A DNA stretch of 40,703 bases from a bacterium (lineage in GTDB: Bacteria > Bacteroidota > Bacteroidia > Flavobacteriales_D > Sanyastnellaceae). The stretch covers positions 1-40,703 of the forward strand of contig JAPOHG010000016.1 of assembly GCA_029979565.1 (NCBI GenBank), read 5' to 3'. The position numbers were made by a program, and so were the translations under genes. This document shows positions 1-40,703 of this stretch, in pieces (positions within the stretch are counted from its first letter, which is position 1; the number at the start of each line of letters is the position of its first letter). The notes below the pieces were generated by a model. That model saw only the letters and a list, made by a program, of their open reading frames with translations. It was not told the origin of the DNA and did no database searches.

Positions 1-157
1 CCCTCCGGTGTACACCCGACCCGCGAATTACAACGGCTGGGAAGTCCCGGAAATACTCAGATCAGGTGACCATGCCGCCATTGAGAAATGGATGGAGGAG
101 CAAGCATACGAGCGCACCAAAGCACGGCGGCCGGATTTGCTCAAAAAAGATTCCTGA
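1..157 (+). CDS. trmD: tRNA (guanine(37)-N1)-methyltransferase TrmD, 3' fragment
   Basis: Only the last 51 codons are inside the window; the reading frame starts at base 2 and ends with TGA at 155-157. The translation contains [19 protein letters not shown], then [10 protein letters not shown], and ends [15 protein letters not shown]. This is the characteristic C-terminal end of TrmD, the SPOUT-family enzyme that methylates G37 next to the anticodon using S-adenosylmethionine; the GDH-x-x-I-x-x-W stretch is typical. The next gene is rplS, and the trmD-rplS order is widely conserved in bacteria, which supports the call. The 5' part lies outside the window, so start and total length cannot be judged. 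Confidence 0.93.
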
Positions 158-188
158 AAAAGACTTCAAATCATACCAAGATTATTCG

Positions 189-196
189 TAATATTG
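189..196 (+). promoter_or_regulatory. Possible -7 box upstream of rplS (weak)
   Basis: TAATATTG differs from the Bacteroidota -7 consensus TAnnTTTG at one fixed position. A TTC at 165-167 lies 21 bases upstream. If used, it would give rplS its own transcript with a leader of about 30 bases, independent of trmD. It is weak, and co-transcription with trmD across the 73-base gap is equally possible. Confidence 0.3.
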
Positions 197-230
197 CACC
201 CCGATTCACGGGAGCTGAAAAACGAATACC

Positions 231-590
231 ATGGACCGCATCAAGGACATCGCAAGCAAAATCGTAGAGACCCCCACTTGGCCGGATTTCCGCGCCGGGG
301 ATACCGTCACGGTTACGATCAAGATTCGCGAGGGCAACAAGGAGCGCTTGCAAAAGTTCCAGGGCGTTGTTATTCAACGCAAAGGTGAGGCCAACACTGA
401 GACCTTCACCGTGCGCAAAATGGCATCCGGTGTAGGGGTCGAGCGTGTCTTCCCGATTGCTTCTCCACTCATTGAGAACATTGAAGTGAACAAGCGAGGT
501 AAAGTACGCCGAGCGCGCATTTACTACCTCCGTGAATTGACCGGAAAAGCTGCACGCATCAAAGAGCGACGAAGCGTTGCCAGCAAGTAA
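231..590 (+). CDS. rplS: 50S ribosomal protein L19
   Basis: The 119-residue product is a full-length bacterial L19, which sits at the 30S-50S interface and helps form intersubunit bridges. Family features are visible along its length: [20 protein letters not shown], then [40 protein letters not shown] and the basic tail [20 protein letters not shown]. The ATG at 231 places the start where L19 normally begins. The gene follows trmD by 73 bases and is closed by a strong hairpin terminator at 613-642. No ribosome binding site is evident, as usual in Bacteroidota. Confidence 0.98.
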
Positions 591-612
591 TTAGCTACTG
601 CTCACTTAACCC

Positions 613-642
613 AAAAAGGCCCGCATCCCGCGGGCCTTTTTT
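613..642. terminator. Bidirectional intrinsic terminator between rplS and ftcD
   Basis: A perfect 12-bp stem AAAAAGGCCCGC (613-624) pairs with GCGGGCCTTTTT (630-641) around the loop ATCCC. The A-run on the left and the T-run on the right make it a Rho-independent terminator in both directions. It lies between convergent rplS (ends 590) and ftcD (ends 664), so it can stop transcription from both. Confidence 0.92.
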
Positions 643-663
643 GTAGGCTCAACGATCGTTCAC

Positions 664-2361
664 TCATGCAGCACCGCCCAAAACGATCGCAACACGGTCC
701 AGGACCCGTGCTTCGCGAGCATCGATGTCCGCCCAAAGCGCATCCGCCTCAGTAACCACAGCCGTGCTGTACGCCTCATCCTCCAGGTCTTGCAGGTTGA
801 CCCGTGCATTGAGGATGGCTCCTTTCACTCCCGTGCGGATGGCCATAGCACCCACACCTGCATCAGTGATAGAGTTGGGATTGCCGGTCGCAGCCATCTC
901 TTCGGCAATGGTCATCGCTTCAGCCGCGAGCCGGGCAACCCGCATCGGAATTTCAATGGCGTTCTTGGTGGCGTCTTGAATGGCCGCATGGCGCGCTTGC
1001 TGTTGCGCTTCGGTACCCTTGGGCATGCCATAAGCTTCCATGATGGCATTGAACGCTGCCGTGTCTGCATCCACGAGCAATTCGAGTTGATTCTGAAGAG
1101 CAATGCCTCGCGCTGCCACACGGCTGAATTCCTCCCAGCGTTCGTCCCACCCGCGTTTGTGCGCTGAAAGGTTGGCCACCATGGTCGCCAAGGCCACGCC
1201 CATCGTGGCCGAATAGGCAGCGACCGAACCACCTCCCGGCGCCGGGCTTTCCGACGCTGTTTCTGTGGCGAAGGCACCGAGCGATAGGTCCAACAACGGC
1301 GTGTTTCGGTCAGCGGCGATCATGAATTCAATGACTCGCTTGTTGGGATCAAACGGTCCGAGGTCGTCCAGACCGAGGGACTTCACGGCGATCTTAACCT
1401 TTTCGGCCGTACTGATGCCCAGGCTGCGTTGCTGCTTGCGCAAGAAATAATCCGCTGCATCTGTCATCACGCGCAGTGGCAAGAGCCCTACCAATTCCGA
1501 ACCGGTCACGCGGATGCCGCGTTCCTGCGCTTTGGCGCACGCTTCGTCGAAAGCAATATGCACAGGCGTGGTTTGGATATCAGTCAGGTTCAACGACAAC
1601 TGGGCGATCCCGTACTCTTCGATGTACCATCCGATGCCCTTCACAGCTTTGAGCGATCCGGGGATGCGCAATGGAACCCCGTTGGCATCCTTGACCACTG
1701 GGCTGCCCGGACCTCCGGTACGCTTCACGCGTCCCGACTCCCGGATGTCAAAGGCGATGGCATTCGCCCGGCGCGAACTCGTTGTATTGAGGTTGATGTT
1801 GTAGGCTATCAAGAAGTCACGCGCTCCAATAGCGGTGGCGCCGCTTTTTTGTGTTTGTTCATTCCATGCCGCCGGTCCAAAGTCAGGTGCTCCGTCCGCG
1901 GTCTCCAATTTGGCCAAGCCCTCGTATTGACCTTGGCGGCAATGTGCAAGGTTTTTGCGCGAATCCGTCTTGGCAGCGGATTCGTAGAAGTAACCCGGGA
2001 TTCCGAGTTCAGCCCCTACGCGCTCGCCCAAGGCATGCGCAATGGCCGCACATTCCTCCATCGTTACCCCGCTCACCGGTACAAAGGGACACACATCGGT
2101 TGCGCCCATCCGCGGGTGCTCGCCACGGTGTTTGCGCATGTCAATGAGTTCGGCTGCTTTCTGAATCAAGCGGAAGGCCGCTTCCCCTATGACTTCTGGC
2201 GGCCCGACAAAGGTGATGACGGTTCGGTTCGTGGATTTGCCCGGATCGACATCCAGCAAACGAACCCCTTCAACGGATTCCACAACACGTGATACCGCTT
2301 CTATGACCGCGGGATTGCGCCCTTCTGAAATGTTGGGCACGCATTCGACTAATCGTTGCAT
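664..2361 (-). CDS. ftcD: Bifunctional glutamate formimidoyltransferase / formimidoyl-THF cyclodeaminase
   Basis: This 565-residue protein carries both activities that end histidine degradation: transfer of the formimino group from N-formimino-L-glutamate to tetrahydrofolate, then cyclisation to 5,10-methenyl-THF with release of ammonia. Residues 1 to about 330 are the formimidoyltransferase (start LVECVPNISEGRN; HRGEHPRMGATDVCPF, with His82 at the position of the known catalytic histidine). Residues from about 355 to the end are the cyclodeaminase, marked by SPAPGGGSVAAYSATMGVAL. The length and domain order match animal FTCD and the fused forms found in Bacteroidota. hutI lies 50 bases upstream on the same strand and supplies the substrate. 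A separate promoter in that gap suggests the gene can be expressed apart from hutI. Confidence 0.95.
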   Translation of the reverse strand: MQRLVECVPNISEGRNPAVIEAVSRVVESVEGVRLLDVDPGKSTNRTVITFVGPPEVIGEAAFRLIQKAAELIDMRKHRGEHPRMGATDVCPFVPVSGVTMEECAAIAHALGERVGAELGIPGYFYESAAKTDSRKNLAHCRQGQYEGLAKLETADGAPDFGPAAWNEQTQKSGATAIGARDFLIAYNINLNTTSSRRANAIAFDIRESGRVKRTGGPGSPVVKDANGVPLRIPGSLKAVKGIGWYIEEYGIAQLSLNLTDIQTTPVHIAFDEACAKAQERGIRVTGSELVGLLPLRVMTDAADYFLRKQQRSLGISTAEKVKIAVKSLGLDDLGPFDPNKRVIEFMIAADRNTPLLDLSLGAFATETASESPAPGGGSVAAYSATMGVALATMVANLSAHKRGWDERWEEFSRVAARGIALQNQLELLVDADTAAFNAIMEAYGMPKGTEAQQQARHAAIQDATKNAIEIPMRVARLAAEAMTIAEEMAATGNPNSITDAGVGAMAIRTGVKGAILNARVNLQDLEDEAYSTAVVTEADALWADIDAREARVLDRVAIVLGGAA

Positions 2362-2381
2362 CTTCTTGGCATATTACCTGC

Positions 2382-2410
2382 CGAAAATACATGGACGGTG
2401 ACGGTTTCAA
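2382..2410 (-). promoter_or_regulatory. Promoter of ftcD (TTG-N18-TATTTTCG)
   Basis: On the minus strand, TTG (complement 2408-2410) is followed after 18 bases by TATTTTCG (complement 2382-2389), a close match to the Bacteroidota pattern TTTG-N17..20-TAnnTTTG with C for T in the third-last... position 7 of the box. A 20-base stretch separates the box from the ATG. The -33 element abuts the hutI stop codon (2412-2414). Confidence 0.65.
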
Positions 2411-2411
2411 G

Positions 2412-3668
2412 TCAAAGGCTCTCGCCATCAATGAACACCTTTTCAACCGGTTCTTCACCGAAGCCGTAAGCCAAGTCTTCCAAGCCGTTCATGGGACGCG
2501 TCAGGAGCACATTCGCTGCACGTCCACGGGCAATGACACCAGCCTGTTCTGAGCATTCCATGGCAGCGGCCCCATTGATGGTGGCAGCAGCAATGGCCTC
2601 CAGCGGATGCATCTTCATCTTCAAAATAGCCAACTGCACCACGCGGCTCATGTTGCTCGAAGGCGCAGACCCCGGATTGAAATCCGTTGCAAGGGCGACT
2701 GGCACGTCAGCCTTCATCAACTCGAGCACTGGGGTGTAGGGAATACCTAAGAAATACGAGCAACCGGGCAGCGCCGTTGCGAAAGTCGGATGGCCGGATG
2801 CTGCGGCCTTTTTCAATGCGTCAATGTCCTCCGCTTCCAACTCCTCCAAATGGTCCACCGACACCGCTTTCGCATCGACACAAAGCTTTACTCCACCAAA
2901 CGCATTGAATTGATTTACATGCACTTTCGCCTTCAATCCGAGCAATAAAGAAGCCTCCAGCAACGATTGGGTTTCCGCCAGTCCGAAGTACCCCTTTTCA
3001 CAGAACGCATCCACATAATCCGCAAGCCCTTCTTTGGCAACAGCGGGCAGGGCATCTTCTACCATGCGTGCAGTCCAAGAGGCCGCGGTCCAGTCACCCT
3101 CCGGTACAGCATGACACGCCAAAAACGTCGCCTTAATCGGTATGGAAAACTCCGATTTCAGCGCATCAATCACCCGAAGCATTTTCAATTCTGCCTCGGT
3201 TGTCAATCCGTAACCGCTTTTGATTTCAATGGACCCTGTACCCGTGCGCATGGCCTGCATCAATCGGTTGCGGGCATCCGCGAGCAAATCCAATTCGGAC
3301 ATTGACTGCAAGGCCCGGGCAGAGTTCAGAATGCCTCCTCCTTCCGCTGCTATTTCTTGGTAGCTTTTGCCTTCGAGTCGGCTTAAAAACTCCCCGGACC
3401 GACTGGCGGCAAAGACGAGGTGGGTGTGGCTGTCGCACCAGGCAGGAAGGACGTATTTGCCTTCGCAGTCCATCACCTCCAACCCGCTCCAATCGGTGAT
3501 GCCTGGAAATTCTTCCATGGAGCCGAAATCGACGACGACGCCATCCTCGATGGCTAACCACGCTTGCTCCAGGACCGGCAAAGAACGCATCTCCCCTCCT
3601 TTCAGATACAGCGGCGGCGTATCGTACACGCCCACCAGTCCTTTGATGTTCTTCCAGAGCATTCGCAT
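2412..3668 (-). CDS. hutI: Imidazolonepropionase
   Basis: HutI hydrolyses 4-imidazolone-5-propionate to N-formimino-L-glutamate, the third step of histidine degradation in the cytoplasm. The 418-residue product has the full amidohydrolase layout: metal-binding DSHTHLVFAASR, then GSIEIKSGYGLTTEAELKML, FLACHAVP, KVHVNQFNAFGG, VDHLEEL and the late metal or catalytic segment ALATDFNPGSAPSSNM. Length is normal for the family. The ATG at 3668 gives an N-terminus that runs straight into the first beta-strand. It is the upstream partner of ftcD, which uses its product; hutU is not in this window. It is transcribed divergently from aroC across only 45 bases. Confidence 0.96.
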   Translation of the reverse strand: MRMLWKNIKGLVGVYDTPPLYLKGGEMRSLPVLEQAWLAIEDGVVVDFGSMEEFPGITDWSGLEVMDCEGKYVLPAWCDSHTHLVFAASRSGEFLSRLEGKSYQEIAAEGGGILNSARALQSMSELDLLADARNRLMQAMRTGTGSIEIKSGYGLTTEAELKMLRVIDALKSEFSIPIKATFLACHAVPEGDWTAASWTARMVEDALPAVAKEGLADYVDAFCEKGYFGLAETQSLLEASLLLGLKAKVHVNQFNAFGGVKLCVDAKAVSVDHLEELEAEDIDALKKAAASGHPTFATALPGCSYFLGIPYTPVLELMKADVPVALATDFNPGSAPSSNMSRVVQLAILKMKMHPLEAIAAATINGAAAMECSEQAGVIARGRAANVLLTRPMNGLEDLAYGFGEEPVEKVFIDGESL

Positions 3669-3672
3669 GGCC

Positions 3673-3680
3673 GCAAGGTA
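3673..3680 (-). promoter_or_regulatory. Possible -7 box of hutI, 4 bases before the start codon (weak)
   Basis: TACCTTGC on the minus strand is followed by GGCC and the hutI ATG. It agrees with TAnnTT but lacks the final TG or CG. I list it because the 4-base spacing is the same as at aroC, recR and rfaE1. Confidence 0.3.
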
Positions 3681-3701
3681 GCAATCCCCGAGCGGGTTCC
3701 G

Positions 3702-3709
3702 TAAATTTG
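3702..3709 (+). promoter_or_regulatory. -7 promoter box of aroC, leaderless arrangement
   Basis: TAAATTTG is an exact match to the Bacteroidota -7 consensus TAnnTTTG and is followed by only AAAC before the aroC ATG. Since transcription starts a few bases after this box, the mRNA would begin at or next to the start codon. No clear -33 TTTG is seen at the expected distance. Confidence 0.65.
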
Positions 3710-3713
3710 AAAC

Positions 3714-4796
3714 ATGGCGGGCAACACATTCGGCACCTTGTTTCGACTAACCACATTCGGTGAATCCCACGGCCACGCCATTGGTGGTATTGTTGATGGA
3801 TGTCCCGCTGGTTTGGCGTTGGACTCCGAAGCGGTTCAATCGGAATTGGATCGAAGGCGCCCCGGCCAGTCCCACCTCACTACCCCTCGAAAAGAGCGCG
3901 ATACAGTCGAATGGCTGAGTGGCGTGTACGAGGGCGTAACCACCGGCGCACCGATCGGGTTCATGCTGCGCAATGAGGACACCAAGTCGGGAGATTACGA
4001 CCACCTCAAATCCGCTTTCCGCCCTTCTCATGCCGATTTCACATACACGGCCAAATATGGGCACCGTGATCACCGAGGCGGTGGGCGGTCTTCAGCGCGC
4101 GAAACTGCCTGCCGCGTGGCCGCTGGAGCCATTGCGCGGCAGTTGCTCGCAACGGTAGGCATGGAGGTGTCGGCCTACGTCGAACGCGTAGGGGAAACGG
4201 CCGTGCCCTTTGCGCCATCGTATTTCGACCGGGCTGCCATTGACGCCTCGCCCACTCGCTGTCCAGACCTCGCCACTGCTGCTTCGATGGCTGCGACCAT
4301 TGAAGCCGTCCGCAAGGAGGGCGATACGGTGGGCGGCGCCATCGCCCTGGTTGGACGTGGCATCCCAGCTGGCCTCGGCGAACCCGTTTTTGACAAATTT
4401 CAAGCCGTCCTCGCCCATGCCCTTTGGAGCTTGCCAGCGGTCAAGTCCATGGAAATCGGTTCTGGACTTCACGGCACCACCATGCGGGGTTCAACACACA
4501 ACGACGCCTTTCAGACCGATGAAAGCGGTCACCTCCACACGGCAACCAACCACAGCGGCGGCATTCAAGGCGGCATCACCAACGGCGAAGACCTCGTCGT
4601 TCGCGTTGGGTTCAAGCCGGTCTCCACGCTCATGAAGCCCCAAGCGACGGTCAATGCGGAAGGCGAAGCCATCACGTTGGAAGGCAAGGGACGCCACGAT
4701 CCGTGCGTACTGCCCCGTGCGGTGCCAATCGTGGAGGCCATGGCGCTGTTAGTATTGGCGGATCATTGGTTGATAAACCGCGCCGCTAAACTCTGA
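3714..4796 (+). CDS. aroC: Chorismate synthase
   Basis: AroC converts 5-enolpyruvylshikimate-3-phosphate to chorismate using reduced FMN, the last common step of aromatic amino acid synthesis. The 360-residue protein has the signature segments GESHGHAIGGIVDGCPAGL, KSGDYDHLKSAFRPSHADFT, the basic FMN/substrate region YGHRDHRGGGRSSARETA, and NHSGGIQGGITNGEDLVVRV. Length is usual for the family. The ATG at 3714 directly precedes the conserved N-terminus (GNTFGTLFRLTTFGESHG). It has its own promoter in the 45-base divergent gap with hutI. aroA, whose product is its substrate, is also in the window (38022-39314) but in a different operon. Confidence 0.98.
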   Translation: MAGNTFGTLFRLTTFGESHGHAIGGIVDGCPAGLALDSEAVQSELDRRRPGQSHLTTPRKERDTVEWLSGVYEGVTTGAPIGFMLRNEDTKSGDYDHLKSAFRPSHADFTYTAKYGHRDHRGGGRSSARETACRVAAGAIARQLLATVGMEVSAYVERVGETAVPFAPSYFDRAAIDASPTRCPDLATAASMAATIEAVRKEGDTVGGAIALVGRGIPAGLGEPVFDKFQAVLAHALWSLPAVKSMEIGSGLHGTTMRGSTHNDAFQTDESGHLHTATNHSGGIQGGITNGEDLVVRVGFKPVSTLMKPQATVNAEGEAITLEGKGRHDPCVLPRAVPIVEAMALLVLADHWLINRAAKL

Positions 4797-4811
4797 AAAC
4801 CCGAGGTTTTC
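4795..4811 (+). terminator. Short hairpin after aroC, possible weak terminator
   Basis: GAAAAC (4795-4800) pairs with GTTTTC (4806-4811) around CCGAG, starting inside the aroC stop codon. The U-rich segment is only four bases and lies within the stem, so termination would be weak. It overlaps the promoter region of the symporter gene. Confidence 0.35.
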
Positions 4812-4834
4812 CGGGCGTTCAACGTGTACATTAG
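4807..4834 (+). promoter_or_regulatory. Possible promoter of the SDF symporter gene
   Basis: TTTT (4807-4810) and TACATTAG (4827-4834) are 16 bases apart; the second differs from TAnnTTTG at one fixed position. AGGC separates it from the ATG at 4839, again a 4-base spacing that predicts a leaderless transcript. Confidence 0.45.
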
Positions 4835-4838
4835 AGGC

Positions 4839-6242
4839 ATGAAGAAACTGGCCCTCCATTGGCAAGTCATCATTGGTTTGTTGCTCGGTGTCGTGTACGC
4901 ATGGTTGAGTGTAACCATGGGTTGGAACGACTTCACGCTGGCTTACATCCAGCCTTTCGGTGACATTTTCATCAAGCTCCTCAAGCTCATTGCGGTACCC
5001 CTGGTGCTGTTCAGCATCATCAGCGGCGTCACCAGCCTGGGCAACATCCAGAAACTGGGCCGCATGGGGATCAAAACATTGCTCACCTACGTGGTCACCA
5101 CCATGGCTGCTGTAGTCATCGGCTTGGCCCTGGTCAATGTTTTCCAACCAGGAGCAGGGGCCGATGAAGACCTGCTCAAGGCCAACCGAATCCGGTACGA
5201 ACTCTGGCGCGACGCCAACGGCATTCAAGCCTTGGATGACATCCGAAGCATCGATGATCCGGCCAATGCTGCCTTGGTGCAGAGCATTGCAACCGAGGAG
5301 GCCGCTTCCAGCGATTGGGTCACCGACAAATTGAACAAAGCCACCAAAACCAAAAACTCCGGACCCCTGCAGCCTCTGGTGGATGTGGTTCCGAAGAACA
5401 TTTTCAGTTCATTGGTCGACATGTCCATGCTGCAGATCATCTTCTTTGCCATCTTCTTCGGCATAGTCGTGGTTGGCTTGCCAGAGGAGAAAAAAGCACC
5501 GTTGACGCGCGCCGTCGATTCCCTGAACGAGGTCTTTGTGCAAATGGTCTGGGTGGTGATGAAAGCCATGCCCTTTTTCGTTTTCGCATTGATGGCCGGG
5601 CAAATCGTCAAAGCAGCCGGCACCGAACCGGAAATGCTGAAGCAGTTGTTGAGCTTCCTCCTACGCTATGGCTTGGTGGTGGTGCTCGGACTGGCCATCA
5701 TGGTATTCTTATTCTACCCCGCGCTGGTGGCCTTGACCATCAAGAAATTGAGCTGGAAACAATTCCAGTCAGGCATGCGCGATGCGCAACTCACGGCATT
5801 TTCGACGTCGAGTTCGGTGGCCACACTCCCCGTCACCATGCAGTGCGTACACGATGGATTGGGCGTAAGTACGCGCACCTCCTCCTTCGTGTTACCCATC
5901 GGCGCCACCGTCAACATGGACGGAACGAGCATGTACCAGGCCATTGCCGTCGTAGCCTTGGCTCAATTTCACATGGTCGACCTCGCCTTCAGTCAACAGG
6001 CGGTTATCGTCCTCACCGCCACCCTAGCGTCCATTGGAGCTGCGGCGGTTCCATCTGCAGGCCTGGTGTTGATGATCATCGTACTCGAGAGTGTCGGACT
6101 GAATCCGGCTTGGATAGCCTTGATTTTCCCGATTGACCGAATCCTGGATATGTGCCGAACGGTGGTCAATGTGACCGGCGACGGTGCGGTCTCCTCTTTT
6201 ATTGCGGCCTCTGAAGGCGAATTGACCCCACCCGCTGCCTGA
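4839..6242 (+). CDS. Dicarboxylate/amino acid:cation symporter (SDF family)
   Basis: An inner-membrane sodium- or proton-coupled carrier of the GltP/DctA family, probably for glutamate, aspartate or C4-dicarboxylates. Diagnostic parts are the serine-rich hairpin STSSSVATLP, the sodium-binding GATVNMDGTSMYQ segment, and the last helix DRILDMCRTVVNVTGDGAV; about eight hydrophobic helices and two re-entrant loops fit the family. A hydrophilic insert of about 80 residues after the third helix (from FQPGAGADED to QPLVDVVPK) is larger than in enterobacterial GltP and is expected outside the membrane. I prefer the ATG at 4839 (467 residues) over the in-frame GTG at 4824, because the GTG lies upstream of the -7 box. 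The substrate cannot be fixed from sequence. The next gene starts 10 bases after its stop. Confidence 0.9.
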   Translation: MKKLALHWQVIIGLLLGVVYAWLSVTMGWNDFTLAYIQPFGDIFIKLLKLIAVPLVLFSIISGVTSLGNIQKLGRMGIKTLLTYVVTTMAAVVIGLALVNVFQPGAGADEDLLKANRIRYELWRDANGIQALDDIRSIDDPANAALVQSIATEEAASSDWVTDKLNKATKTKNSGPLQPLVDVVPKNIFSSLVDMSMLQIIFFAIFFGIVVVGLPEEKKAPLTRAVDSLNEVFVQMVWVVMKAMPFFVFALMAGQIVKAAGTEPEMLKQLLSFLLRYGLVVVLGLAIMVFLFYPALVALTIKKLSWKQFQSGMRDAQLTAFSTSSSVATLPVTMQCVHDGLGVSTRTSSFVLPIGATVNMDGTSMYQAIAVVALAQFHMVDLAFSQQAVIVLTATLASIGAAAVPSAGLVLMIIVLESVGLNPAWIALIFPIDRILDMCRTVVNVTGDGAVSSFIAASEGELTPPAA

Positions 6243-6252
6243 TGCGCTTGCC

Positions 6253-8307
6253 ATGAGCTGGATTGAACGCATCTGCCTGCTCGTCTTATGGGCAGTCGCC
6301 ATGGTCCCTGCTGCTTCCGCCCAATGGGACGATGAAGAAGAAATGTGCGCGTCGGTGCTCGAGGGCAAAACATTAAAACTATACGAAAAGGGCATCAACG
6401 GGTCGAAGTACGACCGCACCGAACGGGTCGCCTTCTTGGAAGAGGCGTTTGACCGGGACGATCAGTGCATGGCGTGTTTGTTCGAATGGGGCCGGTTGGA
6501 ATTCAATTCCATCAAGCGTTCTAGGGGCTCATTCTATCCGGCTCAACAACCGCTGAAGCAGCTCATCGACGCGTGCCCATTCTTTAGAGCTGAGGCTTGG
6601 TACATGCTCGGTGCCATGGCCTATGCCGACCGTGAATACGAGGCCGCTCAATCGTATTTTGAGGAATACTTGCGGTTCCCGCCCGCTTCCGAAGAAATAC
6701 TCGGAAAACGTCGGGACCGTTACGTGGAGGAGGTGAAAGAAGTCCTCCCAACCATCGCCTTTGAATTGGCCTTTCGGCAGAATGAGGGAAAATACCATCC
6801 GGCATCCATTCCACCCGTAAGCACACTGCGCGATGAGTTTCTGCCTGCCCTGTCGCCCGATGGAAGCCTTTTGTTTTTTACCCGACGGGAGCGATACAAA
6901 GCCAAAGGGGATGTGGTCTCCACCGAGAGTGAAGTGTTTTACGCAGCTGAACGCGAAGTCGGTGAAGAGTTCAACGCTGGCACGGCCCTCGAATCCCCTT
7001 TCAACTCAGGAGCACGCTACGGCGGTGCGAGCATATCCGTTGACAACCGTGAATTGTACATTGCCGCTTCGAACCCAACCGGCAAGAACCCGGACAACAT
7101 CGACTTGTACGTCACGGAATATGAAATCCTCGACAAAGACGACAACGGCGCATTCTTTTACATCTGGGGGCCACTGGCGCCCGTAGAAGCACTGAACACC
7201 TCCGATGGATGGGAGGCCCAGCCCGCTCTGAGCTCGGACGGCAATGAATTGTTCTTTGCTGCTGTCAATGCCGATTCACGCCAAGACCGAAACGGGAACC
7301 TGACCATGGACATTTGGTCCGCTGAGCGCAATGAGGTTGGTGAATGGCAGCCGGCGCAGATGCTGCCGTCTCCGATCAATTCCGACAGCAACGATAAGGC
7401 ACCTTTTTTGCACCCGGATGGCAAGACGTTGTACTTCGCGAGCGATCGCCAACCCGGCGGTGGCGGTTACGACATCTGGATGAGCCGCAGGGACAGTTCA
7501 GGAATGTGGGGCGAAGCGACAAATTTTGGGGCACCGCTTAACACTTCAGGCGACGAGCAAGGCCTTGTGGTCAGCACCAACGGCGCTGAAGCCTTCTTTT
7601 CTGGACGCCGGGACGGCACCCAAGGTATGGACATCATCCGATTTCCAGTACCAGACGAGATGAAACCAGAGTCGGTGTTCATTGTGCAAGGGGACTTGCT
7701 TGGCCCGGACAATGAAGTACCGGAAGGCGCGCGTTTGTATCTCCAATATGCACAGTCCAAAAACGTCCAAGAAATTGAAGTCAACCGCCAAGACGGCCAC
7801 TTTGCCTCGGTTGTTCGAGCAGCTGCAGGTGAAGATGTCCTGCTCGTTGCGGAAGCCGACGGCATTGCTTTCGAAGCCCAAGTCGTCTTTGATGCGGACT
7901 CTGAGGCAGCGCCCCCTGACCGGATGGACGCCCCCTTGGTGCTGGAAGAAGCAGCGAACGGCGAGCCATTCGAAATCGGCGACATTCAATTCGCCACCAA
8001 TTCGGCGGAGATTAACCGCACCAGCTTGTTGATGTTGGACCTCTTCGCCGCCTACCTGTTGCGCAATGACGCCATCGGTGTGCACATCAAAGGACACACA
8101 GACGACCGAGGACAGCCGGCGGACAATCAAGTGCTTTCGGAAGATCGGGCAGCGCGCGTGGCCTTTGCTTTGAAGGAATTTGGCGTACCGTCGAATCGCA
8201 TCACGCATGAAGGCTTTGGCCAATCGCGTCCCGTCGCTTCCAATGCGACAGCAGAAGGCCGATCTCAAAACCGCCGTACTGAATTTGAAATTCGCCTCGC
8301 CAACTGA
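6253..8307 (+). CDS. PD40/OmpA envelope protein with N-terminal TPR-like region (PorE-like layout)
   Basis: The 684-residue exported protein begins with a signal peptide (cleavage near ASA-QW, residue 23). Residues about 55-160 are helical and TPR-like. Residues about 190-470 hold PD40/WD40-like blades with repeated SPDG/SSDG/HPDGKTLYFASDR motifs, followed by a carboxypeptidase-regulatory-like segment. Residues about 570-684 form an OmpA-type peptidoglycan-binding domain (IQFATNSAEIN, HIKGHTDDRG, SEDRAARVAFALKEFG, QNRRTEFEI). This order resembles PorE of the type IX secretion system and related Bacteroidota cell-wall anchors. There is no lipobox cysteine, unlike many PorE proteins. It starts 10 bases after the symporter stop, so co-transcription is likely. 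A role in T9SS is an inference from architecture only. Confidence 0.82.
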   Translation: MSWIERICLLVLWAVAMVPAASAQWDDEEEMCASVLEGKTLKLYEKGINGSKYDRTERVAFLEEAFDRDDQCMACLFEWGRLEFNSIKRSRGSFYPAQQPLKQLIDACPFFRAEAWYMLGAMAYADREYEAAQSYFEEYLRFPPASEEILGKRRDRYVEEVKEVLPTIAFELAFRQNEGKYHPASIPPVSTLRDEFLPALSPDGSLLFFTRRERYKAKGDVVSTESEVFYAAEREVGEEFNAGTALESPFNSGARYGGASISVDNRELYIAASNPTGKNPDNIDLYVTEYEILDKDDNGAFFYIWGPLAPVEALNTSDGWEAQPALSSDGNELFFAAVNADSRQDRNGNLTMDIWSAERNEVGEWQPAQMLPSPINSDSNDKAPFLHPDGKTLYFASDRQPGGGGYDIWMSRRDSSGMWGEATNFGAPLNTSGDEQGLVVSTNGAEAFFSGRRDGTQGMDIIRFPVPDEMKPESVFIVQGDLLGPDNEVPEGARLYLQYAQSKNVQEIEVNRQDGHFASVVRAAAGEDVLLVAEADGIAFEAQVVFDADSEAAPPDRMDAPLVLEEAANGEPFEIGDIQFATNSAEINRTSLLMLDLFAAYLLRNDAIGVHIKGHTDDRGQPADNQVLSEDRAARVAFALKEFGVPSNRITHEGFGQSRPVASNATAEGRSQNRRTEFEIRLAN

Positions 8308-8381
8308 TTTTTCTTTTGCAGATTTCATCGCGTTTCGCCTCGTGAATCTCATGCATGGGCGGTGTGATAATTTGTGATTTC

Positions 8382-8411
8382 CAACGCGTCAATGGACACA
8401 TTAACGCGTTG
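8382..8411. repeat. Strong imperfect hairpin without a U-tract
   Basis: CAACGCGT (8382-8389) pairs with ACGCGTTG (8404-8411); inside, AATG (8391-8394) pairs with CATT (8399-8402) around the loop GACA, with a single C-A mismatch between the two helices. It lies in the 176-base gap between the PD40-OmpA gene and the TPR gene, upstream of the TPR promoter. No run of T follows on either strand, so it is not a standard intrinsic terminator. It could be a processing signal, a Rho-associated stop or a protein-binding inverted repeat. Confidence 0.6.
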
Positions 8412-8433
8412 AGAACTTCATGACCCCTCCCCG

Positions 8434-8461
8434 TTGCACGCTGCGTCCCGCGGTACCTTCG
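8434..8461 (+). promoter_or_regulatory. Promoter of the large TPR gene (TTG-N17-TACCTTCG)
   Basis: TTG at 8434-8436 and TACCTTCG at 8454-8461 are 17 bases apart. The box leaves 22 bases before the ATG at 8484, so this gene should have a short ordinary leader. The same octamer TACCTTCG occurs before the rfaE1-like gene. Confidence 0.65.
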
Positions 8462-8483
8462 GTAGGATAGACACCTGAAGTTT

Positions 8484-11400
8484 ATGAAGCGATTTTCCAA
8501 GGCCCTTCTTCTCTCTGCAACGATGTCCTTTGGCGGTATGGCACCCCTTGCTGCCCAGGTAGCAACCGATGATTGGGACCGTGCAACACGTTACTGGGGC
8601 CACCAGAAATACAACGCCGCTCAACATCATTACGATGCATGGCTGACAGAAAACCCCAACGCTGCCGCATCCCAAGTTGCTCTGGCCCAGTACCGAAGTA
8701 CGTCTTGCGCCATCCAATTGCAGCATCAAGATGCCGCCGAACGTGTCAAGGCTTTCGAGTCGGCTTTTCCAGAACATCCGCTCGTTCGTCAGGCGCGTTG
8801 GGATTTTGCCAACTACCTGTATCGAAAACGGGATTGGAAGGATGCTGCCATGGCATTTGACAGCCTCAACACGCTGCGCATGAAGCCAGCCCAAAAGCTC
8901 GAGATGCAATTCAAACGCGGTCACGCCTTGTTCGAAATGGAAGATTTTGATGAGGCTAGGCTTGACCTGTACGCGGTAATGGAGGCCGGGGAAGCTGCTG
9001 GTGCGTTCGAAAAACCAGCCCGGTATTACTTCAGCCACATCTCCTATTTGAAAGGCCAGCCCCAAGTAGCCTTGGAAGGATTCGAATCCCTGAAAGACGA
9101 CCCCAAACTCAAGCGGGTGGTCCCGATCTACGTTGCGCAATTGCTGCACGAAACCGAGCAATACGACCGCTTGATTGCATACGCCCCGGTGGTATTTGCA
9201 GAAGGCGTTGACCTGAGTAACGCCCAGCGCGCTGATATCTCCCGTTTGGTGGGCGATGCCTTGTACCGCCGGCAAAGCTTCAACGAAGCCCTACCCTACC
9301 TGGAAGAAGCCTACCACGCAACACGTGGCATGGGACGAACACGGGATTTTGCCTACCAGATGGGCTACACCTATTTCAAAGCTCAAGAGCACCTGAAAGC
9401 GTTGACTTGTTTTGCACTCGTCGTCCGAGACGCAGATGAAATGGCACAACTGGCGCACTACCACACGGCAGCATGTTACCTAGCCCTGGACGAAAAGGAG
9501 AAAGCCAAACTGGCTTTCAAGAAGGCCTCAGCGCTGGACCACGATGCCGGCATTCAAGAAGACGCCTTGTTCAGCTACGCAAAACTCGCCTACGAACTGA
9601 CCTTCAATCCATTTGATGATGCTGTCGTGGCCATTGAGCGGTATTTGGAACAGTACCCCAACTCACGCCGCAAGGATGAGGCTTACGGCTTCTTGCTCGA
9701 GGTCTACATGTCGTCCAAGGATTACAACCGGGCGCTCGAGGCATTGGATCAAATCGAAACGAAGACGCCGGATGTGAAGAAGGCGTACCAGCTGGTCGCT
9801 TACAACCGCGGCGTCGAACTCTTTCGCGCAGCATCGTATGCCGAGTGTCAAGATTACTTCGATGCGGCACGGACCTATGCCATTGACGCCACCCTCGCTG
9901 CCGAATCGCATTTTTGGCAGGGAGAAGCCCATTACCTCCAACGGGATTACACCGCAGCAACTGGCGCCTATGCGGCATTTGAATCGGCGCCCGGAGCTTT
10001 CAAAAGCAAGCATTACGCCAATGGCATGTATGCCCGAGGTTACGCCCTTTTCCAGCGCGGATTGTACCTGGACGCTCTGAGTGCATTTCGAAGCTACCTG
10101 AAGACCACAGAGGATTCAGAATTGCCGAAACGAAATGACGCGAAGCTCCGCGTGGCTGATTGTTACTACGCCAACAAGGAATTTGAACCGGCCGCTCGTT
10201 ACTATGGCGAGGTCATCGCTGAGAGCAAAAAAGACGAGGCCTATGCACGTTTCCAACGGGCCGAATGCTTTGGCACCTTGAACAACCCTGCGGCCCAAAT
10301 TGAAGAATTGCTTGACCTGATCGCAACCGGAACAACATCGACCTACCTCCCTGAGGCCCTTTATGCCCTGGGTCGTGCTGAAATTGAAACAAACGACATC
10401 GGCTCGGCAAAAGTCCACCTGATGGAACTTCGCGCCAGCTATCCGGAATCCCTCAAGAGCAAAAATGCATTGGTTGACTTGTGCCTCATCGCGATGAAGC
10501 AAAATCAGCCAGAAGAGGTGTTGGCCCTTTGGGACGAAATCCGAACGCGCTATGGAAATGATGCCATTGCCAGTGATGCCTACAACGTTGTGGAGCCGGT
10601 CTTGATCGACCAAGGGCTCCTCAATGACTTGCCTCCAGGTGTTGGACTTGATACAGATGAGATTGAAGCGCGCCTGTTCAATGCTGCGCGCGATGCAGCG
10701 TTGGAGCGGGATTGCGAAAAAGCCATGCGACGGTTGACCGAATACATCGCTGACTACACCAATGGCATGTTCACTACGGAAGCCCACTTTTTTCTAGCTA
10801 ACTGTGCATATGACACCGGCGACCTCGACTTGGCACGCGCTTCTTTTGAAACGGTTTTACAAGCACCCGTTAACGACTACACCGAGCCCTCTGCCCTCGG
10901 GGCTGCGACCATTGCGTGGAATGCACAAGACCTCGTCGGCGCAAAACAACATTACGCCACCTTGGAGGCCACAAGTGTGTTGCAAGAGAATGCGTTGGAA
11001 GCCCGAATTGGACTGATGCGATGCCACTACCTGTTGGAAGAAACCGAGGAAGCCGTGGCGTATGCCAATTTGGTCATCGATGACAGCAAAACACCCGATG
11101 ATATTGCCGCTACTGCACGTTTCTGGCGGGGCAGAATCAAGTTTGAGGCCGGAGCTTATACCGAAGCGTCATCCGATTTGAAAACGGTGGCAGCCCTTGG
11201 CGGAACACGAGGAGCAGAAAGTCAATTCATGCTGTGCCAAATCGCCTTTGCCAGCAAGGATTACACAGCCACCGAACAAGCCTTGTTTGAATTCATCCAG
11301 GCCTATGCCAACTACGATACGTGGAAACACGCAGCTTTCTTAATGCTGGTCGATACGTACATCGCCACGGGTGACTGGTTCCAAGCAAGAGCCACGGCAG

Positions 11401-11564
11401 AAAGCATCTTGGAGTATGTAGAAGCAGAAGAAATTCGCTTCGCTGCGACCCAAAAACTCACCACCATCAATGAATTGGAGCTGGCCGAATTGAATCCTCC
11501 TGTATCGAGTGACAGCACGGACACAGATTCCAACATCCCTCGACAAAACGTTTCCCAGCAATGA
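8484..11564 (+). CDS. Large exported tetratricopeptide repeat protein
   Basis: The 1026-residue product starts with a signal peptide (MKRFSKALLLSATMS...LAAQ) and is then almost entirely TPR helices, for example AAQHHYDAWLTENPNA, EALPYLEEAYHATRG, GLYLDALSAFRSYLK, EFEPAARYYGEVIAES and DLDLARASFETVLQAP. The repeats suggest a periplasmic or envelope-attached scaffold for protein-protein contacts; no catalytic domain is visible. It is followed by an outer-membrane barrel gene that overlaps it by four bases (ATGA), so translation is probably coupled and the products probably work together. TPR and barrel genes of this kind are commonly paired in Bacteroidota, but their function is not known to me. 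It has its own promoter just upstream. Confidence 0.88.
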   Translation: MKRFSKALLLSATMSFGGMAPLAAQVATDDWDRATRYWGHQKYNAAQHHYDAWLTENPNAAASQVALAQYRSTSCAIQLQHQDAAERVKAFESAFPEHPLVRQARWDFANYLYRKRDWKDAAMAFDSLNTLRMKPAQKLEMQFKRGHALFEMEDFDEARLDLYAVMEAGEAAGAFEKPARYYFSHISYLKGQPQVALEGFESLKDDPKLKRVVPIYVAQLLHETEQYDRLIAYAPVVFAEGVDLSNAQRADISRLVGDALYRRQSFNEALPYLEEAYHATRGMGRTRDFAYQMGYTYFKAQEHLKALTCFALVVRDADEMAQLAHYHTAACYLALDEKEKAKLAFKKASALDHDAGIQEDALFSYAKLAYELTFNPFDDAVVAIERYLEQYPNSRRKDEAYGFLLEVYMSSKDYNRALEALDQIETKTPDVKKAYQLVAYNRGVELFRAASYAECQDYFDAARTYAIDATLAAESHFWQGEAHYLQRDYTAATGAYAAFESAPGAFKSKHYANGMYARGYALFQRGLYLDALSAFRSYLKTTEDSELPKRNDAKLRVADCYYANKEFEPAARYYGEVIAESKKDEAYARFQRAECFGTLNNPAAQIEELLDLIATGTTSTYLPEALYALGRAEIETNDIGSAKVHLMELRASYPESLKSKNALVDLCLIAMKQNQPEEVLALWDEIRTRYGNDAIASDAYNVVEPVLIDQGLLNDLPPGVGLDTDEIEARLFNAARDAALERDCEKAMRRLTEYIADYTNGMFTTEAHFFLANCAYDTGDLDLARASFETVLQAPVNDYTEPSALGAATIAWNAQDLVGAKQHYATLEATSVLQENALEARIGLMRCHYLLEETEEAVAYANLVIDDSKTPDDIAATARFWRGRIKFEAGAYTEASSDLKTVAALGGTRGAESQFMLCQIAFASKDYTATEQALFEFIQAYANYDTWKHAAFLMLVDTYIATGDWFQARATAESILEYVEAEEIRFAATQKLTTINELELAELNPPVSSDSTDTDSNIPRQNVSQQ

Positions 11565-13330
11565 AGACTTTGACCTTGATCGCTGCCACGGCAGCAACCC
11601 TCGGAAATGCATCACCTGCACATGCTGAAGCTCCTCGGGACACGTTGGATTTGAATGTGACGTTCGTCGGTGACCGGGAGGTACTCATGCGCGATGCGCA
11701 CAAAGAAATGCATTGGCCAGAACCGGCTGTCATCGCACTCCAAAAACCGGATTTCACCTATTCTGTTCTGCCCAAGCGTATCGATGTGCAGCCCACATGG
11801 GAAAGGGAAAAAGCAAAACGGCTGAAAGTCGAAGACCCCTTGCAGCGTTTGTACAAAGGGTTTGTAGAAGCGGGCATGGGCAATTACACCAGCCCGTATT
11901 TGCTGTTTAATTATGCAGACTTGCGATCACGCGAACGCGCTTGGGGAGTGGAGTATGCGCACACCTCAACAAAGGGTGGGTTTTTGTACGAAGACGATGC
12001 CCTGGGACAAGGGGTCCCCCAACATTTCAGCACAAACACACTGGACGGGTGGTACAAGCGCTTCTTCAAGAAGGAATACCTCAAGGTCAGCGGCACCTAT
12101 GATCGAAACGCCATCAGCTACTACGGTCGCGTCAGCGGTTTGGCTGAACCGGACAGCTCTTTATTCGCCCTCGGTGACTCCGGACGATTCAGCACCTTCC
12201 ACGTGCGCGCTGAAATCGGCGACATGGCGCCAGCAAAGCGATCGTGGAACCACCGGATTGTATTGGATTACGGAACCCTTTGGAACGACCGCAACACCAA
12301 AGAACACAACTTCGATTTCCAAGCCAAACTCAAAGGGCACATCGAGGACAATCCGGTTTCGCTGCAAGCACACGCCAACATCGATCGATTGGAGCGCGTG
12401 GAAGAAGGCTTGATTGTGCCGCCGTTGAAGCAGGCAATCTTTGATTTGCACCCGGCCGTTTACAAGGACTACAATGCGCTGAAGACAAAAGTGGGATTCG
12501 GCATGTGGGTGGACGCCCAAGGCAACCAACCCTTCCTGTTCGTTCCCGAATTGGAGGCGTCCGTCTCATTGCTGCAAGACCTCTTCATTCCCTACGTGGC
12601 TGTGAACGGAGGGGTGAATCAAAACCGATTTGAGACGGCCCTGCAAGCCAATCCATTCTTGCCCTCCCCTGAGGATTCTACATCGGTTTGGAAAAATTCC
12701 TATGAAACAATCCGTGCGACGGGCGGGATGCGAGGCTCCATCACTTCATTCTTCACCTTTGACCTGAATGCTTCACACCGCCGTATCAATCAAGCGTTGA
12801 CCTATGCACCATTGGGCATTTATGGTTCAGGAGCGGGCTTCCAGCCCCTCTACCAAGACCTATCAATCACAACGATCCAAGCCAATGCCAACCTTGCCCT
12901 CGGAGCTTCAACTTCCGTGCAAGGGCAAGTCAAACAGCACACATATGCCGTACGCGACTCCGCGCTCAGCGAACTAACTCCCTGGAACCTTCCCGGTCTC
13001 GAAATCAATGTGCGCGCACGTCATAGCTTCAAGGATAAGTTGATTGTCCAGGCCGGTATACGGACCGTAACGGGTCGAAGAGGACTGCAAGCCATTCCGG
13101 TTGCGCCTTCAGGAGAAAATTTCATCACGGATGCGATTGGCACCAATATTGGATACGCCTACGATCTCGCTGATATTGTGGACTTGAACATGCAGATTGA
13201 ATACCGCTACAATGCGCGTTTAGGCGCCTGGTTATCAGGCGAAAACCTATTGAACCAATCGAACCCACTCTTCTTCGGATACAACAGCCAAGGAACACGG
13301 ATCACCTTCGGATTCAACTACGCTTTTTAA
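11561..13330 (+). CDS. TonB-dependent-receptor-like outer membrane beta-barrel lacking a plug
   Basis: The 589-residue product has a signal peptide (MKTLTLIAATAATLGNASPAHA) and then a long series of alternating amphipathic strands, ending with GTRITFGFNYAF, whose terminal phenylalanine is the usual outer-membrane barrel insertion signal. The closing segment (YNARLGAWLSGENLLNQS) resembles the last strands of TonB-dependent receptors, but there is no carboxypeptidase-like or plug domain at the N-terminus and no visible TonB box. It may therefore be a structural or export barrel rather than a nutrient receptor. The start overlaps the TPR gene stop by four bases, which argues for a shared function with that periplasmic protein. 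Confidence 0.8.
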   Translation: MKTLTLIAATAATLGNASPAHAEAPRDTLDLNVTFVGDREVLMRDAHKEMHWPEPAVIALQKPDFTYSVLPKRIDVQPTWEREKAKRLKVEDPLQRLYKGFVEAGMGNYTSPYLLFNYADLRSRERAWGVEYAHTSTKGGFLYEDDALGQGVPQHFSTNTLDGWYKRFFKKEYLKVSGTYDRNAISYYGRVSGLAEPDSSLFALGDSGRFSTFHVRAEIGDMAPAKRSWNHRIVLDYGTLWNDRNTKEHNFDFQAKLKGHIEDNPVSLQAHANIDRLERVEEGLIVPPLKQAIFDLHPAVYKDYNALKTKVGFGMWVDAQGNQPFLFVPELEASVSLLQDLFIPYVAVNGGVNQNRFETALQANPFLPSPEDSTSVWKNSYETIRATGGMRGSITSFFTFDLNASHRRINQALTYAPLGIYGSGAGFQPLYQDLSITTIQANANLALGASTSVQGQVKQHTYAVRDSALSELTPWNLPGLEINVRARHSFKDKLIVQAGIRTVTGRRGLQAIPVAPSGENFITDAIGTNIGYAYDLADIVDLNMQIEYRYNARLGAWLSGENLLNQSNPLFFGYNSQGTRITFGFNYAF

Positions 13331-15466
<2,136 letters not shown>

Positions 15467-15479
15467 TGTCGCTTATTGC

Positions 15480-16277
15480 ATGACCTGGAAGAACAAAACC
15501 GTTTGGATCACCGGCGCAAGCAGCGGCATCGGCCGCGCTGCAGCGAACCGTTGGTCCGAACTCGGCGCCCGGGTCATCCTCTCATCCCGCAAGGAGGCGG
15601 CGCTCCAAGACGTTGCAAACCGATGGAGCGAAGCACAGCAAGCGCAGTCACTCATCTTGCCATTGGACTTGTCCAAATCCGAGCAATTGCCGGGAAAAGT
15701 TGCTGAGGCTCTTCAATGGGCTGGAACCATTGACGTCATGGTGCATTGCGGCGGCATCAGCCAGCGTTCAACGGTGCTGGAGACTGCTTTGGAGGTTGAC
15801 CGACGCGTGATGGAGGTGGATTATTTCGGAACATTGGCCTTAACCAAAGCACTGCTTCCCCATTTCGTTGAACGGCAAACTGGCCAGTTTGTCGTCGTCA
15901 CCAGCCTCATGGGACTATTCTCATCGCCTTTGCGATCGGGATACTGCGGAGCAAAACACGCACTCCACGGGTTTTTTGAGTCCCTGCGGGCGGAGCACCA
16001 CGACGATGGCATTGGCGTTACGATGGTGTGCCCCGGGTTCATTCATACCAACATCTCTATGAATGCGGTTGTGGGTGACGGCAGCCAACAAGGCACGATG
16101 GATGCCAAAACCGGCGCAGGCTTGACACCTGAGGCGTGTGCGGCTCGGATGATCCGTGCGGTTGAACGGCGCAAGCCCGAAGTCCTCATCGGACGGTTTG
16201 AAATCGTCGGCGCTTACCTCAAGCGCTTCGTTCCTGGATTGATGAGGCGCATCGTCCGGAAGGCAGCAGTAACGTAA
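15480..16277 (+). CDS. SDR family oxidoreductase
   Basis: A 265-residue classical short-chain dehydrogenase/reductase. The Rossmann motif TGASSGIGRAAA binds NAD(P); HCGGISQR replaces the usual NAG motif; the catalytic set includes the serine in VVTSLMGLFSS and the YCGAK pair (Tyr-x-x-x-Lys). The C-terminal extension with KRFVPGLMRRIVRK resembles the DHRS7-like branch, which often acts on lipids or steroids, but the substrate cannot be predicted. The ATG at 15480 is chosen because the longer frame from 15420 only overlaps gyrB and adds a non-family N-terminus. The gene follows gyrB by 13 bases and is convergent with the exporter operon, with a gap of three bases. Confidence 0.88.
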   Translation: MTWKNKTVWITGASSGIGRAAANRWSELGARVILSSRKEAALQDVANRWSEAQQAQSLILPLDLSKSEQLPGKVAEALQWAGTIDVMVHCGGISQRSTVLETALEVDRRVMEVDYFGTLALTKALLPHFVERQTGQFVVVTSLMGLFSSPLRSGYCGAKHALHGFFESLRAEHHDDGIGVTMVCPGFIHTNISMNAVVGDGSQQGTMDAKTGAGLTPEACAARMIRAVERRKPEVLIGRFEIVGAYLKRFVPGLMRRIVRKAAVT

Positions 16278-16280
16278 TGT

Positions 16281-17381
16281 TCAGTACTGCGGCTGGTTCC
16301 AGACTTTCACAAGATCCTCTGGAGTGACACCATTCAACACTTCTACGGTAATGCCGTCGGAAAGGCCCAGCTGGACATCGCGGCGCTCGTAGCGATTTTC
16401 TTCCACAAGCACCTCCACAAATGTGGAACCCTCAGCGTACTGAACGAGCATCTCCGGCATGACCAATGCATCCCGTCGCTCATCCAGCACCACATTCGCA
16501 TTCGCCGAATAGCCCGCGCGAAGGAACTGGTCGTCTTGCAATTCCACCGCGGCTTTGATTTCGAATTGGATGGCTCCAGCTTCCTCAACGCCTTTCGGAC
16601 TGATGTACTCGAGCGTCGCCGGAATGAGCAGGCCCTCGATGGCACCTACGGTCAATTCGATGGCCATCCCAACGGAGAGTTTCTCCACTTCCGATTCGTC
16701 AATTTTGCCGATGAAAATGAGGTCCTGCATATCCGCGACGGTGGCAATGGTCGTGCCCTCATTGAAATTGTTGGCCTCGATGACACTGTTGCCTTTTTTG
16801 ACCGGTACATCGAGGACCATTCCGTCGATGGTCGATGTAATCAAGGTATTGGAGGTACGCCCGCTGCGAGCCGCCACACCGTCTTGAATGATGCGCAGGT
16901 TATCCTCCGCGGCATAGAATTCCTCCTGCGCCTGTTTGCGGGCCAATTCAAATCGTTGAAAGTCTGCTGCCGCGATGATGCCATCCTCCAGCAACAGGCG
17001 ATTGCGCTCCGCGTTGGTCTCGGCGTCTTCCAGGCTAATCCGCGCGCGCTCGAGCCGGGTTTCCGCACTGCTCAGCGCTCCCATATCCGGCACGACCATC
17101 ACCTCTGCGAGCACATCACCCGATCGGACTTCCTCCCCCGCCTCAACTTGCACGCGCCGCACAATGCCGGAAATCTGCGGCTTAATCAAAATTTCTTGGC
17201 GTGGTTGAATGGAGCCGGCGGCAACAGTTTTGATGACGATGTCACCGATGCGCGGAGATTCCGTGCGGTACGTGGCCTCCTCCTGTTGTTCTTGTTCGTA
17301 CAGGTGATTCAAGGTGTAGGCAGCGCCGACCAGCACCAAAATGATGAAGGCAATGAGGGTATACAGGCGTCCTTTTTTCAT
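16281..17381 (-). CDS. HlyD/MacA-type periplasmic adaptor subunit of an ABC exporter
   Basis: The 366-residue membrane fusion protein starts with one membrane anchor (residues about 6-26, LYTLIAFIILVLVGAAYTL). It continues with a barrel-sandwich/lipoyl half motif (GIVRRVQVEAGEEVRSGDVL), a coiled-coil hairpin (about 100-165, rich in Glu, Ala and Arg), the second lipoyl half (STIDGMVLDVPVKKGNSV) and beta-barrel/membrane-proximal domains. Such adaptors link inner-membrane MacB-like permeases to an outer-membrane channel. It is the last gene of the hutH-led operon, two bases after the second permease. No TolC-like gene is nearby, so the outer-membrane partner must lie elsewhere. Confidence 0.9.
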   Translation of the reverse strand: MKKGRLYTLIAFIILVLVGAAYTLNHLYEQEQQEEATYRTESPRIGDIVIKTVAAGSIQPRQEILIKPQISGIVRRVQVEAGEEVRSGDVLAEVMVVPDMGALSSAETRLERARISLEDAETNAERNRLLLEDGIIAAADFQRFELARKQAQEEFYAAEDNLRIIQDGVAARSGRTSNTLITSTIDGMVLDVPVKKGNSVIEANNFNEGTTIATVADMQDLIFIGKIDESEVEKLSVGMAIELTVGAIEGLLIPATLEYISPKGVEEAGAIQFEIKAAVELQDDQFLRAGYSANANVVLDERRDALVMPEMLVQYAEGSTFVEVLVEENRYERRDVQLGLSDGITVEVLNGVTPEDLVKVWNQPQY

Positions 17382-17383
17382 GG

Positions 17384-18682
17384 TTATTCGGTTCGAATCG
17401 CTTCAACGGGGCGAATGGAGACAGCCCGGAAGGCTGGAAGAATTCCAGCCAAGGCTCCCATCACCACCATGGTGAGCAAAGATTGCAATACAATGTCAAT
17501 GGATACTTGCGGGTTGCGAAAACTTCCGCCCTGCATATCGGGCATGCTATCCAACAAGGCATTGATTCCTTCAATGGTTCCAACCCCTAAGATGGCGCCC
17601 ATCAAGCCAAACAGCGTCGTCAACAAAAGCGTTTCGCCCATGATTTGGCGAACCACAACGCCCGGCGTGGCGCCCAATGCTCTACGAATGCCCAATTCAT
17701 TGGTGCGCTCTCGGACCGTGATCAACATGATGTTCATGATTCCAATAATCCCAGCCAGCAATGCCAGACCACCGAAAACAAAGCTCACCCACCGAATGGC
17801 ACTGAAAACAGATTGAATTTCCTCGAATTCGCGAGCGACCGTCCAATGACCAAAGGCACGGTTGTCGTCCGGATGAATGGATAATCGGGCTTTGAGAACA
17901 GACATGATTTCAGCTGCTGCCGAATCGGCATGTACCTCTTCATTGAACAACAGGCACAACCACCCCACGTCATCGCCTTGGTGAAAGGCCTGATTGAACG
18001 CCGTAAATGGTATCCGAATGCTTTGCAAATCCTCTTCCGCATCTTCTCCCGAGCGCATGGATGTGAACACCCCTACCACAGTGAAATTGACCCCATTGAT
18101 GCGAATGGAACCTCCGATGGCATCCTCCTGTTTCGTGAATAAGATGTCACGCACTCGCTCTCCGATTACAGCAATTTTTCGCTTGTCATCGATGTCTCGG
18201 TCATTCAGATGGCGGCCTTCCTTCAGCGGTCGAGCCTCGATGAGCTGCTGCTCCGGAAATTCACCGAATACTGTAAAAGCACCCGTTTTCAGGCCCCGGG
18301 TGACGTTGTTCGAACCGCGCCAGCCACCAAGCTGGTTTTGAGGAGCCACCGCTTCCAACGTCTGGCTATTCGCTGCCAGGTATTCGACGTCGGCGATGGT
18401 CAAGTCAATGGGGCGTCCGCGCTGAAATCCCTTGTACGCCATGCTGGTACTTTGCGTCCACATGAACATGCTGTTCTTGGCCATATCCCCGAGATCCTGG
18501 GAAACTCCATTTTGCAAGCCGTTGGCCGAACCGATGGTGATGATGATCATGAAGAGTCCCCATCCGACACCCAAACCGCTCAAGCCGGTTCGCAATGGCT
18601 TTTGCAAGAGCACTTGAACCATCTCAATGAAGACGTCCCAATCCGGGCGCCACATGCGGGGTTTTCGATTCGAGTTACTCAT
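17384..18682 (-). CDS. MacB-like ABC transporter permease (second copy)
   Basis: A 432-residue permease of the MacB_PCD/FtsX type: an N-terminal membrane helix near residues 22-45 (LRTGLSGLGVGWGLFMII), a periplasmic domain of about 220 residues, and three C-terminal helices in the FtsX region (including RTNELGIRRALGATPGVVVR, the conserved cytoplasmic coupling loop), ending SIRPVEAIRTE. The start ATG at 18682 overlaps the upstream permease by eight bases; the longer frame to 18733 would overlap by far more. It is a paralogue of the gene upstream, with which it should form a heterodimer served by the operon's ATPase. Confidence 0.9.
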   Translation of the reverse strand: MSNSNRKPRMWRPDWDVFIEMVQVLLQKPLRTGLSGLGVGWGLFMIIITIGSANGLQNGVSQDLGDMAKNSMFMWTQSTSMAYKGFQRGRPIDLTIADVEYLAANSQTLEAVAPQNQLGGWRGSNNVTRGLKTGAFTVFGEFPEQQLIEARPLKEGRHLNDRDIDDKRKIAVIGERVRDILFTKQEDAIGGSIRINGVNFTVVGVFTSMRSGEDAEEDLQSIRIPFTAFNQAFHQGDDVGWLCLLFNEEVHADSAAAEIMSVLKARLSIHPDDNRAFGHWTVAREFEEIQSVFSAIRWVSFVFGGLALLAGIIGIMNIMLITVRERTNELGIRRALGATPGVVVRQIMGETLLLTTLFGLMGAILGVGTIEGINALLDSMPDMQGGSFRNPQVSIDIVLQSLLTMVVMGALAGILPAFRAVSIRPVEAIRTE

Positions 18683-19913
18683 CGCGCAATGCTTCAACCG
18701 GACGAATCGAAACGGCACGCACCGCCGGTCCAATGGCGCTGATGACGCCTACAATAATCAATACCCCTAGCGCCAAAAGAGCCGACCGAAAGTCCACCCG
18801 GGGATCGCTGAAGAAATCGTGGTCAACAAACGGAGCGATGCCTTGAAGCAGCCAAGTACCAGCCAGCAAACCGATGCAACCGGAGATGAGCATCAAGAAA
18901 ACGGCTTCCTGCACAATTTGAGCAACAATGCTTCCGCTGGTTGCACCCAAAGCCTTGCGAACGCCAATCTCCTTCGTTCGTTCGCGCACCACAATGGCCA
19001 TGATGTTGGCCACTCCCATGGCACCGGCCAGCAAGGTCATCATGCCAACAAACCAGACAAACAGGCGAATGCCGCCAAAAATTTGCCTGTACATCTCGGC
19101 TTGTTCGTTTCGGTTATCCACCCACACGCCTTCGGCATCGTCCGGATGCACAACAAGTCGATCCTTCAACCAGCCCGTCAATGAGGCCGTCGTTTCCCGT
19201 GTTTCGTCGATGCTCGCTGCCCCGGTGCCGATGGCCACCCGGCTCACCACATCGCTGTTGGAAAACAGTTTCTGCGCTGTTGAGAAGGGAACATAAACGC
19301 TTCGATTCTCCCATCGCGAACCGGTTTGATTGAACGTGCCAACCACCGCAAATTGGATGCCGCGTACTTGAATCAAGGTGCCGACTGCTTGTTCCGGTGT
19401 CATTCCTTTCGGAAATAAGTCGGTTAATACCTGTCCACCAATCACCGCAACTTTTCGCCGCTGATCGACATCTCGTTCGTTGACGAACCGTCCCGCAGTG
19501 AGGTTAACCTGACCAATTTCGCGTTGGTCCGGATCCACACCGCGAACGCCATAGGACCCTTGTTGGTTTCCGTTCCGAACGGTTGAACCCCACCGGTAGA
19601 CCAAGCGGCTCCAAGCGGGCACGCTGTCCATTTGAGCTTGCATCGCTTGTTCATCAGCATTGTGCAGTTGGATGCGGCGATTGGGTTTTCGGCCCCTGAA
19701 TGCCAATTGGGCATTGCCCGTTTCCACCTGCATCAAATTGGCAGCATCATCACCAAAGGTCTGCTTTACACCCGTTTCTAACCCCGCACCCAATCCTTGC
19801 ATCACCACCAAGATGAAAATACCGAGTGCGATGCTCAAACCGGTCAAACCTGTCCGCAACGGATTGCTCAGCACCGTATGAAAAATCTCAAGCCATGTAT
19901 CCCGGTCCACCAT
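18675..19913 (-). CDS. MacB-like ABC transporter permease (first copy)
   Basis: A 412-residue MacB_PCD/FtsX-type permease with an N-terminal helix (TGLTGLSIALGIFILVVM), a periplasmic domain, and three C-terminal helices with the coupling loop RTKEIGVRKALGATSGSIVA. It ends SIRPVEALRDE, nearly identical to the end of the second permease, showing that the two arose by duplication. The ATG at 19913 lies two bases after the ATPase stop and gives MVDRDTWLEIFHT, a start typical of the family; the longer frame overlaps the ATPase and is rejected. MacB-type transporters push substrates from the periplasm outward by mechanotransmission rather than moving them through the membrane. Confidence 0.9.
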   Translation of the reverse strand: MVDRDTWLEIFHTVLSNPLRTGLTGLSIALGIFILVVMQGLGAGLETGVKQTFGDDAANLMQVETGNAQLAFRGRKPNRRIQLHNADEQAMQAQMDSVPAWSRLVYRWGSTVRNGNQQGSYGVRGVDPDQREIGQVNLTAGRFVNERDVDQRRKVAVIGGQVLTDLFPKGMTPEQAVGTLIQVRGIQFAVVGTFNQTGSRWENRSVYVPFSTAQKLFSNSDVVSRVAIGTGAASIDETRETTASLTGWLKDRLVVHPDDAEGVWVDNRNEQAEMYRQIFGGIRLFVWFVGMMTLLAGAMGVANIMAIVVRERTKEIGVRKALGATSGSIVAQIVQEAVFLMLISGCIGLLAGTWLLQGIAPFVDHDFFSDPRVDFRSALLALGVLIIVGVISAIGPAVRAVSIRPVEALRDE

Positions 19914-19915
19914 CC

Positions 19916-20587
19916 TTAGCCGTTTGACCCCTCGATGCGGCCGTCCTTCAATCGGATGATGCGGTCGCATTGGTTGGCAATTTCATTCTCATGAGTGACC
20001 ACCACAATGGTGATGCCCTCCTTGTTGATTTCCTTTAGTAAGGCCATGACCTCATCCGAGGTCACCGAATCCAATGCCCCAGTCGGTTCATCCGCCAGAA
20101 TGACACTCGGATTCGCAATGAGCGCTCTGGCGATGGCCACGCGCTGCTTTTGTCCACCGCTCAATTGATTGGGCAGGTGCTCAGCCCAATCGGCCAATCC
20201 CACTTTCGATAAGAACGCCATGGCGCTTGCTTGGCGTTCCTTTCGCGGCACTCCTTGATAGTACAGGGGAAGTGCGACATTTTCCAGCGCCGATTTGTAA
20301 CTGATCAAGTTGAAACTCTGAAACACAAACCCCAGAAATTCACTGCGATAACGAGCCGCTGCTTTTTCAGAAAGCCCGTCCATGTTTTGACCATTCAGCA
20401 CGTACGTGCCCGCGTCGAAATCATCCAGCAACCCCAAGACGTTAAGCAAGGTCGATTTCCCCGAACCGCTGGAGCCCATGATGGCTACAAGCTCTCCTTT
20501 CTCAATGGTGCAATCAATGCCCTTGAGAACAGTCAAAGACTGACTCCCGGTCTGGTAGGCCTTCCGGATGGACTTCAATGCAATCAC
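19916..20587 (-). CDS. ABC transporter ATP-binding protein, MacB/LolD type
   Basis: A stand-alone ATPase of about 223 residues with all nucleotide-binding motifs: Walker A GSSGSGKST, Q-loop in FVFQSFNLI, signature LSGGQKQRVAIARAL, Walker B VILADEPTGALDS and the H-loop VVVTHE. The family is LolD/MacB/FtsE-like. I chose the GTG at 20587 (MIALKSIRKAYQTG) because family members begin directly with this strand; a TTG at 20609-20611 overlapping the hutH stop (TTGA) is the alternative and would add eight residues. It follows hutH immediately and drives the two permeases downstream. Confidence 0.9.
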   Translation of the reverse strand: MIALKSIRKAYQTGSQSLTVLKGIDCTIEKGELVAIMGSSGSGKSTLLNVLGLLDDFDAGTYVLNGQNMDGLSEKAAARYRSEFLGFVFQSFNLISYKSALENVALPLYYQGVPRKERQASAMAFLSKVGLADWAEHLPNQLSGGQKQRVAIARALIANPSVILADEPTGALDSVTSDEVMALLKEINKEGITIVVVTHENEIANQCDRIIRLKDGRIEGSNG

Positions 20588-20607
20588 AGCAGCAAGATAA
20601 CCCGCAC

Positions 20608-22113
20608 TCAACCGTTGTGTTCCGCTCCACCTGACAATTCACGTGAAAACATCCAATCACGCGCAGCCAGCAAATGCGGGTGCAGGTACGCGTCGGAGTC
20701 AACAAATGGCACCACCTTCCGCAGCGAACGTTGCAACCCCGCCAACGCCGGTGCCATGCCTTCCGACTTTCGCAGGTCACAGGCTTGAGCAGCGGTAACG
20801 CATTCAATGGCGAGGACTTGCTCGACGTTATCGAGGATTTGCCAGAGCTTCAGTGCGGCGTTTGCTCCCATGCTTACGTGGTCTTCCTGGCCGTTGCTGC
20901 TATCGATGGTATCCACCACATTCGGGGTGCAAAGTTGCTTGTTCTGTGACACCAAGGACGCCGCGGTGTATTGGGGAATCATAAATCCGCTGTTTACCCC
21001 GGGTTCTACTGCCAAGAAAGGAGGCAGCCCTTGTTTGCCGGACAACAACTTGAATGTCCTTCGCTCCGAGATGCTGCCCCATTCGTGCGCTGCCAGCGCC
21101 AGCGCTTCCAACTGGAGCGCCAATGGCTGGCCGTGGAAATTACCCCCAGAGAGTACCTTGTCCTCTTTCGGGAAAATGAGCGGATTGTCTGTGACGGCGT
21201 TGACCTCCTGCTCAAACACTGCTCGTGCAGCCGCTAGGGAATTTCGGCTCGCTCCGTGCACCTGAGGGGTGCATCGGAAGGAATAGGGATCTTGCACCTG
21301 TTCGCGGGGTGCTGTCTGCCATATGCTCCCTTTGAGCCAATCAGTGACGTTGAGGGCCACCAGTTCCGCATTGGCTTGGTTACGCACTCGGTGAATTGCA
21401 GCATCAAATGGCTCCACTCGCCCATGCCAAGCCTCCAGAGACCAAGCGCACAAGGCATCCGCCCAATCCGCAATGCGCTCGAGCCGCTCCATTGCCATGA
21501 CTCCGTAGGCCAGCATCAATTGGGTGCCGTTGATCAAGGCGAGGCCTTCTTTTGCTCCCAGTTCCAATGGCGTCCAGCCTTTCGCAACGAGAACCTCCCT
21601 GGATGGGATAGCGGTCCCTTCGATGACGACCTCGCCTTCGCCAATCAAAGGCAACACCATGTGGCTCAACGGAGCCAAATCACCGCTCGCTCCAAGGGAT
21701 CCTTGTGAAGGCACCAAAGGAAAGAGGTTCGCGTTCCAATGATCCACAAGCCGCTGCACAGTTTCAAGGCGCACTCCACTGTGTCCTCTTCCCAGCGATT
21801 TGATTTTAAGTAAAACCATGGCGCGCACGACTTCCTCAGGAACCGCATCTCCAACTCCACATGCATGCGATAGCAGCAGGTTCCGCTGCAGCAGCCTCAA
21901 GGCTTTGGCATCAATACGTGTAGAAGCCAAATCTCCAAACCCCGTATTGACACCATAAATGGCAGCATTGGCGTCCGCATTCAGTTTGGCCTCAAGGTAG
22001 GATCGGCAATCCTCAATTGCCTGTTGCATGCCCTCCGATAGGGACAACTTTGGCGTTTCATTCACCGCATTCCAAACGGTTTCTACACCCCAATGGCCGT
22101 TGGTTAGTTCCAT
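20608..22113 (-). CDS. hutH: Histidine ammonia-lyase
   Basis: HutH removes ammonia from L-histidine to give urocanate. The 501-residue protein has the MIO prosthetic-group triad Ala-Ser-Gly (residues 142-144 in GSLGASGDLAPLSH), the catalytic tyrosine in IYGVNTGFG (Tyr53) and the glutamate in SSNGQEDHVSMGA. The selectivity pair is Ser-His (LLLSHACGVG, residues 82-83), the form seen in histidine lyases, not the His-Leu or Phe-Leu of tyrosine or phenylalanine lyases. The ATG at 22113 gives standard length and alignment; the open frame up to 22371 runs into the divergent gene and is rejected. Unusually it leads an ABC exporter operon rather than sitting with hutI and ftcD. Confidence 0.95.
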   Translation of the reverse strand: MELTNGHWGVETVWNAVNETPKLSLSEGMQQAIEDCRSYLEAKLNADANAAIYGVNTGFGDLASTRIDAKALRLLQRNLLLSHACGVGDAVPEEVVRAMVLLKIKSLGRGHSGVRLETVQRLVDHWNANLFPLVPSQGSLGASGDLAPLSHMVLPLIGEGEVVIEGTAIPSREVLVAKGWTPLELGAKEGLALINGTQLMLAYGVMAMERLERIADWADALCAWSLEAWHGRVEPFDAAIHRVRNQANAELVALNVTDWLKGSIWQTAPREQVQDPYSFRCTPQVHGASRNSLAAARAVFEQEVNAVTDNPLIFPKEDKVLSGGNFHGQPLALQLEALALAAHEWGSISERRTFKLLSGKQGLPPFLAVEPGVNSGFMIPQYTAASLVSQNKQLCTPNVVDTIDSSNGQEDHVSMGANAALKLWQILDNVEQVLAIECVTAAQACDLRKSEGMAPALAGLQRSLRKVVPFVDSDAYLHPHLLAARDWMFSRELSGGAEHNG

Positions 22114-22126
22114 TCCTTTCACACTC

Positions 22127-22134
22127 CGAATATA
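22127..22134 (-). promoter_or_regulatory. -7 box of the hutH-exporter operon
   Basis: TATATTCG on the minus strand ends 13 bases before the hutH ATG and fits TAnnTTTG with C for the last T. TTC lies 21 bases upstream as a possible weak -33. It is the only promoter-like sequence I see for the whole five-gene operon. Confidence 0.55.
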
Positions 22135-22161
22135 GTGCCTCTTCCTCCGTTGACTGAACCT

Positions 22162-22169
22162 TATATTCG
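22162..22169 (+). promoter_or_regulatory. -7 box of the M16-like gene
   Basis: TATATTCG on the plus strand ends exactly 13 bases before the ATG at 22183, mirroring the hutH box on the other strand. TTC at 22142-22144 is 17 bases upstream and could serve as the -33 element. Confidence 0.55.
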
Positions 22170-22182
22170 GGGGAAAATTACG

Positions 22183-24219
22183 ATGTTCACAACGCTGTTC
22201 ATGAATCGAGGAATGATTGTACTGAAGCGCAGTGCGTGCTGCTTCGCATTCTCCTTGTTGACCTTGACGTCTGTGCACGGGCAAAAAAGTCGACCAGCCC
22301 AAACAACCCAAGAAGAAGCACCTGCGGCTTCCATTGATGTGGTAACTGCAAATACCGCGAACGGGCTTCAACTGGTGAACATTGCTGCCGATTCATACAC
22401 CTCAGCCGCATTGGCAATGGATTGGACATTCAAACCGGCACTTGAACTCCAACGAGCTGGAATCGGGAAGGCGTGGGCTCGGGTGCTCGCTGAACAGTGG
22501 AAATCTGACACCATCGGCACGGGATTGAAATTTTCCTGGGTCGTTACCCCCACTGGGTTCCAGGGTTACGGCGATGCGGCCACAGCAGCCGAATGGGGCG
22601 CCTTGATGCTGAAGGGCCTTCGCGCTTCACCCGGCTCCGAATGGCCAAATGTCCAGGCGGATTGGATAGCGAACTGGGATTCGACCTACCACGTTCCGAG
22701 CAAAATCGCTCAACGCGTCCTTCAAGCCGAAATGTTCTCGCTGCGTCATCCCTATGGTGAACGCGAACTTCCCGCGACATTGAGTGCGATTTCCCAAGCT
22801 GACGTTCAAAACCATGCCGCTTTGTATTGGCACCCCAACAACGGCAGGTTGGTATTCGCTGGACCATCCGAACAAGGTGGGATTCCCACCAATTGGATTG
22901 ACATCATTGAAGATTGGCCGGTTCGCGAGCTGCAAAAGCCTGCGATTCCACCTCCTGGCAAACCCCGGCAAAACAAAGCTTTCATTGTGGAAAGCGCCTC
23001 GGACAGCGTGTACATTGCTGCAGGCCACCTGATGCGGCTCAAGCCCAGCCACCCCGATGCATTGCCCCTGCTTCTATTGGCTGAACACCTGGCTTCAACG
23101 TCCGATGATTCGTTCGCAGTTGTCCTCGATCCGCTGATGAGCAGCATCGGCTTCAATGCCAATCGGTCTGCCTCTGCGGCCAGCGCAGCCGTCCGTTCCC
23201 TCCAAAGCGCCATGGCAGCTGCAACACAATCCGCCCCGACTGTTGAAACTTTGGAAAAATGGAAGAATGCAGCCCATGCACGGACCTTGATGGACTTGCA
23301 AAGACCATTGGCTGCGGCCCGTTTATACCTTCGAGACGCTGATTGGTTCTACGCCGCAGCGGATACAGCCTGGGAGGTTTTCACCGCACCGGTTCGTCCA
23401 AATGACATCCAGCGCGTGGCCATCAATTACCTGCGGCCGAACCAACTGCAGCTTGTGGCCGTTGGTCCGGTGGATGCGGCGCGGGCTGTTGCCGAAGCAT
23501 TTGCAACTTCACAGCACATCGAATGGTACGATGTGAATGGAGAGCCCAAGCCGCCTTTTGGTCCTGTTCCCGATGGATTAACCGCGCTGGAGGTGATTCG
23601 CTCACATTATGACGCCTGCGGCGGAGTGCAGGAATTCGCGGCCCTGAACTCATGCCGCAGGACAGGAACCATGGAGGCAGGCGGCGGAATGGTCATGAAC
23701 CTCGAGTCCGAGGAAATTTATGGCACTGGACACCGCACATCCATAGCCATTGATGGCCAGCAGATGATGGAACAGCTCATTCAGCCGGGAAAAGGTCTTT
23801 CATTCAAATTGGGCAAACCTCAACCCATGCCCAAAGCGGAATACCTGCGCCATGAAGGCGGCTTGTACGCCATGGAATTGCTTGCACTCACGGAAAGAAA
23901 TTTGATCGCTGAATTGGTGGGCAGTTACCAGCAGCTTGAAGGCCAAGAATGGGTGGTTGACTTGAGTCGGGAAGGTGTGCTGGTGCAACGGCTTTTCTTC
24001 AACACCGACACCCACCTCCTCACTCGCAGTGAAGAACACCGAAGGGGTCCAACCGGACCGATGGAAGTGTTCATTGAATACAACGGGTACAAAGCATTCG
24101 ATGGACTTTTGTACGCAACGCGAATCACCCGCCAGACCAACAACCAACGCATGGTAACGACCTTGGAGGAGGTACAGCCCGACGCACGCGTCAACAGAAA
24201 TCAATTTGAATGGGAATGA
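22183..24219 (+). CDS. Exported M16-like (inactive) protein with C-terminal LolA-like domain
   Basis: About 678 residues. After a signal peptide (RSACCFAFSLLTLTSVHG, cut before QKS), residues up to about 450 look like the two halves of an M16 zinc peptidase, with recognisable fold segments (RHPYGERELPATLSAISQAD, YWHPNNGRLVFAGP, NYLRPNQLQLVAVGP). The zinc motif HxxEH is absent, so peptidase activity is not expected. The last 210 residues (from VIRSHYDACGG to the end) resemble the LolA-like half-barrel found after M16 domains in Bacteroidota. It is probably periplasmic or outer-membrane associated. The ATG at 22183 is the first after the -7 box; ATGs at 22201 and 22213 are alternatives that keep the signal peptide. 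The ATPase gene overlaps its stop. Confidence 0.75.
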   Translation: MFTTLFMNRGMIVLKRSACCFAFSLLTLTSVHGQKSRPAQTTQEEAPAASIDVVTANTANGLQLVNIAADSYTSAALAMDWTFKPALELQRAGIGKAWARVLAEQWKSDTIGTGLKFSWVVTPTGFQGYGDAATAAEWGALMLKGLRASPGSEWPNVQADWIANWDSTYHVPSKIAQRVLQAEMFSLRHPYGERELPATLSAISQADVQNHAALYWHPNNGRLVFAGPSEQGGIPTNWIDIIEDWPVRELQKPAIPPPGKPRQNKAFIVESASDSVYIAAGHLMRLKPSHPDALPLLLLAEHLASTSDDSFAVVLDPLMSSIGFNANRSASAASAAVRSLQSAMAAATQSAPTVETLEKWKNAAHARTLMDLQRPLAAARLYLRDADWFYAAADTAWEVFTAPVRPNDIQRVAINYLRPNQLQLVAVGPVDAARAVAEAFATSQHIEWYDVNGEPKPPFGPVPDGLTALEVIRSHYDACGGVQEFAALNSCRRTGTMEAGGGMVMNLESEEIYGTGHRTSIAIDGQQMMEQLIQPGKGLSFKLGKPQPMPKAEYLRHEGGLYAMELLALTERNLIAELVGSYQQLEGQEWVVDLSREGVLVQRLFFNTDTHLLTRSEEHRRGPTGPMEVFIEYNGYKAFDGLLYATRITRQTNNQRMVTTLEEVQPDARVNRNQFEWE

Positions 24220-24902
24220 ACGAATTACCATTGGTCAACATCCAAGAAGGAGAGATCACCATTGCTGAACACGCTGTTTTGCAAGGCATCAATTTGACCA
24301 TTGGTGCTGGAGAACTCGTCTATCTGATCGGTAAAACAGGTTCCGGAAAGAGTTCCCTTTTGAAATGCCTGTATGGTGAATTGAGCCTTTCGCAGGGTGC
24401 AGGCAACGTCTGTGGGCACAACCTCAAGGCCATCAACCGCAAAAATGTGCACACCTTGCGCAGGGACCTGGGCATCGTATTCCAAGATTTTGCCTTGCTG
24501 CCAGATCGCACGGCCCATGACAACCTCGACTTTGTTTTGGGGGCAACCGGATGGAGCAAAGGCAACGCACGGGAGAACCGAATCAAAGCGTGCCTGGAGG
24601 CAGTCGGCCTCGGAACAAAGGGTTACAAAATGCCTCACGCACTTTCGGGGGGAGAACAACAAAGGCTGGCCATTGCAAGGGCACTCCTCAATGAACCGCC
24701 TTTGATTGTCGCTGATGAACCCACCGGGAACTTGGATCCTGAAACGACCAATGGCATTCTCCAGCTTCTTCATGAGCTGGTGCGCAAGGACCGCACCGTC
24801 ATCATGGCAACCCACGATCACAAAGCACTTGAGGCCTATCCCGGGCGCATTCTGCGTTGTTCAGCGGGACGAATTGAAGAAACAACACCCGTCATTACCT
24901 AA
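24216..24902 (+). CDS. ABC ATPase, FtsE-like
   Basis: A 228-residue cytoplasmic ATPase with Walker A GKTGSGKSS, Q-loop IVFQDFALLPDRTAHDN, signature LSGGEQQRLAIARAL, Walker B LIVADEPTGNLDPET and H-loop MATHD. The Q-loop context and length are those of FtsE, which with FtsX controls cell-wall hydrolysis at division. No ftsX is next to it; in this phylum ftsE is often found alone. The ATG at 24216 overlaps the stop of the preceding gene by four bases (ATGA); an ATG at 24210 is also in frame and would add two residues. I leave the symbol empty because LolD-type ATPases are very similar. Confidence 0.8.
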   Translation: MNELPLVNIQEGEITIAEHAVLQGINLTIGAGELVYLIGKTGSGKSSLLKCLYGELSLSQGAGNVCGHNLKAINRKNVHTLRRDLGIVFQDFALLPDRTAHDNLDFVLGATGWSKGNARENRIKACLEAVGLGTKGYKMPHALSGGEQQRLAIARALLNEPPLIVADEPTGNLDPETTNGILQLLHELVRKDRTVIMATHDHKALEAYPGRILRCSAGRIEETTPVIT

Positions 24903-24913
24903 TTTGACACCCT

Positions 24914-25657
24914 GTGGACCGGTTCCTCGTCAGCGTGGTCATTCCGACCAAATCCAACCTCGCCGGATTGCAAGCCACCGTTGAATCCTTATGGGCCATC
25001 GACCCGGAGCGCATTGAAATCATTGTCGTGGACGGGGGCGGTTGTGAAGCAACAAAAGCTTGGCTGGTATCCAATCAAGCGCGCATTCACCACATCCGCT
25101 CCGCCGCAGACGGCGGCGTCTACCAGGCGATGAATTATGGTAAACAATGCGCCTCCGGAAGCTGGATTTGGTTCGCAGGTGCAGGTGATCTTCCTGCAGC
25201 AGAGACATGGGAAGCCTTTCTGAAAGATCCCGAGGCGTGGGGTTCGACTTGTTCCTTGCATGTATTTGGTGTTGAATTGGATGATCAACGTGAGGGAGGC
25301 GTACCAGCCAGGTACCTTGCGCGTTGGGACAGCAGCATGCGTTGGCGAAACACCACCCATCACCAAGGCATCTTGTACCAACGAAGCCTCATCCAAACGC
25401 ATGCGTTTGATTCATCGTTCCGAGTGCTCGCGGACTACGCCCTGCACCTCTCCATGTGGGCAAATGGCGTTCAGGCCGAGCTCCACGATGAAACCTGGTC
25501 GCACGTTGCCTCGGGAGGCCTTTCGCGGGCCTTTCACTCCAGCCTCTACTGGGAAGAATGGCGAATGAAGAAAAATGCATTGTCCGGCTGGGCCAAATGG
25601 GTGCATCCCGTTTGGTTGGTTGTGAAATTCCTGTCCAAGCGAATCACCAACCGTTAG
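24914..25657 (+). CDS. Glycosyltransferase family 2
   Basis: A 247-residue GT-A enzyme beginning FLVSVVIPTKSNLAGLQATV, with the nucleotide-binding VVDGGGCEATKAWL segment and the acceptor-side motif SAADGGVYQAMNYGKQCASG. The metal-binding position reads FAGAGD, where related enzymes have LNSDD or similar. It closely fits the WcaA/WfgS-like group that uses UDP- or GDP-sugars in polysaccharide assembly; donor and acceptor are unknown. No membrane helix is seen except a weakly hydrophobic C-terminus (WVHPVWLVVKFLSK). It starts with GTG at 24914, 11 bases after the ATPase, and its stop codon overlaps that of the converging GT4 gene. Confidence 0.85.
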   Translation: MDRFLVSVVIPTKSNLAGLQATVESLWAIDPERIEIIVVDGGGCEATKAWLVSNQARIHHIRSAADGGVYQAMNYGKQCASGSWIWFAGAGDLPAAETWEAFLKDPEAWGSTCSLHVFGVELDDQREGGVPARYLARWDSSMRWRNTTHHQGILYQRSLIQTHAFDSSFRVLADYALHLSMWANGVQAELHDETWSHVASGGLSRAFHSSLYWEEWRMKKNALSGWAKWVHPVWLVVKFLSKRITNR

Positions 25658-26787
25658 CCAGCTGATTGAGCTTGATTTAACGCTTGCACAATGTTCGCCT
25701 CTTCCGCCTCCCAGTGCAGAGCGTGTGCAGCCTTGGAACACACCGACTGCCATTGGGTCCTCGGCTGTGCCAGCACCACCTCCACGGCCGCTGCGATTCC
25801 CGCGGGTGTTGAATCCTGGACCACATGCCCGATCCCCCACCATTCAATGATGCGGGTGACCTCTGCTATTGGGCTCGCCACCACTGGAATACCGGCGTGG
25901 ATGTAATCAAACAACTTATTGGGTAAACTCATCACGTAATTGCCGTGCACCCCTTGGTCCAGGCTCAAGCCCACATCCGCCGAAGCCGTGAGACCACATA
26001 ACGCGTCGAATGGCATTTTGGGCAACACAATCAATCGGCCCTCAAGAGCATCTGCCTGGGTCTGGGCCCATTCCCATTCCTCTCCTGCCCCAACAACCAC
26101 GAGGTACCACGAAGCCTGCTCGCGCAGGGCGTTGACCGCCTGAACGACACCGCGATCCTTATCCAGATACGCTCCTTGTAAGATCAGAAAGGGAGCATGT
26201 TCCGGAATGCCCAGGCGCTGCCTCCAACGCTCGGACTTTTCCACCTGTTGCGTTCGCTTCCGTGGCATGTTTCGCACCACCAGAGGCCGTCCTCCCCGAG
26301 CATTGGGGTACCTTTCAAGATAAGCATCAGCAATGCCGTCGTTCACCGTGATGACCGCAGCAAGGCGAGGAAAAATAGCCCGTTCCAATCGCAACCATAC
26401 CCCCCGCTGGAAGGGACGGCCTGTCAAGCCTGCCGCTTCTGTAAAATACTCGTGGCTATCATAAACCAATGGCAAGCCTTGCGCCCGTGAAACCATGAAT
26501 GCAGGCAATAGTGTATCCAAATCATTGGCCCAAACGGCGTCCACCCGCGCGCGCTTGAGGGCGCGCAACAATCCAAGTTGGAGCGATGCATAGAACCAAG
26601 CTCCCCGTTGAAAAGGCAGGCGCATGCGGTGAGCTTCGAAGGGAACTTCGAGCGCTTTTGACTCCGGCATTTCCCGTCCAATCAAAATCGGTTTCCATCC
26701 CTCCGCTGCTAACGTAGCACAGGTTTTGAGCACACGCTGGTCGTGGTTCAAATCATTCGAAACTAAGACAGCTATTCGCTTTGCCAT
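25654..26787 (-). CDS. Glycosyltransferase family 4-like
   Basis: A 377-residue GT-B enzyme. The N-terminal half starts IAVLVSNDLNHDQRVLKTC, a typical opening of this group, and has VYDSHEYF. The C-terminal half carries the donor-binding loop MSLPNKLFDYIHAGIPVVAS, where family members have the E-x7-E region. Length is normal. It probably transfers a nucleotide-activated sugar during surface polysaccharide or lipopolysaccharide synthesis. It is the last gene of the recR-led minus-strand run, eight bases after the exonuclease gene. Its TAA stop shares bases with the TAG stop of the GT2 gene on the other strand (TTAG, 25654-25657). Confidence 0.87.
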   Translation of the reverse strand: MAKRIAVLVSNDLNHDQRVLKTCATLAAEGWKPILIGREMPESKALEVPFEAHRMRLPFQRGAWFYASLQLGLLRALKRARVDAVWANDLDTLLPAFMVSRAQGLPLVYDSHEYFTEAAGLTGRPFQRGVWLRLERAIFPRLAAVITVNDGIADAYLERYPNARGGRPLVVRNMPRKRTQQVEKSERWRQRLGIPEHAPFLILQGAYLDKDRGVVQAVNALREQASWYLVVVGAGEEWEWAQTQADALEGRLIVLPKMPFDALCGLTASADVGLSLDQGVHGNYVMSLPNKLFDYIHAGIPVVASPIAEVTRIIEWWGIGHVVQDSTPAGIAAAVEVVLAQPRTQWQSVCSKAAHALHWEAEEANIVQALNQAQSAG

Positions 26788-26795
26788 GCGATGGA

Positions 26796-27632
26796 TCAGG
26801 CGTTCATCGAATCGTGAACGCGCTTGAGCACTTTTTTGGTGTATTCAGGAAAATCTGCTCCCATCATCCAACCGAAATATCCGGGATTCTCGGTCAATAC
26901 ATCGACCACCCGTTTGCCTTTGTGTTGGCCGAAGTTGAAGCAAATGGACTCGTCGGCACCGATGACGAAACGGCCAGCCGGATCGGCGAAGGGTTGCCGC
27001 TGACAAAACTTCCCGAGTTCGTCCATATCAAGCGGCACTGGCCCCACGGTCTCGTCGTCCGAGACGTCAACAACCGTGTCCTGGTATCGTTCCAATTGCG
27101 CCATCAGCACTTCCAACGTCGCCTCGGTATCAGGCAGTGCCTCATGGGCACCTTCAATGGTCTTGCCGCAGTAGAATTTATACGCCGCTCGCAACGTGCG
27201 CTGTTCCATTTTGTGAAAAATGTTCTGCACATCGATCAGATTGCGGCCCTCCAGCTCAAAATCGATTCCCGATCGCAGAAATTCTTCCGCCAAAAAAGGC
27301 ACGTCGAACCGGTTGGAATTGTACCCCCCCAAGTCGCACCCTTCCAGAAATTCCGACATGCTCTTGGCATACTGCCGGAACGTCGGCTTGTCCTTCACAT
27401 CGTCGTCGTAGATGCCGTGGATGAGGCTGGTTTCGAGCGGGATGGGCATGCCGGGATTGATCAACAAGCGGTGTTCTGCTCCTCGCTTCTCGGGCTTTTT
27501 CTCGACCGATCCATCCGGATTCACTTTGATCATTGCGATTTCAACGATGCGGTCTTTTGACAAATCCGTGCCCGTGGTTTCCAAATCGAAAATCACCAAG
27601 GGACGTTGTAACTTCAGTACGGATACATCCAT
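26796..27632 (-). CDS. 3'-5' exonuclease, DEDDh (DnaQ/ExoX-like)
   Basis: A 278-residue nuclease. ExoI motif FDLETTGTDLSKDRIVEIA supplies the Asp-x-Glu pair; ExoII is GGYNSNRFDVPFLAEEF; ExoIII is GAHEALPDTEATLEVL, with the histidine that defines the DEDDh subgroup. After about residue 220 comes a small domain FNFGQHKGKRVVDVLTENPG...FPEYTKKVL of the kind found at the C-terminus of exodeoxyribonuclease X-like proteins (DUF3820). It could act in proofreading, repair or RNA trimming; the sequence does not decide. The ATG at 27632 is three bases after the E2 gene. It shares an operon with recR, a second DNA-repair gene. Confidence 0.9.
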   Translation of the reverse strand: MDVSVLKLQRPLVIFDLETTGTDLSKDRIVEIAMIKVNPDGSVEKKPEKRGAEHRLLINPGMPIPLETSLIHGIYDDDVKDKPTFRQYAKSMSEFLEGCDLGGYNSNRFDVPFLAEEFLRSGIDFELEGRNLIDVQNIFHKMEQRTLRAAYKFYCGKTIEGAHEALPDTEATLEVLMAQLERYQDTVVDVSDDETVGPVPLDMDELGKFCQRQPFADPAGRFVIGADESICFNFGQHKGKRVVDVLTENPGYFGWMMGADFPEYTKKVLKRVHDSMNA

Positions 27633-27635
27633 GGC

Positions 27636-29021
27636 TTAAACGACCGGACGGTTCAAATCAAACTCCTCCAAGTACGTCGCAACCCGCTTGACGAAGCTGC
27701 CTCCCAACATGCCGTCCACAACGCGATGGTCATAGCTATGGCTCAGGAACATCATGTGGCGGATGCCAATCATGTCCCCTTCCGGCGTTTCAATCACTGC
27801 AGGCTTTTTGCGAATGGCACCGAGGGCGAGGATGCCCACTTGCGGCTGGTTGATGATGGGGGTGCCCATCACATTGCCGAAGGTACCAACATTGGACATG
27901 GTGTACGTACCTCCCGCGGTATCATCCGGATTTAGCTTGCCTGTTCGTGCCCGCTCTGCGAGATCATTGACCCGCGTAGCCAATCCTACCAAACTCAATT
28001 GGTCCGCGTTGTGGATGACGGGCACAATCAAATTTCCCGATGGCAAGGCCGTGGCCATGCCCAAGTTGATTTGCTTCTTAATGACGATGCGATCGCCGTC
28101 AACGCTCGCATTCACGCCGGGGAAGTCTCGAATGGCTTTGACAATGGCCTCAGCGATCAAGGGTGTGAAGGTCAATTTCGTCCCGTGTGCCTGCTCAAAA
28201 GCAGCTTTGTTGCGCTTACGCCACTCCACAATTTTGGTCATGTCGGCCTCGACGAAGCTCGTCACGTGTGGACTGGTCTGCTTCGAGCGTACCATGTGAT
28301 CCGCGATGAGCTTGCGCATACGATCCATCTCGATAATCTCGTCTTGACCGGAAAACGAAACCGCCGGGGCCGTGCTCGCGGAAGGCGTTGGACGCCCTGA
28401 ATCGGGAGAGGCTTGGGCAGCAGGAACGGAAATGGTCGCAGATGCTGAGCCGCGTGATGCGATGTAAGCGAGAATGTCTTTTTTGGTGACGCGCCCCTCA
28501 GAGCCGGATCCTGAAATACCATCCAATTCAGCCGGGGTCACCCCTTCCGACTGTGCGATGCTACGGACCAGCGGTGAGTAAAACCGTCCGTTCGCCCCGA
28601 TCCGTGCAGGCATGTGTTCCAGTGGGGCTGAAACGACAAGTGGAGCTTGCAACGCCTCAACTACTTCCGGCGCGGGCACGGGCGCTTGTGCGGGTGCTGG
28701 CGTGGGTTCTGGAGCCGGGGTCGGAGCTGGGGTCGGTTCGGGTGCTTCTGCTAAGGACGAAGGAGCGGCTTCGGCATCCCCATCAATTTCAAATTTGGCA
28801 ATCGCTTGACCTACAGCAACCACATCACCTTCTTGCACCAACCATTCAACCAACGTTCCGTCCTCTGGTGCTGGCACTTCACTGTCCACCTTGTCGGTTG
28901 CAATTTCAACCAAGGGCTCGTCTGCTTCGGTTTGCTCCCCAGCATTGACGACAAACTTCGTGATCGTGGCTTCGGCCACGCTCTCCCCCATTTTGGGTAA
29001 CAAAATTTCAATTACTGCCAT
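27636..29021 (-). CDS. 2-oxoacid dehydrogenase E2 component (dihydrolipoamide acyltransferase)
   Basis: The 461-residue core subunit of a 2-oxoacid dehydrogenase complex. Domains in order: a lipoyl domain (residues 2-80; ATDKVDSEV with Lys44 as lipoylation site), an Ala-Pro-Glu-rich flexible linker (about 90-125), a peripheral subunit-binding domain (about 135-185; FYSPLVRSIAQSEGVTPAEL, GSGSEGRVTKKDILAYI) and the catalytic acyltransferase domain (about 225-461), with the active-site SHSYDHRVVDGMLGG. The unusual feature is the single lipoyl domain with an extended AP linker, common for branched-chain-type E2 in this phylum. E1 and E3 genes are not nearby. Its ATG overlaps the upstream GT2 gene by 14 bases. 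Whether it serves branched-chain ketoacids, pyruvate or 2-oxoglutarate is not settled. Confidence 0.92.
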   Translation of the reverse strand: MAVIEILLPKMGESVAEATITKFVVNAGEQTEADEPLVEIATDKVDSEVPAPEDGTLVEWLVQEGDVVAVGQAIAKFEIDGDAEAAPSSLAEAPEPTPAPTPAPEPTPAPAQAPVPAPEVVEALQAPLVVSAPLEHMPARIGANGRFYSPLVRSIAQSEGVTPAELDGISGSGSEGRVTKKDILAYIASRGSASATISVPAAQASPDSGRPTPSASTAPAVSFSGQDEIIEMDRMRKLIADHMVRSKQTSPHVTSFVEADMTKIVEWRKRNKAAFEQAHGTKLTFTPLIAEAIVKAIRDFPGVNASVDGDRIVIKKQINLGMATALPSGNLIVPVIHNADQLSLVGLATRVNDLAERARTGKLNPDDTAGGTYTMSNVGTFGNVMGTPIINQPQVGILALGAIRKKPAVIETPEGDMIGIRHMMFLSHSYDHRVVDGMLGGSFVKRVATYLEEFDLNRPVV

Positions 29022-30972
29022 GGCGATGTATTGCGCGGTACGAAATTAAGGCTTCCCAGATGACTTGCACATCGATTGTCCAACGATAATCACGAACGTA
29101 TGTGAGCAGCGTTCGTTGCCGCGCCCTTTCGTCCATGCCTTCAGCACGCTGAAAAACGAATTGGTGAGAAGGACCGGCAGGGCCGTCATGCATTTCGTTA
29201 TAGCCAACCCACGTGCGGGTTCCCGTCAAGACCTCCACGGCTGCACCGAGCCAATGGGCTTGTTTTCGAAGAATGAAGACGGGAAACGCCAACAAGACCA
29301 AAAGGGCTACGGTTGCATCCACAGTCCGTTTTGCCCGTCGCGCTCGCGGCTTGAATATGGCACCGCTCCATTCGGTAATGGCACCACGCTCGGGGCCGCC
29401 TGCTCCTACGATTTGACCGTCATCCGTCCAGGCAATCCTAAAACGAAGGTTTTTATTGGAAACCAGGCTCATGGCCCGGATCATTTGACCAGCGGAGACC
29501 TCTCGGCCGCTCATGATGATTTCGTTGAATTGATGCACGCGAATGGCATCGCTCAGGCTGTCCAGACCGCCGAGCCAACGCACCCCGTCATCTTCCACAT
29601 CAACGGAATCGGAATGAATGGAAAGGGCATAAACCGAACCAAAGGCCACCGGCTCCAGCACATCGTAGGTGCGAACGAGGTCTTGCATCGGCGCCAAGTC
29701 ACGGGAGCCAGAAATATACAGGCGCTTTGGTGCTGCATCGTCCGATGCCCCAAACAACCGCACGAAAAAGGTGCGAACAAGGGCAATGGTCACGGGTACC
29801 AAGGCTGTCCCGAAAAAAAAGATCGCCCGGCTAAAACGCAGCGATTCAGGAAGTAAACCGTACGTGGCAAGGAGCAATACCGTTCCCATTACCGTTCCCT
29901 TCGCAACCGCATTCCAACGCCAGGGCTTATCATATCCGCCTTGGAGTTTGACCGCCACAAGCCAGACGAGGGAATACACTCCGGTAGCCGGAAGTGCCAT
30001 GCCCCAATCGTATGGAATGTTCTGCAACTCACCGTATTGCTGTAAAAAAACCACCAGCCCCCCCCAAGAGAGCAGCCACTCAACGGTAGGAAGGGCGATG
30101 GCCTTCGATACCCTCGAGACAATGGCCAATGCCGCCCGAAGGTAAATGGCCAGCTGAATCACCCGGTGCATCGCACGGCCGCTGCGCCCTCGAAAGTGCG
30201 TACGTGCAAAAATTTGCATAGCGCGGTAGAACACAAGCACGTAATTCAGCGAGCCCTTCTTCGTGCTTTCGCCTTTGTAATGAACAATCGAAGTGTCGGC
30301 GAAATAGTGGTTTTCATAGCCACCTTTGATCAACCTCCAACTCAAATCGATGTCTTCGCCGTACATGAAGTATTGCTCATCGAGCAGACCAACTTCGTCC
30401 AATGCTGACTTGCGCATCCACATGAAGGCTCCACTCAATATTTCAATGGGCTGGGATTCGTCCTTGGATAAATTTCCAAGGTAATACCGGTTCAGTCGAG
30501 CGGACCTCGGGGCCAAACGGTAGAGTCCTGTGATTTTCCAAAAAGCGGCGCTCGGGGTTGGAATGCCGCGCTTGGACTCCGGAAGGTAACGACCGCTGCC
30601 ATCGACCATGGGCACGCCTAGCCCACCCAATTGGGGACGGGCATCTGCATATTTCAAACACTTCAATAAGGTGTCCTCCTGAATGATGGTGTCGGGATTC
30701 AAAAGAAGCACGTAGCGCCCATTGCTCTTGCGAATCGCCAGGTTGTTGCCCTTTGAAAACCCCAAGTTTTCCTTCGAATCGATTAAATGCACCTCTGGAA
30801 ACATGCGCCGGACCATCGCACAGGATCCGTCCACAGAATTGTTATCCACCACGAACACTTCGGCTTCGTACCCCGCTTGCTTCAACACAGCGCTTCCTGC
30901 CCGAAGGGACAGGAGGCACTGAGAGAGGAAGTGTTCAACGTTGTAATTGACAATAATGACCGAAACGTCCAC
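29008..30972 (-). CDS. Glycosyltransferase family 2 fused to a degenerate sugar-transferase-like membrane region
   Basis: A 654-residue protein. Residues 1 to about 270 form a rhamnosyltransferase-like GT2 domain (VSVIIVNYNVEHFLSQCL, VVDNNSVDGS, ENLGFSKGNNLAI, the DxD-type LLLNPDT, and GLLDEQYFMYGEDIDLSWR). Four hydrophobic helices follow at about 295-420, then a Rossmann-like segment (KRLYISGSRDLAPM to about 530). A last membrane segment KRTVDATVALLVLLAFPVFI and the piece GTRTWVGY resemble the start and one loop of WcaJ/WbaP polyprenyl-phosphate sugar transferases, but the catalytic body is missing. It likely works at the inner membrane in polysaccharide assembly. It lies nine bases after recR and overlaps the E2 gene by 14 bases. 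Confidence 0.83.
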   Translation of the reverse strand: MDVSVIIVNYNVEHFLSQCLLSLRAGSAVLKQAGYEAEVFVVDNNSVDGSCAMVRRMFPEVHLIDSKENLGFSKGNNLAIRKSNGRYVLLLNPDTIIQEDTLLKCLKYADARPQLGGLGVPMVDGSGRYLPESKRGIPTPSAAFWKITGLYRLAPRSARLNRYYLGNLSKDESQPIEILSGAFMWMRKSALDEVGLLDEQYFMYGEDIDLSWRLIKGGYENHYFADTSIVHYKGESTKKGSLNYVLVFYRAMQIFARTHFRGRSGRAMHRVIQLAIYLRAALAIVSRVSKAIALPTVEWLLSWGGLVVFLQQYGELQNIPYDWGMALPATGVYSLVWLVAVKLQGGYDKPWRWNAVAKGTVMGTVLLLATYGLLPESLRFSRAIFFFGTALVPVTIALVRTFFVRLFGASDDAAPKRLYISGSRDLAPMQDLVRTYDVLEPVAFGSVYALSIHSDSVDVEDDGVRWLGGLDSLSDAIRVHQFNEIIMSGREVSAGQMIRAMSLVSNKNLRFRIAWTDDGQIVGAGGPERGAITEWSGAIFKPRARRAKRTVDATVALLVLLAFPVFILRKQAHWLGAAVEVLTGTRTWVGYNEMHDGPAGPSHQFVFQRAEGMDERARQRTLLTYVRDYRWTIDVQVIWEALISYRAIHRHGSN

Positions 30973-30981
30973 GGCTTGAAG

Positions 30982-31605
30982 TTAGGAGGTATACGGTAAG
31001 CGTTGCTTCAGGCTCTGCACCAAGGTGGCTTCGTCGGCATGTTGCAAATCTTCACCCACGGCCAATCCTCGAGCAATGGCTGTAACGTCCACCGCTGAAT
31101 GGGCTAATTTTCGAAACAAGTAAAACGCTGTGGTCTCGCCTTCCATGGTCGCCGGCAGGGCAAAAATGACCTCGGTGCGCCGGTCGGCATCGGCGCCGTC
31201 ATGATGCTCGAGTCGCTGAACGAGCGTATCAATGTTGAGGTCGTTTGGGCCAATGCCGTCCATGGGGCTGATCACGCCTCCCAAAACGTGGTATTTACCG
31301 CGGTATTGCCCGGTGGATTCGAGCGCCAACAAGTCCCGAATGTCCTCGACGACACAAATCAACCCTTCGTTGCGCGTCGGATCGACGCAGATTGAGCAGA
31401 CCTCTGTTTCCGTCAAATTGTGGCACTGGCGGCACGCATGAATGCCTTTTTTCATGGCTTGGAACGCTTCGGCAAAGGCATCCACCTGCTCGTCCGACCG
31501 ATTCAATAAGTTCAATACGAGGCGCAGCGCGGTTTTGCGGCCCACACCCGGCAGCGATGCCATTTGGTCAACGGCTGCTTCAATCAACCGCGAAGGAAGT
31601 TCCAT
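30982..31605 (-). CDS. recR: Recombination protein RecR
   Basis: RecR acts with RecO and RecF to load RecA on gapped DNA. The 207-residue product shows the helix-hairpin-helix MASLPGVGRKTALRLVLNLL, a C4 zinc finger (CRQCHNLTETEVCSIC), and the TOPRIM domain (LICVVEDIRDLLALESTGQY, YHVLGGVISPMDGIGP). Length is typical. The ATG at 31605 is preceded by an exact -7 box only four bases upstream, so a leaderless transcript is likely. It heads a tight minus-strand run of five genes (recR, GT2 fusion, E2, exonuclease, GT4). Confidence 0.97.
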   Translation of the reverse strand: MELPSRLIEAAVDQMASLPGVGRKTALRLVLNLLNRSDEQVDAFAEAFQAMKKGIHACRQCHNLTETEVCSICVDPTRNEGLICVVEDIRDLLALESTGQYRGKYHVLGGVISPMDGIGPNDLNIDTLVQRLEHHDGADADRRTEVIFALPATMEGETTAFYLFRKLAHSAVDVTAIARGLAVGEDLQHADEATLVQSLKQRLPYTS

Positions 31606-31609
31606 AGTG

Positions 31610-31617
31610 CAAATTTA
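31610..31617 (-). promoter_or_regulatory. -7 promoter box of recR, leaderless arrangement
   Basis: TAAATTTG on the minus strand, an exact consensus match and identical to the aroC box, is followed by CACT and the recR ATG. No good -33 TTG is seen at 17-20 bases. Confidence 0.65.
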
Positions 31618-31629
31618 CAGGTGGTTGCC

Positions 31630-31637
31630 CATCTTTG
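31630..31637 (+). promoter_or_regulatory. Possible -7 box of the SSS symporter, 4 bases before the start
   Basis: CATCTTTG differs from TAnnTTTG only in the first base and is followed by AGGC and the ATG at 31642. It lies 12 bases from the divergent recR box, so both promoters would compete for polymerase. Confidence 0.45.
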
Positions 31638-31641
31638 AGGC

Positions 31642-33120
31642 ATGACTCCAACAACGGTTCTCCTCATTTTTTGTGGATATGTTGCGGTGTTGCTGCTTGT
31701 GGCTCGACTGACAGCCCGACATGAAGCACAGGAAAGCGATGCGCATTTTTTCGTGGCCAGCAAAAAGGCCCCATGGTATGCAGTTGCATTTGGCATGTTG
31801 GGGGCTTCGCTGAGCGGAGTAACCTTCATCAGCGTTCCTGGATGGGTGGACACCCAAGGCTTCACCTACATGCAAATGGTGTTGGGGTACTTGGTCGGTT
31901 ATGGATTCATCATGGCGGTGCTCATGCCCTTGTACTACCGCATGGGCCTGACGAGCATTTACGGCTACTTCGAAAGCCGTTTCGGACCGAAGGCCTACCG
32001 CACCGGTGCCGCATTTTTCATTCTGTCCCGGACCATCGGGGCTGCTTTTCGGCTTTTTCTTGTGGCGCTGGTGCTGAAGCTGTTCATCCTCGAACCGCTC
32101 GGGTGGAGTTCAACTTCTCAGGCGACGGTGGACTGGGGCTATGCCGTGGCAGTGCTGGTCATTTTGGGGGTGATTTGGGCGTACACCCGCCAAGGCGGGT
32201 TGGGAACCATCGTTTGGACCGACACCCTGCAAACGGCTGCCATGCTCCTGGCTGTGGTGTATTCCGCCTATGCCATCTCAACGGCATTGGATTGGTCATG
32301 GGGAGAAACGGTTCAGCACATCCAATCGAGCCCCATGGGCCAATGGTGGGTATGGGACGACTGGAAAGCCCCCAACCATTTCATCAAGCACTTCACGGCC
32401 GGTGCTTTTGTCGCGACGGCCATGACCGGCATGGACCAGGACATGATGCAAAAAAACCTCGCCTGCCGAAACCTCCAGGAAGCACGCTGGAATATGGGCA
32501 GTTTCTCCTTGGTACTGGTCGCGGTAAATGTGCTGTTTTTGGGTTTGGGCGTGCTCTTGTACACTTGGGCCGACAGCCAGTCACTGGCGATCGAACGAGC
32601 CGATAGTTTGTACCCAACCGTTGCGCTTGGTGGAAGTTTGGGATGGGGATTGGGATTGGTGTTTCTCATCGGCCTGTTGGCTTCTGCGTTTAGCAGCGCA
32701 GACAGCGCCATGACCGCATTGACCACGTCCATCTGCGTGGACCTGCTCGGCACGGAGCGGCAATCGCATGAACGCGCCAAAGCGGTCCGCAAAAAGGTCC
32801 ACTTGGGAGTCGCATTCGTATTGTTCGGCGTCATTCTGGCTTTCAGTGCTGTGCAGGACTCCAGCGTGGTATCGGCAATCTTCACAGCGGCCAATTACAC
32901 GTACGGCCCGATCCTCGGGCTGTTTGGTTTCGGGTTGATGACCAAAGGCAAGCCTGTCGACCGCTTGATTCCTTGGGTGGCCATTGCGAGTCCGATCCTG
33001 TGTTACTTGCTTGAGGCTAGCTTGAAATCGAAGTATGGCTTCAGCTTCGGATTTGCCTTGCTCCCCGTGAATGGGTTACTCACATTTTTGGGGCTTTCGC
33101 TGTTGACGAAAAAGCGGTGA
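31642..33120 (+). CDS. Sodium:solute symporter (SSS family)
   Basis: A 492-residue inner-membrane protein with about 13 hydrophobic helices. The first helix is followed by FFVASKKAPWYAVAFGML and GASLSGVTFISVPGWV, the usual sodium-site helix of the family, and helix 8 has SAFSSADSAMTALTTSICVDL, which carries the second part of the conserved sodium site. It imports a small solute with sodium; the substrate (sugar, amino acid, sialic acid or other) cannot be told. Its ATG is 36 bases from the divergent recR start. aspC starts 77 bases after its stop and has its own promoter-like box. Confidence 0.92.
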   Translation: MTPTTVLLIFCGYVAVLLLVARLTARHEAQESDAHFFVASKKAPWYAVAFGMLGASLSGVTFISVPGWVDTQGFTYMQMVLGYLVGYGFIMAVLMPLYYRMGLTSIYGYFESRFGPKAYRTGAAFFILSRTIGAAFRLFLVALVLKLFILEPLGWSSTSQATVDWGYAVAVLVILGVIWAYTRQGGLGTIVWTDTLQTAAMLLAVVYSAYAISTALDWSWGETVQHIQSSPMGQWWVWDDWKAPNHFIKHFTAGAFVATAMTGMDQDMMQKNLACRNLQEARWNMGSFSLVLVAVNVLFLGLGVLLYTWADSQSLAIERADSLYPTVALGGSLGWGLGLVFLIGLLASAFSSADSAMTALTTSICVDLLGTERQSHERAKAVRKKVHLGVAFVLFGVILAFSAVQDSSVVSAIFTAANYTYGPILGLFGFGLMTKGKPVDRLIPWVAIASPILCYLLEASLKSKYGFSFGFALLPVNGLLTFLGLSLLTKKR

Positions 33121-33159
33121 TTTGTACCATGGGAGCAACAGCCCTGTGAACAAGGACTG

Positions 33160-33167
33160 TATTTTTG
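33160..33167 (+). promoter_or_regulatory. -7 promoter box of aspC
   Basis: TATTTTTG is an exact match to TAnnTTTG, 30 bases before the ATG at 33198, giving a short ordinary leader. The nearest TTTG upstream (33121-33124) is 35 bases away, too far for a standard -33 element. Confidence 0.55.
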
Positions 33168-33197
33168 TGCTTTCAACTTTACACTTCAGGCAACCCC

Positions 33198-34394
33198 ATG
33201 GAACAGCGACCTTCTCAACTGCTCAGCCGCCTTTCCGAATCAGCGACCATTGCCATGGCGCGGAAGGCCACCGAATTGAAGCAATCCGGTGTCGACGTGA
33301 TCTCACTCTCCCTTGGTGAACCGGATTTTGACACCCCCGAAGTGCTCAAGCAAGCGGGGATTGAGGCGATTGAGAACAACATCACACATTACACGCCGGT
33401 ACCGGGGCTTCAAGATGTGCGCGAAGCCATTTGCGCCAAATTCAAACGGGACAACGGGCTCGACTTCTCACCGGCTCAAATCGTCGTGTCAAACGGTGCG
33501 AAGCAGAGCATCACCAACGTGGTGCTGACGCTCGTCGATCCGGGTGAGGAAGTCATTTTGCCGGCTCCGTATTGGGTGAGCTATGCGGACATGGTGGCCT
33601 TTGCCGGCGGCACCTCCAAAGTACTCCCCACGTCCATCGAGAACGATTTCAAAATTCAGCCGGATGAATTGGAATCAGCCATCAACGACAAAACCCGGTT
33701 GCTGATTTATTCATCGCCATGCAATCCTTCGGGATCGGTGTATACGCGAGCTGAAATTGAAGCGTTGGCGGAGGTGCTGAAACGCCATCCTCACGTCTTC
33801 GTAATCAGCGATGAGATTTATGAGCTGATCAATTTTACAGAAGGGCACTGCTCCATGGGTACCCTTGAAGGACTGAAAGACCGTGTCATCACCGTGAACG
33901 GCGTTTCGAAAGGCTTCGCCATGACCGGCTGGCGCCTCGGATACATCGGCGCACCGGAATGGATTGCCAAAGCTTGTTCTAAAATCCAAGGCCAGGTGAC
34001 GTCTGCTCCATGCAGCATTGCTCAGGTGGCTGCGGGTGCAGCCGTTTCGGAGGACCCCTCCATCGCCGACGCGATGAAGGCGGCGTTTCTGTCCCGTCGA
34101 GATTTAATGATTGAGGGATTGAGCGCCATTCCCGGCCTGAAGGTAAACCGGCCCATGGGAGCGTTTTACTTGTTCCCAGACGTGAGTGCTTTGTTCGGTA
34201 AGTCGAGTGGCGATCGCACCATCGAGACCGCCGAGGACTTCGCCATGTACCTCCTGGAAGAAGCCCACGTGGCGACGGTTGGCGGGGGTGCGTTTGGAAC
34301 CCCCGAATGCATCCGCCTCTCCTACGCGGCCTCTGAAGCGCAATTGAACGAGGCGCTTACACGGATTTCAACGGCCGTTGCAGCCCTTCAATAA
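33198..34394 (+). CDS. aspC: Pyridoxal phosphate-dependent aminotransferase (aspartate aminotransferase type)
   Basis: A 398-residue fold-type I aminotransferase of the AspAT Ib group, which interconverts aspartate and oxaloacetate with glutamate and 2-oxoglutarate and may also act on other amino acids. Visible motifs are SLSLGEPDFDTPE (substrate side), VSNGAKQSITNVVL, SSPCNPSGSVY (Asn contacting PLP), VISDEIYELI (Asp pairing with the pyridine nitrogen), and NGVSKGFAMTGWRLGY with the Schiff-base lysine. The ATG at 33198 gives the normal N-terminus; a start at 33165 would lie on the promoter box. It lies 23 bases upstream of the rfaE1-like gene. Confidence 0.92.
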   Translation: MEQRPSQLLSRLSESATIAMARKATELKQSGVDVISLSLGEPDFDTPEVLKQAGIEAIENNITHYTPVPGLQDVREAICAKFKRDNGLDFSPAQIVVSNGAKQSITNVVLTLVDPGEEVILPAPYWVSYADMVAFAGGTSKVLPTSIENDFKIQPDELESAINDKTRLLIYSSPCNPSGSVYTRAEIEALAEVLKRHPHVFVISDEIYELINFTEGHCSMGTLEGLKDRVITVNGVSKGFAMTGWRLGYIGAPEWIAKACSKIQGQVTSAPCSIAQVAAGAAVSEDPSIADAMKAAFLSRRDLMIEGLSAIPGLKVNRPMGAFYLFPDVSALFGKSSGDRTIETAEDFAMYLLEEAHVATVGGGAFGTPECIRLSYAASEAQLNEALTRISTAVAALQ

Positions 34395-34405
34395 GGCCCG
34401 TTCGC

Positions 34406-34413
34406 TACCTTCG
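34406..34413 (+). promoter_or_regulatory. -7 promoter box of the rfaE1-like gene, leaderless arrangement
   Basis: TACCTTCG, the same octamer as before the large TPR gene, is followed by TAGT and the ATG at 34418. TTC at 34387-34389 lies about 17 bases upstream. It would drive the rfaE1-trkH-ubiE-aroA run. Confidence 0.55.
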
Positions 34414-34417
34414 TAGT

Positions 34418-35440
34418 ATGGAAGCGCTCAACGCTCTTCAACACACCCACCGGGTTTCGGCACTTGTCATAGGCGACGTCATGCTCGACGCCTACTTGAT
34501 AGGACAAGTAAACCGCATTTCACCGGAAGCACCCGTGCCGGTCGTTGACGTTCACCAACGGGATAAGCGTTTGGGCGGAGCAGCCAATGTGGCCAAAAAC
34601 CTGGTTGCGCTCGGAGCGCATGTACAAGTGGCCGCTGCCATTGGAGATGACCCGGCCGGCAAGGAAATTCACCGTTTACTGCAAGCCAAAGGCATTGGAA
34701 CAAGCCCATTGGTAAACGTTCCCAACCGACCGACTACCGTCAAAACGCGTGTCATCAGCAATGGACAACAATTGCTGCGCGTAGATGAAGAACAAGCAAG
34801 CGAACTGGAGGAGCCTTGGACCACAGAGCTGGTTACCCGGTGCCAGGAAATCATCACCAATGAGCGCATCGACGTCGTCATTTTTGAGGATTACGACAAA
34901 GGGACGTTGACGCCATCGGTGATTGAAGCGGTATTGGCGCTTTGCCGGGAGAAGGGCATCAAGACCACCGTCGATCCTAAGTTTCGAAATTTTGGTCGCT
35001 ACCGTCACGTCGACTTGTTCAAGCCCAACTTGAAAGAGATGCGTGAAGGATTGGCCATGGCCATCCACAAAGATTCGGATGCGAGCTTGGCCAACGCTGT
35101 ACAGCGCATGCATGATCAATTGGGGTCGTCGATATCCATGGTCACGCTGAGTGAACGCGGTGTGTGCTTTTATGCCCCCGATCATTCACAAGACTTTCAG
35201 CGCATTCCAGCCTTTGAACGGGAAATCACCGATGTCAGTGGTGCCGGAGACGCGGTCATAGCAGTGGCTTCGGTCTTGCTCGCTTTGGACGTTCCGATTT
35301 GGCAAATTGCGGCCGTAGCCAATTTGGCGGGAGGATTGGTGTGTGAAAAAGTTGGCGTTGTCACGGTGGAACGGGAACGCCTCGAGGCCGAATGGCGAGC
35401 ACACGCTGAGGCCATGGCGGCATTGATGAATTCAAAATGA
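34418..35440 (+). CDS. PfkB-family kinase, RfaE1/HldE N-terminal-domain type
   Basis: A 340-residue ribokinase-fold kinase close to the N-terminal half of HldE, which phosphorylates D-glycero-beta-D-manno-heptose 7-phosphate for the ADP-heptose of lipopolysaccharide. Family marks are VIGDVMLDAYLIGQVNRISPEAPVPVV, seen here as the pieces GDVMLDAYLIGQVNRISPEA and VPVVDVH, then LGGAANVAKNLVALGA, TTVDPKFRNF and the catalytic anion-hole DVSGAGDAVIA. The nucleotidyltransferase half of HldE is absent, so this would be an RfaE1-type single-domain kinase. Many Bacteroidota have such proteins without a proven heptose pathway, so the substrate is uncertain. The trkH start overlaps its stop (ATGA). Confidence 0.85.
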   Translation: MEALNALQHTHRVSALVIGDVMLDAYLIGQVNRISPEAPVPVVDVHQRDKRLGGAANVAKNLVALGAHVQVAAAIGDDPAGKEIHRLLQAKGIGTSPLVNVPNRPTTVKTRVISNGQQLLRVDEEQASELEEPWTTELVTRCQEIITNERIDVVIFEDYDKGTLTPSVIEAVLALCREKGIKTTVDPKFRNFGRYRHVDLFKPNLKEMREGLAMAIHKDSDASLANAVQRMHDQLGSSISMVTLSERGVCFYAPDHSQDFQRIPAFEREITDVSGAGDAVIAVASVLLALDVPIWQIAAVANLAGGLVCEKVGVVTVERERLEAEWRAHAEAMAALMNSK

Positions 35441-37263
35441 ATTTCCAAGAATTTCGAGAGCGGATCAACGTTGGACTCTACCAATCCAAGGACCGCGTTT
35501 TGGGTGGATTGAAAGTTCTCAACCTCCTCGTCTCGGCTTCTGCCCTGTTCGTTCTCGCCTTGTACTATGGCTACCCGAATGAATCCGAAACGGCCGCCCA
35601 ACTGCTGGGCTATGTCAAATTCAGTTTTGGCTTCTACGTACTGCAGTACGTCACCCGGCTGTTGTACGATTTCCAGCCGCGTGAGTTCCTGCGGCGCACT
35701 TGGTTCGAAGCGGCGGTCATGGTCGTCTTGGTCATTGAAGGTGCAAGCGATCTGTTCACTGGAGAATTGCTTATAAGTAGGTTTATTCAATCTATTGGAT
35801 TCAGCTCAATATCAGACTTTTATACCATATTTATACAGGGATATTTCTTTACCATTGTCCTGGCAGAATTGTTGCGAAGAGGGCGGGTATTGCCGCGGAT
35901 TCGATTGAATCCAGCCGTAATCTTCATCATGAGTTTCCTCGGATTGATCACGATCGGCACCGTGCTGCTGATGCTGCCGGAAATGACGGTACAACCGGGG
36001 AGCATGGGTTTCCTCGATGCCCTGTTCACTTCAACCAGCGCCACCTGTGTGACCGGCTTAATGGTGGTGGATACGGTGACCTTTTTCTCCTTCAAAGGTC
36101 AGGTGGTGATCCTCGCGTTGATCCAATTGGGCGGGTTGAACTTGATTGCCTTCGGTTCGTTCTTGGTGCTCGCATCCAAATTTGGGCTGGGTGTGCGGCA
36201 ACATGATGTCATCGAAGATTTTGTCAACCGGGACACCTTCAATGCAAGCTCCGGACTGCTCGGCAAGGTGCTGATGTGGTGTTTGGCTATAGAAGCCGCG
36301 GGTGCGCTTGTTATGCACTTGACTTGGGGCAATGCATTGAACGGCATGGCAACGGGGAGGCAATGGTTCTATTCGGTGTTCCACGCTGTTTCCGCCTTCA
36401 ACAACGCCGGTATTTCCCTTTTCACTGATGGGCTGGCCAATGCAGCGATTGAGAGCCACTATGGTCTGCACTGGACCGTTACCATTCTGGTCTTTTTCGG
36501 GGCCTTGGGCATGGTCGCCATCTTTGATTTGTTCGACCCAGTTCGTCTGCGCGAGCGCATGAGCCAACCGTGGAAGCACATCGGTTTTGCGACCAAAATT
36601 GCCCTCTACTTCTCATTGGGACTTGTGGCGTTTGGAACGGCTGCGTTCTGGTTGTTGGAATCCAACGGAACCCTTGCGGGCATGAGCACCTTTGGTCAAC
36701 TCACCACTTCCGTCTTCCAGAGCGCTACCCGAACCAGTGGCTTTAATACCGTAGACATCGGCGCAGTTGGCGTTCCCATGCTGTTTGTCTTGATCATCTT
36801 GATGTTTATCGGTTCGTCCTCGAGTTCAACGGGTGGTGGCATCAAGACGTCCACCCTTTCCATTGTCATGGCCGATGTTTGGCGAACGGTGCGCAATTTG
36901 GATCATGTTCAATTGTTCAAACGAACCGTACCCGAAGTTCTGCGCTCCAGAGCCTACAGTGTGCTCTTGTTCTTCTTGGTCGGGAACACCATTGCCATCT
37001 TCCTGTTAACGATGACAGAAGCACACATTTTGGAATTGAACGACCGCACCATCATGGACCTCATTTTTGAAGAAGTGAGCGCATTTGGAACCGTTGGACT
37101 CAGCACGGGCATTACGGCCATGTTGAGTCCACTCGGAAAGGTAATCATCATGCTCAGCATGTTTGTAGGACGTGTCGGCACATTGACCGTCGCTTATGCC
37201 CTTGGAGGTCGTGCGGTTCAGACACACATCAAATACCCGGAGGGCCACACCATGGTCGGATAA
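35437..37263 (+). CDS. trkH: Trk/Ktr-type potassium uptake transmembrane protein TrkH
   Basis: A 608-residue inner-membrane subunit for potassium uptake. The four selectivity-filter loops are visible: TSATCVTGL, SAFNNAGISLF, SATRTSGFNTVDIG and SAFGTVGLSTGITAML, each with its conserved glycine; SSSSTGGGIKTSTL precedes a later helix. It is about 110 residues longer than a core TrkH because of extra N-terminal membrane helices, which is usual in Bacteroidota. The gating subunit gene trkA is not adjacent. The start overlaps the kinase gene by four bases and ubiE starts three bases after the stop. Codons about 111-138 are strikingly AT-rich compared with the rest (see findings). Confidence 0.92.
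   Translation: MNFQEFRERINVGLYQSKDRVLGGLKVLNLLVSASALFVLALYYGYPNESETAAQLLGYVKFSFGFYVLQYVTRLLYDFQPREFLRRTWFEAAVMVVLVIEGASDLFTGELLISRFIQSIGFSSISDFYTIFIQGYFFTIVLAELLRRGRVLPRIRLNPAVIFIMSFLGLITIGTVLLMLPEMTVQPGSMGFLDALFTSTSATCVTGLMVVDTVTFFSFKGQVVILALIQLGGLNLIAFGSFLVLASKFGLGVRQHDVIEDFVNRDTFNASSGLLGKVLMWCLAIEAAGALVMHLTWGNALNGMATGRQWFYSVFHAVSAFNNAGISLFTDGLANAAIESHYGLHWTVTILVFFGALGMVAIFDLFDPVRLRERMSQPWKHIGFATKIALYFSLGLVAFGTAAFWLLESNGTLAGMSTFGQLTTSVFQSATRTSGFNTVDIGAVGVPMLFVLIILMFIGSSSSSTGGGIKTSTLSIVMADVWRTVRNLDHVQLFKRTVPEVLRSRAYSVLLFFLVGNTIAIFLLTMTEAHILELNDRTIMDLIFEEVSAFGTVGLSTGITAMLSPLGKVIIMLSMFVGRVGTLTVAYALGGRAVQTHIKYPEGHTMVG
35767..35850. other. AT-rich island inside trkH
   Basis: By my count about 23 of 84 bases are G or C here, against well over half in the flanking sequence. 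The frame stays open and encodes LLISRFIQSIGFSSISDFYT and following residues, using ATA three times, AGG, AGT, TCT and TCA, codons that are rare around it. The boundaries are abrupt on both sides. Confidence 0.7.
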
Positions 37264-37266
37264 GCT

Positions 37267-38025
37267 ATGGGAACGAAAATCACCCCGTACACCCAACCCG
37301 AAGAGGAGTCCAAAAAAGCACAAGTGGCGCGCATGTTCGACAACATCGCGCACAGCTATGATTTCCTCAACCATTTCTTCTCCCTCGGCATCGATGTGCT
37401 GTGGCGCAAGAAAGCCATGCGCTTGCTCAAGAATCACCTCGCTACCCAAGCAATGCACGGCAATGTGCACTTGATGGACATGGCCACGGGTACCGCTGAT
37501 TTCGCCATTGAAGCCATGCGGTCGGGCATTCCAAACCTGCGGGTAACAGGCGTCGATATCAGCCCCGGCATGCTGGCCATCGGCCGGAAAAAAGTGGAAC
37601 GTCGGGGCTGGCATGACCGCGTCGAGTTGATTGAAGGTGACAGCGCAGATTTGCCCTTTGAGGCCAATACTTTCGACGGGTATACCGTTGCATTTGGCGT
37701 GCGCAATTTTGAAAAATTAGAGGCAGGCTTGACCGAGATGCACCGAACATTGAAACCAGGCGGAATGGGCGTGGTATTGGAATTTTCGAAGCCCACAGCA
37801 TTTCCCCTGAAGCAGATTTTTCACTTCTACTTCCACACCTTGATGCCAGGTGTCGGTAAGTTGGTATCGAAAGATTCTGCAGCGTACAGTTACTTGCCCG
37901 AAAGCGTGGAGGCTTTCCCCGAAGGTGACGGATTCATGGAAATAATGAAAAAGTGCGGCTACAGCCAATGCCAAATGCACCGACTCACCGGCGGCATTGC
38001 GAGTATTTACACGGGCATCAAATGA
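37267..38025 (+). CDS. ubiE: Demethylmenaquinone/ubiquinone methyltransferase
   Basis: A 252-residue SAM-dependent methyltransferase that makes menaquinone from demethylmenaquinone (MenG role; this phylum uses menaquinone). Motifs are MFDNIAHSYDFLNHFFSLGI (family opening), the SAM-binding MDMATGTADFAIEA and VTGVDISPGMLAIG, FDGYTVAFGVRNFEKLEAGL, and the closing RLTGGIASIYTGIK. Length is normal. It is three bases after trkH and its stop overlaps the aroA start (ATGA), so the two are translationally coupled. Confidence 0.96.
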   Translation: MGTKITPYTQPEEESKKAQVARMFDNIAHSYDFLNHFFSLGIDVLWRKKAMRLLKNHLATQAMHGNVHLMDMATGTADFAIEAMRSGIPNLRVTGVDISPGMLAIGRKKVERRGWHDRVELIEGDSADLPFEANTFDGYTVAFGVRNFEKLEAGLTEMHRTLKPGGMGVVLEFSKPTAFPLKQIFHFYFHTLMPGVGKLVSKDSAAYSYLPESVEAFPEGDGFMEIMKKCGYSQCQMHRLTGGIASIYTGIK

Positions 38026-39314
38026 TCATCCGGGTTTCCCCTTCGACCTTACGCGGTGAAGTACAAGCACCTCCTTCCAAGTCCGTGATGCAACGGCTGG
38101 TTGCCGGTGCGCTGCTGGCGGAAGGGACGAGCACTTTGCACAACATTTCCCAATCTGATGACTGCACCGCGGCTTTGCTGCTGGCTGCCCAACTCGGGGC
38201 GGAGATTGAATTGGATGAACAAAGTGTTCGTATTTCTGGCACTGGCGGAAAACTCCAGCCTCGAACTGCGCGATTGACTCCTGGTGAATCCGGGCTCGCT
38301 GCGCGGCTTTTCACTCCCATCGCAGGACTGGCTACCACACCCCTTGAGGTGATTGCCGAAAAGTCCTTAATGGGTCGACCAATGCACGTTTATGAGGCGC
38401 TTTTTGAGGCATTTGGTGGTCGCCTGACCACGACGGAAGGCACCTTTCCTGTTGCGATTGAAAGCGCCCTTCGCGGAGGCCGTGCTGCCTTAACCGACCC
38501 CTTCTCTTCCCAGTTCACAACAGGCATGCTCTTCGCGATGCCTTTACTGGATCAGCCTTCTTCTTTGACCGTTGCAAATCCGACCAGTACACCCTACCTC
38601 AATTTGACGCTGGAGATTCTTGCTGATTTTGGCATTCAGGTTGAATCGGAGGACCACACGCGTTACGCCTGCGATGCTGGGCAATCCTATCAACCGCTCG
38701 AAACTGTGGTTGATGGAGATTGGTCCGGCGCAGCCGCCTTGGCTGTTGCCAGTATGGTAGCCGCGGAAAGTTCTATTTCCATCCATGGACTGGATAACAC
38801 CTACACCCAAGCAGATGAGTCCATTCGCGGTGCGCTGCTGTTTGCAGGCGGAGCCTTGTCTGGAATTGATGGCGGCATCCAAGTCGCCAAACGTCCGGTG
38901 CGGGCGTTCCAAATCGATTTGACCGAATCACCTGACCTATTCCCAGTACTGGCCGCCCTGGCTGCCTTTGCGAAAAAACCTTCCACCCTATTTGGTATTG
39001 GGCGCCTCATACACAAGGAATCCAACCGAGCTCAGGCGATTCAATCCGCCTGGGAAGCCATGGGCATTCGAGTCGAGCTGGATGTTATTACCGATACCAT
39101 GACCGTTCACCCATGGGGCAAAAACCGTCCGACCAAGGTGATTGCACTCAACCCGCGCGGCGATCACCGGATGGTTATGGCCTATAGTATTCTTGCTGTA
39201 GGCGGCTCTTGCCCCATCGAAATCGAAGATGCTGAGTGCGTGGCGAAAAGCTATCCCGAATTTTTTGATGACCTGGCGACCCTCGGAGCTAGCCTCCAAA
39301 CGGTTCGAAAATAA
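38022..39314 (+). CDS. aroA: 3-phosphoshikimate 1-carboxyvinyltransferase (EPSP synthase)
   Basis: AroA joins phosphoenolpyruvate to shikimate-3-phosphate, giving the substrate of AroC. The 430-residue product has the expected inside-out alpha/beta barrel motifs: APPSKSVMQRLVAGALLAEG (lysine contacting both substrates), TPGESGLAARLFTPIAGL, SSQFTTGMLFAMPLL, VDGDWSGAAALAVAS, TESPDLFPVLAALAAF with the catalytic aspartate region, and PRGDHRMVMAYSILA. The GESGLAARLF segment replaces the NAGTAMR region of enterobacterial AroA, as in other Bacteroidota. I chose the ATG at 38022, which overlaps the ubiE stop by four bases, over the longer frame to 37953. A terminator follows directly. Confidence 0.95.
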   Translation: MIIRVSPSTLRGEVQAPPSKSVMQRLVAGALLAEGTSTLHNISQSDDCTAALLLAAQLGAEIELDEQSVRISGTGGKLQPRTARLTPGESGLAARLFTPIAGLATTPLEVIAEKSLMGRPMHVYEALFEAFGGRLTTTEGTFPVAIESALRGGRAALTDPFSSQFTTGMLFAMPLLDQPSSLTVANPTSTPYLNLTLEILADFGIQVESEDHTRYACDAGQSYQPLETVVDGDWSGAAALAVASMVAAESSISIHGLDNTYTQADESIRGALLFAGGALSGIDGGIQVAKRPVRAFQIDLTESPDLFPVLAALAAFAKKPSTLFGIGRLIHKESNRAQAIQSAWEAMGIRVELDVITDTMTVHPWGKNRPTKVIALNPRGDHRMVMAYSILAVGGSCPIEIEDAECVAKSYPEFFDDLATLGASLQTVRK

Positions 39315-39340
39315 AAAAGGCCCATCGAATGGGCCTTTTC
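39313..39340. terminator. Bidirectional intrinsic terminator after aroA
   Basis: AAAAGGCCCAT (39315-39325) pairs with ATGGGCCTTTT (39329-39339) around CGA. A-rich and T-rich flanks allow termination in both directions, between convergent aroA (ends 39314) and the repeat-protein gene (ends 39359). It shares the core AAAAGGCCC/GGGCCTTTT with the rplS terminator. Confidence 0.92.
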
Positions 39341-39358
39341 TATGGGTTCAATGCCTAT

Positions 39359-40703
39359 TTATTCCGCACCTACTCGCGATACAGAGAGGGCGAATGACAT
39401 GACATCAACGTCATCTCCGAACGCTGTGATGTCAACATAGAGGTCTTCATCCGCGCTCGTTGTGGCAAATGTCATCGCCAAGTTCAAGTGGGTATTCACC
39501 GCCACAGGATTACCCCCGGCATCGGTGAAAGTAGAAGGCGAGACAAGTCCAGTGGTCGAAGCAATCACCCTAGGATTGGCTCCGAATCCGCTGGGTGTCG
39601 GATCGTAATTCTTGAGTTCAACCAAGACCATCGCATCGCTCGCATTTGGAGCAAATTCAATCGTCAACATGGCCTCGTAGATGCCTGTTTGGTCCAGGTT
39701 GAAGTACCATCCACCTCCTGAAGTGGACGCAGGAGGACCTCCTGCAGAGAAGATTGATAATGGTGGGTTCCCAGGATCGGCAGGATTATTTACCGGATCA
39801 GAATTTTCAATTTGATACGATGGGGCACCGCCCAATGTCAAACGGGTATCCGCTCCAATTACCGCAATGGTTTGCAAACTCGCACCTGGGTCTGCCCAAG
39901 TTTTGAATGTCTCGTTGTAAGGAGCTGTGTTGGCCAGGGAATCCAATTGCCAGTAGGTCGTGAATTCATCATCTCCCGTCGCCTTTGGTCCTTTGACATC
40001 GCCCGTGAAGGTGGTCGAGGTACTTGCGTTGATGGCCAAAATTGGCGCATCGATTGTTATTGCCGTACTCGCATCGATGTCCAACGTGGACGCATCCAAG
40101 TCTACCGTTTGGCCCGTTCCGTTCAAATTGAGCCCTCCTCCTGTTGAAGTCACGGTCACTCCTCCGGCACCTTCCAAGGTCAGCGCTCCGGCGCTTGTTG
40201 TGAAGTTTGAAGCTGCGCCTGCGTCCAATGAGATATCATTCGTAGCGTCTACATCAACATCTGTTCCGTCCAAGTCCGTGGTAGTCGCATCAACATCCAA
40301 CGTTGTAGCGTCCAAATCAACCGTCTGGCCTGTTCCGTTCAATGCAAGTGTACCGCCAGTCGATGTCACAGTCACTCCCGCTGCACCCTCAAGCGTCAAT
40401 CCGCCTGCACTTGTAGTGAAGTTTGAAGCTGCTCCTGCGTCAACGCTAACACTGTTCTGAGACCAAATATCTGTTTCATGATTGCTAGAATAGTTCCATA
40501 TGTAGATTCCGCCATTACCACTTACATCCACATCAGAATAAATCAAAACATCATCGTCGGCACGGACCTCAAAATCATAATCAGCAGTCACATGAATCTC
40601 ATCATCTGAATCGATGACAACATCTCCATCCGAACCAACCGTACTCAATGTTAAATCATCCGAGTCCAAGTTAGCTCCTGTCAGGGTTATCCCTGTTATC
40701 CCT
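39359..40703 (-). CDS. Repeat-rich surface or fibre-like protein, 5' end outside the window
   Basis: The frame is open to the window edge (reading GITGITLTGANLDSDDLTLS at the very start), so about 448 C-terminal residues are visible and the true start is outside. The N-terminal visible part is Asp/Val/Thr-rich beta-repeat sequence, with a 72-residue unit starting DAGAASNFTTSAG that occurs once fully and once partly. Such SAGxLTLxG/NGTGQTVDLDA repeats are found in beta-solenoid surface proteins and phage or tailocin fibres. The last 215 residues (from about KGPKATGDDEFTTYW) look like a separate beta-rich globular domain ending SFALSVSRVGAE. I see no T9SS C-terminal sorting motif and no LPxTG signal. 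The function is unknown; adhesion or structural roles are guesses. Confidence 0.75.
   Translation of the reverse strand, partial: GITGITLTGANLDSDDLTLSTVGSDGDVVIDSDDEIHVTADYDFEVRADDDVLIYSDVDVSGNGGIYIWNYSSNHETDIWSQNSVSVDAGAASNFTTSAGGLTLEGAAGVTVTSTGGTLALNGTGQTVDLDATTLDVDATTTDLDGTDVDVDATNDISLDAGAASNFTTSAGALTLEGAGGVTVTSTGGGLNLNGTGQTVDLDASTLDIDASTAITIDAPILAINASTSTTFTGDVKGPKATGDDEFTTYWQLDSLANTAPYNETFKTWADPGASLQTIAVIGADTRLTLGGAPSYQIENSDPVNNPADPGNPPLSIFSAGGPPASTSGGGWYFNLDQTGIYEAMLTIEFAPNASDAMVLVELKNYDPTPSGFGANPRVIASTTGLVSPSTFTDAGGNPVAVNTHLNLAMTFATTSADEDLYVDITAFGDDVDVMSFALSVSRVGAE
40052..40441 (-). repeat. Tandem 72-residue (216-bp) coding repeat, 1.8 copies
   Basis: Unit 1 is at 40226-40441 and a partial unit 2 at 40052-40225. 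Both encode DAGAASNFTTSAGxLTLEGA, then xGVTVTSTGGxLxLNGTGQT and VDLDAxTLDxDA. After that they diverge. Many third-codon positions differ between copies (for example GCGCCTGCGTCC against GCTCCTGCGTCA on the plus strand), so this is not a very recent DNA duplication. Confidence 0.8.

Follow-up and report, generated by a model that had tools for sequence, protein, structure and literature searches.

Bacteroidota mostly lack Shine-Dalgarno (SD) sequences. According to the published maps, leaderless mRNAs are too rare in the phylum to account for this lack (PMC6847099; PMC9723704), and other papers state generally that many leaderless mRNAs occur in Bacteroidetes or Flavobacteriia (PMC5397173; PMC10783764). 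Transcription in F. johnsoniae begins 4 or 5 nt past the -7 element at many promoters, and the leader is longer than 10 nt for 87% of 241 probable promoters (PMC6847099). F. psychrophilum has a TAnnTTTG box at -12 to -5, and leaderless messages have been measured at 5.5% of the mRNAs of 890 CDSs (PMC9723704); in B. thetaiotaomicron, about 3.7% of the 5' UTRs measured are shorter than 10 nt (PMC7366714). A broader bacterial class, the TA-led leaderless genes, is recognized by a box about 10-12 bp before the start codon that predicts a leaderless mRNA. The box of this class is the sigma-70-like TANNNT and the class takes in more than 20% of genes in Actinobacteria and Deinococcus-Thermus, while Bacteroidetes are said to have many "atypical" genes (PMC3160421, BMC Genomics 2011). 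Among the matches listed in the literature on leaderless transcripts in the phylum, no study on the present lineage was recognized, and no species of the phylum had a leaderless share measured at more than 5.5%.

The window, meaning the whole 40,703-base stretch that was analysed, is contig C7 of a 1,957,202-base assembly that is 79.6% complete. The 12 nearest public records (L031-L042) are metagenome-assembled.

Promoter boxes four bases before start codons

The distance d is the number of bases between box and start codon, and the strict box is TAHHTTYG. The first-pass annotation had listed five genes with the order box, four bases, ATG, and had named hutI as a possible sixth; read directly, all five lie where they had been placed, and the hutI arrangement was confirmed on the minus strand. 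On the plus strand, the aroC box TAAATTTG (3702-3709) is followed by AAAC (3710-3713) and the ATG at 3714 (gene 3714-4796), the SDF symporter box TACATTAG (4827-4834) by AGGC (4835-4838) and the ATG at 4839 (gene 4839-6242), the SSS symporter box CATCTTTG (31630-31637) by AGGC (31638-31641) and the ATG at 31642 (gene 31642-33120), and the box of the rfaE1-like PfkB kinase, TACCTTCG (34406-34413), by TAGT (34414-34417) and the ATG at 34418 (gene 34418-35440). On the minus strand, recR has the same box as aroC, TAAATTTG (31610-31617), with CACT (31606-31609) and the ATG at 31605 (gene 30982-31605), and hutI has TACCTTGC (3673-3680), GGCC (3669-3672) and the ATG at 3668 (gene 2412-3668). Pfam agrees with the gene names, giving chorismate synthase, SDF, RecR domains, SSF, PfkB and amidohydrolase. 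The strict box is present in three of the six (aroC, recR and rfaE1), the SDF and SSS boxes each have one mismatch, and the hutI box is of the TAnnTTGY type. The sigma-ABfr -7 element TAnnTTTG is exact in aroC and recR, and rfaE1 has C at position 7. Within 200 nt upstream of the six starts there is no second strict box, and Rfam and tRNA scans of the window returned no matches.

Boxes 13-48 bases upstream had also been reported for ftcD, gyrB, aspC, hutH and a TPR gene. Of these, ftcD (d=20), hutH (d=13) and the aspC-like aminotransferase (d=30), named by Pfam, do have strict boxes at such distances. No strict box was listed for gyrB (13481), and none of the genes was identified as the TPR gene.

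Four of the six genes form divergent pairs with very short intergenic regions, each holding two back-to-back predicted leaderless promoters. The hutI/aroC region (3669-3713) is 45 bp in the window and in 18 of 18 genus loci; the recR/SSS region (31606-31641) is 36 bp, a length found in 9 of 17 genus loci, the other 8 having 35 bp. In other families for which the same gaps were measured, they span 83 and 72 bp, and 115 and 59 bp. Divergent genes can thus pack two promoters into 35-45 bp. The recR and SSS boxes are 12 bp apart in the window, so two polymerases should exclude each other, and mutual exclusion of the paired promoters is possible at both 31606-31641 and 3669-3713.

Distances between box and start codon

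The sample of the own genome consisted of the window and 20 stretches of 20 kb (440,703 bases, 22.5% of the genome), scanned on both strands for a strict box that precedes, at distance d, an ATG heading an open frame of at least 100 codons. There were 17 such events at d=4; every other distance from 0 to 40 had at most 4, and their mean was 1.70 (Poisson 4.7e-12). In five species of the genus, totaling 1,178,346 bases of which 737,643 came from four congeners, there were 40 events at d=4, whereas the other distances from 0 to 60 averaged 3.5 and reached 12 at most; the species contributed 17, 10, 6, 5, and 2, and the last (G016, 100,126 bases) has no peak. With called genes, the strict box is at d=4 in 27 of 830 cases, whereas 300 dinucleotide shuffles of their upstream regions yielded 0.27 such cases on average and never more than 3. 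The sharp peak above a shuffled background that had been proposed as the mark of such a class is present in the sampled own genome and four congeners taken together.

Reversed, reverse-complement and AT-swapped control motifs have no peak at 4, and boxes with an altered core, such as TTHHTTTG, TAHHATTG and TAHHCTTG, occur 0 or 1 times at d=4 in the own sample. Among the degenerate boxes with their top count at d=4 in the genus are TAHHTTAG (6), TAHHTTGC (7), and CAHHTTTG (8), the last of which barely exceeds its other distances. Gene starts were taken from a simple caller of our own, and 93% of the 27 strict d=4 genes start with ATG and the remainder with GTG. Base -1 is C in 74% of these 27 genes, giving a C/A start; since C at -1 is also common in leadered genes (54% of 54), it does not separate the two classes. 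A -33 element (TTG, TTTG, TTGC or TTG[CA]) is not enriched in the 27 leaderless or in 70 leadered promoters, and promoters of F. johnsoniae have little of a -33 element too (PMC6847099). In the 70 leadered promoters from the genus stretches, A occupies the 7th base past the -7 box in 49% and the 8th in 57%; counting the fifth base as +1, these would be transcript positions +3 and +4.

The strict box closest to the start, up to 120 nt away, was recorded for 821 genus genes, of which 158 were boxed, and for 695 genes of four outgroup families, of which 173 were boxed. The boxed genus genes fall as 1 at d=0-3, 26 at d=4, 19 at d=5-7, 8 at d=8-12, 69 at d=13-40, 22 at d=41-79 and 13 at d=80-119; the corresponding outgroup numbers are 0, 8, 19, 4, 94, 32, and 16. 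The genus distribution has a spike at 4, a shoulder at 5-7, a dip at 8-12 and then a broad leadered mode. The dip, which is deeper in the outgroups than in the genus, sets the leaderless group apart from the leadered group, and the coexistence of two initiation modes suggested by the first-pass annotation fits this bimodal shape. By species, d=4 was found in 12 of 64, 5 of 50, 4 of 22, 4 of 14, and 1 of 8 boxed genes, so that G000 alone gives 12 of the 26; the 1 of 8 belongs to the small sample of G016, which has 3 of 8 at d=5-7. Overall, strict d=4 boxes precede just 26 of the 821 genus genes. The outgroup share (8 of 173) resembles the 5.5% of F. psychrophilum, which suggests that the count is not far off; definitions differ between the studies compared. 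G019 was left out of the outgroup counts (40,958 bases in short contigs) and alone has no d=4 box. There was no d=4 spike in 68 public loci of other Bacteroidota (332,407 bases), a non-random set consisting entirely of aroC neighborhoods, the counts at d=4, 5, 6 and 23 being 3, 4, 4 and 15.

Conservation among orthologues

The genus yields 106 orthologue rows for the six window genes, of which 102 have d=4 and four, all recR, have d=5. The rows include the own sequence, were limited to ATG, GTG or TTG starts and used the best box match within d=0-15 with ties broken to d=4; truncated starts (e.g. G014 aroC and G006 SDF) and alignments not beginning near residue 1 were left out. By gene, d=4 holds in 18 of 18 rows for aroC, the SDF symporter, rfaE1 and hutI, in 17 of 17 for the SSS symporter, where the box is also identical, and in 13 of 17 for recR; the extra base in the remaining 4 of 17 implies a 1-nt leader. 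This spacing is kept among orthologues with protein identity as low as 57%. Columns -12, -11, -8, and -7 match the own sequence in every row of five genes and in 75-100% for recR, with its four shifted rows, while identity in spacer columns -4 to -2 is 12-76%, except for recR -4 at 100%, with a preference for C at -1. A loose d=4 box stands in one or both members of 12 unique orthologue pairs (14 rows, 2 duplicates); it is shared by both members in 8 of these pairs and not in the other 4. The spike and the conservation of box and spacing across the genus together support the proposal that the d=4 layout is a systematic class.

Of the recR rows from outside the genus, 4 of 9 have the box at exactly d=4 and 6 of 9 at d=4-6. 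For aroC, the distance is 4-6 in 7 of 8 such rows, including one whose start is GTG and whose box is weak. No d=4 box was found there for SDF, SSS, rfaE1 and hutI in 2, 4, 2, and 1 rows, respectively. The short distances of recR and aroC indicate that their predicted leaderless or near-leaderless starts are probably older than the genus.

In hutI, a second in-frame ATG at codon 3 (3662) was picked by our caller. The first ATG is present in 18 of 18 genus rows, the second is absent in 7 of 18, and bases -16 to -5 are identical across 18 of 18. In sequence, TACCTTGC fits the SM5 motif of F. psychrophilum (TAnnTTGY, -12 to -5), and with its four-base spacer it would stand at the same position; the selected SM5 promoters shown for that species do not include hutI, and no sigma factor is named for SM5 in the part of the paper covered (PMC9723704). 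Within the genus, TAHHTTGC has 7 at d=4 and 4 at the next highest distance, and TAHHTTGT has no peak. Given its match to SM5, hutI may represent a second promoter class positioned, like the first, at the leaderless distance.

Probable leaderless transcription and alternative explanations

The layout is very probably that of primary-sigma promoters which, with the box at d=4, would start transcription at the A of ATG and yield an mRNA without a leader. The sigma-ABfr-type -7 box, TAHHTT(T/C)G, has its last base five positions upstream of the A of the start codon; because published start sites lie 4-5 nt after the box, that A is the predicted +1 when the spacer has four bases. RNA polymerase would then initiate on the A of ATG, and the ribosome would engage the 5'-terminal AUG directly. 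Other genes, with boxes at least 13 bases upstream, would be transcribed with leaders, giving two initiation modes in one genome, and hutI would follow the leaderless layout using its TAnnTTGY box.

The box at -12 to -5 could instead be a translation-initiation element of leadered mRNAs made from promoters further upstream. Leadered genes are A-rich near -11 in the genus (56% A of 54), so the zone matters for translation, and an A-rich -11 occurs in the outgroups too. The motif, however, matches the published sigma-A box and also occurs at leadered distances in the same genomes, the six window genes have no further strict box within 200 nt, and divergent gaps of 35-45 bp leave scant space for additional promoters; an element of this kind is quite improbable. 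Starts could also have been misassigned, with the true starts downstream and the ATG after the box there by chance. Gene starts were predicted from sequence, and the second hutI ATG at codon 3 is present in 11 of 18 rows, but untruncated genus orthologues of the five genes first listed align from residue 1 at the d=4 ATGs, and the excess does not depend on gene calling: without it, ATG outnumbers every other codon at d=4 in the genus, with 24 after TAHHTTTG and 16 after TAHHTTCG, the next codons having 3 each. Such an error of annotation is hardly credible.

A different objection accepts the class but takes it as ordinary, with about 5% of genes leaderless in Bacteroidota generally and the genus no different. 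Published values (5.5% in F. psychrophilum, about 3.7% of B. thetaiotaomicron 5' UTRs below 10 nt, and 13% of F. johnsoniae leaders no longer than 10 nt) are compatible with a general background, 27 of the 173 boxed outgroup genes have d=4-7, and the short distances of recR and aroC extend beyond the genus. Against this, exact d=4 is found in 26 of 158 genus genes versus 8 of 173 in the four outgroup families (Fisher odds ratio 4.3 for d=4 compared with d=8-79, p=3.6e-4), and d=4 is preferred to d=5-7 in the genus (26:19) relative to the outgroups (8:19, p=0.03), although both p values are optimistic because congeners share genes and are not independent samples. Predicted leaders of 0-10 nt (d=4-14) occur in 56 of the 158 and those of 0-3 nt in 45. 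That the genus is merely typical is thus unlikely, yet this view deserves serious consideration.

Shine-Dalgarno sequence, 16S rRNA and rpsU

A strong SD for autoregulation of bS21 is described in many Flavobacteriales. Judged by eye over 45 nt, all 16 congeneric rpsU leaders (L326, L329-L338, L340, L341, L343, L344 and L346) lack a GGAG-type SD close to the start. A sigma-A-like box is present roughly 17 bases before the ATG in these 16 leaders. Another locus, L319 (G004:C30), has a second S21-like gene that encodes a different protein type and is possibly contamination; it was excluded from the rpsU count. In other families, 8 of 11 loci have an rpsU leader without an SD, with the weak AGGA of G022 scored as lacking, and G021, G024 and G028 have one. 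A genus-specific link between leaderless usage and the rpsU SD was considered and rejected, as the SD is also absent in those 8 of 11 loci.

The anti-SD core at the 3' end of 16S rRNA is UCUCC (GGATTATCTCCTTT) in congener G015 (L314, minus strand), the one genome of 22 congeners in which the 16S end was found, so that this core rests on one genome. The G015 16S locus has 94.4% identity to G001 over 1,175 bases versus 83.3-87.8% to four other families. Three other families (L311-L313) have a CCUCC core, and a published variant from Chryseobacteria and related genera is UCUCA (PMC9976891; PMC8710568).

A larger interpretation would be that the lineage has shifted to leaderless initiation as a major mode, with exact zero-nucleotide leaders several times as common as in related families and used by two promoter classes, divergent gaps of 35-45 bp, an altered anti-SD core (in one congener) and an rpsU leader without an SD (shared with several families), and that leaderless usage and decay of the SD and anti-SD are perhaps linked. 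We offer this as a speculation and think it rather doubtful. A genus with about one in six recognizable promoters at the exact leaderless distance is in any case a test case for ribosomes starting on 5'-terminal AUGs, and a box at d=4 is a start-site signal usable by gene finders.

Comparison with described systems

Earlier papers already describe leaderless genes, the sigma-A box and the occurrence of leaderless mRNAs in Bacteroidota; what is unusual here is the exact and frequent usage. F. johnsoniae shares with the genus the same box and the absence of a clear -33 element (PMC6847099), but predicted leaders of 0-10 nt, found in 56 of 158 boxed genes in the genus, contrast with the 87% above 10 nt in that species. 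The TA-led class uses TANNNT, whereas the genus uses the Bacteroidota box TAHHTTYG; in both, it is the distance from box to start that predicts leaderlessness. The shares for F. psychrophilum and B. thetaiotaomicron were measured, while the 26 of 158 at a predicted 0 nt in the genus are known from sequence alone. On that footing, leaderless messages look several times commoner and more exactly placed in this marine Flavobacteriales lineage than is known elsewhere in the phylum.
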